64,000 bases of DNA from Streptomyces sp. NBC_00775 (GTDB lineage: Bacteria > Actinomycetota > Actinomycetes > Streptomycetales > Streptomycetaceae): the NCBI RefSeq assembly GCF_036347135.1, contig NZ_CP108938.1, forward strand, positions 558,001-622,000, given 5' to 3'. The translations under genes and the position numbers were made by a program. The first letter of the stretch is position 1. Every line of letters begins with the position of its first letter. The notes below the pieces were generated by a model. That model ran no database searches. It was not told the DNA's origin and was given only the letters and a program-made list of their open reading frames with translations. Shown in pieces: positions 1 to 64,000 of this stretch.

Positions 1-1149
1 GTCGACGACGGCGGCTTCCCCAGCGGGCACACCAACGCCTTCCATCTGGCGGCGCTGGCGTACGCGTACGCCGTTCCGGAGCGTTTCCAGGAGCTGGTGA
101 CCCGCGCCTTCGAGCTCGGCCACACCCGCATCATGGCGGGCATGCACTCCACCGTCGACGTCCTCGGCGGCCGCATCATGGCCACCGCGCTGGCCGCCGC
201 CACGCTGGCCGACCCGGCCAACGCCGCCCTCAAGGCGGCGGCGCGCGCCCAGGCCGCCGCGTACTTCCAGCAGCAGACCGGCACGACGGCGGACACCCTG
301 TACGCCTACGCGCACTCGGCGGGCGTCGAGGCCGACCCGTACTCCGACCGGGCCGCCAACGCCCGCGCGCTCACGCCCCGGCTGACGTACGTCCTGACCC
401 GGCACGGCCGCTCCGAGGACCTGACCGTGCCCAAGGGCGCCGAGGTTCTGCTGGAGACGCGGCTGCCCTACCTCGACGCCGCGCAGCGCCGCGAGGTGCT
501 CCGCACGACCGCGCTCCCCTCCGGGTACGTGCTGCTCGACGGCTTCGAGCAGTGGGGGCGCCTCAACCTGTTCGCCGCCGCCGACGGGTACGGCGCCTTC
601 GACTCGGACGTGACCGTCACCATGGACGCGGCCGCTGGGGGCTTCGACGCGGCCGACACCTGGCGCAACGACATCTCCGGCTGCGGTGGCCTGGTCAAGC
701 GCGGCAGCGGTGCGCTGGCCCTGACGGGAGCCAACCGTCACACGGGCGGCACGGTGCTGGAGCAGGGCACGCTGACGGCCGGTTCCGCGGGCGCGCTCGG
801 CCACGGTGACGTCCGGGTGGAAGGCGGCACGCTGCGGGTGGCTCCGGGCACGGCGGCCCGGGTGCGCGGCGCCTACGCGCAGGCGTCCGGGGCGACCCTT
901 GAGGTGACGCTCCGCGAGGGCCGCATACCCGCGCTGGTGGTGGACCGACGGGTGCTGCTGGGCCGGGACAGCGTGCTCTCGCTGCGGCTGGACGCCGACC
1001 GTCCGCCGGCCTCGGGAACCACGGTTCCGGTGATCTGGGCGCCCGCGCTGCGGGGCCAGTTCGGTGGCATCACCGTGCAGGCCGACGGATACCGGGCAGT
1101 GCCCGTGTACACGGGCGAGGGGCTGTCCGTACGACTGATCAAGCGCTGA
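1..1149 (+). CDS. PAP2-type acid phosphatase with C-terminal beta-strand repeat (5' partial)
   Basis: The reading frame is open from base 1, so the N-terminus lies outside the window. The first visible residues contain the PAP2 signature PSGHT (about residues 7-11), followed by the third PAP2 motif, an R-x5-H-x3-D pattern around TRIMAGMHSTVD, which supplies the nucleophilic His. PAP2 enzymes hydrolyse phosphomonoesters, and class A acid phosphatases of this type are usually exported. After about residue 220 the protein changes to a Gly/Thr-rich segment (GSGALALTGANRHTGGT, then LEQGTLTAGSAGALG) typical of autotransporter-associated beta-strand repeats, which suggests a C-terminal surface or adhesion module. 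A GC-rich hairpin follows the stop. The family call is firm; the physiological substrate is unknown. Confidence 0.85.
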   Translation, partial: VDDGGFPSGHTNAFHLAALAYAYAVPERFQELVTRAFELGHTRIMAGMHSTVDVLGGRIMATALAAATLADPANAALKAAARAQAAAYFQQQTGTTADTLYAYAHSAGVEADPYSDRAANARALTPRLTYVLTRHGRSEDLTVPKGAEVLLETRLPYLDAAQRREVLRTTALPSGYVLLDGFEQWGRLNLFAAADGYGAFDSDVTVTMDAAAGGFDAADTWRNDISGCGGLVKRGSGALALTGANRHTGGTVLEQGTLTAGSAGALGHGDVRVEGGTLRVAPGTAARVRGAYAQASGATLEVTLREGRIPALVVDRRVLLGRDSVLSLRLDADRPPASGTTVPVIWAPALRGQFGGITVQADGYRAVPVYTGEGLSVRLIKR

Positions 1150-1166
1150 TCCCCACAGGGGCGTGA

Positions 1167-1202
1167 GTGAGGGGCCGACGGCGGACGCCGTGGGCCCCTC
1201 AC
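1167..1202. terminator. Hairpin terminator after the PAP2 gene
   Basis: GTGAGGGGCC (1167-1176) pairs with GGCCCCTCAC (1193-1202), and the loop itself contains a smaller ACGGC/GCCGT stem. It lies 17 bases after the PAP2 stop, with no T-tract, as is common in Streptomyces. Confidence 0.6.
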
Positions 1203-1318
1203 CTGTTCCTGCGCCAGGTCGGTGTCCGAATCCCGCCGGACGGAGCCTCGGGGAAGCGGCAAAATGGCTGGTGAAGCGATGCCGGCAACGCTTGAGGACT
1301 CTCGAAAGGACACTTCCG

Positions 1319-1819
1319 ATGACGGTCTGCACGACCATCGACAGCCCCTTGGGCGAGCTGCTGCTCGTGGGCGAGGCGTCGGTCTCCGCGAAGGGCGGCA
1401 CGGCGCTGGCCTCACTGTCCATGCCCGGCCAGAAGCGCGGGGCCGTCGTCCAGGACGGCTGGGTCGAGGACGCGGACGCGTTCGCGGAGATCGCCTCCCA
1501 GCTGCGCGCCTACTTCGACGGCACGCTCACCGACTTCGACATCGAGTACGTCACGAGCGGCAGCGACTTCCAGCAGCGGGTCTGGAAGGCCCTGGAGACC
1601 ATCCCGTACGGGACCACGCTCAGCTACGGCGAGATCGCCGCGCGGATCGGCGCGTCCAGGGCCGCGGTGCGTGCCGTGGGCACGGCGATCGGCGCGAACC
1701 CGCTGCTGGTCGTGCGCCCCTGCCACCGGGTGATCGGTGCGAACGGAGCCCTTACCGGCTACGCCGCGGGGCTGGAGCGCAAGCGGCAGCTCCTTGATCT
1801 GGAGCATGTGCCTTCGTGA
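1319..1819 (+). CDS. ogt: Methylated-DNA--protein-cysteine S-methyltransferase
   Basis: Predicted suicide repair protein that moves the alkyl group from O6-alkylguanine in DNA to its own Cys. The 166-residue protein has the family active site PCHRV with the acceptor Cys at about residue 135. It is preceded by the helix-turn-helix/Arg-finger segment (SYGEIAARIG, then AVRAVGTAIGANP) and has the usual N-terminal ribonuclease-like domain. The ATG at 1319 is chosen because GAAAGGA lies about 8 bases upstream; the frame stays open further upstream to 1163 without a better start. It appears monocistronic. Confidence 0.95.
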   Translation: MTVCTTIDSPLGELLLVGEASVSAKGGTALASLSMPGQKRGAVVQDGWVEDADAFAEIASQLRAYFDGTLTDFDIEYVTSGSDFQQRVWKALETIPYGTTLSYGEIAARIGASRAAVRAVGTAIGANPLLVVRPCHRVIGANGALTGYAAGLERKRQLLDLEHVPS

Positions 1820-1879
1820 TCGGCACGCGGCGCCTCAGCGCAGACGCTCCGCGATCCTGGTGTTTCCGCCGAGCGGGGG

Positions 1880-2410
1880 CTATTTGATGAGCGCGTTGGC
1901 GACGACGACGATCACCCCCAGCAGTGCGTCGAGGCTGCCCATCACCAGCGCCGTACGCCAGGGCCGCCGCGCGGCGCGTGCCGCGGTCAGGCCCCAGCCG
2001 AAGAGGAACACGATGTTGAACGCGAAGGCCTCGTACTCGATGTCCTCGGACGGCCACCAGCCCCAGCCCGCGCCGAGCAGTATCACCACCGTGGGCAGGG
2101 TGGCCATCACCAGGGGCCATTCGTCGAGCAGCAGCCGCAGCGCGCCGGTCAGCCCGGGGTGGGACCCCTCGCCGCGCCGGGCGATGATGTGCGCGTACCC
2201 GTGTGCCGACGCCGAGGCGAACGCGGTGAACAGCAGCCACTGGGCGTCGTACAGCCGAACCTCACGTGCCGTCGGACCGTATTGGGTGAGCGCGGCGACC
2301 ATCGAGCTGGCCAGCACGGCACCGTACACGCCGCCGAACAGCACGTTGGGGCGCGTGGCCTCGCGGCGCAGGGCGCGACCGCCGCGGCGGAGGATGTGCG
2401 GAGTGTGCAT
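1880..2410 (-). CDS. Five-helix hypothetical membrane protein
   Basis: A 176-residue protein with about five hydrophobic segments (near residues 22-42, 54-70, 97-117, 127-145 and 152-172) and a basic N-terminus (RRGGRALRREATR), suggesting a cytoplasmic N-terminus. I recognise no catalytic motif. It resembles small actinobacterial integral membrane proteins of unknown function. The ATG at 2410 is preferred over upstream in-frame starts because GAGGGA sits about 8 bases before it. The gene stands alone between ogt, which converges on it, and the GlxA-type regulator gene. Confidence 0.7.
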   Translation of the reverse strand: MHTPHILRRGGRALRREATRPNVLFGGVYGAVLASSMVAALTQYGPTAREVRLYDAQWLLFTAFASASAHGYAHIIARRGEGSHPGLTGALRLLLDEWPLVMATLPTVVILLGAGWGWWPSEDIEYEAFAFNIVFLFGWGLTAARAARRPWRTALVMGSLDALLGVIVVVANALIK

Positions 2411-2548
2411 CGTGGACGTCCCTCGACTGTCGGCGTCTGTCATGTGCGGGCAGGAATCATCTACCTGAACCCATGACAATCGAGTCATTGAGGACGCCGC
2501 CGTCCGTCGCGCCGCCGGAACAGCCCCACTGGGGCGCCGCGCCAGGGG

Positions 2549-3457
2549 TCAGGCCGTGCGGGCGCGGAGGCGGCGCAGCATGCGCGGGTCCTCGAAACCG
2601 ACCGAGCGGGCGGCGGCGTCGATCGTCGCGCCGTGGCTGATGAGGTGCTGGGCGCGTTCCAAGCGGAGGGTCTGCTGGTAGCGCAGTGGGGTGAGCCCGG
2701 TGGCGCGGCTGAAGAGGCGGGTGAGGGTGCGTTCGCTCACGCCGACGGCCGAGGCGAGGGTGGGCAGGGGAAGCGGTTGGTCGAAGCGGGCGTCGATGAG
2801 GTCCTGGGCGCGGTGCACGGTGTCGTCGAGGTGGGACCGGTGCCGGAGCATCGCGCTGGACTGCGGTTCATGGCCGTTGCGGCGGGCGTAGACGACCATG
2901 TCGCGGGCGACCTGGGCGGCGACGGCCGGGCCGTGCCGGGTCGCGACCAGGTGCAGGGCCAGATCGATGCCGCTGGCGATGCCGGCCGAGGTGATCACCC
3001 GGTCGTCGGCGGTGAACAGGACGTCGCGGACGACCAGCGCATTGGGGTGGCGCAGGGCCAGCTCGTCCTGCACGTCGTGATGGGTGGTGCAGTGGCGGCC
3101 GTCGAGCAGACCGGCCTGGCCGAGCGCCTCGGCTCCGGCGCAGACGCTGGCGACCGTCCCGCCCCTGGCGTGGTGGTCCCGGAGGACCTGGAGGGCGGCG
3201 GCGCCGACGGCGGGACTGTCGGCCAGCGCGACCGAACGCCAGCCGGGCACCACGATCAGATCCTCCGGCCCGAGCTCCGGCCAGTCGAGCCCGGCCACCA
3301 GCGGCAGCCCCTGGGCGGTGGAGACCTGGGGCTGCTCGGCGACGTAGGAGAGCGTGTAGGGGTGCCCGAAGTCGGCGGCGGTGGAGAAGACCTGCGCGGG
3401 ACCGGCCAGGTCCAGCAAATGGACTCCGGGCACCAGGAAGAAGACGATGTGGCTCAC
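2549..3457 (-). CDS. GlxA-family AraC-type transcriptional regulator
   Basis: A 302-residue protein with an N-terminal DJ-1/PfpI amidase-like domain (about residues 1-165, including SVCAGAEALGQAGLLDGR around the elbow Cys) and a C-terminal AraC-type double helix-turn-helix (about 215-300, with LASAVGVSERTLTRLF). The N-terminal domain in this family is a presumed ligand sensor rather than a working enzyme. The GTG at 3457 gives the expected N-terminus SHIVFFLVPG. It begins 11 bases after the stop of the upstream isochorismatase-family gene, so the two are probably co-transcribed and the regulator may respond to that enzyme's substrate or product. Confidence 0.88.
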   Translation of the reverse strand: MSHIVFFLVPGVHLLDLAGPAQVFSTAADFGHPYTLSYVAEQPQVSTAQGLPLVAGLDWPELGPEDLIVVPGWRSVALADSPAVGAAALQVLRDHHARGGTVASVCAGAEALGQAGLLDGRHCTTHHDVQDELALRHPNALVVRDVLFTADDRVITSAGIASGIDLALHLVATRHGPAVAAQVARDMVVYARRNGHEPQSSAMLRHRSHLDDTVHRAQDLIDARFDQPLPLPTLASAVGVSERTLTRLFSRATGLTPLRYQQTLRLERAQHLISHGATIDAAARSVGFEDPRMLRRLRARTA

Positions 3458-3467
3458 GATCCGGTCA

Positions 3468-4067
3468 TCATGCCCGAGGTTCCGCCGCGGCCTCCAGCTC
3501 GTCGACCGTCGCGATGGTGGCGAAGCGTCCCGCGAGGGCGTACTCGGTGCGCCTGATGACCTCGTCGGCAGCCAGGGTGCGGGGGTCGGCCAGCAATTCG
3601 GCGACGCTCTGGCCGGCGGGAGCGTCACGGTGCGGGATGGGATTGGTCGCGGTCGCGTCGACGACGAAGGTGACCCGGTAGCCGAGGTCACTCGCGACGC
3701 GGGTGGTGGTCTCCACGCACTGCTCGGTGCGGATACCGCAGACGGTGAGCTCGCGGATGCCGTGTTCGGTGAGGAGTTGCTGGAGGTTGGTGGTGGTGAA
3801 GGCGTTGTGCGAGGTCTTGTGGATCAACGGCTCCCCGTCCGCCCGCTCCAGCTCCTCCATCAGCCGGACATGGCCGAGGGCCGGGTCGAAGACATCGCCG
3901 CTGCCGGGCTCGGAGTGCAGCACCCACACCACCAGCTCCCCGGCCTCGCGGGCGAGCCGGACCAGGCGGTTCACCTGGTCGGCGATCTTCAGGTCGGAGG
4001 TGGTCTCCCACAGCGGACGGGCGCGGAAGGACTCCTGGACATCGATGACGATCAGTGCTCGGGTCAT
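3468..4067 (-). CDS. Isochorismatase-family cysteine hydrolase
   Basis: A 199-residue cytoplasmic hydrolase with the family triad visible as Asp9 (ALIVIDVQ), Lys84 (LIHKTSHNAF) and Cys117 (GIRTEQCVETT). Family members hydrolyse amide, nicotinamide or vinyl-ether bonds, and the substrate cannot be read from sequence. The gene is directly upstream of, and apparently translationally linked to, the GlxA-type regulator at 2549-3457, an arrangement often seen where the regulator controls its neighbouring hydrolase. The ATG start produces the canonical beta-strand 1 immediately. Confidence 0.88.
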   Translation of the reverse strand: MTRALIVIDVQESFRARPLWETTSDLKIADQVNRLVRLAREAGELVVWVLHSEPGSGDVFDPALGHVRLMEELERADGEPLIHKTSHNAFTTTNLQQLLTEHGIRELTVCGIRTEQCVETTTRVASDLGYRVTFVVDATATNPIPHRDAPAGQSVAELLADPRTLAADEVIRRTEYALAGRFATIATVDELEAAAEPRA

Positions 4068-4246
4068 GCCCCAAGCCTGAGCCGCGCGGACGGGGCGGCG
4101 ACAGGCCGCATCGGGTCCGGCAGCGGACCGATCCGGTCAACGTTGAGGGCGCAGCCGTGACGGGCACTGATCCGAGGCGGGGGCTCACATTCGGCCGATC
4201 TCGTCTCTCCGCTCGTCCGACCCCGCCGAGATGCCTTACGGTGCGC

Positions 4247-4264
4247 CACTGAACCGGTTCAGTG
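4247..4264. promoter_or_regulatory. 18-bp perfect palindrome upstream of the SGNH hydrolase
   Basis: CACTGAACCGGTTCAGTG is identical to its reverse complement and lies 42 bases upstream of the ATG of the secreted SGNH hydrolase. The TGAACCGGTTCA core with central CG is typical of LacI-family operators. No LacI-type gene adjoins it, so the cognate regulator is unknown. Confidence 0.6.
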
Positions 4265-4305
4265 TCATCGCCGGAATCCCGGGAAACAGGGAGGGCGCAC
4301 CATCC

Positions 4306-5694
4306 ATGAATCGAAGACCGTCGCTAGTGAGCCTCGTGGTCGCGGGGATTCTCGCGGCCTCCGCCGCCTTGACTTCTCACTCCGGCCTCACTCCTCACTC
4401 GGCCTCCGCTCCTCACACGACCTCCACTCCTCACTCGGCCGAGACGGCCGACTCCCCACGCGAGAACGCGCGTTGGGTGAACACCTGGGTGTCCATGCCG
4501 CAGCTCACGGAGCCCGGCAACATGCCACCCGGCCCGTTCACACAGGACAAGCTCGTACTGGCCGATGCCACGGTGCGGCAGACCGTCCAGGTGTCGGTCG
4601 GCGGACGGCACATGAGACTGCGCTTCTCGAACGCGTTCGGGGGTGCGGTGCTGCCGATCACCGCCGTCTCGGTGGCCTTACCGGTCGACGGACGGGCGGG
4701 CGTCAGTGCGATCCGGCCGGGGACCTCCCGGTCGGTGACGTTCCACGGCCGGTCCTCGGTGGTGGTGCCGGTCGGAGCGCAGATGGTTTCCGATCCACTG
4801 GACTTCGACCTGGAGCCGGGCTCCAATCTCACCGTGACGACGTACCTGGCCCAAGGGCAGGCGTCCAACGACATCACGTCCCATCCCGGTTCCCGAACCA
4901 CCTCCTACCTGCAGGCCGGGAACCACGTCATGGACGACGACTTGGCCGGCGCCACGCCGGCCAACCACTGGTACTTCCTGAGCGGCGTCGAGACGTGGTC
5001 CAGGGCCGGCACCGCGGCGGCCGTCATGCTGGGCGACTCGCTGACGGACGGCCGCGGCTCCACGACCAACGGGAACAACCGCTGGCCGGACCAGCTGCTC
5101 AAACGCCTGCGGTCCCAGGCAGACACGGCGGGCACCGCGATCCTCAATCAGGCGGCGGGCGGCAACCGGATGCTCAACGACGGTCTGGGCCCGAGCGCGC
5201 TCGCGCGCCTCGACCGTGACGTGCTGGCGCAGAGCGGGGTCAACTGGCTGCTCGTCTTCGAAGGCGTCAACGACATCGGGACCGCCGAGCCCACGCAAGC
5301 CGCCCAGAAGCAGGTCACGGACGACCTGATCGCGGCCTACGACCAGATCGTCGTCAGGGCGCACGCGCAGGGCATCCGGGTGTACGGGGCCACGCTGACT
5401 CCCTTTGGAGGCAACGCGCTCTACGACGACGCGGACGGGTACCGCGAGGCGTCCCGGCAGGCCGTCAACCAGTGGATTCGCACCAGCGGCCGCTTCGATG
5501 CCGTGGTCGACTTCGACAAGGCGGCCCGAGACCCGCTGCAACCCGTACGGCTCCTGGCGACGATCGACGACGGTGATCATCTGCATCTCAACCCGGCCGG
5601 CTACCAGCTCCTCGCCGACACCGTCCCTGCCCGGCTGTTCCAGCCCGGGCCGCTCCCCAAGGACTCCGGACTCGATGAGGCCTCGCCGTCCTGA
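4306..5694 (+). CDS. Secreted SGNH/GDSL-family hydrolase
   Basis: A 462-residue exported esterase-like enzyme. A Sec signal peptide occupies about residues 1-24, followed by a low-complexity PHS/PHT repeat stretch (about 25-48) and an N-terminal beta domain (about 55-230). The SGNH domain shows block I GDSLTDGRG (Ser245), the Gly block QAAGGNR, block III GVNDIG (Asn322) and block V DHLHLNPAG carrying the catalytic Asp/His. Likely role: hydrolysis of ester bonds on extracellular carbohydrate or lipid. GGGAGGG precedes the ATG. A perfect palindrome (4247-4264) in the promoter suggests repression by a LacI-type factor. Confidence 0.9.
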   Translation: MNRRPSLVSLVVAGILAASAALTSHSGLTPHSASAPHTTSTPHSAETADSPRENARWVNTWVSMPQLTEPGNMPPGPFTQDKLVLADATVRQTVQVSVGGRHMRLRFSNAFGGAVLPITAVSVALPVDGRAGVSAIRPGTSRSVTFHGRSSVVVPVGAQMVSDPLDFDLEPGSNLTVTTYLAQGQASNDITSHPGSRTTSYLQAGNHVMDDDLAGATPANHWYFLSGVETWSRAGTAAAVMLGDSLTDGRGSTTNGNNRWPDQLLKRLRSQADTAGTAILNQAAGGNRMLNDGLGPSALARLDRDVLAQSGVNWLLVFEGVNDIGTAEPTQAAQKQVTDDLIAAYDQIVVRAHAQGIRVYGATLTPFGGNALYDDADGYREASRQAVNQWIRTSGRFDAVVDFDKAARDPLQPVRLLATIDDGDHLHLNPAGYQLLADTVPARLFQPGPLPKDSGLDEASPS

Positions 5695-5756
5695 AGTGAT
5701 GTCACACTTCGGCCGCTTGGGGTCCTCTTGGTTGGAGACACTCACAGGAGGCCCGT

Positions 5757-6620
5757 ATGCAGGAGAAGGTCCGCGCCACGATCGAGCTGTCCGCCGGGAC
5801 GATCGAGTACGAGGACACCGGCGGTGACGGTCCCGTGCTGGTGCTGCTGCACGGTCTGATGATGGACGCCTCGCTGTGGGACGGGCCTGTCGCGGACCTC
5901 GCCGCCGACCATCGCTGCGTCGTCCCGACGCTCCCCCTCGGCGCCCATCGCCGGGCGATGCGCGCGGACGCCGATCTTTCACTGCCCGGGGTGGCCCGTC
6001 TGGTCGCCGAGTTCCTCGACCGTCTCGGCCTGCGGGATGTCGTCCTCGTCGGCAATGACACCGGCGGGGCGCTCGTCCAGCTGCTGATGTGCGACGGCGC
6101 GGATCGCGTGGGCCGGGCCGTTCTCGTCTCGTGCGACGCGTTCGACAACTTCCCGCCCGGGCTGACGGGCAAAACGCTCGTGCTCTCCGGCAGGCTCCCG
6201 CCCCGGCTGTTCGGGCTCTTCATGCAGCAGATGCGGCTCCGGATGCTCCGACGGCTCCCGATCGCCTTCGGGTGGCTGACCCGACGAGGGGACGCGGCGA
6301 CAGCGCGTTGGATCGGGCCGGTCCTGCGGCAGCCCGACATCCGCCGCGACGCCGTACGCGTCCTGCGTGCCGCGGCGGCCGACACGGGCCTCCTGCTGTC
6401 CACAGCCGCACGCCTGCCCGGCTTCAAGCGTCCCGCCCTGGTGGTCTGGGCCGCCGAAGACCGGGTGATGCCGCCCGAGCACGGCCGACGCCTCGCCGCA
6501 CTCCTGCCGCAGGGCCGGCTGGCCGAGGTCGCGGACAGCTACACCCTCGTCCCACTGGACCAGCCGGCGGAACTCGCCAGGCTGATCCGGGAGTTCACCC
6601 GCGCACCGCACACCGGCTGA
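5757..6620 (+). CDS. Alpha/beta-fold hydrolase with Asp at the nucleophile elbow
   Basis: A 287-residue cytoplasmic protein with oxyanion HG (LLHGLMMDASLW) and nucleophile elbow LVGNDTGG, putting Asp101 where esterases have Ser. Asp nucleophiles are known in haloalkane dehalogenases and epoxide hydrolases. The expected C-terminal His position reads DSYTLVPLDQP with no His, so the classical triad is incomplete. The reaction is therefore uncertain. The start is well supported by AGGAGG a few bases upstream of ATG 5757. It is the last gene before the hairpin-rich mobile-element-like stretch. Confidence 0.8.
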   Translation: MQEKVRATIELSAGTIEYEDTGGDGPVLVLLHGLMMDASLWDGPVADLAADHRCVVPTLPLGAHRRAMRADADLSLPGVARLVAEFLDRLGLRDVVLVGNDTGGALVQLLMCDGADRVGRAVLVSCDAFDNFPPGLTGKTLVLSGRLPPRLFGLFMQQMRLRMLRRLPIAFGWLTRRGDAATARWIGPVLRQPDIRRDAVRVLRAAAADTGLLLSTAARLPGFKRPALVVWAAEDRVMPPEHGRRLAALLPQGRLAEVADSYTLVPLDQPAELARLIREFTRAPHTG

Positions 6621-6703
6621 CCATCACGCCCACGACATCCGGCCGTTCCCCTCCCGAGCACCTCGCCCTGAGTAGAGCGCCGCTACCGAACGCTTGCCCA
6701 GTG

Positions 6704-6958
6704 CTCCACCCTTCAGGGTGGAGGTGTAGGGCATCCTCGCCCTGGTGGCCCGGAGGGCCGCAGAACCATGGCACTATCGCCTTGTCCGACAACGCAGTTG
6801 TCGGACCTACCGCCGGACGGGCGGGAAGTCAGGCCTGTGGAGGTCTGGTAAGACCGGTCCTCACGGACCGGCGCGGACCCGTGAAGCAGGAACCCAAGGT
6901 GGTACCGCGAAGCGGTACGGACCGGAATCTCCAGCCCTCGGGCTGGAGAGGACGTCAA
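6704..6958 (+). mobile_element. Transposase-less IS200/IS605-like end (possible omega-RNA remnant)
   Basis: This stretch has no gene but contains six hairpins: CTCCACCC/GGGTGGAG (6704-6723), GGCCC/GGGCC (6747-6759), GTCCGACAAC/GTTGTCGGAC (6784-6806), CCGGTCC/GGACCGG (6854-6871), GTACCGC/GCGGTAC (6902-6918) and CTCCAGCC/GGCTGGAG (6929-6948). The order GTGAAGCAGGAACCCAAGGT, then a hairpin, then a terminal hairpin and AGGACGTCAA resembles, from memory, the right ends of actinobacterial tnpB-carrying IS605-group elements, where the non-coding omega-RNA is encoded. No tnpA or tnpB is present, so it is either a deletion derivative or a MITE. The left boundary is uncertain. Confidence 0.6.
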
Positions 6959-6967
6959 CGTGGCGCT

Positions 6968-7522
6968 ATGCCTCACACCACCGCCCTCCTCGTCATCGAC
7001 ATGCAGAACACGCTGGTGGCCATCGCGCACCGGGCCGCCGAGACCGTCACCGTGATCGCCGGGTTGCGTGAACGCGCCAAGGCGGCCGGTGTGCCGATCG
7101 TGACGATCCAGCACCGGGGTGACGGTCTGGAGGCCGGGACCGAGGGCTGGCGGGTCGCGCCCGCTCTCGCCCCCGCCGACGACGAGACGGTCATCCACAA
7201 GACCGCGGTGGACGGTTTCCTCGACACCGACCTCGACAAGACCCTCAAGGCCCTGGGAGTCACCGAGGTCGTCGTCACCGGGTTCGCCACCGAGATGTGC
7301 GTCGACACCACGGCACGACAGGCCTTGAGCCACCGGTACGACCTGGTACTCGTCGCCGACGGACACACCACGTCCGTCCGGCCCGACACGGGCGAGCTCG
7401 CCTCGCCCGAGCGGTCGATCGCGCATCACAACGAGCTCTTCCGGCATATCGGTTACCCCGGGCGGAGCATCCGTGTGCTGCCCGCCTCGGAGGTGGACTT
7501 CGCCGCGGGCCGGAGCGCCTGA
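6968..7522 (+). CDS. Isochorismatase-family cysteine hydrolase (second copy)
   Basis: A 184-residue hydrolase with the family triad Asp11 (LLVIDMQ), Lys78 (ETVIHKTAVDGF) and Cys111 (GFATEMCVDTT). It is a distant paralogue of the gene at 3468-4067. The ATG at 6968 gives a normal N-terminus but lies only nine bases after the apparent end of the IS605-like stretch. The nearest purine-rich run (GGAGAGGA, about 6945-6952) belongs to that element and is about 15 bases from the ATG, longer than usual. Native promoter and ribosome-binding signals may have been displaced by the insertion. Substrate unknown. Confidence 0.88.
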   Translation: MPHTTALLVIDMQNTLVAIAHRAAETVTVIAGLRERAKAAGVPIVTIQHRGDGLEAGTEGWRVAPALAPADDETVIHKTAVDGFLDTDLDKTLKALGVTEVVVTGFATEMCVDTTARQALSHRYDLVLVADGHTTSVRPDTGELASPERSIAHHNELFRHIGYPGRSIRVLPASEVDFAAGRSA

Positions 7523-7567
7523 CGACGAGGACGTCCCCCATAGAGGCCATGTCACACCGTGGTGGCG

Positions 7568-8290
7568 CTACTGCCCCGTCCGGGATTCGAGGTCGGCCCG
7601 GGTGTCGTTGCCGTAGACGCCCGTCTCGTCGCCCCGGATGCCGTACCAGAGTTGGAAGCGGGCGACGGCGGCGGTGAGGGTGGCGTCGTAGGTGCCGCTG
7701 GTGGTGCCGTTGTCGTAGACGTTCGGGATGCGGAGCAGCCGTTGCTGGAGCTCCGTCACCTCGGGGCCGCTGTCTCCTTCGCGGAGGGTGCCTGTACCGT
7801 CCGGGTCGGCTGCCCCGGACGGGGCTCGGGCCGCGGGCGTGGTCGATGGCTGGGCCCCGGTCGCGGGTGCGTCGTCCTGGGCGCCGCCCGGCAGCAGGAG
7901 TGCGAGGGCGAAGCCGACCAGGGCCGCCGCCGTGACGGCGACCGCGATCGCGGCGCGCCGCAGGCCGAAGCCGCGCCCGGGTCCGTGACCGCCGCCGTAC
8001 CGCCTCCCGGGCGCGGGGAACTGCCCCGCTGTGCCCCCGGCGTAGTTCTCCCCCGCCAGGACCGGCGGCAGTTCCTGCGTCTCGTACTCCTCCGGGGGCG
8101 GCAGAAGCCTCGTCGCGGTCGAGGGGACCGCGATCGACTCGTACCCCTCGTCCGAGTCGGCTCCACCGTCGTCCTCGCGCACCTGCCTCACCAGTTCCGC
8201 GAGCGCCTGCGAGCGGCGGCGGCGCTGGACGTGGGTGGGTTCGAGCGCCGGGCGCCGCACCGGCTGCCCGGGCTCGGTCGGTATCGACAC
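7568..8290 (-). CDS. Single-pass membrane protein with extracytoplasmic peptidoglycan-binding domain
   Basis: A 240-residue protein with a long, charged, probably cytoplasmic N-terminal region (about 1-110, including the basic run RRRR near residue 24), one transmembrane helix (about 113-133), a Pro/Ala/Thr linker, and a C-terminal peptidoglycan-binding_1 domain (about 168-237: LREGDSGPEVTELQQRLL, later TYDATLTAAVARFQ). It probably tethers to or senses the cell wall. The GTG at 8290 is chosen because AAGGAGA is 5-8 bases upstream. It diverges from the PL8 lyase gene. Confidence 0.8.
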   Translation of the reverse strand: MSIPTEPGQPVRRPALEPTHVQRRRRSQALAELVRQVREDDGGADSDEGYESIAVPSTATRLLPPPEEYETQELPPVLAGENYAGGTAGQFPAPGRRYGGGHGPGRGFGLRRAAIAVAVTAAALVGFALALLLPGGAQDDAPATGAQPSTTPAARAPSGAADPDGTGTLREGDSGPEVTELQQRLLRIPNVYDNGTTSGTYDATLTAAVARFQLWYGIRGDETGVYGNDTRADLESRTGQ

Positions 8291-8396
8291 GGTCTTCTCC
8301 TTCCGTTCCTTCCGTGCGCGCGGTCTCCCTCCATCCCCGTGGAGTGATACGCGGGTGTGCGCCCAGTGGTTCAGCGGAGACCACACCTCATCAAAT

Positions 8397-8408
8397 GATC
8401 GATACGTT
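8397..8408. promoter_or_regulatory. Half-operator matching the DeoR/LacI-type regulator site
   Basis: GATCGATACGTT matches 11 of 12 bases of the right arm of the inverted repeat at 13122-13150. It lies 56 bases upstream of the PL8 lyase ATG, in the 173-bp divergent spacer. Confidence 0.6.
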
Positions 8409-8463
8409 CAATTCGGTAAGAGTAGTTGAGCGTTTGAGCGTCCGCGTGCTAGAAACCGCCGTC

Positions 8464-10920
8464 ATGACGACTCGTTGGTCACGCCGTGGCTTCCTGGCCG
8501 CAAGCAGCGGTACCGCGCTCGCGCTCGGGATGCACACCACCGCCGATGCCCTACCCCTCGCGTCCGCCGAGAGCGCCCAGACCGCTGAGGCCGCGGACGA
8601 GTTCGCGACCCTGCGGGCGAAGTGGCGCACGCTGATCCTGGGCGAGGGATTCAGTCCCACCGCCGAGCCCTTCACCACCCGGCTCACCGAACTGGGCACC
8701 ACCGCAAGCCAGTTGCAGTCGACGATGGCACCGACGACCGGCTCGCTCTGGCCGGATCTGGTGTACGCCGATCCGGAGCCCGACACCGACCAGGAGTCGT
8801 ACGGCTACTCCGGCAACCTCAACTCCAGCTACAACCGGCTGAGCACGCTCGCCCAGGCCTACTCCCAGGCAGGCACCGGACTCACCGGCGACAGCGGCCT
8901 GCGGGACGACATCCTGACCGGTCTCGATCACCTCTACTCCGAGGTCTACAACGAGAACCAGACCCGCTACGGCAACTGGTACAGCTGGCAGATCGGCGCA
9001 CCGCAGGCGCTGCTCGACGTGTGCGTGCTCATGTACGACCAGCTGTCGGCCGCGCAGCTCGCCAACTACGTCAACGCGGTCGACCACTTCGTGCCGGACT
9101 CCGCGGTCTCCAGCTACAGCGGCACGAGCACGGGTGCCAACCGGGTGGACCTGTGCCGGGTACTGGCCCTGCGCGGGGTCGTCGGCGCGAGCTCCGCGAA
9201 GATCGCGCTGGCCCGGGACGCGCTCTCGCCCGTCTTCCCGTACGTCAGCAGCGGGGACGGGCTGTACACCGACGGCTCGTTCGTCCAGCACACCACCGTC
9301 CCTTACACCGGTTCGTACGGTTCGGTGCTGCTGGGCGGGCTCGGGATGCTCTTCGCGCTGCTTGCCGGGTCCACGTGGGAAGTCACCGACTCGGGCCGGC
9401 AGATCGTGTTCGACGCGGTGGAGAACGCCTGGGCGCCGTTCCTCTACAACGGTCTCGTCATGGACGGCGTGTCCGGGCGGGCGATCAGTCGCGGCCTGTC
9501 CGCGTCCGACGCCAAGCAGATCCAGCAGGACGACCACCGGCGCGGTCATCCGATCCTCGCGTCGATCGTGCTGCTCGGGCAGGGGGCGAGCAGCACGGAG
9601 AACGCCCGCTGGCGCGGTCTGGTGAAGGGCTGGATGCAGCGCGACTACTACAGCCCGCCCATGAGTGACCCCTCGCTGGGCCTCACACATCTGGCCCGGC
9701 TCAAGGGAGTTCAGGACGACACCACGGTCTCCGCGATCGCCGAGCCGACCGGGCACCGGCTGTTCACCAACATGTCCCGGGCCACCCACCGCCGCCCCGG
9801 CTGGGCCGCGTCGATCAGCATGGCGGACCGGCGGATCACGTACTACGAGACGGGCAACGGCGAGAATCTGCACGGCTGGCACACCGGTTCCGGAGTGCTC
9901 TACTGGTGGGGCGACACCTTCTGCAACGGCCAGTACAGTGACGCGTTCTGGCCCACCGTCGACCCGTATCGTCTGCCGGGCATCACGGCCTCCCGCAAGG
10001 TCCTCGCGGACGCGGCGGGCGGTGACTGGGGCGCCTCCCTGCCGGACGTCAACTGGGTCGGTGGCACCACCGACGGGCAGCGGGCCGCGATCGGCCAGTA
10101 CCTCAAGGGCCTGCAGAGCACACTGCTGGCGAAGAAGTCGTGGTTCTGTCTGGACGACTCGATCGTGTGTCTCGGCGCGGGGATCAAGTGCACGGACGGC
10201 ACGGCCGTGGAGTCGACGGTCGAGAACCGCAACCTCGGGCCCACCGGAAGCAGCGCCTTCACGGTGGACGGCACCGTCAAGTCCACCGCCTACCCCTGGT
10301 CGGAGACGCTCACCGGCGCGACCTGGGCGCACATCGGCGGCCACGGCGGCTATGTCTTCCCCGGCGGGGCCACCGTCAAGGCGCTGCGCGACGCCCGCGA
10401 CGGCACATGGAGCGCCATCAACAAGGGCGGCGCGACGACCGTCCTGAACCGCAAGTACCTGACGATGTACGTCGACCACGGCACCGACCCGACGGCCGCC
10501 ACGTACGGCTATCTGGTCATGCCGGGCGCCACCGCCGCCGAGACCCAGACCCGCGCCGCCGCGACGAGCTGGCTGACGATCCTCGCCAACACGGACAGCC
10601 AGCAGGGTGTGAGCGTTCCTTCGCTCGGCTTCACCGGTGTCAACTTCTGGTTCGGCGGCACGGTCGGCGATCTCACGGCGAGCAATCCGTGCTGCGTGAT
10701 GATCAACGAGAAGAGCGACGGCACCGCGGTGATCTGCGTCAGCGACCCGATGCGCATGCAGACCAGCCTCACCCTCACCTGGAACAGGGCGGTCTCCTCG
10801 GTGACTTCGAAGCCGTCCACGGTCACCTCGGCGACCACCGGCTCCTCCCTGACGCTCACCTTCGGCGACCTCAGCACCACCGCGGGCGTCACCCAGAAGA
10901 TCACCGTCAAGCTCGGCTGA
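8464..10920 (+). CDS. Secreted polysaccharide lyase family 8 (hyaluronate/chondroitin/xanthan lyase-type)
   Basis: An 818-residue exported enzyme that should cleave acidic polysaccharides by beta-elimination. The N-terminus is a Tat signal (RWSRRGFLAASSG). The alpha-toroid domain has NWYSWQIG (from about residue 171), the catalytic Asn in TGANRVDLC (Asn226) and the catalytic His and Tyr in QHTTVPYTGSYG (His276, Tyr285, nine apart as in chondroitin AC lyases). The C-terminal half is the beta-sandwich lyase domain. The ATG at 8464 is the only start giving a Tat signal. Substrate cannot be set from motifs. The promoter carries a half-site for the regulator encoded at 11948-13039. Its 3' end overlaps the convergent phosphodiesterase-like gene by 14 bases. 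Confidence 0.93.
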   Translation: MTTRWSRRGFLAASSGTALALGMHTTADALPLASAESAQTAEAADEFATLRAKWRTLILGEGFSPTAEPFTTRLTELGTTASQLQSTMAPTTGSLWPDLVYADPEPDTDQESYGYSGNLNSSYNRLSTLAQAYSQAGTGLTGDSGLRDDILTGLDHLYSEVYNENQTRYGNWYSWQIGAPQALLDVCVLMYDQLSAAQLANYVNAVDHFVPDSAVSSYSGTSTGANRVDLCRVLALRGVVGASSAKIALARDALSPVFPYVSSGDGLYTDGSFVQHTTVPYTGSYGSVLLGGLGMLFALLAGSTWEVTDSGRQIVFDAVENAWAPFLYNGLVMDGVSGRAISRGLSASDAKQIQQDDHRRGHPILASIVLLGQGASSTENARWRGLVKGWMQRDYYSPPMSDPSLGLTHLARLKGVQDDTTVSAIAEPTGHRLFTNMSRATHRRPGWAASISMADRRITYYETGNGENLHGWHTGSGVLYWWGDTFCNGQYSDAFWPTVDPYRLPGITASRKVLADAAGGDWGASLPDVNWVGGTTDGQRAAIGQYLKGLQSTLLAKKSWFCLDDSIVCLGAGIKCTDGTAVESTVENRNLGPTGSSAFTVDGTVKSTAYPWSETLTGATWAHIGGHGGYVFPGGATVKALRDARDGTWSAINKGGATTVLNRKYLTMYVDHGTDPTAATYGYLVMPGATAAETQTRAAATSWLTILANTDSQQGVSVPSLGFTGVNFWFGGTVGDLTASNPCCVMINEKSDGTAVICVSDPMRMQTSLTLTWNRAVSSVTSKPSTVTSATTGSSLTLTFGDLSTTAGVTQKITVKLG

Positions 10921-11833
10921 GCCGAAGGGAATCGGCCGAGCCGAACTCGTGTGAGGCTCGGCGGTACTGCTGCAACGGCCGGCCGTCGAGCGTCCAGTGC
11001 CGGTCGGCGTCGACGCCCAGGGACGCGAACACCTGGGCGGCGACGTCGACATGGCGTATCCGCTCGGGTGCCGCGCGGAGGCCGGGGCCGGTGGCGATCA
11101 GCCAGGCGGTGCGTTCCTCCTCGGAGCGGCCGCCGTGGCCGCCCGCGTCGACATGGCCGTGGTCGGTGACGACAAGGAACGTCCACCGCTCACTGTCGTA
11201 CGCGGGCCGCGAGCGCACGGCGTTCAGCAGGCGCCCCACGCGTTCGTCGGCGCGCAGCACCGCCGCCTCGTACGCGTCGCCGCAGCCGACGAAGTGCGCG
11301 GTCTCGTCGGGAGAACCGAGGTAGACGAACGACGCGTCCATGTCGTCGCCCCCGAGGACGCGCACCGCCTCCTCGGTGATCCGCTCGTCACAGGTCTCCC
11401 ATGCTTCGGGGGTGTCCGCGACCGGGGAGACGTAGGTGCTCCTGGACGGAGCGCGGAAGAGCGGGCCACCGTCGCGAACCTGCATGAGCGGCTGCCAGCC
11501 CGCCGCGACGAAGGTGCGCCGGCCGCTCTGCGCGGCGAGCCGGGTGGCGAATTCGGGGAAGACGTCGAGGCGGTGGCCGGTGAAGTCGTTGCTCCACACG
11601 CCGTGCTTCTCGACGCCCACTCCGGTGAGGATCGTCGCCCAGCAGGGGCCCGACATCGTGGGCGTGCGGTCGTCGACCTCGATCGGCGCGAGGAAGCCGT
11701 CGGCCGCGAGGGCGTCCAGGTGCGGGGTCGGAAGGCGGCGCAGCGTATCGAGGCGGACGCCGTCGATGCCGACGACCAGAACGCGGGGGACGACAGAGGA
11801 AGGCAAGGGCATTCCCTCAGAAGTGCGCGACAT
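10907..11833 (-). CDS. Nucleotide pyrophosphatase/phosphodiesterase-like alkaline phosphatase superfamily protein
   Basis: A 308-residue protein with the metal-binding strand VVGIDGVRLDTL, nucleophile segment TPTMSGPCWATILTG, and downstream metal ligands in SPDETAH and VVTDHGHVDAGGHGG, the pattern of type I phosphodiesterases/nucleotide pyrophosphatases. It should hydrolyse phosphodi- or monoesters. There is no signal peptide when started at ATG 11833, where TAGGAG lies about 7 bases upstream. It shares an operator-like half-site (11893-11903) with the adjacent regulator and lies back-to-back with the PL8 lyase gene, so it may process a phosphorylated product of the same polysaccharide pathway. 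That link is inferred. Confidence 0.85.
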   Translation of the reverse strand: MSRTSEGMPLPSSVVPRVLVVGIDGVRLDTLRRLPTPHLDALAADGFLAPIEVDDRTPTMSGPCWATILTGVGVEKHGVWSNDFTGHRLDVFPEFATRLAAQSGRRTFVAAGWQPLMQVRDGGPLFRAPSRSTYVSPVADTPEAWETCDERITEEAVRVLGGDDMDASFVYLGSPDETAHFVGCGDAYEAAVLRADERVGRLLNAVRSRPAYDSERWTFLVVTDHGHVDAGGHGGRSEEERTAWLIATGPGLRAAPERIRHVDVAAQVFASLGVDADRHWTLDGRPLQQYRRASHEFGSADSLRLSRA

Positions 11834-11892
11834 GGCACGGCTCCTACGAGACCTCGTGCGGAAGAGGTGGACGCAGGACATCTTTTGTGCGC

Positions 11893-11903
11893 ATACGATC
11901 AGA
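11893..11903. promoter_or_regulatory. Operator-like half-site upstream of the phosphodiesterase gene
   Basis: ATACGATCAGA recurs exactly at 13145-13155, covering the outer part of the perfect inverted repeat before the regulator gene and the bases after it. It lies about 60 bases upstream of the phosphodiesterase start. A further AT-richer motif, AATCAAAACGATCG, follows within 45 bases. Confidence 0.45.
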
Positions 11904-11947
11904 GTCAAGAGCGTTCGACCGAGACAATCAAAACGATCGCGCAACGC

Positions 11948-13039
11948 TCATGAGTCGAGCGCTTCACCGCCGCAGGAGGAACGGATTCTCAACTCGGGAA
12001 GAAGTTCGAGGTGTTGACGGGGCGCCGGGCGCCGCCCACTCGTGCGCTCCGCGAGCCGCTGGAGCAGCAGCTTCGCGGCCAGTTCCCCCACCGAGCGCTT
12101 GGGCGGGGCGATCGCCGTGAGGGGGACGTCCGAGAGGCCCGCCACCTCGTCGTCGTACGCGATCAGCGCGAGGTCCTCGGGCACCCTGATACCGCGCGCC
12201 TGGAGCTTGGGCACCAGCACGATCGCGTCCTCGTCGCTGTGTACGAGCGCCGCCGTCACGCCGCGCTTCTCCACGGCCTCGACGAGATAGTCGATGCTGG
12301 CCTCGTAGTCCCCGTGCTCGCGGACCGACGGCGCACCGGAGTCGACGTCCAGCCCCAGGGACTGCACGGCCGCCAGATAGCCCGCCGAGATCTGCGTGGC
12401 GTGCGGGCCCTCCTGGAGCACCGCGGTGATCCTGTGGTGTCCGAGGGACGCGAAGTGACCGACGGCCACGGCGGCGCCGTGCGCCCGGTCCGTGCGCACC
12501 CGGTCGAGGCCCGCCGCGGGGTTCCCGGCCGGCGCGGAACGCTCGACCAGGACGGTCGGCACCGTGCATTCGAGGAGCCACTTCTCCTGGCCGCCCAGGG
12601 GCACGCCGCCGAACCAGCTGGGCGCCACGAGCAGCCCCTCCGCACCGCCCGCGATCAGGTGTTCCGCCTGTACGGCGTCCTCGGAGTCGACATATCCGGT
12701 CATCCCGAGAACCAGGCGGCCGCCCTGGGCCCCGATGGCCTCGCGGGCCCCGCGGACGATGTCGGCGAAGATGTTGGTGGTGGTCGGGACGATCATTCCG
12801 ATCACGGCACCCTCGGCGGACTCCTGCCGGGGCTGGGCCTCGGCGGCCGCGTCGCCCGGCCACACCACCGCGCCGTGCAGCCGCCGCACCCGGCCCTGTG
12901 CGGCGAGCGCCTCCACGTCACGCCTCAAGGTCACGGCGGAGACGCCGAGTTCGGCCGCGAGGTCGGCGACCCGGAGGCTGCCGCGTTCCCGGACGAGTTC
13001 GAGCACCCGCTCATGGCGCTGGTCGACGTGCAGTCGCAT
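11948..13039 (-). CDS. Hybrid transcriptional regulator: DeoR-type HTH with LacI-type sugar-binding domain
   Basis: A 363-residue regulator. Residues about 8-60 are a DeoR helix-turn-helix (RVLELVRERGSLRVADLAAE, then SAVTLRRDVEALAAQGRVRR). From about residue 82 it continues as a LacI/GalR periplasmic-binding-protein-like effector domain (GAVIGMIVPTTTNIFADIV; later LALIAYDDEVAGLSDVPLTA). Such proteins respond to sugars or oligosaccharides. The ATG at 13039 is preceded by GGGGGAG. A perfect 12-bp inverted repeat upstream (13122-13150) and related half-sites before the PL8 lyase and phosphodiesterase genes indicate autoregulation and local control of this polysaccharide module. Confidence 0.88.
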   Translation of the reverse strand: MRLHVDQRHERVLELVRERGSLRVADLAAELGVSAVTLRRDVEALAAQGRVRRLHGAVVWPGDAAAEAQPRQESAEGAVIGMIVPTTTNIFADIVRGAREAIGAQGGRLVLGMTGYVDSEDAVQAEHLIAGGAEGLLVAPSWFGGVPLGGQEKWLLECTVPTVLVERSAPAGNPAAGLDRVRTDRAHGAAVAVGHFASLGHHRITAVLQEGPHATQISAGYLAAVQSLGLDVDSGAPSVREHGDYEASIDYLVEAVEKRGVTAALVHSDEDAIVLVPKLQARGIRVPEDLALIAYDDEVAGLSDVPLTAIAPPKRSVGELAAKLLLQRLAERTSGRRPAPRQHLELLPELRIRSSCGGEALDS

Positions 13040-13121
13040 GGGCTCCCCCTGAGGCAAGGCCGGACGGACGAACTACGGGCGATCGCGGAGCGTGATCCCG
13101 TGTGCTCACTGTACGCCCACA

Positions 13122-13150
13122 ATCGTATCGATCATTTCGATCGATACGAT
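13122..13150. promoter_or_regulatory. Perfect 12-bp inverted repeat, probable operator of the DeoR/LacI hybrid
   Basis: ATCGTATCGATC (13122-13133) and GATCGATACGAT (13139-13150) are exact reverse complements separated by ATTTC. The site is strikingly AT-rich for this genome. It lies between the divergent regulator gene (start 13039) and the SpoIIE-type phosphatase gene (start 13244), so it could affect both. Confidence 0.75.
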
Positions 13151-13243
13151 CAGACAAGCCCGGACATCCCTCGCGTTGGTCATACAACGTGAAGAATGGG
13201 CGCCACGGGGTAAGACCACCTTCGGGGAGCGGAGAGGGTCGCA

Positions 13244-15706
13244 GTGGGTGCGAGCGAGGAACGAGATGTGCTGGCCCGTCGGCGCTTCGACATGGCGGAC
13301 GCCGCGCCACTGCTGCTCGACGCCCGGATGGCGGTCACCAGCTGGACCGCGGACGCCGAGCGGCTGCTGGGGTACCCGGCCGCCGAGGTGCTGGGACGGC
13401 GCGCTGCCGATCTGCTGCTCCCCGAGGACGCGGCGCGGATCCCGGAGCTGGCCGAGGGGTGCGACGAAGGCAGCGGCTGGACCGGACTGATGTCCGCGCG
13501 GCACCGGGACGGGCACGCGGTCCTGCTGATGGTGCGGGTCGTTCCGGTCCAGCGCAGCGACGGGCCCGCGCACTGGGTGGTGCTGCTCGCGGATCTGGCG
13601 GGCGGTCCCGGCTGGGACATGAGCCGGTCGGTGCTGGAGCGGATGGCCACGCGCTCGCCGGTGGGCATCGCGATCGTGGACACGGACCTGCGGTATGTGT
13701 GGTCGAACGCGGCGCTGGAGCAGTTCGGCGGGGGCCCGCCGCAGCAGCGGCTGGGCCGGAGACTCGCCGATGTGCAGCCCGGCCTGGACGCCGAGCGGCT
13801 CGAGGCGCAGATGCGCCGGGCTCTGGAGACCGGTGATCCGGTGGTCGCCTACGAGCATGTGGGCCGGATACGGTCCGCGCCGCACCGCGAGACAGCCCAT
13901 TCGCTGTCGTTCATCCGGCTGGAGGACGACCGCGGCAACCCGATCGGCGTCTACTACACCGTCGTCGACGTCACGGAACGTTACCGCGCCCGGCGGCGGC
14001 TCGCTCTCCTCGACCGGGCCGGTGAGCACATCGGCCGCAGCCTGGACGTTCTGCAGACCGCGCAGGAACTGGCCGACGTGGCGGTGCCGGGGCTGGCCGA
14101 CCTGGTCGCCGTGGACCTGCTGGATTCCGTCCTCCGGGGAGTCGAACCCGCGCCCGGTCCACAGGACGACACGGACGCGGTGCCGCTGCGGCGCGCCGGG
14201 CATCAGTCGGTGCGGGGCGGGGTTCCCGAGAGCGTCGTGAAGGTCGGCGACGTGGCCCGCTACCCTGCCGGGTCTCCCCCGATCCGGTGTCTGGCCGACG
14301 GCGAGTCCTGGCGCGAGGAGCGGCTGGACCCGCTGGCCAGGGAGTGGGCCACGGGCGCCCTCGAAGGGCGGGCCGCCTCCTTCCTCGAGCTGGGGCTGCA
14401 CAGCGTCATGATCGTGCCCCTCCGCGCCCGCGGAATCACCCTGGGCATCACCACGTTCTTCCGGCGCGGCCGCCAGGACCCGTTCGACGAGGACGATCTG
14501 GGCCTGGCCGAGGAGTTCGTCGGCCGGGCGGCCCTGTGCGTGGACAACGCCCGCCGGTACACCCGCGAGCGCGACGCCGCCCTTGTCCTGCAGCGCAATC
14601 TGCTCCCCCACCGTTTCCCCGAGCAGGGCGCGGTGGAGGTCTCCGCCTGCTACCGGCCCGCCGACGAACTGACGGGACTCGCGGGCGACTGGTTCGACGT
14701 CATCCCCCTGTCCGGCACGCGGGTGGCCCTGGTGGTCGGCGAGGTCGCCGGGCACGGCATCGACGGCGCCGCCGCGATGGGACGGCTGCGGGCCGCCGTG
14801 CAGACCCTCGCCGACCTGGACCTGCCCCCCGAGGAGGTGCTCGCCCACCTCGACGATCTGGTCAGCCGCGCCGCCCGGGAGGAGGGCTCGGGTGCGGACA
14901 CCCTGACGAGCGGCATGCAGGCGGTGGGCGCGAGTTGTCTGTACGTGGTGTACGACCCGGTGAGCGGACAGTGCTCCATGGCGGGCGCGGGCCATCCCGC
15001 GCCCGCGATCGTCAGCCCCGACGGCACCGTGACGTTCGCCGACCTCCCCCACGGTCCCGCACTCGGTGTGGGCGGACTGCCCTTCGAATCGCTTGAGTTG
15101 ACCCTGGCGGAGGGCAGTGTGCTCGCCCTGCACACCGACGGTCTGATCGCCACTCCTCGTACCGGACGGGATCCGGAGGCGGGCCGGGAGCGGCTGCGCC
15201 GCGCGCTGGCCGCGCACCCGCAGCCGCTCGACGGACTGTGCCGCACCATCGTGGACGATCTCGTGCCGACGCGTCCGTACGACGACGTGGCGCTGTTGAT
15301 GGCCCGCACCCGGCGTCTGGGAACCGAACAGGTCGCGACGTGGGACCTGCCGCTCGACCCGGCCGTGGTCGCCGATGCCCGGAAGGCGACGACCGCGCAG
15401 CTCTCCGTCTGGGGCCTGGACGAGCTGGCGTTCACCACCGAACTGGTCGTGAGCGAACTCGTCACCAACGCCATCCGGCACGCCTCCGGCCCGATCCGGT
15501 TGCGACTGATCACCGAACAGACCCTGATCTGCGAGGTGTCCGACGGTGGCGCCACCGCCCCTCATCTGCGCCATCCGAAGACGACCGACGAGGGCGGCCG
15601 GGGTCTGTTCCTGATCTCCCAGGTCACCCAGCGGTGGGGCACCCGCTACACCCCGGAGGGGAAGATCATCTGGGCCGAGCAGTCCCTCACTGAGCCACCG
15701 ATCTGA
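13244..15706 (+). CDS. PAS-PAS-GAF-SpoIIE phosphatase with C-terminal HATPase domain
   Basis: An 820-residue multidomain signalling protein: PAS-like domain (about 12-115, DARMAVTSWTADAERLLGY), second PAS (about 125-245, ending YYTVVDVTERYRARRRL), GAF (about 250-440), SpoIIE/PP2C phosphatase (about 455-680; GLAGDWFDVIPL, VVGEVAGHGIDGAAAMGRLR, PYDDVALLMART) and RsbW-type HATPase (about 685-815; ELVVSELVTNAIRHASGP). Such proteins act on anti-anti-sigma factors, and the kinase-like domain may bind a sigma factor or antagonist. The GTG at 13244 follows GGAGAGGG. It is monocistronic. Confidence 0.95.
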   Translation: MGASEERDVLARRRFDMADAAPLLLDARMAVTSWTADAERLLGYPAAEVLGRRAADLLLPEDAARIPELAEGCDEGSGWTGLMSARHRDGHAVLLMVRVVPVQRSDGPAHWVVLLADLAGGPGWDMSRSVLERMATRSPVGIAIVDTDLRYVWSNAALEQFGGGPPQQRLGRRLADVQPGLDAERLEAQMRRALETGDPVVAYEHVGRIRSAPHRETAHSLSFIRLEDDRGNPIGVYYTVVDVTERYRARRRLALLDRAGEHIGRSLDVLQTAQELADVAVPGLADLVAVDLLDSVLRGVEPAPGPQDDTDAVPLRRAGHQSVRGGVPESVVKVGDVARYPAGSPPIRCLADGESWREERLDPLAREWATGALEGRAASFLELGLHSVMIVPLRARGITLGITTFFRRGRQDPFDEDDLGLAEEFVGRAALCVDNARRYTRERDAALVLQRNLLPHRFPEQGAVEVSACYRPADELTGLAGDWFDVIPLSGTRVALVVGEVAGHGIDGAAAMGRLRAAVQTLADLDLPPEEVLAHLDDLVSRAAREEGSGADTLTSGMQAVGASCLYVVYDPVSGQCSMAGAGHPAPAIVSPDGTVTFADLPHGPALGVGGLPFESLELTLAEGSVLALHTDGLIATPRTGRDPEAGRERLRRALAAHPQPLDGLCRTIVDDLVPTRPYDDVALLMARTRRLGTEQVATWDLPLDPAVVADARKATTAQLSVWGLDELAFTTELVVSELVTNAIRHASGPIRLRLITEQTLICEVSDGGATAPHLRHPKTTDEGGRGLFLISQVTQRWGTRYTPEGKIIWAEQSLTEPPI

Positions 15707-15758
15707 CGTATCCGGCGACGGCTGACGTCTCCGGCGACGAACCGGTGGCTCGCGGGAG

Positions 15759-16151
15759 TCAGCAGTCGCGGAACTCGGGTGACTGGTTGAGGATCTGCGA
15801 ACGTAGGGAGATGAAGCGGGCATGGGTGTCTCCGCCCTGGGCCTCGGGACGGAAGACCGCGACCCGGTGGCAGTTCATGAAGGCCAAGGTCACCCCGAAA
15901 TGCCGTTCCAGACTGCCGCGGATCGCGTCACTGGCCAGCGCCCGCAACAGCTGCCCCCGCTCCTTCTCGGAGGGCGGCGGGGTGTGGTTGTCGGCGAACT
16001 CCCTCACTCCGCCACGGAGTTCGCCGACCAGGCCGGCGATGAGGTCGTACGCGTACGGCAGGGACGTACGAACGGTTTCCACGAAGTCCTCTTCGCGGAC
16101 CTGACCGTGTTCGGCTTCGGCGAGCAGCTTCGGGGAGACGTCGAGTGACAT
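15759..16151 (-). CDS. Conserved actinobacterial protein (SCO5389-like)
   Basis: A 130-residue protein beginning MSLDVSPKLLAEAEHG and ending NQSPEFRDC. From memory this N- and C-terminal pattern belongs to a Streptomyces family annotated as SCO5389 family, which has no experimentally assigned function that I know of. There is no signal peptide or transmembrane segment, and the single Cys pattern (FMNCHRVAVF and the terminal Cys) is notable. ATG 16151 is chosen to fit the family N-terminus; a clear Shine-Dalgarno is not visible. A truncated P-loop ATPase remnant lies immediately upstream. Confidence 0.7.
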   Translation of the reverse strand: MSLDVSPKLLAEAEHGQVREEDFVETVRTSLPYAYDLIAGLVGELRGGVREFADNHTPPPSEKERGQLLRALASDAIRGSLERHFGVTLAFMNCHRVAVFRPEAQGGDTHARFISLRSQILNQSPEFRDC

Positions 16152-16170
16152 GAGGAAGGCGGTCCTGTCG

Positions 16171-16340
16171 CTAGAGGGTCTTTCCGCTGCCGCCCTTACC
16201 GACGAAGGCGGCGCGCACGTCAGCCCTCCGGGCGCAGCAGCCCGCGCTCGTAGGCCTTGGCCAGTCGCTGCGGGACGAGGTAGGAGGAGCCGTCGACGGT
16301 GACCGGCGCGAGCTGGGGCGAACACGCCGAGTTGACGGAA
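16171..16340 (-). pseudogene. Remnant of a two-gene operon: C-terminal fragment plus ParA/CooC-type ATPase start cut at Walker A
   Basis: Reading leftward, a fragment ending SYLVPQRLAKAYERGLLRPEG stops at TGA 16220-16222. One base later GTG 16218 opens a 15-residue peptide, MRAAFVGKGGSGKTL, which stops at TAG (16171-16173). That peptide is exactly the start and Walker A motif (GKGGSGKT) of a ParA/CooC/MinD-like P-loop ATPase, after which the rest is missing. The tight TGA-GTG junction is what an intact operon would show. The upstream partner is unidentified, and its own 5' part is unrecognisable. Confidence 0.55.
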
Positions 16341-16393
16341 GATTGACCAAATCGCTGGCGATCACTGACGCACGCGTCTATATGGTCTGGCGC

Positions 16394-17074
16394 ATGCCCC
16401 CACAACCTCCGAGAACACCGGCACTCCCGGTCCTCCCCTATCGGAAACCCACCCGCGATCGCGACTACTGGGTCTTCGACAACGTGCTGCCCGACATGGA
16501 TGCCGTCCGGGCCCGGTGCGTCGCCAAGGACGACTGGGTCAAGGGCTTTCCGTACACCTCGGAGAGCTGGCCCGGTCTGCGGACGATGCCCGGGCTCGAA
16601 CCGGAGGAGTTGACGCGCGTAGAGCGACTGGTGAAGAAGGCCACCGGCGCCCAGAAGCTGTGGCAGCAGGCAACGCCGTCCGGCGCCACCCTCAACCACA
16701 ACTGCATCCAGGTGGTCGGCAAGGACGAGGGAGAGCCGCGTCCCCACACCGACTCACGCGCGCTCTGCCGTTACGCCGCGGTGCTCTATCTGAACCCGAA
16801 CGTTCCCAAGGACTGCGGGACCAGCTTCTACCGGCAGAACCTGCCCGGCGGCCGACTGGGCGGGAACGTGGTGACCGCGCCGCACAACAACCTGGTCGAG
16901 GCGCTGGGTACGCGCTTCGTCCCGCCGGACTCCTTCGTCGAGGACATCCGCGTACCGCACCGGTACAACCGGCTGCTGCTCTACAACGCCAACCTGATGC
17001 ACAGCGCCACCGAGTACTGCGGCAGCACCATGGAGGACAAGCGGATGACCGCGGTCTTCTTCTGGATGGCCTGA
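16394..17074 (+). CDS. DUF6445-like protein with 2-oxoglutarate/Fe(II) dioxygenase-type residues
   Basis: A 226-residue cytoplasmic protein. It carries a facial-triad-like pattern: PHTDSRALCRYAAVLYLNP (His118, Asp120), distal LMHSATEY (His203) and a downstream Arg in DKRMTAVFFW (Arg217) that could bind a co-substrate. The spacing (about 83 residues between HxD and distal His) fits prolyl-4-hydroxylase-like folds. The family resembles DUF6445, which to my knowledge is functionally unassigned. ATG 16394 is chosen because it opens just before the conserved region; no strong Shine-Dalgarno is visible. It ends into a very strong bidirectional terminator. Confidence 0.7.
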   Translation: MPPQPPRTPALPVLPYRKPTRDRDYWVFDNVLPDMDAVRARCVAKDDWVKGFPYTSESWPGLRTMPGLEPEELTRVERLVKKATGAQKLWQQATPSGATLNHNCIQVVGKDEGEPRPHTDSRALCRYAAVLYLNPNVPKDCGTSFYRQNLPGGRLGGNVVTAPHNNLVEALGTRFVPPDSFVEDIRVPHRYNRLLLYNANLMHSATEYCGSTMEDKRMTAVFFWMA

Positions 17075-17097
17075 TCCCGTATCCCGTAGGGATGGCC

Positions 17098-17149
17098 CGC
17101 GACGCCGAGCGGCCCCGGACTTTTGAGTCCGGGGCCGCTCGGCGTCGCG
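17098..17149. terminator. 24-bp perfect-stem bidirectional terminator
   Basis: The arm 17098-17121 (ending GGCCCCGGACT) is the exact reverse complement of 17126-17149 (starting AGTCCGGGGCC), with a TTTG loop. It lies between the convergent DUF6445-like and permease genes. Confidence 0.9.
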
Positions 17150-17181
17150 TGCGAGCTTCGGCCGCCTTTCATGAGCGCGTG

Positions 17182-18750
17182 TCAGCCGCCCATGAGCTCG
17201 CGTTCGATGGAGGCCAGCTCGGCCGCGCTGCCCTGGACCTTGGGGCCGTTGAACCACTTGCGGGCGGAGAGCAGCCACCAGGCGCCGGCGAAGCCCACCA
17301 CCACGGCGACCGCGACCGGCGCGTAGTTGAAGGTCTTGGCCGTGACCGGGCTTGCCTGCGGCAGCATGAACAGGATGGTGACGCAGGCGACCCAGCCGAC
17401 GGCGATCACCGCGATGGGCTTGCTCCACCGGCCCAGGTTCCAGGGCCCGGCGGCGAAGTCGTCGCCCTGACGCAGCCGCAGGTAGATGGGGATGACGTAC
17501 GCGATGAAGAGGCCGATGACGGCGATCGAGGTGACGGCGGCGTACGCGGTGGGGTTGATCAGATAGGGAAGGCCGAGGAGGAAGGCGCCGCCGGAGGCGA
17601 GCCACACCGCGTTGGACGGGGTGCGGGTGCGGTCGCTGATCCGGTGCCAGATCTTCGAGCCCGGCAGTGCGCCGTCCCGCGAGAAGGCGTAGATCATGCG
17701 GGAGTTGGCGGTCACGGAGGACATCCCGCAGAAGAACTGGGCCCCTATGACGATGAGGAGCAGCAGCTTGCCGCCGGTGTCACCCAGGGCGTCGAGGAAG
17801 ATCTGGACCGGGGGTACTCCGGTGCTGCTGCCGAGCGCGCCGTCGTAGCTCTGGATGGCGAAGGTGACGCCGATCAGCAGGATCCAGCCGGCGACCAGCG
17901 AGACGAGTATCGAGTTGACGATGCCGCGCGGGCCGGAGCGGGCCGCGTCGTGGGTCTCCTCGGTCATGTGGGCGGAGGCGTCGAAGCCGGTCAGGGTGTA
18001 CTGGGCGAGCAGCAGGCCGAGCAGGGAGACGTACAGGCCGGATCCCCAGCCGGTGTTGTTGACGAAGTGCCCGAAGACGAAGCCCGCCGACTGGTGGTGG
18101 TCGGGGAGGAACACCAGCGCGAGCACGACGACCGCCACACCGATGACCTGCCACCACACGCTGATGTTGTTGAGCAGGGCGACGAGCTTGACGCCGCGCA
18201 CGTTGAGCAGCGCGTGGACCAGCAGGGTGATGCCGAAGAGGAGCACCGTGTGGCCGGGGGTGGCGGTGAAGCCGAACTGAAGGTCCAGGAAGGCGTTGAG
18301 GAACTGCGCCAGCCCGAAGTCGATGCCCGCGGTGACCGCGACCTGGCCGAGAAAGTTGAACCAGCCGGTGAACCAGGCCCAGGCCGGGCCATTGCTCTTG
18401 GCGAGCTTGGCCGCCCAGTAGTAGAGGCCACCCGCGGTCGGATAGCTGGAACACACCTCGGCCATGCCCAGGCCGACGGTGAGGGTGAGGAGACCCACGA
18501 TCGGCCAGCCCCACACCATGACGGCCGGACCGCCGGTGTTCATGCCGAAGCCGTAGAGCGTCATACAGCCGGAGAGGATGCAGATGATCGTGAACGAGAC
18601 GGCGAAGTTCGAGAACGGCGACATGCTGCGCTCGAGTTCCTGCGCGTAGCCGAGCTCGTGGAGCCGGGCCTCGTCCTCGGTCATCTTGGGTGCTGCGGTG
18701 TCGACCGGATCGGGCGATCCGGCCTTGTCCAGGGTGTTGTCCGAAGCCAC
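17182..18750 (-). CDS. APC-superfamily amino acid permease
   Basis: A 522-residue integral membrane protein with about 12 transmembrane segments. The N-terminal tail (about 1-45) is hydrophilic, and the first helices contain AVSFTIICILSGCMTLYGFG and the APC-type motif with SSYPTAGGLYYWAAKLA. It resembles the GABA/choline/amino-acid permease branch of the APC superfamily, which imports amino acids or amines with protons. GTG 18750 is chosen because AAGGGGATC is about 8 bases upstream. The frame continues upstream into a decayed SDR gene, which is a separate pseudogene. Confidence 0.92.
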   Translation of the reverse strand: MASDNTLDKAGSPDPVDTAAPKMTEDEARLHELGYAQELERSMSPFSNFAVSFTIICILSGCMTLYGFGMNTGGPAVMVWGWPIVGLLTLTVGLGMAEVCSSYPTAGGLYYWAAKLAKSNGPAWAWFTGWFNFLGQVAVTAGIDFGLAQFLNAFLDLQFGFTATPGHTVLLFGITLLVHALLNVRGVKLVALLNNISVWWQVIGVAVVVLALVFLPDHHQSAGFVFGHFVNNTGWGSGLYVSLLGLLLAQYTLTGFDASAHMTEETHDAARSGPRGIVNSILVSLVAGWILLIGVTFAIQSYDGALGSSTGVPPVQIFLDALGDTGGKLLLLIVIGAQFFCGMSSVTANSRMIYAFSRDGALPGSKIWHRISDRTRTPSNAVWLASGGAFLLGLPYLINPTAYAAVTSIAVIGLFIAYVIPIYLRLRQGDDFAAGPWNLGRWSKPIAVIAVGWVACVTILFMLPQASPVTAKTFNYAPVAVAVVVGFAGAWWLLSARKWFNGPKVQGSAAELASIERELMGG

Positions 18751-18812
18751 GGGTGATCCCCTTGTCTGCTGGGCCGGTTGGGAGGGTGTACGGCGCGGAC
18801 GGTGTGCGGCGG

Positions 18813-19429
18813 TTACTGCGAGGTCATGCCGCCGTCGACCGCGACGACACTGCCGGTCATGAAGCTCGCCTCGTCGGAAGCGAGGAAGAGGGCAGATCAC
18901 GTTGCAGCGGATGCCCTGCTTGACGTAGTCCAGCGCCACCCCTTTGGTGAGCATCACACTGGCACCTTTGGACGCAGAGTAAACAGTGAGAAAGGGCTCG
19001 CTGACCAGACCATTGACGCTGGAGATGTTCACGATCGAGCCGCCGCCCATGGCAAGCATGTGCGGGACGACCGCGCGACAGCCGTACAATCGACCCTTCA
19101 CATTCACATCGAGCGTCTTGTCGATGATGTCGTCGGGGACTTCGTGCGGCAGCCCCGGCAGATTGACTCCGGCTTTGTGACCAGGGCATCTACCCCTTCC
19201 CAGCGGGAGGCCACGGCGTCAGTCTTCGCGTGGGCCTCGACGCTGGAGGAGACGTCGACACCGCGCCACGCGGCCACTTCGTCAGCGGCGGCGAACTCCA
19301 CCGCCGTCTCTTTCGCGGTCTTCTCCGAAAGGTCTGCACACAGAACTTTTCCGCCCTCACGACGCAGACCTTGTACCCGACACGGCCCCTCGGGACGGCG
19401 GAGGGGGTGGTCGTGGTCGGAGTTGCCAT
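18813..19429 (-). pseudogene. Decayed short-chain dehydrogenase/reductase gene
   Basis: Pieces of an SDR are visible in order but in different frames. A start (ATG 19429, reaching YKVCVV) lacks the glycine-rich cofactor loop. Next come REGGKVLCADLSEKTAKE and WRGVDV to DALVTK, then after a one-base shift VNLPGLPHEVPDDIIDKTLD and GGGSIVNISSVNG with the active-site YSASKGASVML. The chain then breaks after RCNVIC, losing roughly 40-50 residues, and a frame change yields the C-terminus ASDEASFMTGSVVAVDGG and a TAA stop. At least two deletions and frameshifts make a functional product impossible. It is probably the former partner of the permease operon. Confidence 0.85.
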
Positions 19430-19531
19430 GTCACCTTCGCCGGCATCCGCGTCGCCGGCGAGGTACCGCGCGTCCGCTCGAATCTCGTCAACGGCATCAA
19501 GCGGCTGCCGTTCGAGGTCACCCCGGCCTGA
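19430..19531 (+). other. Short C-terminal-like coding remnant
   Basis: A 33-residue open stretch reading VTFAGIRVAGEVPRVRSNL and ending FEVTPA before TGA has normal Streptomyces codon bias but no start. It looks like the tail of a lost gene, opposite in orientation to the SDR pseudogene that abuts it. Family not recognised. From here to 19665 nothing else is visible except a short spacer. Confidence 0.3.
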
Positions 19532-19665
19532 CCCGGTGGGCCAGGGGGTCCGACGCCGTAGCGCCCGCTGATTCCGAGTCCGTATCCGGACATTCGGGCG
19601 CTACGGCCTGGTTACGTCTTCCTCAATCCCTGGTGGCCGTGTGGTGAGCTGGTCATGATGGCAGC

Positions 19666-20022
19666 ATGACATTGGCCTTGAGAGCCATGACGCGGCTGGC
19701 GAACTGGCCGGACCTCGCGGAGGCCCAGCCGAGTTGCGGCACGGGCCGAGCGCTCTGCTCGGCCCAGAGCGAGATCGTCCACTTCCATACGGACCACGAC
19801 GTCGACCTGCACCTCACGGTCCGGGCCATCCGCCGCTTCGAGGACCACCTCAAGGGCGCGACCGCGGTCCGGATGGTGCCCGGCTCGCGGTGGGTGACGA
19901 TTCACCTCGAAGTCGACACGGACATCGACCTTCTGCTGACCCTGGTGAGCCTCGCGCTCCAGGCCCACCAGACAAGTCCGGTTCCCGTCGATACGCCGTC
20001 GGCGAGCTGCAACGACCAGTGA
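19666..20022 (+). CDS. DUF5519-type (luciferase-fold-like) small protein
   Basis: A 118-residue protein with LANWPDLAEAQPSCGTGRAL near the N-terminus and the His-rich central segment SEIVHFHTDHDVDLHLT, followed by VRMVPGSRWVTIHLEVD. These match my memory of the actinobacterial DUF5519 family, sometimes labelled luciferase-like in automated annotation; there is no evidence of light emission. The C-terminus (after LALQAHQ) is variable. The ATG start follows only a weak ribosome-binding sequence. It stands alone, convergent with the PL9 lyase gene. Confidence 0.7.
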   Translation: MTLALRAMTRLANWPDLAEAQPSCGTGRALCSAQSEIVHFHTDHDVDLHLTVRAIRRFEDHLKGATAVRMVPGSRWVTIHLEVDTDIDLLLTLVSLALQAHQTSPVPVDTPSASCNDQ

Positions 20023-20047
20023 GCCCCTCGATCATCGGCATCGGCAC

Positions 20048-21262
20048 TCAGAAGCGGGCGCCGATCTCGGTGCCGTCGCGCGGGACGAGGAAGGCCGGTG
20101 CGGACGGGAGGGAGCCGTCGGAGCCGCGTGCGCCGGTGATCGCGCTCGGATCCGTACTCAGGACGGAGGCGGCGTTCCACGTGCCGCCCAGGTCCCAGGA
20201 GTTGCCGCTGGAAGTGGCGGTGGAGGCGAGGGCGACCGCGCGGCCGTCCGCGAGGGACAGGTTGGCGGTGAGTACCGCCTTCGAGGCCGGGACGTCGGCG
20301 TCGAAGCCCGTGCCCTGGTTGCCGAACGCCGTGTCGCGGGACAGGGCGAGGGCACCCGGATTGCCGTTGTCGGTGAAGCCGTGCGCCGCGTTCTTGAACG
20401 AGATCGAGTTGCGCACGGTATGAGCCACCGCCGGGGCCGGGCTGCCGCCACCGAGCTTGAAACCGTTGCCGTCGCCCGCGAAGTCGGGGAAGTTCCAGCG
20501 GTTGAAGCCGTTGCCGTACGCGATGGTGTTCTCGATGAGGATCGGCGAGGTGAACTTCCAGGCGTCGAAGCCGTCGTCGACGTTGTTCCAGAGCCGGGCG
20601 CCGCGCACCACGTTGCCGGTCCCGCTGCCTTCCTTGATGGCCAGGCCGTCCGCGCTCTCGCCGTTCTTGCGCGGGTCGCGATTGGCGTAACTGTCCAGGT
20701 CCAGGATCTGGTTGTTGCTGGACGTGCCCTGGAGCTGGAAGCCGGACTCGTAGTTGTCGTGGGTGGCGAGCCGTGCGAAGACGTTGTTGCCGCAGCTGTC
20801 GCAGTAGACGCCGTACGGGCCGTTCACGATCTCCAGGCCGGAGATCCGCCAGTACGAGGCCTCCTGGTGGAGGGCACCGCGCTCGGCACGCGGGATGCTG
20901 CCGCCGACGGGTGTGTGGCTGGCCGGCAGCGCCTCTCCGTCGACGACCACGCGCTCGCCCGGGTACGCGCCCAGGGTGATCGGCTGGGACGCGGTGCCCG
21001 ACGTGGCGATGGTGATGTTGTCGGTGAGCGCGTACGTCCCCCCGCGTACGGCGATGACATCGCCGGGCTTCGCCTTGTCCACTGCCTTCTGGATGGTCCG
21101 TAACGGGTGATCCGGCGTGCCGGCGGCCGCGTCGTCGCCGTTCACTGCCACCACGATGGTCGGCACCGCGGCGGCGGACGCCTGCGTCGGCACCACCACC
21201 GCCCCCACTGCCAGTGCGGCTGCCCCCAGCGCTGCCCTCTTGAACCTGCCTGCGGCTCTCAT
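20048..21262 (-). CDS. Secreted right-handed beta-helix pectate lyase (PL9-like)
   Basis: A 404-residue exported protein. A Sec signal peptide (about 1-31, ending ASAAA) is followed by TIVVAVNGDDAAAGTPDHPL and RTIQKAVDKAKPGDVIAVRG, the usual start of parallel beta-helix proteins. PL9-type segments follow: YWRISGLEIVNGPYGVY, DNYESGFQLQG, SADGLAIKEGSGTGNVVRGA and LWNNVDDGFDAWKF, with Asp-rich Ca-binding turns. It should cleave de-esterified pectate by beta-elimination outside the cell. It complements the PL1 and PL3 lyases at 49.5-51.3 kb. No operator could be identified. Confidence 0.85.
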   Translation of the reverse strand: MRAAGRFKRAALGAAALAVGAVVVPTQASAAAVPTIVVAVNGDDAAAGTPDHPLRTIQKAVDKAKPGDVIAVRGGTYALTDNITIATSGTASQPITLGAYPGERVVVDGEALPASHTPVGGSIPRAERGALHQEASYWRISGLEIVNGPYGVYCDSCGNNVFARLATHDNYESGFQLQGTSSNNQILDLDSYANRDPRKNGESADGLAIKEGSGTGNVVRGARLWNNVDDGFDAWKFTSPILIENTIAYGNGFNRWNFPDFAGDGNGFKLGGGSPAPAVAHTVRNSISFKNAAHGFTDNGNPGALALSRDTAFGNQGTGFDADVPASKAVLTANLSLADGRAVALASTATSSGNSWDLGGTWNAASVLSTDPSAITGARGSDGSLPSAPAFLVPRDGTEIGARF

Positions 21263-21360
21263 ACGACCTCCCGTTGCGGTGCCCGACTGCTGGTCACCCG
21301 GTCAGTGGTCGCACGCGGGGCGAAGGTTGCCGCCCTGGCTGCCCGCGCCGAAAGACGAGA

Positions 21361-21393
21361 CCCCGGCACTCACGTACGCGGCGAGTGCCGGGG
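21361..21393. terminator. Terminator between PL9 and LAXTG protein genes
   Basis: CCCCGGCACTC (21361-21371) pairs perfectly with GAGTGCCGGGG (21383-21393). It lies just downstream of the cell-wall protein gene, which reads leftward into it. Confidence 0.8.
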
Positions 21394-21431
21394 CTCGTCA
21401 ACAGGTCATCGAGGGCCGATGACGACGATCG

Positions 21432-22361
21432 TCAGGAACGGGTGCCCGTCGAGCGCCGACGGCGGGTGGCGACGGTGATCGCGGCACCGGCCGCGAGGAC
21501 CGCCACGGCGCCGGCCGCGATCGGCAGGGTGTTGCCGCCGCCGGTCTCCGCGAGGTCGCCGGGCGTGGTCGACGAGCCGCCGTTGGGCGAGGGAACCGAC
21601 GAGGCGCTCGACTCGGACTCCGACGGGGTCGCGGACGACTCGGACGCCGAGGGCGTGGCCGTGGTCGCGGGCGTCGACTCGGTCGGGGTGCCGGGCGTCT
21701 CAGCGGGCGTCGTCGAGGCGGGCGGCGTCGTCTCCGGAGTGGTCGGCTGCGACGTGCAGTCGTTCTTGCCGCCGTTCCACGCCATGATCAGCTTGTCCTT
21801 GATGACCGCGTGGTCCGGGCCCGCGGGCAGGTCACCGTGCTCGAAGCCGTCATTGGCGTCGTACTTGCCGTCGAACTTGACGGCGCCACGGTAGAGGTCG
21901 ATCTGCGCGAAGCAGCCGGCGTCCGGCACCGAGATGTCGAGCGAGTCGGTGGCACCCGGCTTGACCGTGACGGAGTCGAAGTCGTGGAAGACCTGGACAC
22001 CCGAGGTCTTGAAGGTGGCGCCGTGGGTGCGGTACGCGGCGAGCGAGGCGGTGCAGGTGCTCGCGTCGCTCGCCGTGCGGACCTTGATGTGGACCTTGCC
22101 GTCGTCGGTCGGCTTGAGGTTCTCGTCGTCGACGCGGACCGAGTCGTAGAAGTTCGTCCCGTCCAGGGAGAACTGGCAGCGATCGGTCGCGGTCGCCGTC
22201 CCCGCGCCCTGTCCGGGGGCGTAACCGCCGGCGGCCTTGTCCCATCCGTCGCCACCGGGCTTGTCGGTGGCGAAGGCGGTGGTCGTGGCCGCTGAGAGGG
22301 CGAGCGCCGCCGCGCCCGTCCCCAGCAGGCAGCGAAGGGTGACACGTCTCGCTATGGACAT
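21432..22361 (-). CDS. LAXTG-anchored cell-wall protein
   Basis: A 309-residue surface protein: signal peptide (about 1-31, ALALSAATTTAFA), a globular domain with Cys pairs (about 35-200), a Ser/Thr/Pro/Glu-rich wall-spanning linker (about 205-270), the sortase signal LAETGGGNTLP, a hydrophobic helix and a basic tail (TRRRRSTGTRS). LAXTG is the class E sortase signal used in Streptomyces, so the mature protein should be covalently attached to peptidoglycan. The function of the globular domain is unknown. ATG 22361 has GATGGGATC upstream. Confidence 0.88.
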   Translation of the reverse strand: MSIARRVTLRCLLGTGAAALALSAATTTAFATDKPGGDGWDKAAGGYAPGQGAGTATATDRCQFSLDGTNFYDSVRVDDENLKPTDDGKVHIKVRTASDASTCTASLAAYRTHGATFKTSGVQVFHDFDSVTVKPGATDSLDISVPDAGCFAQIDLYRGAVKFDGKYDANDGFEHGDLPAGPDHAVIKDKLIMAWNGGKNDCTSQPTTPETTPPASTTPAETPGTPTESTPATTATPSASESSATPSESESSASSVPSPNGGSSTTPGDLAETGGGNTLPIAAGAVAVLAAGAAITVATRRRRSTGTRS

Positions 22362-22744
22362 GCAGATCCCATCTTGATGATGCGAAACCCCGGTCGACGG
22401 CAGCAGGGCAGCACGCGGCAGCCGGGGGCCGCACCGGGGGAAGTGGTCGAAGAAACACTGAACCCATTGGTCACATGGGTCACAGCTCGACCACATAGTC
22501 GATCACCGCGCAGACGCTGTCAACCTCGTTGAATACACGATGACTTCACGGTCGATCACATTTGGAGCACATGAGGAATCAGAGGGTCCGGAGCGGTCGG
22601 CCACACCTCCGAGCGGGCATGCACCGGCTCTCGTCATGGCCGCGCACCATGCCGGTCACGCCGGCGAACACCACAAGGAACTCAGTTCCCTCCTGGGTGC
22701 GCACTGAGTGCCATCGCTCTCGCTTCGATGCTAGTTTCCCGTTC
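22362..22744. promoter_or_regulatory. Divergent promoter region of LAXTG protein and TetR gene
   Basis: A 383-bp gene-free stretch. It contains a CCCAT/ATGGG inverted repeat (22463-22479), several GATCACA/GTCACA-like repeats between 22470 and 22565, and, near the TetR gene, GCGCACTGAGTGCCA (22699-22713). The last is an imperfect copy of the palindrome at 23519-23533 and the likely autoregulatory TetR site. I find no convincing ORF. Confidence 0.55.
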
Positions 22745-23470
22745 ATGAACGAGGGACCCCGGCGCCGCGAGCCCGCCGACGCGACGACCGTGAAGCCGCC
22801 GATGCGGGACGCCCTGGTCGCGGCGGCCTTCCAGCTCTTCCTAGAGCGTGGCTACGAGCAGACCACGGTCGACGACATCGTGACGCTCGCCGGGGTGGGC
22901 CGCCGGTCGTTCTTCCGCTATTTCCCGTCCAAGGAGGACGTGGTCTTCCCGGACCACGAGCGCTGCCTGGCCGACATGACGGCGTTCCTGAGCGGCGGCG
23001 CCGACGCGGACGACCCGGTGCAGCGGGTCTGCGGCGCCGCCCGGCTCGTGCTGCGCATGTACGCCGAGAACCCGACGTTCTCCGTGCAGCGCTACCGCCT
23101 CACCAAGAAGGTCCCCGGCCTGCGCGCGTACGAGTTGTCGGTCGTCTGGCGGTACGAGCGCGCCCTCGCCGAGTATCTGCGCGGGCGCTTCGCCGGACGG
23201 CGCGACGGCACGCTGCAGGCCGACGTCATCGCCGCGGCCGTGGTCGCCGCGCACAACAACGCCCTGCGCTCCTGGCTGCGCTCGGACGGGCAGGGCGACG
23301 CGACGGCGGCGGTCGACCACGCGCTCGGGTATGTCCGGGACACCTTCGGGAGCCCGCCCGGTGACGCGGCGGACGAGGAGCGGGAGGACGTGGTGGTCGT
23401 CGTCTCCCGGCGCGGAGTGCCGATGTGGCGCGTCGTCCAGGAGATCGAGACCACGCTCGGACGGGACTGA
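22745..23470 (+). CDS. TetR-family transcriptional regulator
   Basis: A 241-residue regulator with an N-terminal TetR helix-turn-helix (about residues 22-70: ALVAAAFQLFLERGYEQTTV, then VGRRSFFRYFPSKEDVVF) and an all-helical ligand-binding domain. About 30 residues after the usual TetR end form an extra tail (VVVVVSRRGVPMWRVVQEIE) of unknown purpose. ATG 22745 gives a short normal N-terminus. GCACTGAGTGCCA-type sites lie upstream of this gene and of the next gene (23601-24017), so it probably represses both. The downstream partner suggests an acyl-CoA or lipid-related ligand, which is inference. Confidence 0.9.
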   Translation: MNEGPRRREPADATTVKPPMRDALVAAAFQLFLERGYEQTTVDDIVTLAGVGRRSFFRYFPSKEDVVFPDHERCLADMTAFLSGGADADDPVQRVCGAARLVLRMYAENPTFSVQRYRLTKKVPGLRAYELSVVWRYERALAEYLRGRFAGRRDGTLQADVIAAAVVAAHNNALRSWLRSDGQGDATAAVDHALGYVRDTFGSPPGDAADEEREDVVVVVSRRGVPMWRVVQEIETTLGRD

Positions 23471-23518
23471 CCACTCCCCCGCTCCGGCCAGATTGAGGGT
23501 ACCGAGTGCCTTTACGAG

Positions 23519-23533
23519 TGGCACTGAGTGCCA
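23519..23533. promoter_or_regulatory. TGGCACTGAGTGCCA palindrome, probable TetR operator
   Basis: Perfect 7-bp arms around a central G, 68 bases upstream of the DUF35 gene start. Eight of its bases recur on the right side of the imperfect copy at 22699-22713. A further GAGTGCC half-site lies at about 23504. Confidence 0.7.
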
Positions 23534-23600
23534 TACTCTGTGGTCGTGCACGGCGATCCGGGCACCTTCAGACTCCGGCCGAGCGCAGGGAGATGACATC

Positions 23601-24017
23601 GTGTACCACCCAGGAATCGCCCTTCATCCGGGGCTCGGAGCCGCGCCGGACATGCTCGACGCGGCCCCCGCGGAACACAAGGCGGACGCCCTCCTCTTCC
23701 AGCGTTGCCACTGGTGCGGCACCGCGATGTACCAGCGCCTCCTCTGCCCGGTCTGCGCGGGCAGCGACCTGCGGACCGAGGCGAGCGCGGGGACGGGCAT
23801 CGTGCGCCACTCCACCGTGATCCACCGCAACACCCCGGCGGCGCGCAACGTCTCCCTCATCGAGATGGCCGAGGGGTTCACCGTCCGGGGCCGGGTCATG
23901 GGCTCGCCCTCCGACGTCCACAGCGGCGACCGGGTCCAACTCGCCACCGCCCAGGACCCGGTGCGCCGACAGCCCGTGTTCCAGCTCGTCGACGGGCCCT
24001 ACCGGAGCTGGGTCTGA
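23601..24017 (+). CDS. DUF35-type zinc-ribbon/OB-fold protein
   Basis: A 138-residue protein with a rubredoxin-like zinc ribbon CHWCG and CPVCAGS (about residues 37-55) followed by an OB-fold acyl-CoA-associated domain (about 60-135). DUF35 proteins normally accompany a thiolase or SCP2-type partner in acyl-CoA metabolism; no such partner is adjacent here. GTG 23601 has GGGAG upstream. A perfect TetR-type palindrome precedes it, so the neighbouring TetR protein probably controls it. The gene's isolation suggests that it acts with a thiolase encoded elsewhere. Confidence 0.85.
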   Translation: MYHPGIALHPGLGAAPDMLDAAPAEHKADALLFQRCHWCGTAMYQRLLCPVCAGSDLRTEASAGTGIVRHSTVIHRNTPAARNVSLIEMAEGFTVRGRVMGSPSDVHSGDRVQLATAQDPVRRQPVFQLVDGPYRSWV

Positions 24018-24059
24018 CGGTCCCGGCGCGGCCGCGGCCGCCGGAGGGCAGGACTCCCG

Positions 24060-25274
24060 CTACGAACAGGCGCCCTTGAAGACGTCCACCTGCCCCCCGG
24101 TGCTGTTCGCCACGGCGATGTCCCGCACCCCGTCACCATCGAGGTCGGCCGCCGCCGCGTCATAGGCACCGGTGGCGGACAGCTCGGCGAGCTGGGTGAG
24201 GGTGCCGTCGTCCGAGCCCTGGAAGAGGGTGACGGAGTTGCCCTTGAGGGACGAGACCAGGATGTCCGAGGCGCCGTCGCCGTCGAGGTCCCCGGCGGCG
24301 ACCGCGACGGGCAGACCCGGCGTCGTGTACGCGGCGGCGGTCCCGAAGGTCCCGTCCCCCTCCCCCAGCAGGACGTCCAGGGTGTTGGAGCCGTTGCTGA
24401 CGGCGGCCAGGTCGGTCGTGCCGTCGCCGTCGAAGTCGCCCTGGGTGAGGGAGTAGAGCCGGGAGGCGGTGGCGTAGTCGGTGCCGGTGCCGAGAGCGCC
24501 CGTGCCGTCGCCGAGCAGGACGCTCACCCCGTCGCTGCCGACGCTGGCGGTGGCGACGTCCGCGGCCCCGTCGCCGTCGAAGTCGGCGACCACGATTCCG
24601 TGCGGCTGACCGCCGGTCGAGGTGTCGCCCTGGTCGTCGAAGGTGCCGTCGCCGTTGCCGAGGAGGACGCGTACGGCGCTCGGTCCCTGCTCGGCCACGA
24701 CCAGGTCCGCGTTCCCGTCACCGTCGAGATCACCCGCGGCCAGGGCACGCGGGGCCTCGCCGACATCCAGGGCGCCCGCCGCCCCGAAGCCGCCGGCCCC
24801 GTCGTTCAGCAGGACACTGACCTGCGCTCCCCCGAAGTCGGCCGTCGCCAGGTCGAGGCTTCCGTCGCCGTCGAAGTCGGCGACGGCTGTCTGGTACGGG
24901 CGGGTGCCGACCGCGTAGGTGGTGCCGGTGGCGAACGTACCGTCACCCTGCCCCAGCAGGACCGTCACCGAGTTGTCGTCGAGGTTGGCGGCGACGACGT
25001 CCCGCGTACCGTCGCCGTCGAGATCCGCGACGGCCACGTGCCGGGTGTTGGTCGAGGCCGTCGCGGAGGTGCCGAGCTGGGTGTAGGAGAGGGTGCCCTC
25101 GCACACGTCGCCGGTCGTGACCGACGCGCTGGGACGGGTCGACCCCTGTCCGTGACCGTGCCCGGGACCGCCCGCCGCCACGGCCGGCCCCGCGGCGCCC
25201 GTGCAGGCCAGGACCAACCCGGCGGCGCCCGCCAGGGCAACACGGTGGGTGCGTTGGTGCTTCTTGCGTTTCAT
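24060..25274 (-). CDS. Secreted FG-GAP/VCBS beta-propeller protein
   Basis: A 404-residue exported protein: basic signal peptide (about 1-33, ending AVAA), a Gly/His linker, a short Cys-containing region (GDVCEGTLSY), then seven repeats each carrying an Asp-rich calcium loop (VADLDGDG, VADFDGDG, AGDLDGDG, VADFDGDG, QGDFDGDG, AGDLDGDG, AADLDGDG), consistent with a seven-bladed integrin-like propeller. A final Cys (FKGACS) could pair with the first. AAGGAG precedes ATG 25274. The gene is downstream of, and in the same orientation as, the FGE-like and intradiol dioxygenase genes. Binding partner unknown. Confidence 0.9.
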   Translation of the reverse strand: MKRKKHQRTHRVALAGAAGLVLACTGAAGPAVAAGGPGHGHGQGSTRPSASVTTGDVCEGTLSYTQLGTSATASTNTRHVAVADLDGDGTRDVVAANLDDNSVTVLLGQGDGTFATGTTYAVGTRPYQTAVADFDGDGSLDLATADFGGAQVSVLLNDGAGGFGAAGALDVGEAPRALAAGDLDGDGNADLVVAEQGPSAVRVLLGNGDGTFDDQGDTSTGGQPHGIVVADFDGDGAADVATASVGSDGVSVLLGDGTGALGTGTDYATASRLYSLTQGDFDGDGTTDLAAVSNGSNTLDVLLGEGDGTFGTAAAYTTPGLPVAVAAGDLDGDGASDILVSSLKGNSVTLFQGSDDGTLTQLAELSATGAYDAAAADLDGDGVRDIAVANSTGGQVDVFKGACS

Positions 25275-25404
25275 GCGGCTCCTTGTGCCTTGCGTACGTC
25301 GTGAATGGGGCATCCGCGGCCTCAACCGGCCTGCGCCGCCCTGGACTTCGATCGGCTACGAGGTCGGCGGCCTCGGCGACCGGTCGGCTGCCGCGTCATC
25401 AGCG

Positions 25405-26544
25405 CTACGACTGATCGGCCGCGACCCGGATGCCGACAGTCAGATAACCGCCGCTGCCGTCACGGCCCTCTCCGCGATAGCTCGTGGCGCAGCTCCTGCC
25501 GGTGGCGTACCAGGAGCCGCCGCGCACGGCGTTGACCTGTTGTCCGGCCTCGCCGCCATTGGTGGCCGTGATGATGCTCGACGTCCACTCGAAGCAGTTC
25601 CCGGCCATGTCGTACGCACCGTAGGAGCCGGCTCCGTCCGGATAGGCGCCGACGGCCGAGGTGTTGCCGCCGCTCGCGGTCAGCTCGTCGAAGACGTCCG
25701 TGTAGACGAACCCGGTCCAGGTGGTGTGGTCGATCCAGCCGCTCACCCCGCCCGTCGAGGTGACGGCGATGATGTCGGAGATCGGTTCGCTCTCGCCGTA
25801 GCGGGTGGAGTTCTCGTTGTTGTAGGTCGCTTCCGTGGAGCCGTAGTTGGCCAGGTAGTACGCCGCGCAGACGGCGTTGTAGTTGTACTTGCTGGTGAGG
25901 ACACCGGATGCGTACGTCGTGCCGGCGGTGTCGCCCCACGGGTACGCGTACGCGTCGGGGCCGCGCGCGGCGTTCTCCCACTCGGCCTCGGTGGGCAGCC
26001 GGAAGGTCCAACCGTCCGCCCGGCCGGTGAGCCAGTCGCAGTAGGCCTCGGCGTCCTCCAACGAGACGTACAGCACAGGGTGTTCGTCCTTGCCGGAGGG
26101 AAAGTCGTCGCCGTCCCAGTAGCTGGGGGCCGTACGCGAGCTGTCGTCCAGGAACGCCTTGTACTGGGCGTTGGTGACCTCGTACGCACCCAGCGAGTAC
26201 GCGGACGCGATGGCGGAGGCCTCGCCCGCGCCCTCGTTGTTGGACAGGTCGGTGGCGAAGACGAAGGAGAGGTTGGCGGGGATCTCGACGAGCGTCTGTC
26301 CGGCGACGGTCGTGGCCGCCGAGGCGTCGGTCGAGGCACTCGCGGAGGCGGAGGCCGACGGACTCGCCGTGGTGGAGGAAGAGGCCGAAGGGGAAGCCGC
26401 GGGGCGGGGGCGGCGCCCGTGGGCCGGCTTCGCCGTGGCCTGGAGGGCGAGGGTGGTGCCGAGCAGTCCGGCGGCGCCCGCGCCGCCGAGTGCGAACAAC
26501 TTGCGTCTGCTGAGCAGGGGTTGGCGCGTGTGTGTACCGGTCAT
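25405..26544 (-). CDS. Exported formylglycine-generating-enzyme-like (SUMF1) protein with incomplete active site
   Basis: A 379-residue protein with a Tat-type N-terminus (SRRKLFALGGAGAAGLLG), an Ala/Ser/Thr linker (about 45-80) and an FGE-sulfatase domain (about 85-375: YEVTNAQYKAFLDD, RLPTEAEWENAARG, GNCFEWTSS, AVRGGSW). Genuine FGE enzymes use two Cys in RGGSYLCHDSYC. Here the equivalent is RGGSWYATGRSC, so the first Cys is replaced by Ala and only the second remains. It is therefore unlikely to make formylglycine; related SUMF domains bind ligands or support other oxygenases. The linker composition resembles that of its upstream neighbour. Confidence 0.85.
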   Translation of the reverse strand: MTGTHTRQPLLSRRKLFALGGAGAAGLLGTTLALQATAKPAHGRRPRPAASPSASSSTTASPSASASASASTDASAATTVAGQTLVEIPANLSFVFATDLSNNEGAGEASAIASAYSLGAYEVTNAQYKAFLDDSSRTAPSYWDGDDFPSGKDEHPVLYVSLEDAEAYCDWLTGRADGWTFRLPTEAEWENAARGPDAYAYPWGDTAGTTYASGVLTSKYNYNAVCAAYYLANYGSTEATYNNENSTRYGESEPISDIIAVTSTGGVSGWIDHTTWTGFVYTDVFDELTASGGNTSAVGAYPDGAGSYGAYDMAGNCFEWTSSIITATNGGEAGQQVNAVRGGSWYATGRSCATSYRGEGRDGSGGYLTVGIRVAADQS

Positions 26545-26638
26545 GGCGTGACCTTTGGGGAGAGGGAACGAGCAGGGTGGGGCCGGTCACGCGGCGACAG
26601 GGGGAGAACCGCGTGACCGGCCGTCGGGGGAGGCGGAC

Positions 26639-27499
26639 TCAGCTGGTGCTGACGCCGACGGTCAGCGTCGCGGCGTAGCCGGAGGACACGGAGCTGCCCA
26701 GCGCGGTGAGGGTCAGCAGGCCGGAGGAGGCCCCGCCGTCGTCGTAGACGGTGTCGTCGGCGAGCGCGGTCTCCTTGGTGGTGTTGGAGGAGTACGGCGA
26801 CAGCGCCTGGACCTTGGTGTTGAGGGTGGAGTCGAAGAACAGCTGGCCGGTGTGGATGATCGAGCCGCCGGTGTACGAGTCGTCGGTGAGCGTGACGTCG
26901 GTGTGGACCCGCATGTGGACGTGGACGGCGCGGGAGACGTAGTGGCCGGGCCAGATGGAGGTGATCGAGACCTGGCCGTTGGAGTCGGTGATCTGCCCGC
27001 CGCGCAGGAAGGTCCCGTCGTCCGTCTCCGAGTGACCGTTGCCGCCGACGAACCCGGAGTACTCACCGAGGGTGTCGGCGTGCCAGATCTCCACCAGCGC
27101 GCCCTCCAGCGGGGCGCAGCTGTTGTCCTCGTCGACGACGGTGAAGGTGTACTTCACCGGTACGCCGGTTTTGCTCTCGGTGATGTCGGTGCGGATCAGG
27201 GCGCCTTCCAGGGCGTACGGGCCCTCGGTGACCTCGGCGGTCAGCGAGCAGACGCCGCTGGACGCGGTCGCGGTGGCGGTCGCCGTGGCGGAGGCCGACG
27301 CGGAACGGGTGGGCCTGGTCGGCCGCGCCGCCGCGGCCGCGGCCGAGGTCGCGGGGGTGGCGGAGGCCGTCGCCGCGAGGCCGAGGCCGGCGGCGGCCGC
27401 GACCGCTCCGCCCGCGGCGATGACATGACGGCGGTTCACTGTGCCGGGAGCCTGGTGGGTCGCTTCGTCCTGCTGCTCGGCAGGAGAGTTCTCAGTCAT
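26639..27499 (-). CDS. Exported intradiol ring-cleavage dioxygenase
   Basis: A 286-residue protein. It has a Tat-like N-terminus (NRRHVIAAGGAVAAAAG), an Ala/Ser/Thr low-complexity linker and an intradiol dioxygenase domain (about 85-280). Predicted Fe(III) ligands are Tyr in TLGEYSGF, Tyr in WPGHYVSR and the two His of AVHVHMRV. The TEGPYALEG start is also typical. It should cleave catechol-type rings between the hydroxyls, outside the membrane. Extracellular members of this type occur in Streptomyces and are thought to act on lignin- or polyphenol-derived catechols. It is first in a possible operon with the FGE-like and FG-GAP genes. Confidence 0.9.
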   Translation of the reverse strand: MTENSPAEQQDEATHQAPGTVNRRHVIAAGGAVAAAAGLGLAATASATPATSAAAAAARPTRPTRSASASATATATATASSGVCSLTAEVTEGPYALEGALIRTDITESKTGVPVKYTFTVVDEDNSCAPLEGALVEIWHADTLGEYSGFVGGNGHSETDDGTFLRGGQITDSNGQVSITSIWPGHYVSRAVHVHMRVHTDVTLTDDSYTGGSIIHTGQLFFDSTLNTKVQALSPYSSNTTKETALADDTVYDDGGASSGLLTLTALGSSVSSGYAATLTVGVSTS

Positions 27500-27602
27500 G
27501 GACGCCGGAACGTAGGGGCGCCTCCTATGGCCCAGGTGTCACTCGGCTGTCATTTCCATAAGTGCCTCCGGGCACCACTCGATTTCCGGTCATCATCGGC
27601 AG

Positions 27603-27663
27603 ACTGTCGACAGTTAGGCCCATTGGTGACGTCACAACCCTTGACCGCGCCATTGTGTCGACA
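27603..27663. promoter_or_regulatory. Two TGTCGACA operators upstream of SDR gene
   Basis: ACTGTCGACAGT (27603-27614, perfect palindrome) and TGTCGACA (27656-27663) lie in the 226-bp spacer between the divergent dioxygenase and SDR genes. The motif recurs at four other promoters up to 48 kb and has the GT..AC core of FadR-type GntR operators. Confidence 0.75.
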
Positions 27664-27725
27664 CTAGGAAGGAGTGCGGGGCCCGTTCCGGCCTCGATCG
27701 GCAGCCCCTGACATGGGAGGTCCAC

Positions 27726-28499
27726 GTGACCGGCAGGCTCTCCGGCAAAGTCGCTCTCGTCACCGGCGCGGGCGCCGGGATCGGTCAGGGATGTGCCCTG
27801 CTCTTCGCCGAGCAGGGCGCGACGGTCGTCGGCTGCGACATCGACGAGGGCGCGGCGGAACGCACCCGGAAACTCGCGCACGACAGGGGCCTGGATCTCG
27901 ATGTGCTCGCGCCCCTGGACATGACCGAGCCCGCCGACGCCGACCGGTTCGCGGACGAGGCGTACATCCGGCACGGCCGTGTCGACGTCCTGGTGACCGC
28001 GGGCGCCATCGCCCCGCACATGGCACCGGCCGCGACGATGGATTTCGACGACCAGTGGACGCCGACGCTGCGCGGCGAGATCGATGTGGTCTTCCTGCCC
28101 GTACGAGCGGTCTGGCCGCACATGGAGGCGTCCGGCGGCGGCTCGATCATCAACTTCGCCTCGGTGAACGCCTTTCGGGGCAGCGGTACCTTCGGCATGG
28201 TCGCGCACTGCGCGGGGAAGTCGGCCGTCCTCGGGCTGACGCGCCAACTCGCTGTGGAAGGCGGCCCGTTGGGCATCCGGGCGAACACCGTCTCGCCCGG
28301 CATGGTCCGTACCCCCGCCACCGAGTCGGCCGGAGCGCACGACGGCGCGGCCCGGGACGCGCTCCTCGCCCGGATCCCGCTGGGCCGGGTGGGCAGGCCC
28401 GAGGACATCGCCTGGTGCGCGGTCTATCTGGCGTCCGACGAGTCCGGGTGGGTCACGGGCGGCAACTTCCCCGTGGACGGCGGAGTGCTCGCCAAGTGA
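27726..28499 (+). CDS. Short-chain dehydrogenase/reductase-like protein lacking the catalytic Tyr
   Basis: A 257-residue Rossmann protein with cofactor motif TGAGAGIGQG, an acidic cofactor-binding residue in VVGCDID (suggesting NAD), NFASVNAF and C-terminal VTGGNFPVDGG. The active-site segment reads MVAHCAGKSAV, so His stands where the family YxxxK motif has Tyr; the Lys is kept. Either the reaction uses His or the protein is not a classical dehydrogenase. GTG 27726 follows GGGAGG. Two TGTCGACA operators precede it, placing it in the GntR regulon. Confidence 0.85.
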   Translation: MTGRLSGKVALVTGAGAGIGQGCALLFAEQGATVVGCDIDEGAAERTRKLAHDRGLDLDVLAPLDMTEPADADRFADEAYIRHGRVDVLVTAGAIAPHMAPAATMDFDDQWTPTLRGEIDVVFLPVRAVWPHMEASGGGSIINFASVNAFRGSGTFGMVAHCAGKSAVLGLTRQLAVEGGPLGIRANTVSPGMVRTPATESAGAHDGAARDALLARIPLGRVGRPEDIAWCAVYLASDESGWVTGGNFPVDGGVLAK

Positions 28500-28522
28500 A
28501 CGCCCCCGGGTACGCCCGCACG

Positions 28523-29263
28523 TCAGGACGCGGTGCGGCGTCTGCGCGTGGGCTTGCGGGCGCCCGCGGTGTCCTGTTCCACCTGCTCCTCCACCGCCCG
28601 CAGCGCACGGACCGTCGCCCCCGCGATCAGCGCCGAGGCCAGCTCGCCGTCGCGTTCCTCGCAGGCCTGGAGGAGCCGCTCCTGGTCGTCGACGCTGTAG
28701 GCGAGGCGGCCCGCCCGGGTCAGGCTCAGGTGCCGCAGCATCAGGGTGCGCAGGGCCAGCGAGTCGAGGATCTGCTTCAGCGTGGCATTGCCGACGATCT
28801 CGGTCATCCGCTCCTGGAGCTGCACATGACTCCAGAAGTACGCGTCCACGTCACCGTCGTCGGCGAGCTTCCGCATCCGCTCGACCCGGGTGCGCAGCCC
28901 GGCCAGCTCCTCGTCCGTGGCGCGCTCGACCAGCAGCCCGGCGAGCATCGAAAGGAGCTGGCGCCGCACCTGGTAGATGTCGCGGATGTCCTGGAGGGAG
29001 GGCGCGGCGACCCGGGGCCGGCGACGCGCCTTCATCTCGACCAGGCCCTCCTGTTCGAGGAGCATCAGCGCCTCGCGCACGGGCGTGCGGCTGGTGTCGA
29101 ACCGGCGTGACAGGTCGACGCTGTTGAGGTCCTGGCCCGGTTCGAGGCGGCCCTCGATGATGCCCGCCCCCACCCACTCGGCGATCTGCGCGACCAGCGG
29201 TTCACGACGGTCCCGCAGCCGCAGGAGGCGCCCGAGCACGAGGTGCGTGTCCTGATCGGTCAT
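28523..29263 (-). CDS. FadR-type GntR transcriptional regulator (probable TGTCGACA regulator)
   Basis: A 246-residue regulator with an N-terminal winged helix-turn-helix (about 18-85; RFDTSRTPVREALMLLEQEG) and an all-helical FCD effector domain (about 95-220; DAYFWSHVQLQERMTEIVG). The C-terminus is strongly basic (RKPTRRRRTAS). FadR-type proteins usually repress catabolic genes and release DNA on binding a pathway metabolite. ATG 29263 follows AGGGAG. Its own promoter carries TGTCGACA (29329-29336), and the same motif marks promoters throughout 27.6-48 kb, so it is the best candidate regulator of the catabolic cluster. Confidence 0.92.
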   Translation of the reverse strand: MTDQDTHLVLGRLLRLRDRREPLVAQIAEWVGAGIIEGRLEPGQDLNSVDLSRRFDTSRTPVREALMLLEQEGLVEMKARRRPRVAAPSLQDIRDIYQVRRQLLSMLAGLLVERATDEELAGLRTRVERMRKLADDGDVDAYFWSHVQLQERMTEIVGNATLKQILDSLALRTLMLRHLSLTRAGRLAYSVDDQERLLQACEERDGELASALIAGATVRALRAVEEQVEQDTAGARKPTRRRRTAS

Positions 29264-29328
29264 GCGGCGATTCTCCCTGTCCGGCCCGCGCTGGCAGGTC
29301 TGGTCCAAACGCACAGGCAATCCAACGG

Positions 29329-29388
29329 TGTCGACACTATCTCACCGTATGGCTGATACACATCCCGGTCCAGCGTTACCTGTCGACA
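29329..29388. promoter_or_regulatory. TGTCGACA operators in the divergent GntR/hydrolase promoter
   Basis: Exact TGTCGACA at 29329-29336 and 29381-29388, with a weaker AGTCGACA at about 29404. Located between the GntR gene and the exported alpha/beta hydrolase gene. Confidence 0.75.
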
Positions 29389-29451
29389 CAGAAGCGACAC
29401 AGAAGTCGACACACAAGAGTTCCGGCGGAGTACGAGAGTTCAGGAGGAACC

Positions 29452-30411
29452 ATGCGGAGAGAACGTACGACGGCCACCCCCGGTCCGGGGCCGAGCCGAC
29501 GCGCGGTCGTCGGCGGCGCCGCGCTGGCCGCGTTCGCGGCGACGGGCGCCGGACAGGGCGCGGCCCACGCGGCTTCCGGATCCACCGAGGACCCCTGGCA
29601 GCCCGTGCCCGTTCCGGAGCAGCTGCCGGTGACCGAGTATCAGATACCCGTCTCGGGCAGCGGCAGCCTGTGGTGCTGGGACACCGGTGGCAGCGGGCAG
29701 CCCGTCGTCCTGCTGCACCCCGGCTCGGGGAGCGGTGAGAGCTGGCCGTACCAGCAGCCGGTCCTGGCCCGCGCGGGCTTCCGGGTGATCGGGTACTCGC
29801 GGCGCGGTGCGTACGGCTCGGTGGCCGGGACCCGGGCCGAGGCCGACACCGCTTCGGGGGACCTCAACACCCTCGCCGACCACCTCGGCCTGGACCGCTT
29901 CCACCTCTCCGGGTCGGCGGCCGGTGGCCCGGTGGCCCTCGACTACGCCCTCTCGTACGCGGACCGGCTGCGCAGCCTCACCGTCTCGGGCAGTGTGATG
30001 GGCATCCAGGACACCGAGTACCAGGAACTCACCTCGACCCTGCAGCCCGACCCGTTCGGCGACATGCCCGTCGACTTCAAGGAGTTGGGGCCCTCGTACC
30101 GGGGAGGCGACCGGGACGGTGTCGCGGCCTGGCTCGCCATCAACGCCCGGGCCAGGACGGCGGACGCGTTCGCGCAGTCACTGGCCCATGAGATCACCTG
30201 GGCGGCTCTGGAGACGCTGACCCTGCCGGTCCAACTCATCACCGGCGACGCCGACCTGTACAGCCCGCCCTCCGTGATGCGGCTGAACGCGGCGCATGTG
30301 AGCGGCGGCGAGACACACGTCGTCCGCGAGGCGGGCCACAATCCGCACTGGGAGCAGCCCGCCGCGTGGAACCGGCTGCTGGTGCGCTTCATGAAGCGGC
30401 ACAGCCGGTAG
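29452..30411 (+). CDS. Exported alpha/beta-fold hydrolase-like protein with Ala at the nucleophile position
   Basis: A 319-residue protein with a Tat-like signal (SRRAVVGGAALAAFAATG) and an alpha/beta-hydrolase core: oxyanion LLHPGSGSGESW, elbow LSGSAAGG, acid region ITGDADLY and His in REAGHNPHWEQP. In the elbow pattern G-x-Nuc-x-G the nucleophile position is Ala (G-S-A-A-G). I recall relatives with GTAAGG, so this may be a subfamily trait rather than a mutation. The chemistry is uncertain. It diverges from the GntR gene across TGTCGACA operators and is the only clearly exported enzyme controlled by that motif. Confidence 0.8.
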   Translation: MRRERTTATPGPGPSRRAVVGGAALAAFAATGAGQGAAHAASGSTEDPWQPVPVPEQLPVTEYQIPVSGSGSLWCWDTGGSGQPVVLLHPGSGSGESWPYQQPVLARAGFRVIGYSRRGAYGSVAGTRAEADTASGDLNTLADHLGLDRFHLSGSAAGGPVALDYALSYADRLRSLTVSGSVMGIQDTEYQELTSTLQPDPFGDMPVDFKELGPSYRGGDRDGVAAWLAINARARTADAFAQSLAHEITWAALETLTLPVQLITGDADLYSPPSVMRLNAAHVSGGETHVVREAGHNPHWEQPAAWNRLLVRFMKRHSR

Positions 30412-30472
30412 CGCGCGGGAAGAGCAAGTCCCAGGTATGGACGAGCAACTCCCGCGCGAGGACGAGTGACTT

Positions 30473-31354
30473 CTAACTGAAGTAATGGCCTTCGTCGAGG
30501 TCCGGGATGAGCGCGGGCCCCTCGGGATGCCATCCCATGCGCTTCTGGGTCAGGGCGCTGGAGGCCGGGACGTCCCTCGCGAAGAAGGCTCCGGGCCAGC
30601 CGAAGTGGCCGGGAGCCTCCTCCGGGGCAATGGCGGTCACGGGCAGCTTCAGGTGCCGGCCGATGACGTCGGCGATGTCGCGGACCGGTACGCCCTCGTC
30701 GCCGATCGCATGCAGCCGCGCCCCCGCGGGCGCCGTCTCCAGGGCCAGCCGGAACAGCCGCGCGGCGTCGCGCCGGTGGACGGCCGCCCAGCGGTTGGAC
30801 CCCTCACCCGGGTAGGCCGAGACGCCCTTCGCGCGGGCGACGGCGATGATCTGCGGGACGAAGCCGTGGTCGTCCTCGCCATGCACCGACGGCGGCAGTC
30901 GCACCACAGAGACGCGTACACCGCGCGTGGCCAACGACAGCGCCGCCGCCTCGGAGGGGAGGCGGGCCGGCGCGGGCGACGTGGACTCGTGCTCGTCCTC
31001 CTCCGTCACGAGACCGGCGGTGCCGGAGGTGACGACGAAGGGCCGGCCGGATGCCGCGAGCGCCTCACCGAGCGTCTCGATCGCGCGCAGATCCGTCCGG
31101 GCCGCGCCCGCGTAATCGGTGAAGTCGTCGTGGATGAACGCGGTATGGATCACACCGTCCGCCGCGGCCGCTCCGGCGCGCAGGCTGTCCAGGTCGTCGA
31201 GGGCGCCGCGGTGCACCCCGGCCCCGGCGGCCTCCAGCGACGCGGCGGCCTTCTCCGAGCGGGCGAGGCCGACGACCTGATGCCCCGCGCCCAGCAGCTC
31301 GCGGACGACGGCGCTGCCGATGAATCCGGTCGCCCCGGTGACGAACACACGCAT
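30473..31354 (-). CDS. NAD-dependent epimerase/dehydratase-type (extended SDR) protein
   Basis: A 293-residue protein beginning MRVFVTGATGFIGSAVVREL, the extended-SDR cofactor motif. The middle has HTAFIHDDF and TSGTAGLV, but the usual YxxxK pair is not obvious (the region reads PSEAAALSLATRG), so it may be an atypical member. Such proteins are often annotated as NAD-dependent epimerases or NmrA-like reductases. AAGGAG precedes ATG 31354. It diverges from a LysR gene, which is its likely regulator, and lacks the TGTCGACA motif of the surrounding cluster. Confidence 0.85.
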   Translation of the reverse strand: MRVFVTGATGFIGSAVVRELLGAGHQVVGLARSEKAAASLEAAGAGVHRGALDDLDSLRAGAAAADGVIHTAFIHDDFTDYAGAARTDLRAIETLGEALAASGRPFVVTSGTAGLVTEEDEHESTSPAPARLPSEAAALSLATRGVRVSVVRLPPSVHGEDDHGFVPQIIAVARAKGVSAYPGEGSNRWAAVHRRDAARLFRLALETAPAGARLHAIGDEGVPVRDIADVIGRHLKLPVTAIAPEEAPGHFGWPGAFFARDVPASSALTQKRMGWHPEGPALIPDLDEGHYFS

Positions 31355-31554
31355 GGTGCACTCCTTATGACACAACGTTGAGGCCGGCCCGATGCGCCAC
31401 TCAGGTGGTGCCGGGCCGGTGCTTCCACGGTGCGACCGCAGGGAGTTCCACGTCCAAGACTTGTTCCGCATCAGTCCATACGCTTCAGGCATCGCCACAG
31501 GTCAAGGTGTCAGTCTGGTGTCAACTGGCGCGCACGAGGGGTTACGCTCGCAGC

Positions 31555-32481
31555 ATGTCCGACTCTCCGCCGCCTCCGGTGGACCTCGATCTGCGCCTGG
31601 TGAGGTACTTCACCGTCGTCGCCGAGCACCGGCACTTCGGCCGCGCCGCTGCCGCCCTGCACATCGCCCAGCCGTCCCTGAGCCGGCAGATCCGCCGCCT
31701 CGAACAGCAACTGGGCGCCCGCCTGCTGGACCGCACCCCGCAGGGCAGCCGGCTCACCGAGGCCGGCGAGGTCTTCCTGCCGCACGCCAAGGCGTTGCTG
31801 CGGTCGGCCGCCCAGGCCTCGGCGCGCACCCGGGCCGCCGCCCAGCCCAGCCGCATCACCATCGGCTACACCGCGAACCTCATCGTCACCCCGGCGGTGC
31901 GTGAGCTGCGCCGCCGGCACCCGGACGCCGACGTACACACCCTGCATCTGCCCTGGAACGAACAGCGCGCGGCTCTGCTCGATCACCGCGTGGACGCGAC
32001 GGTGACCCGGCTGCCGTTCCCGACCGGCCAGCTGCACGTGACGGTCCTCTACGACGAGCCGCGGGCGCTCCTCGTCCCTCGCGGCCATCGGCTGGCCGGC
32101 AAGGGGTCCGTCACCCTCGACGACATCGCCGACGAACCCCTGCCCCGGGTGTCCGACGCGGCCTTCGACGCCTTCTGGCGCGTCGATCCACGACCCGACG
32201 GGAGCCGGGCACCCGACGGCCCCTTCGTGGCGGCCTTCGAGGACAAACTCGAGGCCATCGCCACCGGGGAGGCCGTGGCCATCGTCCCGGCCGATCCGCG
32301 CGTCGACAGTCTCCGCCCCGATCTCACCACGGTCCCCCTGTACGGCGTCGAGCCGAGCCACGTCGTGCTGGCGACCCGCGCCGGCGACCCTGGCCGCCTG
32401 GTGGCGGCCTTCCGCAAGTACGCCCAGGCCCACCTCACCGGTCCCGGTCCCGGCCCCGCCGCACCGGACGGCCTCGGCTAG
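31555..32481 (+). CDS. LysR-family transcriptional regulator
   Basis: A 308-residue LysR protein: helix-turn-helix at about 10-70 (LRLVRYFTVVAEHRHFGRAA, HIAQPSLSRQIRRLEQQLG) and a substrate-binding co-inducer domain from about 100 (RITIGYTANLIVTPAVRELR). It is divergent from the epimerase-like gene across a 200-bp spacer that contains GGTGTCAG/GGTGTCAAC repeats (about 31507-31528), a plausible LysR site. It therefore probably activates that gene rather than the GntR regulon. Its stop codon overlaps that of the CMD gene by three bases, tail to tail. Confidence 0.92.
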   Translation: MSDSPPPPVDLDLRLVRYFTVVAEHRHFGRAAAALHIAQPSLSRQIRRLEQQLGARLLDRTPQGSRLTEAGEVFLPHAKALLRSAAQASARTRAAAQPSRITIGYTANLIVTPAVRELRRRHPDADVHTLHLPWNEQRAALLDHRVDATVTRLPFPTGQLHVTVLYDEPRALLVPRGHRLAGKGSVTLDDIADEPLPRVSDAAFDAFWRVDPRPDGSRAPDGPFVAAFEDKLEAIATGEAVAIVPADPRVDSLRPDLTTVPLYGVEPSHVVLATRAGDPGRLVAAFRKYAQAHLTGPGPGPAAPDGLG

Positions 32482-32996
32482 GGCTCGCTCGGCTGTACGT
32501 CCAGGGCGACCAGGAACCGGGAGACCATGTTGTACGCGGCGACGGTGGCGGTCAGTTCGACCAGCTCCATGTCGCTGAAGTCGGCCCGCAGGGCGTCGAA
32601 GAGCCCCTCCGGGACATGGACGTCGCGGGTCATCGCGTCGGTGTAGGCGATGACCCGCCGGTGGCGTGCGTCGAGTTCCGGGTGCTCGGCGGCGTTCTCG
32701 GCGCGCACCGCCGCGAGTTGGGTGTCGTCGAGGCCGGCGCGGCGGGCCTCGGGCTCGTGTGCCGTCCACTCGTACGCGGCCCGGTTGAGGACGGCGATCC
32801 GCAGGATCACGAGTTCGCGGATGTCGGCGGACAGGGCGATACGCTGCCGGACCGCGCCGAGCAGGCTGTTCCACCCGTCGGCCAGTTGGGGGCTGTGCAG
32901 CAGCATGCGGTCGAGCGGGCGCAGGGTCCCGCCCCGCCGCTCGCGGATGCGTTCGGCGATCTCGCCGGTGCCGTCGGTCTCCGGCAGTCGTGCCAC
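32478..32996 (-). CDS. Carboxymuconolactone decarboxylase (CMD)-family protein
   Basis: A 172-residue AhpD/CMD-fold protein with the family helix ELVILRIAVLNRAAYEWTAH (about 80-100) and conserved Glu/His, but without the CxxC of AhpD peroxidases, as in the decarboxylase-like branch. Many such proteins sit in aromatic or lactone catabolic clusters with uncertain chemistry. GTG 32996 follows AAAGGAG. It is the last gene of the operon FAH-family, amidohydrolase, carboxylesterase, CMD, which starts at the TGTCGACA promoter near 36.6 kb. Confidence 0.85.
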   Translation of the reverse strand: MARLPETDGTGEIAERIRERRGGTLRPLDRMLLHSPQLADGWNSLLGAVRQRIALSADIRELVILRIAVLNRAAYEWTAHEPEARRAGLDDTQLAAVRAENAAEHPELDARHRRVIAYTDAMTRDVHVPEGLFDALRADFSDMELVELTATVAAYNMVSRFLVALDVQPSEP

Positions 32997-33008
32997 GTAG
33001 CACTCCTT

Positions 33009-34469
33009 TCACAGAGGGCGAGCTGTGCGCGCCAAGAGATTCATCGCCTCCAGGCGGTCGAAGACCCCCGCCTCCACGGTGTCGCCGAAGAACATCACTT
33101 CGGGGCCGGTGAAGACCGGCCACGCGGGCAGCGCGCCCCCGTTCGGGTCCCCCGTCCGCACGAACCGCGCCCACGCGTCGGCCATCGTGCGCGCCAGCTC
33201 GCGGTCCAGCTCGCTCCAGGGCCAGGGGCGCTGGTCCAAGTTGTCGAGTACGTAGGGCAGTTCGGCGGTGTGGTGCACGCCGTATCCCGGCAGACCGTCG
33301 GGTGGGGCGGCCAGGTCGAGTCCGGCGGGCAGCGGAGGTGTCCGGGTGAAGCGGTACATCCACGTCCGGGCGCTCGCCCGGTGTGCCGTGGCCCAGCGCC
33401 ACACGGGGTAGGTGAAGCGGCTCTCACCGGTGAACTGCCGTACGGTGCGCCGGGCCTGGCCGGCGTCACGGACCGGGTACACCTCGTCCGAACCGGGTTC
33501 CACCGGCAGCCTTCTCAGGGCGTCCAGCGAGGTGTACACCGATCCCTCGTCGAGATTGGTGCCCACCAGCAGCGGTACGGCGTGCTGGCGGCCCGAGGCG
33601 AAGACGTCGTCCGTGGGCTCGGTCAGCAGGCGACCGTCGACGACCGGGCCGAAGTGGCCCTTGAGGACCAGCTCCACGCCGCTCGTCCGCCGCAGTCCGG
33701 TGATGTCCCGGTCCCCGAACTCCCCCGCCCAGCACAGCCCTTGCTTCTGTGCCGCGCTCTGGTCCGGGAGCGGCCCCTCGGCGCGGCCGATGCCCGAGGC
33801 GCTCTGCCCGACGGCCGCGCGGAAGAGGGGCCGGGCCGCCGCCGATGCCATGAGGTGGCAGATGTGCGCGGCCCCTGCCGAGTTGCCCGCGAGGGTCACC
33901 CGGTCGGGGTCGCCGCCGAAGGCCGCGATGTTCTCGCGGACCCAGGTAAGGGCGGCGACCATGTCGAGCAGGCCGTAGTTGCCGGATGCCCCGAGGTCGT
34001 CCTCCGCGGCCAGTTCGGGGTGGGCGAGGAAGCCGAGGGCGCCGAGGCGGTGGTTGAGGGTGACGACGACCAGACCCCGGCGGGCCAGGGCGCGACCGTC
34101 GTGCAGGTCCAGCCCGCCGTGCCCGTAGCGGTTGCCGCCGCCGTGGATCCACACCATCACCGGGAGCCCGCGCCCGGCCGGGTCGGGGGTCCACACATTG
34201 AGGTAGAGGCAGTCCTCGCTCATCACCAGGGCCCGCCGGTCGGCGAAGTTGGTGTGGTACATGATCGAGTCGCGGGGCGGCTGTGGCTGCAAGGGGGCAG
34301 GGCCGAAGTCGTACGCGCGTCTCTCGCCGTCCCAGCCGGCGGCGGGCCGGGGCGGCCGCCAGCGCAGTTCGCCGACCGGTGGCTCGGCGTACGGGATGCC
34401 GCGGAAGACGGCGATGCCGGTGTCCCACTCCCCCACGAGCCGCCCGCCCGTGGTGCGCGCGCGGATCAC
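33009..34469 (-). CDS. Type B carboxylesterase
   Basis: A 486-residue carboxylesterase/lipase with the family N-terminus (FRGIPYAEPPVGELRW), the signature EDCLYLNVWTP, oxyanion WIHGGGNRYGHG and nucleophile elbow VTLAGNSAGAAHI, and a C-terminal His in YGVHHTAELPY. There is no signal peptide, so it is likely cytoplasmic and could hydrolyse an ester after uptake by the nearby ABC transporter. GTG 34469 overlaps the upstream amidohydrolase stop (GTGA), indicating translational coupling. It belongs to the TGTCGACA-controlled operon. Confidence 0.92.
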   Translation of the reverse strand: MIRARTTGGRLVGEWDTGIAVFRGIPYAEPPVGELRWRPPRPAAGWDGERRAYDFGPAPLQPQPPRDSIMYHTNFADRRALVMSEDCLYLNVWTPDPAGRGLPVMVWIHGGGNRYGHGGLDLHDGRALARRGLVVVTLNHRLGALGFLAHPELAAEDDLGASGNYGLLDMVAALTWVRENIAAFGGDPDRVTLAGNSAGAAHICHLMASAAARPLFRAAVGQSASGIGRAEGPLPDQSAAQKQGLCWAGEFGDRDITGLRRTSGVELVLKGHFGPVVDGRLLTEPTDDVFASGRQHAVPLLVGTNLDEGSVYTSLDALRRLPVEPGSDEVYPVRDAGQARRTVRQFTGESRFTYPVWRWATAHRASARTWMYRFTRTPPLPAGLDLAAPPDGLPGYGVHHTAELPYVLDNLDQRPWPWSELDRELARTMADAWARFVRTGDPNGGALPAWPVFTGPEVMFFGDTVEAGVFDRLEAMNLLARTARPL

Positions 34470-35686
34470 GCCCGCGCCTTGTGCAACACGCCGTCCTTCA
34501 TGATCGCCACGAGGCGGTCGCGGTCCTGGAGGATGCGGATGTCGGTCAGGGGGTCACCGTCGACGAGGACGAGGTCCGCGAGGAAACCCTCCCGTATGAG
34601 GCCGAGTTCGTCCTCCATGTCCATGATCTGGCCCCCGTACTGGGTGGCCGCGCGCAGTGCTTCGGCGGGAGTGAAGCCGAACCACTCGACGAAGAGTTCC
34701 AGGTCCCGCAGGTTGCGTCCGACCGGGTTCCAGGCGAAGCCGTAGTCTCCGCCCGGGACGACGCGTATCCCGCGCCTCACGAGTTCGGGCACGACCTGGC
34801 GTACGGCCTTGGCGGTCGCCTCGACCTCCATGCCGGGCTCGGGTTCGCTGTCGGCCTCGTACAGGTTGGCGTGGATGATGCCGGGGGTCGGGGCGACGAA
34901 GACGCGGTCGCGGGCGGCCTCCAGGAGGTCGAGGGCCTCCTCGTCGGCGAAGGTGCAGTGGTAGAGGGCGCGGATGCCTTGACGTACGGCCATCTTGACG
35001 GACTCGGCGGCGTGCGCGTGCGCGGTCAGCCAGACACCGCGCCGCTGGGCGGCGCGTGCCGCGGCGGCCACCTCCTCCTCCGTGAACTGCACGATCCGCG
35101 AGCTGCCGGCGACCACCGCGCTCTCGCCGGAGAGCGACAACTTGACGATGTCGACGCCCAGTTCGGCCATGCCCTCGACGAACCGGGCGACCGACTCCGG
35201 GTCCGAGGCACGGCCGTCGATGCCCGGGAAGTCGTACACCCCGGGTTCGACCATGCCCGCGCTGCCCTCCCAGGACGCGGCCTTGAGACGCGGCCCCGGC
35301 ATCCAGCCCTCGGCGAACGCCTTGCGGGCCGCGATCTCCGTGCGGGGCAGCCGGTTGCCGCCCGAGTAGGCGCTGGTGATGCCGTGGTCGAGCAGGACGC
35401 GGCCTGCGTGCGCCACCAGCAGGGCCTTCTCCTCGTCCGGTTCGTCGCGGCGCCGGGAGCGGTGCTCGACGGTGGAGCCGAAGCCGAGGTGGGCGTGCGC
35501 GTCGACGATCCCGGGGAGCAGGGTGCCACCGCCGCCGTCGATGACGCGGGCCGAACGCCGTTGGCCGGCGGGGATGTTGGGCGCCACAGCGGTGATGCGG
35601 CCGCCCTCGACGAGGACCTCCGCGGGGAAGGGATCGCGTCCGGTGCCGTCGAAGACCCGGACGTCGGTGAAGAGGGTCGCGGTCAT
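34466..35686 (-). CDS. Amidohydrolase-superfamily enzyme (imidazolonepropionase/prolidase-like)
   Basis: A 406-residue metal-dependent hydrolase. An N-terminal beta domain (LFTDVRVFDGTGRDPFPAEV) leads to the metal-binding motif GIVDAHAHLGFGS. Further ligands are the Lys in DIVKLSLSGES, His pair region LTAHAHAAESVK, LYHCTF and Asp in GGDYGF. A C-terminal beta segment ends DLVLVDGDPLTDI. The Lys-containing layout fits the prolidase/imidazolonepropionase group that cleaves cyclic amides or peptides. ATG 35686 is six bases downstream of the FAH-family stop, and it is coupled to the carboxylesterase by GTGA. Substrate unknown. Confidence 0.9.
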   Translation of the reverse strand: MTATLFTDVRVFDGTGRDPFPAEVLVEGGRITAVAPNIPAGQRRSARVIDGGGGTLLPGIVDAHAHLGFGSTVEHRSRRRDEPDEEKALLVAHAGRVLLDHGITSAYSGGNRLPRTEIAARKAFAEGWMPGPRLKAASWEGSAGMVEPGVYDFPGIDGRASDPESVARFVEGMAELGVDIVKLSLSGESAVVAGSSRIVQFTEEEVAAAARAAQRRGVWLTAHAHAAESVKMAVRQGIRALYHCTFADEEALDLLEAARDRVFVAPTPGIIHANLYEADSEPEPGMEVEATAKAVRQVVPELVRRGIRVVPGGDYGFAWNPVGRNLRDLELFVEWFGFTPAEALRAATQYGGQIMDMEDELGLIREGFLADLVLVDGDPLTDIRILQDRDRLVAIMKDGVLHKARA

Positions 35687-35692
35687 GGCGGC

Positions 35693-36583
35693 TCAGCCCC
35701 TCCCCCAGAGGGAGTGCCCCCACTCGGCGGGCGGCTCCGCGGTCCCGTACGCGTCCTGCCAGGAGACCACTGGGTTGCGCAGGATGCCGAGGCCCTCGAT
35801 CTCGGCCTCGACCACGTCGCCCGGGCGGAGGTAGTTGGCGAACGGGTCGGCGGTGCTCGCCGCGACGCCCGCGATGGTGCCGGTGGTGATGAGGTCGCCC
35901 GCGCTGTAGATCTGCGGCGAGTGATAGGCGACCAGTTGCGGAATCGACACCGACATCCGGGAGGTGTGGGACTTCTGGCGGACGTCGCCGTTGACCCGCA
36001 GCTCCATGTCGAGGTCGTGCGGGTCGTCGATCTCGTCGGCGGTGACGATGTACGGGCCGATGGGGCAGAACGTCTCGATCGCCTTGGAGAAGGAGAAGAC
36101 GCCCGACTCCATCTCCTTGCGCTGGATGTCGCGCGCGGTGATGTCGTTGAAGACCAGGTATCCGGCGATGTGCTCGGCGGCCTGTTCGGCGGAGAAGAAC
36201 CGGCCCGGCTTCCCTATGACGACGGCGAGTTCGAGTTCGTAGTCCAGCTCTCGGGTGAGGTTCGCGGGGTACACGACGGGTTCGTCCGGGCCGATGATCG
36301 CGTCCACGTTCTGGAAGAAGACGATGCCCTTGTTCACCGGATGGGACCAGTCGACCCGGACCAGGTCCTCATGGTGTTCACGGAAGTTGCCGGCCGTGTG
36401 GAAGAACTTCTTCGGCACGATCGGAGCGCGCAGCCGCACATCGGCGAGCGCGAACGTCCGCCCGGTCTCCCCCACTTGGCCGTCGCGCTCGAAGAACGCG
36501 CGGGTCGTCGGGACATCGAGTTCCACGACGGTCTCACCGTCGAGACGGCCCACGAGCCCGTCGTCGAACGTCACCAGTTTCAT
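35693..36583 (-). CDS. Fumarylacetoacetate hydrolase (FAH)-family protein
   Basis: A 296-residue member of the FAH family, whose enzymes cleave or decarboxylate beta-diketo acids or hydrate 2-oxopent-4-enoates. The N-terminal cap (MKLVTFDDGLVGRLDG) is followed by the catalytic domain with FHTAGNFREH, the Glu-rich metal site RELDYELELAVVIGKPG, FNDITARDIQRKE and the C-terminal GTIAGVAASTADPFANYLRP, close to the usual TGTPxG. AAGGAG precedes ATG 36583. A perfect ACTGTCGACAGT palindrome overlaps the upstream promoter. It is first in the operon running down to 32478. Confidence 0.92.
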   Translation of the reverse strand: MKLVTFDDGLVGRLDGETVVELDVPTTRAFFERDGQVGETGRTFALADVRLRAPIVPKKFFHTAGNFREHHEDLVRVDWSHPVNKGIVFFQNVDAIIGPDEPVVYPANLTRELDYELELAVVIGKPGRFFSAEQAAEHIAGYLVFNDITARDIQRKEMESGVFSFSKAIETFCPIGPYIVTADEIDDPHDLDMELRVNGDVRQKSHTSRMSVSIPQLVAYHSPQIYSAGDLITTGTIAGVAASTADPFANYLRPGDVVEAEIEGLGILRNPVVSWQDAYGTAEPPAEWGHSLWGRG

Positions 36584-36597
36584 CGAACCACTCCTTA

Positions 36598-36609
36598 ACT
36601 GTCGACAGT
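36598..36609. promoter_or_regulatory. ACTGTCGACAGT operator between FAH operon and SDR gene
   Basis: A perfect 12-bp palindrome containing TGTCGACA, only 15 bases upstream of the FAH-family start codon. A degenerate TGTGGACACA follows near 36651, on the side of the divergent SDR gene. Confidence 0.8.
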
Positions 36610-36690
36610 CAGCCTGCCCAGAGGTGGGTTTGGCGTCAAGAGTCGCGCAAAGTGTGGACACAAAATGCGGCGGTGGCTTACGGTCCGAGC

Positions 36691-37437
36691 ATGCGGACGA
36701 CATGGGACTTCACCGGGGCGCGCGCACTGGTCGCCGGCGCCGGAGGGATCGGCGCGGCGGTGACCAGCGCGCTCGCGGAGGCGGGCGCCGACGTACTCGT
36801 CCTCGACGTGGACGAGGCGAAGGTGGACAAGGTCTGCCAGGGTGCGAACTCCGTCAACGGCCTGACCGCCGACCTCACTTCGGCGGATGCCTGCCGTGCG
36901 GCCGTCGACAGATCCGTGCAGCTCCTGGGCGGAATCGATGTGTTCGTGCACGCGGTCGGCGTCAATGACCGCAGGCCGGTGCTGGAGACACCCGACGAGG
37001 TGTGGGAGCGGCTGCGCGCCGTCAATCTCGACAGCGCGTTCTGGCTGGGCCGCGCCATCGGCGCGGTGATGGTGCCGGCCTGCCACGGACGGATCGTCTT
37101 CCTCTCCTCGGTGTCCGGTCTGCTCGCCCACAAGGACCATGCGCCGTACGCGGCCACGAAGGGCGGCGTCAACCAGCTCATGCGGGTCATGGCCCGCGAA
37201 TGGGCCGCGGCCGGCGTCACCGTCAACGCCGTCGCGCCCGGCTACACCGAGACGGACCTGACCCGCGCCTACCTGTCCGAACCCGGGATCCGCGCGTCCC
37301 TGGAGGCGCTCGTGCCCGCCGGACGACTCGGTCGCCCCGAAGACCTGGCGGGGCCGGTGCTCTTCCTCGCCTCCGACCAGGCCGCGTTCGTCACCGGTCA
37401 GGTGCTGTACGCGGACGGTGGCCGGACCCTCGTATGA
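36691..37437 (+). CDS. Short-chain dehydrogenase/reductase
   Basis: A 248-residue classical SDR with cofactor loop AGAGGIGAAV (the first Gly-rich Thr replaced by Ala), NAD-favouring VLVLDVDE, HAVGVND, catalytic Ser in VFLSSVSGL and PYAATKGGVNQL (Tyr and Lys present), ending TGQVLYADGG. It probably oxidises or reduces a hydroxyl/ketone intermediate of the cluster's pathway. The ATG at 36691 is supported by family alignment, though the ribosome-binding site is weak. It diverges from the FAH operon and is followed 100 bases later by another SDR. Confidence 0.92.
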   Translation: MRTTWDFTGARALVAGAGGIGAAVTSALAEAGADVLVLDVDEAKVDKVCQGANSVNGLTADLTSADACRAAVDRSVQLLGGIDVFVHAVGVNDRRPVLETPDEVWERLRAVNLDSAFWLGRAIGAVMVPACHGRIVFLSSVSGLLAHKDHAPYAATKGGVNQLMRVMAREWAAAGVTVNAVAPGYTETDLTRAYLSEPGIRASLEALVPAGRLGRPEDLAGPVLFLASDQAAFVTGQVLYADGGRTLV

Positions 37438-37537
37438 CGCGCGCTCTCTCCACCCACGGACGACCGCGTTGCGTCCGCACCTCTCCACCTCCTCTTCTGC
37501 CTCTTCTGCCTCTTCTGCTCATTCGAACGGAGATCAC

Positions 37538-38320
37538 ATGACTGCCGTCCCCGAACGCTTCACCGGCAAGACCGTCCTCGTCACCGGAGCGGGCACCGGA
37601 TTCGGCGCCGAGATCGCGGTGCGGGCCGCCCGGGAGGGCGCCGACGTCGCCATCCACTACCGCAGTTCGAGCGCGGGCGCCGAGGCCACCGCAGAGCGGG
37701 TCACCGCGCTCGGCCGCAAGGCCTTCATCGTGCAGGCCGACATCGCCGAGCGCGCCCAGATCCGGCGTCTGGCCGACGAGGTGTGGGCCCGCTTCGGCCG
37801 CCTGGACGTGGCCGTCAACAACGTCGGCGACGTGGCCCGCGAGCAGATGTCCTGGCGTGACATCACGGAGGAGTCCATCGATCACGTCCTCGCCGTGGAC
37901 GTGAAGGGCACGCTGCTGTGCACCCATGAGTTCGGTGCGCGGATGCTGGAGCAGGAGGGGGGCGGGGCCATCGTCAACATCGGCTCCACCGTGGTCGTAC
38001 GGGGCAGCGCCCGGGCCCCGCAGTACGCCGCCGCCAAGTACGGCATCATCGGCCTCACCAAGTCGTACGCCCATGCGTTCGCGCCGGCGGTTCGGGTGAA
38101 CGTGTTCGCGCCCGGGTTCATCGAGACCCCGGCGACGCTGGGGCGCCAGGACTGGAAGAACGGCCGCGGGGAGCAGTTGCGTGCGGCGACGCCCATGGGG
38201 CGGATACCCGGGCCTGAGGAGCTTGCGGGGGCCGCGCTGTTCCTTGCGACGGAGGATGCGCAGCACATCACCGGTGGGTTCCTTGTTGCTGATGGTGGCT
38301 ACAACATGATCGGGGCGTAG
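37538..38320 (+). CDS. Short-chain dehydrogenase/reductase
   Basis: A 260-residue classical SDR: TGAGTGFGAEIAVRAA cofactor loop, NNVGDVARE, Ser in VNIGSTVVV, active-site PQYAAAKYGIIGL and C-terminal ITGGFLVADGG. The phosphate-friendly IHYRSS after beta-2 suggests NADP use. It resembles the 3-oxoacyl reductase-like branch. The spacer upstream contains a Ser-codon-rich CTCTTCTGC repeat but no TGTCGACA, so it probably shares the promoter at 36.6 kb with the SDR before it. Confidence 0.92.
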   Translation: MTAVPERFTGKTVLVTGAGTGFGAEIAVRAAREGADVAIHYRSSSAGAEATAERVTALGRKAFIVQADIAERAQIRRLADEVWARFGRLDVAVNNVGDVAREQMSWRDITEESIDHVLAVDVKGTLLCTHEFGARMLEQEGGGAIVNIGSTVVVRGSARAPQYAAAKYGIIGLTKSYAHAFAPAVRVNVFAPGFIETPATLGRQDWKNGRGEQLRAATPMGRIPGPEELAGAALFLATEDAQHITGGFLVADGGYNMIGA

Positions 38321-38383
38321 GCGCTCCGCTGAGGGGTGCGGTTTTCGGCTGCGGGTTCGTGGGGGCTGGTCGCGCAGTTCCCC

Positions 38384-38401
38384 GCGCCCCTTTCGGGGCG
38401 C
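38384..38401. terminator. Streptomyces-type intergenic hairpin
   Basis: GCGCCCC (38384-38390) pairs with GGGGCGC (38395-38401) around TTTC, preceded by CGCGCAGTTCCCC. This whole string recurs widely in Streptomyces intergenic regions, from memory, and probably terminates the SDR transcript. Confidence 0.7.
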
Positions 38402-38448
38402 TCCAGCTCGCCCAAGTGACAAAGAAGCCCTCTAGAAATGGAAAAGCT

Positions 38449-38500
38449 CCGGCTCCCGGGAAAACGGTTCGCATCCTCCCCTCCCGGGGGCCGGTTTTTT
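38449..38500. terminator. T-tract terminator facing both genes
   Basis: CCGGCTCCCGGG (38449-38460) pairs with CCCGGGGGCCGG (38483-38494) with one wobble, followed by TTTTTT. In the leftward direction the hairpin is followed by AGCTTTT, so it also suits the secreted-protein gene that ends at 38508. Confidence 0.75.
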
Positions 38501-38507
38501 CATGGGG

Positions 38508-40484
38508 TTACGCCACGGTCAGTGTGAGCGCACCGGTGTAGCTCTTGCCCGGGGTGATCGTGGTGGTGGTGCCGCCGACCTTCAGGGTCACAGTCTTGCC
38601 GCTCGGGGCGCTGACGGAGGCGTCGGAGGCGATGGTCAGGGCGCTGAGGTAGGACGTGCCGGTGACCGTCCAGTCGGCGCCGTTCTTCAGGGTCACGATG
38701 ACACCGTTGTTCACGACCGTCTGGGCGGTGTTGGTGACCTCGCCGATCTGCAGGTACTCCGCCGAGGTGATGGTGGAGACGCTGTGCTTGGCCGCGGAGG
38801 CGGAGATGACGCCCTCGACGGTGGAGCCGTCGAAGGTGAGCACCAGGTTCTGGCCCTGGATGCTCGCGTTGCCGCCGCCCCATACGGAGTTGTAGAAGTT
38901 GCCGGTCAGGGCGATGTCGGTGAACGTGGCGGTCGAGTCGCCGGTCTGGGCGCTGGTGGTGACCCAGCTGGACGACTTCGTGGCACTGCCGGTGGGCTCG
39001 GTGTAGGTGCCGATCGTCTCGCTGCTCCACGGCTCGCCCGACACCGACACGCTGCTGGGACGGTCGGTGTCCATCAGCTGGAAGATGACGCCGTTGCCGG
39101 CCTCGATGGTGGCCCCTTCGGAACCGTCCACGACGACGGTCGCCGCCGAGGCCTTCGAGAGGAACGTGGTCTTCTCCGTGCTGACCTGGGTCCCGCCGTC
39201 GATGGTGACGGTCGAGGCGCCGTACCACATGAAGCCGAAACGCCCGGAGTTCAGGGCGCAGGACTTCTCGCTGAGGGCCGACAGCTCGGTGCTGGTGAGC
39301 CCCAGTTCCAGCGAGTCGTTCAGGTCGGAGACCGTGCCCGCGACGCTGTCGCCGTAGTGAACGGTTCCGCTCCAGGTGATCAGGACGTAGTCGCCGACGT
39401 CGTAGGTGCTGCCGAGGATGTGCTCGGTCACGTTGCCGATGGCGTACGACCCGTAGCCGACCCCGCCGGTGTTGGCGATGGTGCTGTTGATGACGGTGAG
39501 TGTGCAGTTGCTGCCACCGTCGACGGACAGTGCTCCCCAGTTCTCCGAGGAGACGGAGGAGTTGATGTACGCGGCACGGGTGTTGGCGCCGAGGAGGTTG
39601 GTGGCGCGGACGTTGCCGGACAGACCCAGCATCCACGGCACGGTGATCATGTACTTGGTGTCGCCGGTGCCGGAGGCGGGGTACTCGTCGGGGACGGTGC
39701 CGTCCGCCGTGTGGATCGTGGAGTTCTTCACGATCACATGGGCGGTGGCGTCGGCGATGACGGCGGTGCGGACCACGCCCTGGTTGGTGATGGTGGCGCC
39801 GTTGACGACGAGGGTGGTGCCGTCACCGGTGCCGACGACGGACGCGCCGTAGCCGATGAAGTCGCAGCGGCCGTTGCCGGTGAAGGCGATCTTCGCGTTC
39901 TTGAGCGTGTACGTGCCGCCGCCGGTGACATAGACACCGTTGAACGCCTCGCCGGTCGAGGTCAGCCGGATGCCGGTCGCGGCGGTGTTGGTGGCCGACC
40001 CGCCCTTCACGTTCGCCAGTACCGACTTGGACTTGTCCACGCCGTCGGAGTCGACGTAGATCGCCTGGCGGAAGGGGAAGGTGAGGGTGCTGTACGCGAC
40101 CTCGTTGGCCTCGGCGACGGTGATGACGACGGTGCCCGTGTAGGTGCCGGCGGCGATCGCGGTGGCCGCTCCGCCGTAGCCGTCGGTGAGCAGGGCCAGC
40201 TCGCTGCCGGTCTCCACGCTGTTCACGGTGAGGCTGATGCTGTAGCCGTCGGGGGCTGCGAGAATGCCGCCCTCCTCGATGGTCAGCGAGCTGAGCTTGG
40301 TGGTCGCGGTGACCTCGACGGTCTCCCCGGAGCCGACGGTGAGCGTCGCCTTGGTGCCGACGGCGTGCGCGACGGCGGGGGCCGCGAGAGTGGGGGCGAA
40401 GGCGGCGGCGACCGCCACGAGCAGGGCGCGGGGACGAGCTCTGAAGGTGACCTCGCGCTCGCCAAGAGACTTCTTGTGATCCAC
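38508..40484 (-). CDS. Large secreted beta-strand-rich protein of unknown function
   Basis: A 658-residue exported protein. Signal peptide about 1-41 (ALLVAVAAAFAPTLAAPAVA), then a repetitive Thr/Ser/Gly/Val-rich sequence suggestive of a beta-helix or stacked beta-sandwiches, with related modules at both ends (KLSSLTIEEGGILAAPDGYS near the N-terminus; YLSALTIASDASVSAPSGKT near the C-terminus). No catalytic motif is recognised. Cys are few (RCDFIGYG, NCTLTV, SCALNS). GTG 40484 follows AAGGA. It lies within the GntR-type catabolic region but has no TGTCGACA in its promoter; it might be a surface or adhesive protein. Confidence 0.75.
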   Translation of the reverse strand: MDHKKSLGEREVTFRARPRALLVAVAAAFAPTLAAPAVAHAVGTKATLTVGSGETVEVTATTKLSSLTIEEGGILAAPDGYSISLTVNSVETGSELALLTDGYGGAATAIAAGTYTGTVVITVAEANEVAYSTLTFPFRQAIYVDSDGVDKSKSVLANVKGGSATNTAATGIRLTSTGEAFNGVYVTGGGTYTLKNAKIAFTGNGRCDFIGYGASVVGTGDGTTLVVNGATITNQGVVRTAVIADATAHVIVKNSTIHTADGTVPDEYPASGTGDTKYMITVPWMLGLSGNVRATNLLGANTRAAYINSSVSSENWGALSVDGGSNCTLTVINSTIANTGGVGYGSYAIGNVTEHILGSTYDVGDYVLITWSGTVHYGDSVAGTVSDLNDSLELGLTSTELSALSEKSCALNSGRFGFMWYGASTVTIDGGTQVSTEKTTFLSKASAATVVVDGSEGATIEAGNGVIFQLMDTDRPSSVSVSGEPWSSETIGTYTEPTGSATKSSSWVTTSAQTGDSTATFTDIALTGNFYNSVWGGGNASIQGQNLVLTFDGSTVEGVISASAAKHSVSTITSAEYLQIGEVTNTAQTVVNNGVIVTLKNGADWTVTGTSYLSALTIASDASVSAPSGKTVTLKVGGTTTTITPGKSYTGALTLTVA

Positions 40485-40633
40485 CGTGAACTTCCTTGTC
40501 TTCAGGTGTTTTCGGGCAGGGTCGACCTGCTCGGGGCAGGGGTGAGCTGCCTTTCGGGCAGGGGTGAGCCAGGGAGTGGGACGGGGTCTTCGGACGCGCC
40601 CCGGTCGTGGGGGCGCGGTGGGTGCGCCGGCTC

Positions 40634-41044
40634 TCAGGCGCGGTCGATGAGTTCGATCAGGTTGCCGAACGGGTCGGACACGAACGCCATTCGGGCGCCG
40701 GGGCGCGGTGCCGGGCGCGGGCTCATTCGTACGCCCGCGCCGGCCGTGACGAGTCGGTCGAACGTGGCGTCGACCTCGTACGGTGTGCCGACGCACAGGC
40801 AGAGGTGACCTAGGCCGAGCGTGCCCGCCGCCTCCAGCGGGCTGTCGGCGGCGAGTCCCGGCCGGGCCTCAGGGCGGTGGAGCAACTCGATGCGCCAGCC
40901 GCTGTCATGACGGAGCATCACTCCGCTCAGATCCGTGCCGGGGACGGAGAACGTGTGCTCCTCGACGAGGTCCAGGGCCTCGCGGTACCAGGTGGTCGCG
41001 GCCTGCAACTCCGGTACGGATAAGCCCACATGATCGAATCGCAT
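40634..41044 (-). CDS. VOC-family (glyoxalase/dioxygenase-type) protein
   Basis: A 136-residue single VOC module with MRFDHVGLSVPELQAATTWY at the N-terminus, a central LGHLCLCV strand and the C-terminal FVSDPFGNLIELID carrying the conserved metal-ligand Glu. His5 and Glu near 131 are probable ligands. VOC proteins act as lyases, isomerases or ring-cleaving dioxygenases; two modules or a dimer are needed. It starts two bases after the ABC ATPase stop and is therefore the last gene of the FAD oxidase/ABC transporter operon, suggesting a role in converting the imported compound. Confidence 0.88.
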   Translation of the reverse strand: MRFDHVGLSVPELQAATTWYREALDLVEEHTFSVPGTDLSGVMLRHDSGWRIELLHRPEARPGLAADSPLEAAGTLGLGHLCLCVGTPYEVDATFDRLVTAGAGVRMSPRPAPRPGARMAFVSDPFGNLIELIDRA

Positions 41045-41046
41045 GG

Positions 41047-41925
41047 TCAGGCCACCCCCGTACGGTCGGCCCCGACGGTCTTGTCCGGGGACTGGGCCGG
41101 GTCCCGGTCTGTATCCGTGTCCGTGTCCGTGTCCGTGCCCGTGCCCGGGGCGCGCTCCCCGCGGATCAGGGACAGCACCCGCGTACGCAGTTCGGCGAAG
41201 CGCGGGTCGGCCCGTGTCGACAGCTGATCGCGATCGGTCCCCAGGGGAATGGCCAGCGTCTCCAGGACGGCGGTCGGCTTGCCGCCGAGGACGATCACCC
41301 GGTCGCCCAGGTAGACGGCCTCGTCGATGTCGTGCGTGACCACGACGACGGTGATGCCGAGCCGTCTGCGCAGTTCCAGCGTCAAGTCCTCCAGGTCGAA
41401 CCGGGATTGGGCGTCGACCGAGCCGAAGGGTTCGTCCATGAGGAGCACCGGCGCGTCGTACGCGAGTCCGCGGGCGATGGCCACGCGCTGCTGCATGCCT
41501 CCGGAGAGCTGCCACGGGTACTTGTCGCCGACGTCCGGCAGCCCGACCGCGGCGAGGCAGTCGAGCGCGCGGCGCTTGCGCTCCGCGCGCCGTACGCCTC
41601 GTCCCTGGAGCGGGAAGGCGACGTTGTCCCACACCCTCAGCCAGGGCAGCAGTGAGCCGCGGTAGTCCTGGGAGACGACGGCGATGTCCGCGTGCGGCTC
41701 GGTGAGCGACTGATCGCCGTAGCGGACCGCTCCCGAGGTCGGGCGGGTCAGTCCGGCGAGGCAGCGCAGCAGGGTCGTCTTGCCCGCGCCGGAGGGGCCG
41801 ACGATGCAGACGGCCTCTCCGGGGTCGACCCGCAGGGACAGGCCGTCGAGGACCAGATGCTCCTGGGGACCGTGCCCGAAGGCCATGCGGAGTTCCTCGA
41901 CGTGCAGGCTGGATCCGCGTGTCAT
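41047..41925 (-). CDS. ABC transporter ATP-binding protein (SsuB/TauB type)
   Basis: A 292-residue ATPase with Walker A GPSGAGKTT, Q-loop VVSQDY, signature LSGGMQQRVAIARGL, Walker B VLLMDEPFGSVDA and switch His (VTHDIDEAVYLGD). It belongs to the nitrate/sulfonate/taurine-type importer ATPases. The C-terminus after about 260 is a Thr-Asp repeat (GTDTDTDTDTD) encoded by a six-base tandem repeat at 41111-41148. ATG 41925 overlaps the permease stop (ATGA). It energises import together with the permeases at 41922 and 42751. Confidence 0.95.
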   Translation of the reverse strand: MTRGSSLHVEELRMAFGHGPQEHLVLDGLSLRVDPGEAVCIVGPSGAGKTTLLRCLAGLTRPTSGAVRYGDQSLTEPHADIAVVSQDYRGSLLPWLRVWDNVAFPLQGRGVRRAERKRRALDCLAAVGLPDVGDKYPWQLSGGMQQRVAIARGLAYDAPVLLMDEPFGSVDAQSRFDLEDLTLELRRRLGITVVVVTHDIDEAVYLGDRVIVLGGKPTAVLETLAIPLGTDRDQLSTRADPRFAELRTRVLSLIRGERAPGTGTDTDTDTDTDRDPAQSPDKTVGADRTGVA

Positions 41926-42746
41926 ACGACGACTCCGTTGCTCTTCTCGATGGTCACGGGCTTCGACGGACGGGCGCGCGGGGCGCGTTGGTGGTACCAG
42001 CCGAGAAGGCGGTGCTCGCACAGCAGGAGGAACACGCTCAGGCCGTATCCGAGGATGCCGATCAGGATGGTGCCGGCCCAGGTCTCGGCGACGTGGAAGC
42101 TCGATCCGCTCTGCAGGATGAAGTTGCCGAGGCCGACGGGCGAACCGTAGATCTCGCTGACGACCATGAGGACGACGGCGATGGACAGGGAGACACGGAT
42201 GCCCGCCAGGATCTGCGGCAGCGCGCCCGGCAGGATCACCCGGCGCAGCCGCAGCCGCCACGGGATGCGGTAGCCGCGCGCGGTCTCGTGCACGGCCGGG
42301 CTGATGGCCTGCACTCCGCTGACGGTGTTGAGGAGGATGGGCCACAGCGAGCCGAGAAAGATCAGGAAGATCTTCGGGCCCGAGCCGATGCCCAGGGTGA
42401 GGATGATGACGGGCACGAATCCCACGGTCGGTGTCGCGCGCGCGAAGTCGAGCAGGGGCGCGGTCGCCAGGCGCAGGGTGCGTATCTCGCCGATGACCAG
42501 GCCCGCGCCCACCCCCACGACGGTGGCGAGCGCCAGTCCGCTCACTATGTTGCGCAGGCTGTAGAGCAGGTCGCCGACGAGGCCGCCGTGGACGAGCTCG
42601 GACCACAGGGTGCTCAGGACTTCGGTCAGGGGCGGGAAGTAGAAGCTGGTGTTGCCCGCGGTGGCGACGAGCAGGATCGCGAACACCAGGGCGGGCAGCC
42701 AGAGTTGACGCAGGATCGGTTTCCAGGGCACACGGCCGCGGTTCAT
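41922..42746 (-). CDS. ABC transporter permease 1 (SsuC/TauC type)
   Basis: A 274-residue inner-membrane permease with about six transmembrane helices and the EAA coupling loop (HETARGYRIPWRLRLRRVILP followed by GALPQILAGIRVSLS). It is paralogous to, but clearly different from, the permease at 42751-43518. It overlaps the ATPase start by four bases and starts four bases after the other permease's stop, so the two are expected to be made together, perhaps as a heterodimer. Confidence 0.95.
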   Translation of the reverse strand: MNRGRVPWKPILRQLWLPALVFAILLVATAGNTSFYFPPLTEVLSTLWSELVHGGLVGDLLYSLRNIVSGLALATVVGVGAGLVIGEIRTLRLATAPLLDFARATPTVGFVPVIILTLGIGSGPKIFLIFLGSLWPILLNTVSGVQAISPAVHETARGYRIPWRLRLRRVILPGALPQILAGIRVSLSIAVVLMVVSEIYGSPVGLGNFILQSGSSFHVAETWAGTILIGILGYGLSVFLLLCEHRLLGWYHQRAPRARPSKPVTIEKSNGVVV

Positions 42747-42750
42747 GGGT

Positions 42751-43518
42751 CTACTCGCCTCCTGTGTGCACGGGCGGCCGCCAGCGCAGCAGCCGGTGCT
42801 CGGCGAACTGTGCCAGCAGAGTGATCGAGTAGCCGATCGCGCCCGCGGAGAAGATGTAGGCGTACGCCCGCGCCGACGCCCCCGCCTGCTGCGACTCCAT
42901 GATCATGTGGCCGATGCCGGGGAGCGTGGTGAGCACTTCGACGCCGATGGACACCAGGACGGAGGTGGTCGCGGCGAGCCGCAGCCCGGTCATGATGGAC
43001 GGCACCGCGCCCGGCAGGACGACCCGCCGGAAGCGCAGCAGCCTGGGGATGCGGTAGGACCGTACGGTCTCGTGCACGGCCGGGGGCACGCTGCGGGCGC
43101 CGTACTGGGCCTGGAGCAGCACCGGGAAGACGCAGGCGATGAAGACGACGGTCGCCTTCATGCCGGGCGTCGAGCCGAGGACCAGGAGGAAGACCGGGAG
43201 CAGGGCGATGACCGGGAAGGAGCGGAGGATCTCCATGAGCAGCCGTGAGGACTCCTCGGCCGCCGCGTACACCCCGGTCACCAGGCCCACAGGAATCCCT
43301 ACGGCGATCGCCACCACGAGCCCGGTGACCGCTCCGCGCAGGGTGTCGCCGACCGCCTGCCAGAACGTGCCGCTGCCGGCGAGCTGCCACAGGGCGGAGG
43401 CGACGGAGCCGGGGCCCGGAAGCGCGGTCGAACTCACCACGCCGATCGCCGCGATCAGCGCCCAGAGCCCCAGGACGGCGGCCAGCGCCCCGAGTTGAAG
43501 CAGTCGGACCTTCACCAT
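42751..43518 (-). CDS. ABC transporter permease 2 (SsuC/TauC type)
   Basis: A 255-residue permease with about six transmembrane helices (first: LLQLGALAAVLGLWALIAAI) and the EAA loop HETVRSYRIPRLLRFRRVVL. It shares the SsuC/TauC fold with permease 1, at moderate identity by eye. It starts five bases after the stop of the binding-protein gene. Importers of this class usually have one permease forming a homodimer; here two adjacent permease genes imply a heterodimer. Confidence 0.95.
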   Translation of the reverse strand: MVKVRLLQLGALAAVLGLWALIAAIGVVSSTALPGPGSVASALWQLAGSGTFWQAVGDTLRGAVTGLVVAIAVGIPVGLVTGVYAAAEESSRLLMEILRSFPVIALLPVFLLVLGSTPGMKATVVFIACVFPVLLQAQYGARSVPPAVHETVRSYRIPRLLRFRRVVLPGAVPSIMTGLRLAATTSVLVSIGVEVLTTLPGIGHMIMESQQAGASARAYAYIFSAGAIGYSITLLAQFAEHRLLRWRPPVHTGGE

Positions 43519-43523
43519 GCCCG

Positions 43524-44534
43524 CTACTCCCCACCGGAGGTCGGCGCCTGGTCCCAGTAGATGGCCGAGTCCTTGGGCTCCTTGTCGAGGAGGTCGAACT
43601 CGTGCATCTTCGTGACGACCGTGCGCATGACGGTGGTGTCGAGGTTCTTGTCGTAGTAGTTGGTGTCGTGCTTGTCGATGTACGCGGCGGGGACCTGGGT
43701 GTACTTCTTGTCGATCGCCTTGACGGCCGTGGGGTGTGCGTTGGCGTAGGTGATGGCCTTGGCGACGGCGTCGATGAACTTCTTCGCCGTGTCGCCGTTC
43801 GATGCCAGGTACTTCTGGCTGGAGAAGAGGACGCCCTGGACCATGCCGGGGAGGTCGTTCATGCCGTTGCCGATGGTGCGCAGTCCGCTCTCCTTGGCCG
43901 CCGCGTAGAACGGGCCGAAGGAGAAGATGGCGTCGGTCTTGCCGGAGGTGGCGGCGTCGGTCAGCGAAGTCGTCGGCAGCGCGACGAACTTGACCTTCTT
44001 CGGGTCGCCGCCGTCCTTCTGCACCAGGTACTCGCAGATGAACTGGATGGTGCCGCCGAGCGCGGAGATCCCGACGGTCTTGCCCTCCAGGTCGGAGAAG
44101 GACTCGATGGAGCTGCTCTTCTTGACCAGCAGTCCGTCGGTGGGGGCGGTCTTCGTCGTCGCGGACTGCAGACCGGTGACGATGCGCAGCGGCATGTCCT
44201 GGGCCGCGCTCTTGAGGAAGCCGGAGCTGTCCGTCATCGCGAACTGGGCCTCGCCGTTGAGGACGGACGGCGCGTTCTGCGAGGTGTCCTGCGCGCCCGC
44301 CTTGATGGTGACGTCCAGGCCGGCGTCCTTGAAGTAGCCCTGCTGCTCGGCGATGTAGAGCGGCTCGAAGATGGCTCCGTTGGAGCGCAGGACGGTGACC
44401 TTGGCCTTGCCGTCGGCGCTCCTGGCCTCGCCGGCCGCGTCGCCGCCGCAGGCCGTGGTCGCGAGGGACAGGGTGGCGATCACCGCGGTGAGGGCGAGCA
44501 GGGTACGGCGCCGCGGGCTTCTCGAAGTCTCCAT
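43524..44534 (-). CDS. ABC transporter substrate-binding lipoprotein (SsuA/TauA/NMT1-like)
   Basis: A 336-residue lipoprotein with basic N-terminus, hydrophobic h-region and lipobox LATTACGG (lipidated Cys about residue 29). The mature part is a type II binding protein of the nitrate/sulfonate/thiamine-precursor group (LYIAEQQGYFKDAGLDVTIK, VNGEAQFAM-like LNGEAQFAMTDSSG, LEGKTVGISALGG). Ligand cannot be predicted; relatives bind sulfonates, aromatic acids or pyrimidine precursors. GGAGAG precedes ATG 44534. It follows the FAD-linked oxidase gene by 26 bases in the TGTCGACA-controlled operon. Confidence 0.93.
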   Translation of the reverse strand: METSRSPRRRTLLALTAVIATLSLATTACGGDAAGEARSADGKAKVTVLRSNGAIFEPLYIAEQQGYFKDAGLDVTIKAGAQDTSQNAPSVLNGEAQFAMTDSSGFLKSAAQDMPLRIVTGLQSATTKTAPTDGLLVKKSSSIESFSDLEGKTVGISALGGTIQFICEYLVQKDGGDPKKVKFVALPTTSLTDAATSGKTDAIFSFGPFYAAAKESGLRTIGNGMNDLPGMVQGVLFSSQKYLASNGDTAKKFIDAVAKAITYANAHPTAVKAIDKKYTQVPAAYIDKHDTNYYDKNLDTTVMRTVVTKMHEFDLLDKEPKDSAIYWDQAPTSGGE

Positions 44535-44560
44535 GGAACGGCTCTCCTTCAGTACGGGCT

Positions 44561-45928
44561 TCAGTGCGTCCGGGCGGGTGCCGCGGCGGCGTAGGCGGTG
44601 GTGGATTCCAGCGGGGACATGTACGTCCGGAACAGTCCCGCCGGGTCGTACGCGGCCCGGATCTCCTCCAGGCGTGCGGAGTTGCTCGGGCTGAGCCCGT
44701 GATCGAAGCGGTCGGCGAGGTTGTTGTCGGAGAACTGCAGGCCCTTCGACAGGTGCTGGATCGCGGCGAGTTCGCCGTGCGCCCACCGCTCGTGGGCGAG
44801 GTCCTCGGCCGGGTCGGTCCAGCCCGCGTTGGGCGAGAGGTAGACCTTGGCCTGGCTGGACCAGCAGGCGTCGGTGCGCGGCGGGTAGTGGCCCCAGAGC
44901 ATCCACAGCACATGGCTGGTGGTGTCCGGGATGGAGTCGAACAGCGGCCCGGCCGCGGCCAGGATCTTGTCGACGGGGCCGTCGGCCCAGATCCCGTCGA
45001 GGGCCCAGCGCATCCCGGCCGGGGTGAGCCGGTCGGCGGCGTCGTACAGCTCGGCCATGCTCGTCTCCTGCGCGATCACCGCACGCACGGCCCGGTCGCG
45101 GAAGGGGGCGGCCTCCAGCGGGGCGAGCGGGTTGTCGCCGGTCTCGCAGAAGGCGGTCGCCGTGAGGGAGGCGGTCTTACGGTCGAGGCCGGGAGTGAAG
45201 CCCACCTTCGCCGAGAACTCGACTGCGGGCGACAGGCTTTCGAGCGTGTCGTACGCCCAGCTCAGCACCTCGTCGCGGAGTTCGAGCGGGTAGCTGTGCA
45301 CGGTGCGCAGGATGCGCTGAGGCCGTTCGTGGAGGCGGAGGTGGAAGCGGGTGACCACGCCGAAGAAGCCGGGGCCGCTCCCCCGCGCCGCCCACAGCAG
45401 GTCGGGGTGCGAGGCGTCGGTGGCGTGCACCAGGCTGCCGTCGGCGAGGACCACGTCGATCGCCTCGATGCTGAGACAGGCGGGGTCGAGCCTGCGTGAG
45501 TCCCAGCCGTAGCCGCCGCCGAGGAGGAAGCCGCCGAGGCCGACCGTCGGTGCGTGCCCGGTGGGGAAGAACAGGCCGTGCGGTGCGAGGAGTTGGTCGA
45601 GTGCCGGTCCCTTGACGGCGGGTTGTACGGCTGCCGTGCGGGCCACCGGGTCCACGGAAGCCTGCTGCATCCGTGACAGGTCGAGCAGCATTCCGCCGTC
45701 CCGCACCCCGTTGCCCACCCAGCTGTGACCGCCCGAGCGGATGCCGATCGGCAGTCCTTCCCGGCGGGCCAGACGGACGGCCGCGACGACGTCCCGCTCG
45801 TCCTCGGCGAGGGCGATCACCTCGGGAAAGCGGCTGGGCTTGCGTTCGTTCCAGACGGCGTCGAGGCGGGCATGCTCATAGGCCTCGTCGCCGCGACGGA
45901 TGAGGGTGCCCTGAGGCAGGTCGTGCAT
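44561..45928 (-). CDS. FAD-linked oxidase (berberine bridge enzyme-like)
   Basis: A 455-residue flavoprotein of the PCMH/VAO superfamily: FAD domain with IGIRSGGHSWVG (His68, probable covalent FAD attachment), TGHAPTVGLGGFLLGGGYGW and the BBE C-terminal segment ending in SNSARLEEIRAAYDPAGLFR. Such enzymes oxidise alcohols, sugars or cyclise aromatic/alkaloid compounds using O2. There is no signal peptide. GAGGAG precedes ATG 45928. It is the first gene of the operon that also encodes the ABC importer and VOC protein, directly behind a TGTCGACA operator; it may perform the first oxidation of the imported substrate. Confidence 0.92.
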   Translation of the reverse strand: MHDLPQGTLIRRGDEAYEHARLDAVWNERKPSRFPEVIALAEDERDVVAAVRLARREGLPIGIRSGGHSWVGNGVRDGGMLLDLSRMQQASVDPVARTAAVQPAVKGPALDQLLAPHGLFFPTGHAPTVGLGGFLLGGGYGWDSRRLDPACLSIEAIDVVLADGSLVHATDASHPDLLWAARGSGPGFFGVVTRFHLRLHERPQRILRTVHSYPLELRDEVLSWAYDTLESLSPAVEFSAKVGFTPGLDRKTASLTATAFCETGDNPLAPLEAAPFRDRAVRAVIAQETSMAELYDAADRLTPAGMRWALDGIWADGPVDKILAAAGPLFDSIPDTTSHVLWMLWGHYPPRTDACWSSQAKVYLSPNAGWTDPAEDLAHERWAHGELAAIQHLSKGLQFSDNNLADRFDHGLSPSNSARLEEIRAAYDPAGLFRTYMSPLESTTAYAAAAPARTH

Positions 45929-45966
45929 GGACGTCTCCTCACGCGGGGTTCGACACGCGACAGTAC

Positions 45967-45974
45967 TGTCGACA
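45967..45974. promoter_or_regulatory. TGTCGACA operator upstream of the oxidase/transporter operon
   Basis: Exact TGTCGACA, 39 bases upstream of the FAD oxidase start, embedded in AGTACTGTCGACACTT. A degenerate TGCCGACA occurs near 46019. Confidence 0.75.
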
Positions 45975-46026
45975 CTTTCGGCCTTCAAGGGGTGTGACGG
46001 CGAAATAGTTGCCATCTCTGCCGACA

Positions 46027-46986
46027 CTAGTGAGTTTCTTCGAAATCGAAGAGCTCCGCCGGGTTGTCCACGAGCAGCCGCCGCAAGTGCGTGGCGTCCG
46101 GAGCCAGTTGCTCAAGGAGGTCCACGAGCAGCCCGTCGTCCGGTGCGGGGCCGGTGATGTTCACATGCGGGTAGTCGGTCCCCCACAGCACCCGTTCGGG
46201 CGCGTACGCCACCAGGGAGGCGGCCACCGCGACGGCGTCGGCGTACGGCGGCCCCTGCCGGGAGACCCGGTCGACCCCGCTGACCTTCACCCACACGTCC
46301 CCGGTGTCGAGGAGGGCGCGCAGGCTGCGCAGGGCGGGGCCGCCCCGTCCGGCGCTGACGTCGACGCGCCCGATGTGGTCGATCACGGCCCTGCCGGGCA
46401 GCGCGCGCACCAGCTGCTCCAGGCCGACGATCTCCTCGTCCCTGACGTGGAGTTGGGCCGACCAGCCGAGTCCGTCGACGCGTTCGAGCACCGAGTCGAT
46501 CTCGGCGCGGGTGGGCGGGGTGCGCAGATGGGGCAGGAAGTTCAGCCGGAAGGCCCGTACTCCCGCGCGGTGCAGTTCCTCGATCTCGGCTCTGCTCGTC
46601 GCCTTGCCGATCAGGGCCACTCCGCGCAGCCGTCCGGCACCGGAGGCCAGCGCGTCCAGCAGCACACGATGGTCGTGGCCGTGACAGGAGGACTGCACGA
46701 CGACGGCCCGGGTCAGCCCCAAGTGGGCGTGCAGGGCGCGAAGTTGTTCCTTCGGTGCGTCGAGCGGGGTGAAGGTGCGCTCCGGCGCGTACGGGAAGAC
46801 CTCGGCCGGGCCGAAGATGTGGCAGTGGGCGTCGCAGCTGTCCGGCGGGAGCACCAGCGTGGGGGTACGGGGCGCCGGGTGCGGGGGCGGGCAGCCGGGC
46901 GAGGGGGTCGACTCCGGCGCCTGGACGGATGGCTGAGTCAACTCCGGTGCCTGGGCGGAGGGTTGGGTCACCGCCGGCTCAGTCAC
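46027..46986 (-). CDS. Amidohydrolase related to 2-pyrone-4,6-dicarboxylate lactonase (LigI-like)
   Basis: A 319-residue TIM-barrel hydrolase. After a Pro/Gln-rich N-terminal repeat (QPSAQAPELTQPSVQAPEST), the catalytic domain starts SCDAHCHIFGPAEVFPYAPE, very close to the LigI/PDC-hydrolase signature. It continues AVVVQSSCHGHDHRVLLDAL, VIDHIGRVDV and LWGTDYPHVN with the catalytic Asp. LigI opens the lactone of 2-pyrone-4,6-dicarboxylate in lignin-aromatic catabolism; this protein may open a related lactone. GTG 46986 overlaps the preceding SDR stop (GTGACTGA), so the two are coupled. Confidence 0.88.
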   Translation of the reverse strand: MTEPAVTQPSAQAPELTQPSVQAPESTPSPGCPPPHPAPRTPTLVLPPDSCDAHCHIFGPAEVFPYAPERTFTPLDAPKEQLRALHAHLGLTRAVVVQSSCHGHDHRVLLDALASGAGRLRGVALIGKATSRAEIEELHRAGVRAFRLNFLPHLRTPPTRAEIDSVLERVDGLGWSAQLHVRDEEIVGLEQLVRALPGRAVIDHIGRVDVSAGRGGPALRSLRALLDTGDVWVKVSGVDRVSRQGPPYADAVAVAASLVAYAPERVLWGTDYPHVNITGPAPDDGLLVDLLEQLAPDATHLRRLLVDNPAELFDFEETH

Positions 46987-47803
46987 AGCGCGCCGTCATT
47001 CCACCGTCGACGACGATCTCCGTGCCGGTGACGAATCGGGCCTCGTCGGAGGCGAGGAACAGGGCGGCGTACGCCGTGTCCCGGCCGTCGCCCATGAACC
47101 CGAGCGGGATCCTGGCCTGCCGCTGCGCCAGCAGCTTCGCCACGTCACCGCCCGCGCGCTGGCCGGCGAGGCGGGCCTCCACCATCGGGGTGTGCAACTG
47201 CCCGGGGACGACGGTGTTCACGCGGATGTTGTCGGGGGCGTACTCGACGGCGGTCACCCGGGACAGCTGGATGACCGCCGCCTTCGCCGACGCGTAGCCG
47301 ACCTGGGCGGCGCCGGTCCAGCGCAGCCCGGACGCCGACGCGGTGTTGACGATCGCGCCTCCGCCGCCGCGCCGCATCACCGGGATGGCGTGCTTGCAGG
47401 CGAGGAAGGCGCTGGTGAGGTTGGTGCGCAGCTGGCTGTCCCAGTCCTCCAGGCTCAGGTCGACGGCGCCGCCCGCGCGGGAGCCGCCGACGTTGTTGAC
47501 GAGGATGTCGATCCGCCCCGCCCGCTCCTCGCATTCGGCGAAGAAGCCCTGGACGGCGGAGGGTTCGGTCATGTCGAGGACGGCCGTGTGGGCGGTGCCG
47601 CCTTCCTCACGCACGTGCCGCGCGGTCACCTCCAGGGACTCCTTGTCCCGGTCGGTCAGGAAGACGGTGGCGCCCTCCCGGGCGAAGATCACGGCGGTGG
47701 CGCGGCCGTTGCCCCAGCCGGGACCGACGCTGCCGGCGCCGCCGATGACCGCGATCCGGCCGGCCAGCCGGCCCGGCCGCTGATGCGGGATGTCTTGGGT
47801 CAC
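46979..47803 (-). CDS. Short-chain dehydrogenase/reductase
   Basis: A 274-residue classical SDR with an unusual, extended cofactor loop (IGGAGSVGPGWGNGRATAV), acidic LTDRDKE (NAD-favouring), NNVGGSRAGG, Ser in VNTASASGL, catalytic GYASAKAAVIQL and ending VTGTEIVVDGG. It probably forms the lactone or ketone substrate of the coupled LigI-like enzyme, by analogy with the dehydrogenase that makes 2-pyrone-4,6-dicarboxylate; that is inference. GTG 47803 follows GAGGGAG. It diverges from the DRE-TIM gene across three TGTCGACA sites. Confidence 0.92.
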   Translation of the reverse strand: MTQDIPHQRPGRLAGRIAVIGGAGSVGPGWGNGRATAVIFAREGATVFLTDRDKESLEVTARHVREEGGTAHTAVLDMTEPSAVQGFFAECEERAGRIDILVNNVGGSRAGGAVDLSLEDWDSQLRTNLTSAFLACKHAIPVMRRGGGGAIVNTASASGLRWTGAAQVGYASAKAAVIQLSRVTAVEYAPDNIRVNTVVPGQLHTPMVEARLAGQRAGGDVAKLLAQRQARIPLGFMGDGRDTAYAALFLASDEARFVTGTEIVVDGGMTARCD

Positions 47804-47900
47804 GGGAACTCCCTCGGTCGGAGCGATGGGACAGGCTGCGAAACCGGTCGACGCGTCTACGGCGGACGGTGACCGCGCACGCGGGGCGAGCCGTCGAGCC

Positions 47901-47980
47901 TGTCGACAGTCTTAGCCAGGTGTCGACAGAAAGTAAACATCGAGGCATCTGAAGCACATCTATTGCCTTTAGTGTCGACA
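47901..47980. promoter_or_regulatory. Three TGTCGACA operators in the SDR/DRE-TIM divergent promoter
   Basis: Exact copies at 47901-47908, 47921-47928 and 47973-47980. The first two are 20 bases apart (about two helical turns), suggesting cooperative binding. Confidence 0.8.
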
Positions 47981-48002
47981 GGTGGCTTGGATGGGCTCGG
48001 GA

Positions 48003-48077
48003 ACGCACCACGGATCCACGCCCCGCCGATCCACGCACCACGGATCCACGCCCCGCCGATCCACGCCCGACCGATCC
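48003..48077 (+). repeat. Five tandem 15-bp repeats in the leader of the DRE-TIM gene
   Basis: Units ACGCACCACGGATCC and ACGCCCCGCCGATCC alternate twice (two identical 30-bp blocks, 48003-48032 and 48033-48062), followed by a fifth unit ACGCCCGACCGATCC. They fill the space between the last TGTCGACA site and the ribosome-binding site CGGAGG. Confidence 0.9.
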
Positions 48078-48093
48078 ACGCCCGGAGGACGCC

Positions 48094-49419
48094 ATGGACA
48101 AGCCGCCCGTGTTCACCGCCGAGGAAATCGCCCGGTTCCGCGCGGAGTTGGCGGCACGGCGCGCGCCCGGCGCCCACGAGCCCGGCCACTGGTCGGTCAG
48201 TCCGCTCAACCGGCGCCCGGACGTGGTGGGTTCACTTCCTCCGGCTGTCCGGCTGCGGGACGCGACCCTGCGCTCGGTGGAGACACTGCCGGGCGTCGTC
48301 GCCTCCGCCGAGGCGAAGGAGACGTTTCTGCGCGGGCTCGTCGGCAGCGGGGTTCCCGAAGTCGTCACGGCCGGCATCGGCGGCCGTGACGACACCGCGC
48401 TCAAGTCCGAGGTGAGCCTGGTCAAGGGCGAGAACCCCGACTGCCGGATCGTGTGTCCGCTGATGCGCTCGACGGACGACATCGACCGTGCGGCCGAGGC
48501 CGGTTACGACGCCGTACAGGTCTGGGTGCAGGGCTTCGGCGAGATGTCCCTCATCTACCAGCCGATGATCTACGGCCGGGCATGGCGCGGCGAGGAGTGG
48601 CGTACCTCCGGGACTCCGCGCGACCGTGCCGCCGTACTGGCCCGCGCGACCCGGCTGATCCAGCACGCGCGCGGCCGCGGCCTCGATGTGATCGTGCCGC
48701 TGCTGATGGTCTCGTACCTGACCGAGGAGACTCACGAGGAGTCGGTGACCGTGCTGGCCGGAGCCGGCGCCACCGAACTCACCCTGTTCGACGGACCCGG
48801 CGCCATGAGCCCGGAGGCGTACGCGTACCTGGTCCGCCGCACCCGGACCCTCGCTCCGGACGTCGAGGTCGGGCTGCACCCGCACAACACCTTCGGCCTG
48901 GCGGTCGGTTGCGCGGTCGCCGCCGTACGGGCGGGCGCCGCGGCCGTCGAGCTCTCGGTGAACGGCTACTGCGGCGGGCCCGGCAACGCCGACCTGGCCG
49001 CGACGGCTCTGGCCTTCGAGGCGCTGTACGGCGTACGGACCGGGATCAGGACCGAGCGGCTGACCGAACTGGCCAGGGCCGGCGAGTCCCTGACGGGCTA
49101 TCACACCGCGTGGAATCACCCGGTGACCGGCACCCACGCCTTCTGCTGGGGAGGCATGGACCTCATCACCCAGGAGACGGAGGTCGACCCCCTTCTGCAC
49201 AACTGCCTGGAGCCCACCCTGGTCGGCAACGGCCGCAAGGTCCCGTTCACCCCCGACAGCGGCCCGTACACCCTGACCGACAAGCTGACGGCGCTCGGCT
49301 TCGAGCTCACCCAGGCCCAGGTCGAGGAAGTACTGGTCCGTTCCCGGGAGTTGATGGCCGACGGCGGCCGCCTGCTCACCGACGAGGACCTGGCCGCGCT
49401 GGCGAGCGAGGTCCGGTGA
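48094..49419 (+). CDS. DRE-TIM metallolyase family protein (HMG-CoA lyase/citramalate synthase-like)
   Basis: A 441-residue TIM-barrel protein. VRLRDATLRSVET stands for the usual RDGxQ-type first strand, and GLHPHNTFGLAVG carries the HxH(N) metal ligands. A third conserved segment, ELSVNGYCGGPGNADLAAT, resembles the G-hairpin/Cys region of HMG-CoA lyases (NxxGxG and Cys). The N- and C-terminal extensions differ from standard members. It should cleave or form a C-C bond at a 2-oxo or acyl-CoA site, a reasonable last step after lactone opening. CGGAGG precedes ATG 48094. Three GntR-type operators and the tandem repeat lie upstream. Confidence 0.88.
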   Translation: MDKPPVFTAEEIARFRAELAARRAPGAHEPGHWSVSPLNRRPDVVGSLPPAVRLRDATLRSVETLPGVVASAEAKETFLRGLVGSGVPEVVTAGIGGRDDTALKSEVSLVKGENPDCRIVCPLMRSTDDIDRAAEAGYDAVQVWVQGFGEMSLIYQPMIYGRAWRGEEWRTSGTPRDRAAVLARATRLIQHARGRGLDVIVPLLMVSYLTEETHEESVTVLAGAGATELTLFDGPGAMSPEAYAYLVRRTRTLAPDVEVGLHPHNTFGLAVGCAVAAVRAGAAAVELSVNGYCGGPGNADLAATALAFEALYGVRTGIRTERLTELARAGESLTGYHTAWNHPVTGTHAFCWGGMDLITQETEVDPLLHNCLEPTLVGNGRKVPFTPDSGPYTLTDKLTALGFELTQAQVEEVLVRSRELMADGGRLLTDEDLAALASEVR

Positions 49420-49446
49420 GGCGCACCCCCGCCCGAAGACAGCAAT

Positions 49447-49491
49447 GCGGCTGAACGAACCGGCGTGCGGGGGACCGGTTCGTTCAGCCGC
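49447..49491. terminator. 17-bp perfect-stem bidirectional terminator
   Basis: GCGGCTGAACGAACCGG (49447-49463) pairs exactly with CCGGTTCGTTCAGCCGC (49475-49491). It separates the catabolic cluster from the pectate lyase pair. Confidence 0.9.
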
Positions 49492-49505
49492 CGGGGAAGG
49501 GACCG

Positions 49506-50312
49506 TCAGCTGTAGGTGATGTCGGACGCCGCGTACTTGCAGTACGTGCCGTCGGCGTCGGTGCCGTTCTTGGTCGGCTCCGCCCCGGTGTTGTTGCCGA
49601 TGTACTTCTGGCAGGGGATGATCTTCTTGCTGGTGTCCCCGACCATCTTGATGCCCTTCAGGGTCGCGCTGTCGCCGTAGTTGGTGTTGATGCCGACGAT
49701 CCGGCCTCCCTTGTAGGTGGCCTCGATGGTGTTGAGGTTGATCGTCCGCTTGTACTGGGTCTTGCAGTTGCCGCACGACCGGACGAAGGTGCCGAAGGTC
49801 TGCACCGCGAAGTTCGAGACGTTCAGCGTTCCGGCGCCGTTGAACTGGAACACCTTGTCGCTGGCCTCCTTCGCCCCACCGCCGGACACGGTGTAGACGT
49901 TGGAGGACGAGGAGCCAAGGAACGTCGCCGCGTCCTCGCCGACGTCCTCCCACCAGACGTTCTGCAGCGTGCAGCTGCCCAGACAGTGGATGCCGTCCGC
50001 CGCGGGGGAACCGATGATGACGTTCTTGAGAACGGTGCCGGCGGCCAGTTCCAGGATCGGCCCCTGATCCTCCTCCTGGCTGCCGCTGCCCAGGTCACCG
50101 GTGCCGTAGAGCCGCAGCATCCCGTAGTCCTTGGTTCCGGAGACCGAGATGGTGGAGGAGACCGCCTGACTGCCGCTCGCGGTGGGCCAGGTGGCGGCAC
50201 TCGCCGGCGTCAGCGCGCCTTCTGTCATGATCATGGCAACCGAGAGGCCGAGTGCGGCCAGGGTGCCGGTCAGAGCGCGCCGGCGGGCGCGCGCACGTAC
50301 GGGTGAAGTCAT
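49506..50312 (-). CDS. Secreted pectate lyase, PL3 family
   Basis: A 268-residue exported enzyme. The long signal peptide (about 1-39, ending ASA) is followed by ATWPTASGSQAVSSTISVSG and the PL3 core with ADGIHCLGSCTLQNVWWEDV, GEDAATF and KVFQFNGAGTLNVSNF, plus paired Cys (RSCGNCKT). PL3 lyases cleave polygalacturonate using Ca2+ and a Lys/Arg base; TQYKRTINL is the likely basic segment. It starts 31 bases after the PL1 stop and is probably co-transcribed with it. Confidence 0.92.
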   Translation of the reverse strand: MTSPVRARARRRALTGTLAALGLSVAMIMTEGALTPASAATWPTASGSQAVSSTISVSGTKDYGMLRLYGTGDLGSGSQEEDQGPILELAAGTVLKNVIIGSPAADGIHCLGSCTLQNVWWEDVGEDAATFLGSSSSNVYTVSGGGAKEASDKVFQFNGAGTLNVSNFAVQTFGTFVRSCGNCKTQYKRTINLNTIEATYKGGRIVGINTNYGDSATLKGIKMVGDTSKKIIPCQKYIGNNTGAEPTKNGTDADGTYCKYAASDITYS

Positions 50313-50343
50313 GTCCCGTTGCCTTCTTCCAGGTGGGGGGTGG

Positions 50344-51324
50344 TCAGAGCTGCCCGGCGCCCGCGCCGGACGTGACCGACGCGACGACGGTCGAGGCGGG
50401 TTCGGCGGTGTAGCTGTAGGGCGGGGTGGTGAAGCTGCCGACCTGCGAGACCTCGGTGGCGGCTCCGCCGAGGTCGTTGCCGGTCAGGTTGGCGTAGCCG
50501 TCCACATCGCTGTCCCGGTTGGTGGTGACGGCGACCTCCGTGTCGCGGAACACGTTGTTCTCGACGAGCATCTGGGCGCCCATCCGGGAGTGCACGGCGG
50601 TCTCGGCCCCGACGACGTAGTTGTCGTAGAAGTGCCCGGTGCCGAAACGCAGGCTCGGGATGCGGGAGTTGACGTTGTTGAACCAGTTGTGGTGGTACGT
50701 CACCCGCAGATGCCCGGTGTCCTCGCTCGCGTTGTTGTCGCTGTGGCCGACGAGCGAGCCCTTGTAGTGATCCTTGAAGGTGTTCCAGCTGACGGTGACG
50801 TAGTCGGAGCCATGATTGATGTCGAGCAGACCGTCGTAGTAGTCCTTGCCGTGATCGAGGTCGGACGAGAAGGAGTTGTGGTCGATCCACACCTTCGTCG
50901 ACGCCTGCACGGTGATGCCGTCGGCGGGCTTGAGCGGCTTGCTGATGTTCAGATTGCGGACGACGACGTTGGTGACCTTCTTCAGGCGCAGTCCGCCGCC
51001 GGTGAACCCGGACGACGAACCGACGCCCAGGACCGTGGTGTTGGAGCCGATGTCGACCTGACCGGTCAGCGAGATCAGGCCGTTGACCTTGACCACCTTG
51101 GCCGCGTCACCGGTGACCGCCGTCTTGAAGGCGTCGAGCGTGGTGACGGTGACGGCGGTCGCACTGCCTCCGCCGGTGGTCCCGGCGCCGAAGCCGACCG
51201 GCGAGGTCTCGGCGGCGCCGGCGGACTGCGGCAGAACGAGAACCGTGGTGACGGCCAGGGAGGCCGTCGCGGCCGCCGCCAGGGCCAGTTGGCGGGCGCG
51301 CCTTCGTGGGGGGCGAGTACGCAT
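50344..51324 (-). CDS. Secreted pectate lyase, PL1 family
   Basis: A 326-residue exported parallel beta-helix enzyme: signal peptide about 1-37 (ATASLAVTTVLVLPQSAGA), then TLDAFKTAVTGDAAKVVKVN, VWIDHNSFSSDLDHGKDYYD (vWiDH region), DGLLDINHGSDYVTVSWNTF and VTYHHNWFNNVNSRIPSLRF with the catalytic Arg. It should cleave pectate endolytically. First gene of the PL1-PL3 pair. The leader contains an AAGCGCTT box (51535-51542) of the type bound by LacI-family sugar repressors. ATG 51324 is preceded by AAGGGA at slightly long spacing. Confidence 0.93.
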   Translation of the reverse strand: MRTRPPRRRARQLALAAAATASLAVTTVLVLPQSAGAAETSPVGFGAGTTGGGSATAVTVTTLDAFKTAVTGDAAKVVKVNGLISLTGQVDIGSNTTVLGVGSSSGFTGGGLRLKKVTNVVVRNLNISKPLKPADGITVQASTKVWIDHNSFSSDLDHGKDYYDGLLDINHGSDYVTVSWNTFKDHYKGSLVGHSDNNASEDTGHLRVTYHHNWFNNVNSRIPSLRFGTGHFYDNYVVGAETAVHSRMGAQMLVENNVFRDTEVAVTTNRDSDVDGYANLTGNDLGGAATEVSQVGSFTTPPYSYTAEPASTVVASVTSGAGAGQL

Positions 51325-51681
51325 GCGGGTGTGTCCCTTCGGGAGCATCCGTGGGTCATGTACGCGAACGACGTACTTCATACGGAACAGCATGTGGCGC
51401 GCGGCAATACTCGTACGGGGACTCATGGGGCCCTGGTGCGTTCACTTGCCCAGGTGGTGCGGCTCGGAGATCTGGTGTCTCGTATACGAGATGTCACACG
51501 CGGGTCACGCTGCTGAACGGGAAACGTAAGGGGCAAGCGCTTTCTAGTCAACGCTTCACACAGAACACATCCGGCCAACTCCCGCATCACGCGGATTCCC
51601 GCGGAGCTCTGGAGCCCGGTGCCGCGGTGCTCGAGCGGAGCCCTGGAGCCCGGTGCGGCGGCGCTCAGGGCGGCGACACGG
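51325..51681. promoter_or_regulatory. PL1 promoter region with AAGCGCTT box; no gene
   Basis: A 357-bp gene-free stretch between the divergent-side PL1 leader and the first ArsR gene's 3' end. GCAAGCGCTTTC (51533-51544), centred on the palindrome AAGCGCTT, is a probable LacI-type operator about 210 bases before the PL1 start. Near 51606-51670 an imperfect direct repeat (CTGGAGCCCGGTGC, twice, 39 bases apart) is of unknown meaning. Confidence 0.5.
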
Positions 51682-52032
51682 TTATGCGGTCGGCTTCGTC
51701 TTTCCCTGAGCGGCCTTCAGGTCGGCGAGCAGTTCGGCCTGCCCCGCCAGCACTCCGGAGAGGATGGTCCGCGCGACCCTGAGCAGCTCCGCCACATGCG
51801 GGCTGGTCAGCGAGTAGTAGACGGTCGAGCCTTCCTTGCGGGTGACGACCAGGTTCGCCCGCCGCAGCACGGCCAGCTGCTGGGACAGGTGCGCGGGCTC
51901 GATCCCCACCTCGGGCAGCATCTCCGCCACCGCGTACTCCCGCTCGCTCAGAAGCTCGAGGACGCGGATACGTGCCGGATGCCCGAGCGTCTTGAAGAAC
52001 TCGGCCTTCAGTTGGTACAGCGGCGTACTCAT
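51682..52032 (-). CDS. ArsR-family transcriptional regulator
   Basis: A 116-residue winged-helix protein with the family core AEFFKTLGHPARIRVLELLS, recognition helix EPAHLSQQLAVLRRANLVVT and wing RKEGSTVYYSLTSP. No Cys ligand motif (such as ELCVCD) is present, so it is not a classical As/Cd sensor. It is about half identical by eye to the ArsR protein at 54748-55089 and flanks the other end of the SulP operon. It lies 150 bases downstream of the HATPase gene in the same direction, so it could also be read from that operon. Confidence 0.92.
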   Translation of the reverse strand: MSTPLYQLKAEFFKTLGHPARIRVLELLSEREYAVAEMLPEVGIEPAHLSQQLAVLRRANLVVTRKEGSTVYYSLTSPHVAELLRVARTILSGVLAGQAELLADLKAAQGKTKPTA

Positions 52033-52182
52033 GCTGCCGTCCCCTCTCCGACCCGCCGGCACGGACGTACCGACCGCTCCTCGGCGCCTCGCACCCGCCC
52101 ACTCGTCACACCCATGCGGACCATCCTCGCCTGCCGGGCAGGCAGGACCCAATTCGCGTCCCTTTTTGCGCGGGACCCCCCT

Positions 52183-52608
52183 TCACAGCGGCAGGGTGAT
52201 CCAGATGCTCTTGCCGTTGCCGTCGGCGTCGCCGCGAACCACCGCTGAACCGCCGAGGCCGAGAGTGACCTCCATGACCGTCGCGAGGCCGCCGGTGCCG
52301 GACGCCGCGACGCTCGCGTCCAGGGCCGGCCGGAACGGGTGACGGTCGTGGACGGCGAACGCCAGACAGTCCCGGCCCGCCGCGTAGACGATGGTGATCT
52401 GCGGCGAGAGCGCGGCGGCGTGCCGGACGCTGTTGGTGACCAGTTCGCCGAGGATCAGCAAGGCGGGGTCGACGGCGGGATGGCGGCGGCTGATCCCCCA
52501 CTCGATCAGGGCTTCCTCCGCGGTCTCGCGGGCCGTGCGCACGGCCGACGGTATGGCGGGCAACGTCAGGACATGCCGGTAGGGCAGGGCCTCCAGCCGC
52601 GTGCTCAT
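52183..52608 (-). CDS. RsbW-type ATP-binding regulatory protein
   Basis: A 141-residue HATPase of the anti-sigma/serine kinase group: N-box ILGELVTNSVRHAA, G1-like FAVHDRHPFRPAL and G2-like GTGGLATVMEVTLG. Streptomyces has many such stand-alone proteins that bind sigma factors or anti-anti-sigma STAS domains. Its ATG overlaps the PPOX-like stop by four bases (ATGA), and the operon also encodes a SulP protein with a C-terminal STAS domain, a possible interaction partner. Confidence 0.88.
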   Translation of the reverse strand: MSTRLEALPYRHVLTLPAIPSAVRTARETAEEALIEWGISRRHPAVDPALLILGELVTNSVRHAAALSPQITIVYAAGRDCLAFAVHDRHPFRPALDASVAASGTGGLATVMEVTLGLGGSAVVRGDADGNGKSIWITLPL

Positions 52609-53018
52609 CGGCGCTCCGAGCTGTCGCCCAGGCGGAATCCCGCGAGGGACCGGGGATGGATCCGGATGACGGCGTCGTGCGGGCCGTGGGCCCAGCCGCT
52701 CAGCGTCCGGTGGTAGTGCGCGGCTTCGTCGCGGTCGGTGATCACTTCGGCATGCCCGGTGGCGGTGACGCTCCAGCCGGTGCCGGTCCGGGGGTCGATC
52801 TCCTCGACGTGGTACGTCGCTGTCGGCGGGACCGCGGCCGCCTGGACCGGGGTGCGCACGACCAGGTTCCCGAACTCCCACACGTGCCGCGCCGGACGGA
52901 CGACGGTCAGCTCCCGCCGCACGTACACCAGTCGTCCCAGCGCGGCCCCCTCCAGCAGCCACAAAGCCTCCGCACCGGAGACCTCGACCATGCGCGGTGA
53001 TGCGGGGGTGGTGCTCAT
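52605..53018 (-). CDS. Pyridoxamine 5'-phosphate oxidase-like (PPOX) flavin/F420-binding protein
   Basis: A 137-residue split-barrel protein with ALWLLEGAALGRLVYVRREL at the N-terminus, a central strand set (VWEFGNLVVRTPVQA) and GTGWSVTATGHAEVIT, typical of small actinobacterial PPOX-class proteins that bind FMN or F420 and often appear in stress regulons. The C-terminal IRIHPRSLAGFRL is also typical. It is coupled to the SulP gene upstream and the RsbW-like gene downstream by ATGA overlaps. Confidence 0.88.
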   Translation of the reverse strand: MSTTPASPRMVEVSGAEALWLLEGAALGRLVYVRRELTVVRPARHVWEFGNLVVRTPVQAAAVPPTATYHVEEIDPRTGTGWSVTATGHAEVITDRDEAAHYHRTLSGWAHGPHDAVIRIHPRSLAGFRLGDSSERR

Positions 53019-54751
53019 CGGGCTCGTTCCTCGCTCGCGGCCCGGGGATCCGGGTGGGTCTTCGGGGTGGGTACGGCGGGCAGCAGGCCGGCCAGTTCCA
53101 GGTGTTCGCGGGCGCCACGGATCGCCTCGGGGGTGGTGGCGTACTCGCGGCCCTCCAGGCGCAGCAGGTCGAGCGCTCCGACGGAGTCCAGTACCTGGCG
53201 CTGGCCCGGGCGTATGCCGGAGGTCATGACGGCGATGCCCCGCCGGTGCAGTTTCTGCACCGCGTCCTTGAGGACCAGGGCACCGGTGGCGTCCATGGTG
53301 CTCACCCGGGACATGCGCAGGATGACGACCCGGACGTCGGCGACATCGGTCAGCTCCAGCAGAAAGCGGTGGGCGGCGGCGAAGAACAGCGGACCGTCGA
53401 TGCGGTAGGCCACGATGTGTTCGGCCAGCAACGCGTGTTCCTCCGCACTGTGGTCACCGCGGTCCAGCGGCACCTGGTCGAGGCTGGCCTGCTGGGCGAC
53501 CGCGCGCAGGGCCAGGGTGCCCGCCACGACCAGGCCGATGATCACGGCGTAGACGAGGTCGAGGGCGAGCGTGGCGACGGCGGTGAGGACGAGGATCAGC
53601 GCGTCGGAGCGGGTGGCCCTCGCCATCGCCCGGAGCGAGCCGACCTCGACCATGCGGATCGCCGTGGCCAGCAGCACACCCGCCAGCGCCGCGAGCGGGA
53701 TCTTCGAGACGAGGGGCGCGGCCGCGAAGACGATCACCGCGAGGATCGCGGCGTGCGTGAGTGCGGCGAGCCGGGAGCCCGCGCCCGTACGGACGTTGAC
53801 CGCGGTCCGTGCGATCGCCCCCGTCGCGGGCACTCCGCCGAACAGCGGCGCCGCGATGTTGGCCAGCCCCTGTCCGAACAATTCCCTGTCCGGATCGTGC
53901 TGCTGCCCGACCGTCATGCCGTCCGCGACCGAGGCCGAGAGCAGCGACTCCAGGGCGGCGAGCGATGCCACGGCGACGGCGGGGGCGAGCAGCGTGCCGA
54001 ACGCGCTCAGGTCGAGGAACCCGAGGGAGGGAGCGGGCAGCCCGGACGGGAGGGTGCCGATCGCCTTGGCCGAGTCGAGCCCGGCGAGCCGGGCCACGAG
54101 CGTGGCCGCGACGACGGCGATGAGGGAGAAGGGGAGAGCCGGCCGCCATCGCGCCCCGACCAGCATGACCACAGCCACGGCCGCCGCGAGGGCCACGGCC
54201 GTCCAGTTCGGCTGCCGTACGAACTCCTCGACGGCACGCCAGGTGACCACCAGCACGCGGTCGCCGTCGGGTTTGGCCACACCCAACGCGTTCGGCATCT
54301 GTTGCAGCCCGATCACGCAGGCGATGCCGAGCGTGAAGCCCTCGACGACCGGCGCGGGCACGTATTGCATGTACCTGCCGGCCTTGAGGGCTGCCAGGGC
54401 GACCAGCATCACGCCCGCCATCAGGCCGACCGTCAGCACGCCCGACGGCCCGTGCTCGGCCACGATCGGCACCAGCACCACGGTCATCGCGCCGGTCGGT
54501 CCGGACACCTGAAGATTCGACCCGCCGAAGAGCGCGGCGAGCGCCCCGGCGACGACCGCGGTCGCCAGCCCCGCCTCCGCGCCGAGACCGGAGGAGACCC
54601 CGAACCCGAGGGCCAGGGGCAGCGCGACGACGGCCACGGTGAGCCCGGCGAGCAGATCACGCCGGGGGGCGCGCGCCATCTCCGCCAGGTCGGCGCGGGC
54701 AGGCAACAGCGCGGAGATCCGGGTCCGGGCCCGGTCGAACGCCCCGCTCAT
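53015..54751 (-). CDS. SulP-family anion transporter with C-terminal STAS domain
   Basis: A 578-residue membrane protein: short cytoplasmic N-terminus, about 12-14 transmembrane helices (LLAGLTVAVVALPLALGFGV; SGPTGAMTVVLVPIVAEHGP) and a C-terminal STAS domain (about 440-545; VVILRMSRVSTMDATGALVL). SulP proteins carry sulfate, bicarbonate or other anions with Na+ or H+. STAS domains resemble anti-anti-sigma factors, which makes the co-encoded RsbW-type protein notable. ATG 54751 overlaps the ArsR stop (ATGA), so expression is coupled to the regulator. Confidence 0.94.
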   Translation of the reverse strand: MSGAFDRARTRISALLPARADLAEMARAPRRDLLAGLTVAVVALPLALGFGVSSGLGAEAGLATAVVAGALAALFGGSNLQVSGPTGAMTVVLVPIVAEHGPSGVLTVGLMAGVMLVALAALKAGRYMQYVPAPVVEGFTLGIACVIGLQQMPNALGVAKPDGDRVLVVTWRAVEEFVRQPNWTAVALAAAVAVVMLVGARWRPALPFSLIAVVAATLVARLAGLDSAKAIGTLPSGLPAPSLGFLDLSAFGTLLAPAVAVASLAALESLLSASVADGMTVGQQHDPDRELFGQGLANIAAPLFGGVPATGAIARTAVNVRTGAGSRLAALTHAAILAVIVFAAAPLVSKIPLAALAGVLLATAIRMVEVGSLRAMARATRSDALILVLTAVATLALDLVYAVIIGLVVAGTLALRAVAQQASLDQVPLDRGDHSAEEHALLAEHIVAYRIDGPLFFAAAHRFLLELTDVADVRVVILRMSRVSTMDATGALVLKDAVQKLHRRGIAVMTSGIRPGQRQVLDSVGALDLLRLEGREYATTPEAIRGAREHLELAGLLPAVPTPKTHPDPRAASEERAR

Positions 54752-55089
54752 CGTGTGCCGACCTCAGCTTCTCGCAGCTCGGCCAGGAGTTCGTCGCGCC
54801 CGGAGAGCATCTCGGTCAGGATCCGCCGGGCCGCCCGCATGAGATCCGCGACGTCCCCGCCGGCCAGTTCGTAGACCACTGTGGAGCCGTCGCGCTTGGA
54901 GGTGACGATGCCCGAACGGCGCAGCACCGCCAGTTGCTGCGAGAGCGCGGACGGCTCCACTTCGATGGCGGCCAGCAGATCGCGCACCGGCTTCGGTCCG
55001 TCCTGCAGGAGCTCCAGGACCCTTATGCGCACGGGATGCCCCAGCATGCGGAAGAACTCCGCCTTGGCCTGGTACAGCGGTACCGACAC
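54748..55089 (-). CDS. ArsR-family transcriptional regulator, first gene of the SulP operon
   Basis: A 113-residue winged-helix protein: AEFFRMLGHPVRIRVLELLQ, recognition helix EPSALSQQLAVLRRSGIVTS and wing KRDGSTVVYELAGG. No thiol metal site. GTG 55089 is chosen because GAGGAG is five bases upstream and it matches the paralogue's start (S-x-PLYQ). A near-perfect 20-bp AT-rich palindrome (55182-55201) in its promoter is the likely operator. It probably represses its own operon (SulP, PPOX-like, RsbW-like) and perhaps the divergent PhnA-like gene. Confidence 0.92.
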   Translation of the reverse strand: MSVPLYQAKAEFFRMLGHPVRIRVLELLQDGPKPVRDLLAAIEVEPSALSQQLAVLRRSGIVTSKRDGSTVVYELAGGDVADLMRAARRILTEMLSGRDELLAELREAEVGTR

Positions 55090-55181
55090 GACTCCTCGAC
55101 TTCCCCATGCGAGCGCCTGCCCCGGGCACACGGTCGCGGCACCGGGACTCGCTGCGGTTGCAGCCGACACAGCATCTAAGC

Positions 55182-55201
55182 AATTGCGAAATTTTGCAAT
55201 T
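55182..55201. promoter_or_regulatory. 20-bp AT-rich palindrome, probable ArsR operator
   Basis: AATTGCGAAATTTTGCAATT is symmetric except for one pair (G/T at positions 7 and 14). It lies between the divergent ArsR and PhnA-like genes and stands out by its A/T content. Confidence 0.75.
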
Positions 55202-55251
55202 ACGCATCTGTCGAGGATCCTGGTACCCCGGACATGGATCAAGGAGCAGCG

Positions 55252-55467
55252 GTGAGCGAGACCAAGGACAGCAACGGGAACCTCCTGGCGGACGGCGACT
55301 CCGTCACGGTGATCAAGGACCTGAAGGTGAAGGGCACCTCGGAGACCCTCAAGCGCGGGACGCTGGTGAAGAACATCCGCCTGACCGGCAAGCCCGACGA
55401 GATCGAGTGCAACACGAAGAAGGTCAAGGGCCTGGTCCTGAAGACCACCTTCCTGAAGAAGGCCTGA
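55252..55467 (+). CDS. PhnA/YjdM-like protein, C-terminal domain only
   Basis: A 71-residue protein ([20 protein letters not shown], then GTLVKNIRL and [12 protein letters not shown]) equivalent to the C-terminal SH3-like domain of PhnA (YjdM). The N-terminal zinc-ribbon present in the roughly 110-residue Escherichia coli type is absent. GTG 55252 is preferred over ATG 55234 because AAGGAG lies six bases before it. Function of PhnA proteins is still unclear despite the historical phosphonate label. The divergent ArsR operator lies upstream. Confidence 0.88.
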
Positions 55468-55504
55468 CATCGGGCCCGGCCCACGGAGGGGACCGGGCCC
55501 GATG
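55468..55504. terminator. 12-bp perfect hairpin between PhnA-like and nuclease-like genes
   Basis: CATCGGGCCCGG (55468-55479) pairs with CCGGGCCCGATG (55493-55504). It begins right after the PhnA-like stop and serves both convergent genes. Confidence 0.85.
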
Positions 55505-55512
55505 CCGACGCG

Positions 55513-56037
55513 TCAGCTGAGGCCGAGGTCGGAGAGGGCGGTCGTCCAGTCGGTGATGATGGCGTCCTGGGCGTCGGTGAGGCTGACGGTGCCGGCGCAG
55601 ACGGCCTTCTTGAGCTTGTTCTCGACCGTGTCCTTGTTGGCGGCGGTCTTCGTGCCGTACTCGGGCTCGGGCCAGAGGTTGAGCGCGCTCTTGGGGGAAC
55701 CGCCGAGCTCGAGGGGGACGAAGTGGTCTTCCTCGTAGTCGGAGGTGGAGGTGTCGGTGTAGCCGTACTCGACGATCTGCTTCTTCTTCAGAGCAGTGGT
55801 GTACGAGCTGGAGGGCCGTACCGTCGCGGTCCAGCCGGAGACGCAGATCGTGGAGTCGATGGTGTCCTGGGTGACGTCCGGGTTGAGGTCGCCGGGCTGG
55901 CAGCTGGGGTCGGGCAGCGGAAGGTAGTCCTGGCTGCAGCTGGCGGCGTGCGCGGTGCCGGCGGTGACGGTGAGCCCGGCGGCGGCGAGGGCCAGCGCGG
56001 ACAGACTGGTGACGAGGGGACGGGATATGCGGGACAT
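55513..56037 (-). CDS. Secreted HNH/His-Me-finger nuclease-like protein
   Basis: A 174-residue exported protein: signal peptide (about 1-31, ending AHA), NPDVTQDTIDSTICVSGWTA, a basic KKKQIVEYGYTD segment, then DYEEDHFVPLELGGSPKSAL followed by NLWPEPEYG. The E-D-H-x-P-L-E-L-G-G pattern and the following N resemble HNH-type nucleases with the catalytic His in EDH. Likely an extracellular nuclease or nuclease-derived protein, common in Streptomyces. Downstream Cys pairing (SCSQ, PSCQ, TICVS, AVCAG) suggests disulfides. Confidence 0.82.
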   Translation of the reverse strand: MSRISRPLVTSLSALALAAAGLTVTAGTAHAASCSQDYLPLPDPSCQPGDLNPDVTQDTIDSTICVSGWTATVRPSSSYTTALKKKQIVEYGYTDTSTSDYEEDHFVPLELGGSPKSALNLWPEPEYGTKTAANKDTVENKLKKAVCAGTVSLTDAQDAIITDWTTALSDLGLS

Positions 56038-56265
56038 CGTGGGGGTCTCCCGATGTGGTGCCCGGCAGAATTCCGGGCGGTCGTGGGCATGACAGCACCG
56101 GGAACTTCTATGCGGGTAGACCCTTTGACTCGACCGGGAGACCCTTGGTTGAAGATTTATCCATGGCCTGACCGCTGTAGGTGAAGTCATGGCCTGGGCT
56201 TGGTTGTTGGGTGAGACACCACCGACGAGGGCCAGAGAAGTTAGCGTGCACCTGTCATTACTCAG

Positions 56266-56463
56266 GTGAAGGTGCACCACGTGCACAAGGGGGAAGTTCC
56301 CCTGGGGAAGACGCGCGCGCCCGCAGTTCTGGGTCGCCTGGCCCTCGCGTTACTCGCGGGGGCCGTTCTCGTTCTGGCGCAACTCACCAGCGCCGGCGGC
56401 TACTTCACGGCATACGCGGACACCGCGCGCACCGGTGAATTGCCCCGACGGCATGACCCCTAG
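56266..56463 (+). CDS. Possible 65-residue single-helix membrane or exported peptide
   Basis: A short GTG-started frame whose product has a basic start (KVHHVHKGEVPLGKTR) and one hydrophobic helix (LALALLAGAVLVLAQL). Codon bias is acceptable, but no clear ribosome-binding site is present. A GTGCAC-CAC-GTGCAC inverted repeat covers its first codons. It may be real or a shadow of the nuclease-like gene's promoter region. Confidence 0.3.
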   Translation: MKVHHVHKGEVPLGKTRAPAVLGRLALALLAGAVLVLAQLTSAGGYFTAYADTARTGELPRRHDP

Positions 56464-56485
56464 CGGTACGCGGCACGTCGGGGCG

Positions 56486-56872
56486 TCAGGGCGTCAGCGT
56501 GATGCGGATGCCCACCGTGCCGCGCTCGCCCCGGCGCAGGCGGCTGCCGAAGAGGGTGAGGCGACCGACGAGACCGTACTTGCGGGCGACGAGCTGCCGG
56601 TAGTGGGCGGTCGCGGCCGCGTCGACCACCTCGGCGGTGGCCGGGACCTGTTCGCCGGTCGGATTGCCCCGCACGTCGCAGGGTCCCACCAGAACGTCGG
56701 CGCGGTTGCGGATCCGCTTCACCTTCCAGCTGTCCGCGGGGGTCCAGGCGCCGAGCGCCGCACCGTCCCGCACGACCCACACCGGCGTGGCGACTCCCGT
56801 GCCGTTCTTGCGGTAGCTCGTGATCAGCAGGTACTTGCCCGAACCGAGCGTGTCCAGCGAAGCCTCGTCCAT
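56486..56872 (-). CDS. PPOX-class F420-dependent oxidoreductase-like protein
   Basis: A 128-residue split-barrel protein: DTLGSGKYLLITSYRKNGTG, TPVWVVRDGAALGAWTPA, KVKRIRNRADVLVGPCDVRG and C-terminal RGERGTVGIRITLTP. This is the TIGR03666-like group of F420-binding PPOX proteins (from memory). A cytoplasmic reductase of unknown substrate is likely. Starts at ATG 56872. Followed leftward by the nuclease-like gene after a spacer; it is preceded by a terminator at 56891-56920. Confidence 0.85.
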   Translation of the reverse strand: MDEASLDTLGSGKYLLITSYRKNGTGVATPVWVVRDGAALGAWTPADSWKVKRIRNRADVLVGPCDVRGNPTGEQVPATAEVVDAAATAHYRQLVARKYGLVGRLTLFGSRLRRGERGTVGIRITLTP

Positions 56873-56890
56873 GGCGGAAGTCTAAGCGGC

Positions 56891-56920
56891 CGGTCCGGGC
56901 GCCGCAGGGCGCCCGGACCG
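56891..56920. terminator. 13-bp perfect-stem terminator after the HAD phosphatase gene
   Basis: CGGTCCGGGCGCC (56891-56903) pairs with GGCGCCCGGACCG (56908-56920), loop GCAG. It lies immediately downstream (leftward) of the HAD gene. Confidence 0.85.
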
Positions 56921-56926
56921 CTCGGT

Positions 56927-57565
56927 TCAGGACAACTGGCCGTCGTAGTCGGGCAGCTTGAAGGTGCGCTCGGCGTGGCCTCCGACGAGGTCGGAGGTGT
57001 TGTTGCCGACGTTGGCGATGATCGTGTAACCCAGGGACTCGATCTGCGCCCGCTTGCTGGTCTTGTAGGCGCTGACCTCGTCGAAGAGATCCGGCAGATC
57101 ACGCACGTAGAGGCCGGAGACCGGATAGCCGACGGTCTTCAGGTTCCACTTCGTCTCGCTGGCGATGATGCCGGGGCGCGCGGTGACGAAGAAGATGTCG
57201 ACGCCCCGGGAGTGCGCGTAGCGAGCCAGTTCCAGGGAGGCCTTGACCGCCGGGGTGGGGAGCGCGTACCAGGGGTGGAAGTCCGTCTCCAGCGTGGTGT
57301 TGTCGATGTCGAAGACGAGGGCGAGCTTCTGTCCGCCGGCGTTCGCGGTGCGCTGTTCGACGTACGGCAGCGCCTGGTCGATAACGGCCTGGACGTCACC
57401 CTGCCAGGTGGCGTAGTCGACGTCGGCCTGGGCCGCGGTGGTGCTCACCGCCGCCTGGACCGGGGCCGCGGCGGCGGACCCGGCCGCGGTGACCGTCCCT
57501 CCGATCCCCAGCGCCACGACCGCCGAGACCGCGCCTATCCTGCGCCCCACACCGCGTCCTGTCAT
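56927..57565 (-). CDS. Secreted HAD-superfamily acid phosphatase (class B type)
   Basis: A 212-residue exported phosphatase. Signal peptide (about 1-34, ending AAA), then the HAD core LALVFDIDNTTLETDF (nucleophile Asp and general acid Asp), FFVTARPG (motif II region), KTSKRAQIESLGYTIIANVG and a final GNNTSDLVGG carrying the motif IV acid. It resembles the PF03767 plant/bacterial acid phosphatase B group. Released phosphate could be the purpose. ATG 57565 matches the start of the signal peptide. Confidence 0.88.
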   Translation of the reverse strand: MTGRGVGRRIGAVSAVVALGIGGTVTAAGSAAAAPVQAAVSTTAAQADVDYATWQGDVQAVIDQALPYVEQRTANAGGQKLALVFDIDNTTLETDFHPWYALPTPAVKASLELARYAHSRGVDIFFVTARPGIIASETKWNLKTVGYPVSGLYVRDLPDLFDEVSAYKTSKRAQIESLGYTIIANVGNNTSDLVGGHAERTFKLPDYDGQLS

Positions 57566-57808
57566 GCCCGTCCCCTTCTCACGCCTGTACACGTCGGAGC
57601 GGCGAGCTGCCTAAGCCGGTCTCGCCGCGCCCGACATGATCGCGTGCACGGATGTACGAAAGGAGAAGGAAGAGTTACTGCTCGGTAGAGAATGTCGCCG
57701 CCGCCCTCCCCCGCTCCGGTCGCGCGGTGGCAGACGCGGGCGTCCCGTGTGAGCCTGGGCTCGCGGTCGGCGGGCCGCGGTGTCGGCTCGTGGAGAGAGG
57801 CTGCTCGG

Positions 57809-59155
57809 ATGGACGCTCCGAAGATCGTCATCGTCGGCGCGGGTTTCGCCGGCGTCGAGGCCGCGCGGGGCCTCGAACGGATCCTCGCTCCCGGCGACGC
57901 CCGGATCACCCTGGTCAGCCCCACCGACTACCAGCTCTATCTGCCGCTGCTGCCGCACGTCGCCGCCGGTGTCGTCACCCCGCAGTCCGTGGCGCCCTCG
58001 CTGCGCCGGATCCTGCACCGCACCGTGCTGGTGCCGGGTGGGGTGATCGGCGTGGATCCAGGGGCCAAGGTGTGCGTCGTCCGCAAGATCACCGGAGACG
58101 TCGTCGACCTGTCGTACGACTACTTGCTCCTCACCCCGGGCAGCGTGACCCGCACCTTCGACATCCCGGGGCTGCTGGACGAGGCGCGAGGCATGAAGAA
58201 CCTCGCCCAGGCCGTGTATCTGCGCGACCACGTGATCGCCCAACTCGACCTGGCGGCGGCCACGTCGGACGAGGACGAGCGGGCCGCGCGACTGCAGTTC
58301 GTGGTGGTCGGCGGCGGCTACGCGGGCACCGAGACCGCGGCCTGTCTGCAACGCCTGACCACCGCCGCGGCGAAGCGCTACCACCCGCGGATCGACCCCC
58401 GCCTCATCAACTGGCATCTGGTCGACCTCGCCCCCAAACTCCTGCCGGAGCTCGGCGACAAGCTGGGCAGGAGCGCACTGCGCATGCTGAGCGAACGCGG
58501 GGTGCAGATCTCGCTGGAGACGTCCGTCGCCTCCGTGACCGAGGACAAGGTCTCCCTCACCGACGGGCGGGTGCTGCCCTCGCGGACGCTGGTGTGGACG
58601 GCCGGTGTCGCGGCGAGCCCGCTGGTCGACTCGCTGGGCGCGGAGACCGTACGCGGCCGGATCGCCACCGAACCCGACTTCCGGGTGCCGGGCCTGGACG
58701 GGGTGTTCGCGCTCGGCGACGCGGCCGCCGTCCCCGACCTGGCCAAGGGCGACGGCTCGTACTGCCCGCCCACCGCCCAGCACGCCGCCCGGCAGGGCCG
58801 GCACGCGGCGAAGACCCTGACCGCGCTGATGCGCGGGGAGCCGACGACGCCGTACAAGCACAAGGACCTCGGTCTCGTCGTCGACCTCGGCGGCCACGAC
58901 GCGGTGTCCAAGCCGCTCGGTATCGGTCTCAAGGGCGTGCCCGCGCAGGTCGTGGCCCGCGGCTACCACTTGTACGCGCTGCGCACCGGCGCGGCCCGGT
59001 TCCGTACGAGTGCCAACTGGCTGCTCAACGCGGTCGCCGGCGACGACTTCGTCCGCACCGGGTTCCTCGCCGACAAGAAGGGAACCCTCCGGGACTTCGA
59101 GAAGACCGACGTCTGTCTGACTCCGCAGGAGGTCGCCGCCCGCACCCGTGTCTAA
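57809..59155 (+). CDS. ndh: Type II NADH dehydrogenase (NDH-2)-like
   Basis: A 448-residue FAD/NADH oxidoreductase with FAD-binding KIVIVGAGFAGVEAARGLER and NAD-binding LQFVVVGGGYAGTETAACL, and FAD-contacting FALGDAAAVPD near the C-terminus plus QHAARQGRHAAKTL. It transfers electrons from NADH to quinone without proton pumping and should be membrane-associated through a C-terminal amphipathic region. ATG 57809 is placed before the FAD motif, with AGAGAGG upstream. Its stop overlaps that of the convergent DJ-1 gene by four bases. Confidence 0.88.
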   Translation: MDAPKIVIVGAGFAGVEAARGLERILAPGDARITLVSPTDYQLYLPLLPHVAAGVVTPQSVAPSLRRILHRTVLVPGGVIGVDPGAKVCVVRKITGDVVDLSYDYLLLTPGSVTRTFDIPGLLDEARGMKNLAQAVYLRDHVIAQLDLAAATSDEDERAARLQFVVVGGGYAGTETAACLQRLTTAAAKRYHPRIDPRLINWHLVDLAPKLLPELGDKLGRSALRMLSERGVQISLETSVASVTEDKVSLTDGRVLPSRTLVWTAGVAASPLVDSLGAETVRGRIATEPDFRVPGLDGVFALGDAAAVPDLAKGDGSYCPPTAQHAARQGRHAAKTLTALMRGEPTTPYKHKDLGLVVDLGGHDAVSKPLGIGLKGVPAQVVARGYHLYALRTGAARFRTSANWLLNAVAGDDFVRTGFLADKKGTLRDFEKTDVCLTPQEVAARTRV

Positions 59156-59910
59156 CGCTCGGCGGTACTCGTGAGCAGGTCGAGGTAGCGGCGGCCGAAG
59201 AGGTAGGCGTCTCCCGGCCAGCGGGCCGAGAGGTAGTGGCCGTCCCGCACGACGAACGCATGCGTGTCGTCGGAGGCGGTGCCCCGCCTGGTGAGCGTGC
59301 GAGGCCCCCGCTCGAACTGCGCGGCCGGGTCGGCGAGGGCCGCTCTGACCTCGTCCTCGACGTAGGCGGGGTAGGTGCGGTAGTAGCGGCCGAGACGCCA
59401 GGCGGTGGTGAAGTAGGCCGTGCGTTCCATGTACTTGGGCAGACAGGTCGTCCGCCGGTCGGCCAGCACGCTGCGCCCGGTCGCGGTGTCGCGGGCCCGG
59501 GCGAGCACGAGGACGCCGTGGCAGATCGCGCCGACCGGCCGCTCCAGGGTCCAGAAGCGGGCGATCCGCTGCTGCAACGCCGACGAGCCCAGGTACTGCC
59601 GCATGCCGGGCGCGTGTCCGCCGGGCAGCAGCAGCCCGTCGAACTCCTCGACATCGACGTCCGCCCAGGAGACCGTGGCGTCGAACTCCGGGGATTCGGT
59701 GAGCTGTTGATAGCACCGCCGGGGTTCCGCCTCGGCGCCGAGCTGTCCGAAGAGCACGCCTGTCAGCAGCTTCGGGTCCGCCTCGGGCCGGGTACCCGCA
59801 CGCTCGGTCGCGAAGACGACCTCGTGCCCCGCCTCCGTGAGGATCCGCCAGGGTACGGCTACTTCGGTGACGTCGAAGTCTCGGTCGGGGACCGGCATGA
59901 GCACGCGCAT
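59152..59910 (-). CDS. DJ-1/PfpI-superfamily protein (glutamine amidotransferase-like)
   Basis: A 252-residue protein with DGLLLPGGHAPGMRQYL, the Cys elbow PVGAICHGVLVLARA and a large C-terminal half including DDTHAFVVRDGHYLSARWPG. The pattern fits the type 1 glutamine amidotransferase-like/ThiJ group, some of which act on glyoxal or as chaperones. No transmembrane segment. The start at ATG 59910 gives the family N-terminus MRVLMPVPDRDFDVTE. It converges on the NDH-2 gene. Confidence 0.88.
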   Translation of the reverse strand: MRVLMPVPDRDFDVTEVAVPWRILTEAGHEVVFATERAGTRPEADPKLLTGVLFGQLGAEAEPRRCYQQLTESPEFDATVSWADVDVEEFDGLLLPGGHAPGMRQYLGSSALQQRIARFWTLERPVGAICHGVLVLARARDTATGRSVLADRRTTCLPKYMERTAYFTTAWRLGRYYRTYPAYVEDEVRAALADPAAQFERGPRTLTRRGTASDDTHAFVVRDGHYLSARWPGDAYLFGRRYLDLLTSTAER

Positions 59911-60083
59911 CCACTCATCATGACAGGGCTGTTCACCACGCGAGAGGGCCCGGGGCCGAGCCCCGCGAATGCTTCGTGCGCCGCGGTGAACGCGGGGGCC
60001 TGGGCGCACGTATGAGGGGAGGGCTCTCGACCGGGGCCCTCGGCGGTGGTGACGCCGCGCCGTTCGGCTTCGGGAGCCCATGG

Positions 60084-61484
60084 ATGAGGCACGCACGACG
60101 ACGGATCGTCCGACGGGGGGCGCGACTCGCGGCCGTCGGCGGGCTGCTCTGCGGAGGGCTGATGGTGACGCACGCGATGGCGAGCGAACCGTCCGACACG
60201 TCGCGTGCCACCGAGAGTTCGGCGCAGGCAGCCGCCGATACGGGCGCCTCCCTGGTCTCGAGCCTCGGCACCTCGCGTACCGCCGGCAGTTGGATCGCCG
60301 CCGACGGGCGCCCGGTCGTCGCGGTGACCGACTCGGCCGCGGCGGCCGAGGTGAAGGAGGCGGGTGCCCGCGCGAAGGTCGTGCGGCACAGCATGCGGGA
60401 CCTCAAGTCCGCGACTGCGAGCCTGAGTTCGGCGCCCCGGGTGCCGGGCACCGCCTGGGCCGTGGACTACACGAAGAACGAGGTGGTGGTGCAGGCCGAC
60501 AGCACGGTCTCCGCCTCCGACTGGTCGCGTATGACGCAACTCGCGGACGGCATCGGGGACTCCGTACGCATGCAGCGGACCCAGGGCGCGTTCACCACGC
60601 GGCTGAACGGCGCGCAGCCGATCTTCTCGACCGGCGGGCGCTGTTCGGCGGGCTTCAACGTGACCAACGGGCAGAGCGAGTTCATCCTCACGGCCGGGCA
60701 CTGCGGCCCGGCAGGATCCGTCTGGTTCGCCGACAACCGGGGCACTCAGCAGGTGGGCCGGACGATCACCACGGCGTTCCCCGGCAGTGACTTCTCCCTC
60801 GTGCAGTACGACAACGGTCAGCAGACCACGGCCGGGAGCAATGTCGTGGCCATCGGCGGCGGAAACGGCGTACGCATCACGGGCGCCGCCGATCCGACGG
60901 TCGGCCAGCGGGTCTTCCGCAGCGGCAGCACCAGCGGGCTGCACGACGGGAAGGTGACCGCGCTCAACGCCACGGTCAACTACCCGGAGGGCACCGTCAC
61001 CGGACTCATCGAGACCACGGTGTGCGCCGAACCCGGCGACAGCGGCGGCCCGATGTTCTCCGAGGGCATCGCACTCGGAGTGACCTCGGGAGGCAACGGG
61101 GACTGCACCGCCGGCGGTACGACGTTCTTCCAGCCGGTCACCAAGGCGCTGACGGCGCTGGGTGTGCAGCTCGCGGGGCAGCCGCAGGCCTCCGCCGGCG
61201 GCGCGGCCCAGGCCTCCCCCGCTCCTTCGCTTTCGGCCGCATCACCCTCGGCGTCTCAGGGCGCGGCGGTCGCGCCCGGGTCGGCCGCGCCGGGCGCCGT
61301 CGAGCCGGTGGGGACGACGGGCAACGCCCAGACGCTCGTCTCCCGGCTCACGAACCCCCAGAACGTCGGTCCGGGCCTACTGATCATCGCGGGAAGTCTG
61401 ATCGCTCTGGTGGCGACGCGGTACATCCGCACGGAACAGGACCGCAAAGCCTATCGGCGTCAGTATTCGCAGAGTTGGGGCTGA
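60084..61484 (+). CDS. Exported S1-family serine protease with C-terminal membrane anchor
   Basis: A 466-residue alpha-lytic/streptogrisin-type protease. Signal peptide (about 1-36, GGLLCGGLMVTHAMA), a pro-region (about 37-180), then the mature chymotrypsin fold: catalytic His in ILTAGHCGP, Asp in FPGSDFSLVQYD and Ser in CAEPGDSGGPMFS, with disulfide-type Cys pairs. A Pro/Ala/Ser linker (about 390-430) leads to a C-terminal helix (LLIIAGSLIALVATRYI) and basic tail, so it should remain on the cell surface rather than be secreted. GGGAG precedes ATG 60084. Confidence 0.92.
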   Translation: MRHARRRIVRRGARLAAVGGLLCGGLMVTHAMASEPSDTSRATESSAQAAADTGASLVSSLGTSRTAGSWIAADGRPVVAVTDSAAAAEVKEAGARAKVVRHSMRDLKSATASLSSAPRVPGTAWAVDYTKNEVVVQADSTVSASDWSRMTQLADGIGDSVRMQRTQGAFTTRLNGAQPIFSTGGRCSAGFNVTNGQSEFILTAGHCGPAGSVWFADNRGTQQVGRTITTAFPGSDFSLVQYDNGQQTTAGSNVVAIGGGNGVRITGAADPTVGQRVFRSGSTSGLHDGKVTALNATVNYPEGTVTGLIETTVCAEPGDSGGPMFSEGIALGVTSGGNGDCTAGGTTFFQPVTKALTALGVQLAGQPQASAGGAAQASPAPSLSAASPSASQGAAVAPGSAAPGAVEPVGTTGNAQTLVSRLTNPQNVGPGLLIIAGSLIALVATRYIRTEQDRKAYRRQYSQSWG

Positions 61485-61495
61485 GATCCGGGTGG

Positions 61496-61684
61496 TCACG
61501 CCGCCTGCGTGGGCGACTCCAGGGAGGCTTCCGCCCACTCCAGGACGAGCCGCTGGTACTCCCGCCGCTGCTCCATGTTCAGCGTCCCGCCCGTCCGGAA
61601 CCAGAGGGCCCGGATCTCCTCGTTGACCTCGGCGGCTGAGCGCTCAGAGTCGCTTTCAGGAGTGGTGGACATGGTGTGAATCAT
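61496..61684 (-). CDS. Conserved small actinobacterial protein
   Basis: A 62-residue helical protein (SERSAAEVNEEIRALWFRTG, then LNMEQRREYQRLVLEWAEAS) without Cys or transmembrane parts. From memory, short homologues are widespread in Streptomyces with no function. ATG 61684 is favoured over the internal ATG at 61672 because AGGA lies six bases upstream of the former. It converges on the protease gene. Confidence 0.75.
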   Translation of the reverse strand: MIHTMSTTPESDSERSAAEVNEEIRALWFRTGGTLNMEQRREYQRLVLEWAEASLESPTQAA

Positions 61685-61825
61685 ACGGGTCCTGGCGTGA
61701 AGGTGATGTGAGTAAAGGTGCGCCCCCTGACATTACGGACCGTGAAGCTCATCACTCACGAGCACGGTGTCCTCGACGAGTTGGGCGGGCTGGACCTCCG
61801 GATCGGCGCCTGCGGCCGGGTGCCG

Positions 61826-62521
61826 TCAGGTGCCCGGCTTGCGGCCGTACACGAAGACGTCGTCGCCGGTCTTGAGCAGTGACCAGTACTTCTTGGCCGT
61901 GTCCTTGGTCATGTTGACGCAGCCGTGCGAGCCGGGCGGGTTCCACATGCTGAGGCCGACCGAGTGGAAGGCCTCGCCGCCGTCGAAGAACTGGCTGTAG
62001 GGCATGGGCACGTTGTAGATGTCCGAGACGTGGTCGATGTCCCGCCAGTAGATCTTCTTCAGGCCGGTGCGGGTCTCGTATCCGTCGCGTCCGGTACGGA
62101 CCGGCACCGGACCGTAGACGAGCCTGTCGCCGTCCTGGACCCAGCTGAGCTGGAGTGTCAGGTTGACGCAGGCGATGCGGCCCTTGTTGACCGGGCACTT
62201 GCCGTCCTTGTTCGGGTTGTTCCCCACGGCCTTCTGCTTGTTCATGAGGTCCATCACGCCCCAGGTGACGGGTCCCGCGTACCCGATGTTCGGGGTGATG
62301 CCGTGCTTGGTCTGGAAGGCCTGGATCGCCTTGCAGTCGGCGGTGGACTGGCGGCCGTCGACCGGACGGCCGAGGAACTTCTCCACCTGCTTCTGGTACG
62401 GGCCGGTCTGTGTCGTGCAGCTCGCGGCCTGCGCGGGCGTCGTGCCCAGCGCGAGGGTCAGCGGTGCGAGCAGTCCGGTGATCCCGAGCGCGACGGCTCC
62501 TCGTCGGCGTATGTCCCCCAT
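61826..62521 (-). CDS. Secreted L,D-transpeptidase with peptidoglycan-binding domain
   Basis: A 231-residue exported protein: signal peptide (about 1-31, ending AQA), a peptidoglycan-binding domain (about 40-100; QVEKFLGRPVDGRQSTADCK), and a C-terminal YkuD catalytic domain with HSVGLSMWNPPGSHGCVNMT. The S-H-G-C motif supplies the nucleophilic Cys. It should make 3-3 cross-links in peptidoglycan or act as a wall-modifying carboxypeptidase. The start at ATG 62521 is set by the signal peptide. No operon partner. Confidence 0.9.
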   Translation of the reverse strand: MGDIRRRGAVALGITGLLAPLTLALGTTPAQAASCTTQTGPYQKQVEKFLGRPVDGRQSTADCKAIQAFQTKHGITPNIGYAGPVTWGVMDLMNKQKAVGNNPNKDGKCPVNKGRIACVNLTLQLSWVQDGDRLVYGPVPVRTGRDGYETRTGLKKIYWRDIDHVSDIYNVPMPYSQFFDGGEAFHSVGLSMWNPPGSHGCVNMTKDTAKKYWSLLKTGDDVFVYGRKPGT

Positions 62522-62660
62522 GGCGGGCCTTCCCTTCCTTGCTTTCTCCGTTTTCTGCCTGCTAGACCCGCATCGGGGGGTATGAGTTGTAGGGCTGGCG
62601 ACGCTGCGACGAAACGGTGACATTGGCCCGTCCTGACGGGCTTGTCCCTGGCGCCGGCGG

Positions 62661-64000
62661 CTACCGCAGCAGCCCCACCGCCCGCGTGAGCACGTCCGGC
62701 GTCGCCGTGAACGGCAGCCGCAGGTGGTGTGTCAGCGTCGCCCGGTCCACGGCGAACAGCGGACCCGGCGACACCGCGAGCCCCCGTTTCGCGGCGCGTG
62801 CCGCCAGCCCCGTGGCCGTCGTGTCCCCGCCGAGGTGCAGCCAGAGCGAGAGTCCGCCGTCCGGGAGGGTGTACGTCCAGTCCGTCTCCGTGAGGAGTCC
62901 GGCGAGGTGGTCGCGCTGGGCGCGCAGCCGGCTCCGGCGGTCGACGAGGACCTCGTCGAGCCCGTCGCCTTCTCCTTCGTGCAGCAGCTCGGCGGCGATC
63001 AGCTGCTCCAGTGGCGGTGGCGAGAGCTGAGCCTGCAGCGGATTGCGCGCCAGCTCGCGTACGAGGGCCGCGCCCGCCCGGATCCAGCCGACCCGGAGGC
63101 CGCTCCACAGCACCTTGCTCGCCGAGCCGATCTGGATCACTCGTGTTCCACAGAGATGGGGCTCCGGTCGGGGCGGCGTCCGCAGGTCCAGGTCGCGCAT
63201 GGTCTCGTCGACGACGACGGTCAGCGCATGGCGTTCGGCGAGGGCGGCGACCGCGGCCCGGGCCGGGGCGGTCATGTGCGCGCCGGTGGGGTTGTGGAAG
63301 TCGGGGATGAGATAGGCGAGTTGGGGCCCCTTCCCGCGTACGGTCCCGGCCAGGTGCTCCGTGTCCCAGCCGTACGCGGCCGTCACGGGCACCGGCAGCA
63401 GGCGGGCCCGGCGCCGTCGCAGGATGGCCAGCGCCCCCGGGTAGGTGGGGCTCTCCACCACGACCGGCGCTCCGCGGTCGTGGTGGAGGTGGTCGAGCAG
63501 GAGTGTCAGCGCGGCCTGCGCGCCGGAGGTGACCAGGATCTGCTCGGGGCGGGTGGCAAGGCCCGAGCGGGTGTACCGCTCGGCGAGCAGTGCGCGCAGT
63601 CGGGGCAGTCCCGGTGTCGCCACTCCCGAGTCGACGAGCAGGGCCGCGCTGCGCTCGACGGCACGGCCCACGGCGGCGAGGTAGGCCTCGTGGGGTGCCG
63701 CCGTGACGGCGAGGGTCAGGTCGAGGTCCGCGTCGCCCGCGCCGCCCCGGTCCAGCGACCACGGCGTGGTGCGTTCCGTCAGGCGCGCGGGCAGCCGTAC
63801 GACGCTGCCGCTGCCGTGCCGGGTGTGCAGCCAGCCGTCGTCCCGCAGCAGGGTGAGGGCCGAGACGACGGTGCCGCGGCTGAGGTCCAGGGTGCGGGCG
63901 AGTTCGCGCTCGGACGGCAGCCGGGTCCCGGCCGGGAGACGGCCGTCGACCACCGCCTCGCGCACGGCCGCCGACAGCGACCGCGCGAGCGGGCCCTCTT
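62661..64000 (-). CDS. MocR/PdxR-type GntR regulator fused to an aminotransferase fold (5' partial)
   Basis: At least 446 residues; the frame continues past base 64000, and the visible GTG at 63965 is probably internal because the upstream codons encode more of the winged helix (PLARSLSAAVREAVVDG). The N-terminal helix-turn-helix (RLPSERELARTLDLSRGTVV) is followed by a fold-type I aminotransferase domain with PHLCGTRVIQIGSASKVLWS (PLP Lys in SASKVLWSGLRVG). MocR proteins regulate vitamin B6, GABA or amino acid metabolism using PLP. No adjacent target gene is visible. Confidence 0.9.
   Translation of the reverse strand, partial: EGPLARSLSAAVREAVVDGRLPAGTRLPSERELARTLDLSRGTVVSALTLLRDDGWLHTRHGSGSVVRLPARLTERTTPWSLDRGGAGDADLDLTLAVTAAPHEAYLAAVGRAVERSAALLVDSGVATPGLPRLRALLAERYTRSGLATRPEQILVTSGAQAALTLLLDHLHHDRGAPVVVESPTYPGALAILRRRRARLLPVPVTAAYGWDTEHLAGTVRGKGPQLAYLIPDFHNPTGAHMTAPARAAVAALAERHALTVVVDETMRDLDLRTPPRPEPHLCGTRVIQIGSASKVLWSGLRVGWIRAGAALVRELARNPLQAQLSPPPLEQLIAAELLHEGEGDGLDEVLVDRRSRLRAQRDHLAGLLTETDWTYTLPDGGLSLWLHLGGDTTATGLAARAAKRGLAVSPGPLFAVDRATLTHHLRLPFTATPDVLTRAVGLLR

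Follow-up and report, generated by a model that had tools for sequence, protein, structure and literature searches.

A candidate catabolic regulon with paired operators and a FadR-subfamily GntR protein in Streptomyces sp. NBC_00775 and related actinobacteria

Three described GntR regulators, compared here through excerpts of the papers cited, each share some features with the system reported below. FadR-subfamily sites are GT..AC palindromes with 2-3 nt between GT and AC, and a GT-CG-AC core occurs in part of them (PMC4494728). PrpR (PA0797) of Pseudomonas aeruginosa is a FadR-subfamily, FCD-type GntR repressor of the prp operon, and its predicted site, ATTGTCGACAAT, holds an 8-bp core identical to our motif, TGTCGACA (PMC9765439). 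However, PrpR serves the 2-methylcitrate cycle and its core is flanked by T and A, whereas window-type sites have a core flanked by C or G in 97% of half-sites (116 sites); the excerpt of PMC9765439 makes no mention of paired operators. Atu1419 of Agrobacterium fabrum, a tetrameric VanR-type FCD GntR repressor, also combines palindromic operators with aromatic catabolism, and looping between two operators has been seen by electron microscopy (PMC7797058). It differs from our system, where repression is a prediction, in its operator (ATGTATACAT), its effector (methylene-tetrahydrofolate) and its operator pairs, which are 190 and 109 bp apart rather than 52, 63 or 74 bp. BusR of Streptococcus agalactiae is a GntR protein with a bipartite operator ruler, which gauges how far apart two operators lie, but it has an RCK_C C-terminal domain, a 22-bp ruler and c-di-AMP as its effector (PMC8517857). 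Among the matches listed from the open-access literature, none describes our motif, gene set or such a Streptomyces regulon.

The window (the whole 64-kb stretch of Streptomyces sp. NBC_00775 DNA analysed here) contains ten exact copies of TGTCGACA, nine intergenic and one coding. The first-pass annotation had located these ten copies; each position proved exact, and the 64 kb hold no further exact copy. Its expectation of less than one copy was slightly low, as dinucleotide shuffles (n=100) gave a mean of 1.28 (sd 1.21, largest 5), but the excess itself is real. The copies lie within 20.49 kb, where 0.19 would be expected (Poisson tail 1.6e-14, a figure that flatters because the interval was picked by the sites), and the whole genome (one contig, 11,096,612 bases) has 114 copies vs 69 for the reversed pattern. 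The annotation had also held that a motif equally common in unrelated promoters would speak against a regulon; in a partial test, 20 of the first 26 of 104 outside copies fell in predicted genes and 6 were not covered by a predicted gene, which is not that pattern. Could the excess reflect chance or composition? In its favour are the high GC content of the genome and the fact that TCGA-type palindromes are no rarity, but the shuffles, the genome count, the Poisson figure, the reversed-pattern controls and the conservation described below contradict this explanation, and we rejected it as having practically no chance of being correct. The coding copy, at 41215 within the ABC ATPase coding sequence, was judged incidental; a counterpart in like context is present in one relative (L053, position 3315) and absent from most.

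The nine intergenic copies are spread over five intergenic regions, and divergent genes flank four of these. What the first-pass annotation missed, while seeing the sites, is that they are paired at fixed distances. Exact pairs are found at 27605..27612 and 27656..27663 (51 bp), at 29329..29336 and 29381..29388 between the GntR and hydrolase genes (52 bp, with AGTCGACA close by at 29404), and at 47921 and 47973 between SDR4 and DRE-TIM (52 bp), where a third operator at 47901 lies 20 bp away (47901..47980 in all). The remaining two regions reach two operators only via a one-mismatch partner: TGTGGACA at 36653..36660, 53 bp from the operator at 36600..36607, and TGCCGACA at 46019..46026, 52 bp from that at 45967..45974. 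One-mismatch sites are over-represented 52-53 bp away from exact ones. The whole genome has just four exact pairs with a 32-60 bp spacer, of which the window holds three and the fourth is at C1:3244179; the reversed-pattern control gave 0.

Rearranged versions of the cluster, in which the motif marks the same genes, recur in Streptomyces, Nonomuraea, Nocardioides, Actinomadura, Acrocarpospora and Amycolatopsis. Other cluster genes lie within the stretch at 17 of 35 DRE-TIM loci from named genomes, and all 17 loci carry the motif. None of the remaining 18 loci, which lack other clear cluster genes, has an operator pair, and the motif appears in four of them as one or two scattered copies; one of the 18 (L066, Acrocarpospora) adjoins a cluster (L131), however, and is no clean negative. 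Each of 18 cluster genomes has 2-6 exact pairs (N40-68), whereas six genomes without the GntR gene have none; the reversed-pattern pair is absent from all 24. In 249 family genomes, an exact pair is found in 7 of 8 with the GntR protein (1e-40) vs 9 of 241 without it (Fisher 8e-9), and the reversed pattern matched once each in three of the 249. G130, a genome whose GntR relative is at 44%, lacks an exact pair. A second locus is found in relatives; in Streptomyces sp. NBC_00775 all that is left of it is the operator pair. DRE-TIM relatives at a greater distance (about 50%) occupy other neighbourhoods (groups 1, 2, 3, 7 and 12), which give no clue to the substrate.

Across relatives, the usual distance within an operator pair is about 52, 63 or 74 bp, that is 5, 6 or 7 helical turns, which would place both operators on the same face of the DNA. 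With a single median for each genus and promoter, the 39 values for pairs of 40-90 bp all fall within 49-54, 62-64 or 72-76 bp, with a period of 10.5 (R=0.80; none of 50,000 uniform draws was as high), bearing in mind that promoters within Streptomyces are not fully independent. A phase test on 16 unique pair distances, taken from 20 clusters, had earlier returned p=0.001. A strict test, with every pair of up to 200 bp merged into 15 distance classes, showed no significant helical phase (p=0.24; p=0.16 with a limit of 120 bp), and distances of 13, 86, 98, 100, 140 and 184 bp are out of phase. A possible, though doubtful, reading of the same regulon is that paired operators act independently, each serving one divergent promoter, with the fixed distance set by promoter geometry. 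Several pairs do lie between divergent genes (27605/27656, 29329/29381, 47921/47973), and the excerpt of Suvorova et al. (PMC4494728) counts 71 FadR-subfamily divergons with separate vs 29 with common double sites. However, exact 52-bp pairs also lie between tandem genes, namely two same-strand FAD oxidase genes in G200, L057, L058 and L059, as does the window pair 45967/46019 with its one mismatch, and spacing among orthologous SDR4/DRE-TIM promoters moves in steps of about 11 bp (52, 63-64, 75). We favour joint action: the GntR protein probably binds cooperatively or by a short loop, as the spacing suggests.

Where promoter elements are recognisable, one predicted operator sits between -35 and -10 or directly follows the -10. 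The putative SDR1 promoter reads TTGACC-N18-TAGGAA on the plus strand (-35 at 27641..27646), with TTGAC at -15 of operator 27656, TA at +9 and the operator within the 18-bp spacer. For the minus-strand oxidase/ABC operon, a putative -35 (TTGAAG) and -10 (TACTGT), read by eye, are separated by 17 bp with operator 45967 between them, and operator 36600 lies immediately past the putative -10 of FAH, ahead of the ribosome-binding site, with TTGACG at -32. Among 474 oriented contexts, many of them homologous, TTGAC lies exactly 15 bp before the site in 21 (0.26 expected), each with TA at +9 and ten with the full TANNNT, and TTGACG lies at -32 in 13. These positions suggest that the GntR protein is probably a repressor. 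Recognised elements belong to a minority of operators, with none assigned to the GntR/ABH and SDR4/DRE-TIM operators in the window. For this reason we rate it as likely, and no more than that, that this is a catabolic regulon whose FadR-subfamily GntR repressor also controls its own gene and whose operators are paired.

The regulator itself (28523..29263, minus strand) has an N-terminal GntR winged helix (PF00392, 7.3e-13) and a C-terminal FCD domain (PF07729, 1.4e-21), which places it in the FadR subfamily, and its own promoter bears a GT..AC palindrome, TGT-CG-ACA, at 29329/29381. A search of 25 genomes (25 of the 35 DRE-TIM loci being covered) found relatives at E<=1e-30 in 19, including all 16 with the cluster; they are 87-96% identical in the 12 Streptomyces among the cluster genomes. 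The GntR gene shares a contig with the DRE-TIM locus in 13 of these 16 and lies on another contig of a draft in three. From this co-occurrence, the site at its own promoter and the motif class, we infer that the FadR-subfamily GntR protein binds TGTCGACA, and it is the most likely regulator of the regulon. It is very unlikely that another regulator reads the motif, for instance an unlinked factor or the LysR-type protein whose gene (31555-32481) sits within the window cluster. LysR was rejected because it is not conserved in the relatives' stretches read, where only weak matches of 35-36% appear (L129, L136), while the GntR relative is in every cluster genome searched and the short palindrome has the GT-CG-AC core of part of the FadR-subfamily sites excerpted from PMC4494728.

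The first-pass annotation proposed one regulon for import and degradation with this GntR protein in control, which the conserved cluster, motif and co-occurrence support, but its interval was too narrow and should start near 24060. Pair 27605/27656 also faces a minus-strand operon of exported proteins (24060-27499) that the predicted regulon includes. Its first gene encodes an intradiol ring-cleavage dioxygenase (26639..27499; twin-arginine type signal read by eye; Dioxygenase_C 1.8e-12) and is divergent from SDR1 (27726..28499, plus strand; adh_short_C2 1.2e-53), an arrangement kept in L118 and L122. It is followed by an FGE/SUMF1-like protein (25405..26544; FGE-sulfatase 1.6e-31; twin-arginine type signal SRRKLFALGG, read by eye) and, last, an FG-GAP protein of beta-propeller type (24060..25274; FG-GAP_3 8.9e-52; signal peptide read by eye); homologues of these two adjoin operator pairs in relatives. 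The closest solved chain to the dioxygenase is spider mite DOG (6bdj, 2.9e-30), a secreted enzyme of the same catechol-cleaving intradiol family; mite intradiol dioxygenases cleave many plant aromatics, according to the excerpt of PMC9167512. Unlike DOG, the window enzyme is bacterial, has a twin-arginine type signal and is part of a predicted catabolic regulon. Also exported are the alpha/beta hydrolase ABH (29452..30411, plus strand; Abhydrolase_1 5e-20; twin-arginine type signal read by eye) and a beta-helix-like protein (38508..40484, minus strand; fold suggested by its repeats, start codon uncertain). The latter has no Pfam or solved relative, and weak matches of its profile to a dynactin domain were taken as chance; its family lies near operators in relatives, on which its probable membership rests. 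The exported arm varies between relatives, with no beta-helix-like gene in the Nonomuraea stretches read.

The further genes of the cluster would serve import and intracellular breakdown. The minus-strand FAH operon likely begins with a fumarylacetoacetate-hydrolase family protein (FAH, 35693..36583; PF01557 1.9e-65; 6iym and 8gsr among close solved chains), alongside an amidohydrolase (34466..35686; Amidohydro_1 1.5e-24), a type-B carboxylesterase (33009..34469; COesterase 4.8e-99) and a carboxymuconolactone decarboxylase-like protein (CMD, 32478..32996; PF02627 4e-12) present in relatives' clusters. SDR2 (36691..37437) and SDR3 (37538..38320) are on the plus strand. On the minus strand lie a FAD-linked oxidase of VAO/BBE type (44561..45928; PF01565 3.3e-31; closest solved chain EncM), an NMT1/THI5-type substrate-binding protein (43524..44531; PF09084 7.2e-39), two ABC permeases (42751..43518 and 41922..42746), the importer ATPase (41047..41925; ABC_tran 4.5e-32) and a VOC/glyoxalase-fold protein (40634..41044; PF00903 1.8e-15). 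SDR4 (46979..47803, minus) is divergent from the DRE-TIM (HMGL-like) C-C lyase or synthase (48094..49419, plus; PF00682 1.2e-28), in which the RD and HxH(N) motifs of DRE-TIM metallolyases are invariant in 14 sequences (R55-D56, H262/H264/N265). Next to SDR4, an amidohydrolase of the lactone hydrolase family (46027..46986, minus; Amidohydro_2 2.6e-54) matches LigI, the 2-pyrone-4,6-dicarboxylate hydrolase (4d8l, 9.2e-65), over nearly its full length and keeps the HxH, DH.GR and GTD.PH motifs. In the alignment, the catalytic Asp and HxH/His motifs are present, but the dicarboxylate pocket residues, in the roles we take all of these to have, are replaced (KRL to PHL at the arginine after RFNFL, VIYF to QLHV at the tyrosine of VIYFE). 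The substrate pocket thus probably differs from that of LigI, and the protein is filed as LigI-like only.

What might this pathway degrade? We infer a cyclic substrate, as the first-pass annotation did, and a plant-type phenolic is our best guess. A sugar acid or pectin-derived compound instead of a phenolic seems rather improbable. FAH resembles 2,4-didehydro-3-deoxy-L-rhamnonate hydrolase, at 154 bits under a cut-off of 500, SDRs with a lactonase fit sugar-acid routes, and two pectate lyases lie downstream (49506-51426). However, the scanned cluster genes included no recognisable sugar-acid dehydratase, the pectate lyases are without the motif (no exact copy past 47980 in the window), and the exported enzyme facing SDR1 is an intradiol dioxygenase.

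For a phenolic substrate, the following mechanism can be proposed. Each TGTCGACA palindrome would be read by one GntR dimer; where promoter elements are recognised, one operator overlaps the core promoter and its partner lies upstream, and joint binding by two dimers, or by one dimer of dimers, would close the promoter. The GntR protein would be released by a pathway metabolite acting as inducer, upon which exported enzymes, ABC importer and intracellular enzymes would be made together. The exported intradiol dioxygenase, hydrolase, FGE-like, FG-GAP and beta-helix-like proteins would act on the outside substrate, probably a catechol-type plant phenolic, and the imported product would be degraded, in a presumed order, by dehydrogenases, FAD oxidase, LigI-like lactone hydrolase, FAH-family hydrolase and DRE-TIM lyase. 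In a bolder and tentative version, the FCD-type GntR repressor would bridge operators 5, 6 or 7 turns apart and work as a helical-turn ruler. It would control an actinobacterial pathway not described before: exported enzymes, several with twin-arginine type signals, would open a plant phenolic outside the cell, the importer would pass the product to lactonase, diketone hydrolase and DRE-TIM lyase, and operator pairs would have outlasted the genes at the second locus.

The result is a nearly complete, testable regulon for about 20 genes, found in six actinobacterial genera. Its operator rule, with pairs 5-7 turns apart and one site in the promoter core where visible, allows a FadR-type GntR protein to be tested directly for cooperative binding or looping. 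The paired pattern can also find further candidate members genome-wide with little background, given the pair in 9 of 241 genomes without the regulator. In Streptomyces, the predicted regulon ties secreted ring-opening enzymes to import and intracellular breakdown.

All ten exact copies of TGTCGACA, the 8-bp palindrome that is the putative operator of the FadR-subfamily GntR regulator (246 aa; 28523..29263, minus strand), lie where the first-pass annotation had placed them, and the window holds no further copy. Shuffled window sequence contains a mean of 1.28 copies and a maximum of 5 versus the 10 observed, and a 20.49-kb interval, picked after the fact, holds 10 versus 0.19 expected. Across the whole genome (11.1 Mb in one contig), the motif occurs 114 times versus 69 for the reversed pattern used as a control. 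Outside the cluster there are 104 copies; when genes were predicted by codon GC around the first 26 of them, 20 fell inside predicted genes and 6 were not covered by any, so that, within this quarter of the copies, the motif is neither spread over unrelated promoters nor equally common there.

The copies are arranged in pairs. The exact pairs in the window have distances of 51, 52 and 52 bp, and the two sites that stand singly between genes, 36600 and 45967, are matched by partners with one mismatch 53 and 52 bp away, respectively. Genome-wide, only four exact pairs have a spacer of 32 to 60 bp, three of them in the window, and the reversed control yields none. Among 97 distinct pairs of adjacent sites no more than 200 bp apart, 50 are separated by 49-54 bp, 22 by 62-64, 7 by 72-76, 8 by 19-21 and 10 by other distances, with none at 55-61 or 65-71 bp. 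Reducing the pairs at 40-90 bp to one median per genus and promoter leaves 39 values, all within the 49-54, 62-64 and 72-76 groups, and their helical phase (R=0.80 at 10.5 bp) was not equalled in any of 50,000 uniform draws. The phase test gave p=0.001 on 16 unique distances from 20 clusters and p=0.24 on a larger set merged into 15 distance classes, rare long distances included; distances of 13, 86, 98, 100, 140 and 184 bp break the phase. We read the operator spacing as strongly favouring 5, 6 or 7 turns, these exceptions aside.

Searching named genomes with the DRE-TIM family returned 35 loci, 17 of which carry other cluster genes (one, L056, is a short contig with SDR4 only). The motif is present at all 17; none of the remaining 18 has a pair, and four of them contain one or two isolated copies (one of the 18, L066, adjoins the cluster of L131). 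Operators recur across genera at the same kinds of genes, namely SDR1, GntR, FAH/SDR2, oxidase or importer, and SDR4/DRE-TIM, and it is gene order that varies between genera. Of 25 genomes searched, 19 have a GntR relative (1e-30), among them 16/16 of those with the cluster, in three of which (G250, G254 and G273) the gene lies on another draft contig. Each of 18 cluster genomes has 2-6 exact pairs, and the six genomes lacking the regulator have none. Among 249 family genomes, 8 have a GntR relative at 1e-40 and 7 of these carry a pair, versus 9 of the 241 that lack such a relative; a single match to the reversed control occurred in each of three. In another genus, five genomes have more distant GntR relatives (43-48%); four of these carry a single exact pair with a distance of 72-75 bp (adjoining an ABC gene in G071 and G085), and no exact pair was found in the fifth, G130. 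At loci L041, L043, L048 and L049, from four genomes of another genus, two such relatives (43-48%) lie ~6.4 kb apart and each genome has one TGTCGACA pair spaced 72-75 bp, which in L041 and L043 adjoins an ABC gene; this is probably a sister regulon. Actinomadura madurae (G262; L064 and L128) has two regulator copies, 58% and 89% identical to that of the window, the second of which may reflect horizontal transfer from a Streptomyces-type cluster. Separately, DRE-TIM relatives of ~50% identity in Actinomadura and others (L068-L083) are surrounded by another conserved set of genes, in which motif pairs are absent.

Promoter elements can also be related to operator position. Of 474 oriented contexts, many of them homologous and so not independent, 21 have TTGAC exactly 15 bp ahead of the operator, versus 0.26 expected. 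In every one of the 21, TA stands nine bases beyond the first base of the operator, and in 10 of them it is part of a full TANNNT; this pattern reads as a sigma-70-like promoter whose 18-bp spacer contains the operator. In the window, the oxidase operator sits between TTGAAG and TACTGT, as judged by eye. At FAH, TTGACG precedes the operator by 32 bp in 13 contexts, which would place the operator at the likely transcription start, ahead of the ribosome-binding site. Both of these operator positions are typical of repressors. For most operators in the 474 contexts no recognisable promoter was found. A conserved box, GAAAGTAAACAT, lies at 47929-47940, directly after the middle SDR4/DRE-TIM operator; it is kept in the orthologous promoters of most Streptomyces relatives inspected and is not explained by the operator. 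The motif class itself is already known, since PrpR, a repressor of Pseudomonas aeruginosa, has a predicted site with an identical 8-bp core (PMC9765439). An FCD GntR tetramer, Atu1419, can loop DNA between two operators (PMC7797058). Among the literature matches listed, no description was found of the gene set, the regulator or the 52/63/74-bp operator rule.

The regulon proposed in the first-pass annotation is supported by the comparison with relatives, and its extent was drawn too narrowly: an operon on the minus strand (24060-27499), encoding an exported intradiol dioxygenase, an FGE-like protein and an FG-GAP protein, also faces an operator pair (27605/27656). The gene facing SDR1 in relatives is intradiol (L118, L122), FGE-like (L125, L127) or FG-GAP (L119, L129). 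Outside the main cluster, at L107, L109 and L112-L115, pairs adjoin exported FGE-like, FG-GAP, intradiol or beta-helix-like genes at a spacing of 51 bp (52 in L115, with an additional 54-bp pair in L112), and in L110 a 51-bp pair precedes another exported hydrolase-like gene. Bare 51-bp pairs without exported genes occur in L108, L111 and this genome, in the vicinity of genes identified by eye as a multicopper oxidase and a cysteine desulfurase; ours lies between these two genes (L020:8180-8238, or G000:C1:3244179-3244237), at a place where exported genes of the regulon type stand in L112 and L113. Such bare pairs may be operators left behind by gene loss or movement. In L107, a gene at 6207-6545, directly after an operator pair and ahead of an FG-GAP gene, encodes a 112-aa exported mini-protein in which a signal peptide is joined to no more than the C-terminal portion of the beta-helix-like family. 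Directly after DRE-TIM, at 49506-51426, the window has two genes for pectate lyases (families Pectate_lyase and Pectate_lyase_4), which lack an exact operator. The NAD-epimerase and LysR genes inside the window cluster (30473-32481) were not found with the cluster in the relatives' stretches read.

The cluster combines an NMT1-type importer with a FAD-linked oxidase whose closest solved chain is EncM, four SDRs, a FAH-family hydrolase, a LigI-like lactone hydrolase that retains its catalytic motifs and differs in its pocket, a DRE-TIM protein with metal and RD motifs, and esterase, amidohydrolase, CMD-like and VOC proteins. The closest solved chain to the exported intradiol dioxygenase is a spider-mite enzyme, and enzymes of that family in spider mites cleave many plant aromatics (PMC9167512). 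A sugar-acid route, in place of a plant phenolic, seems to us less likely. Our best guess is that the substrate of this system is a catechol-type plant phenolic.
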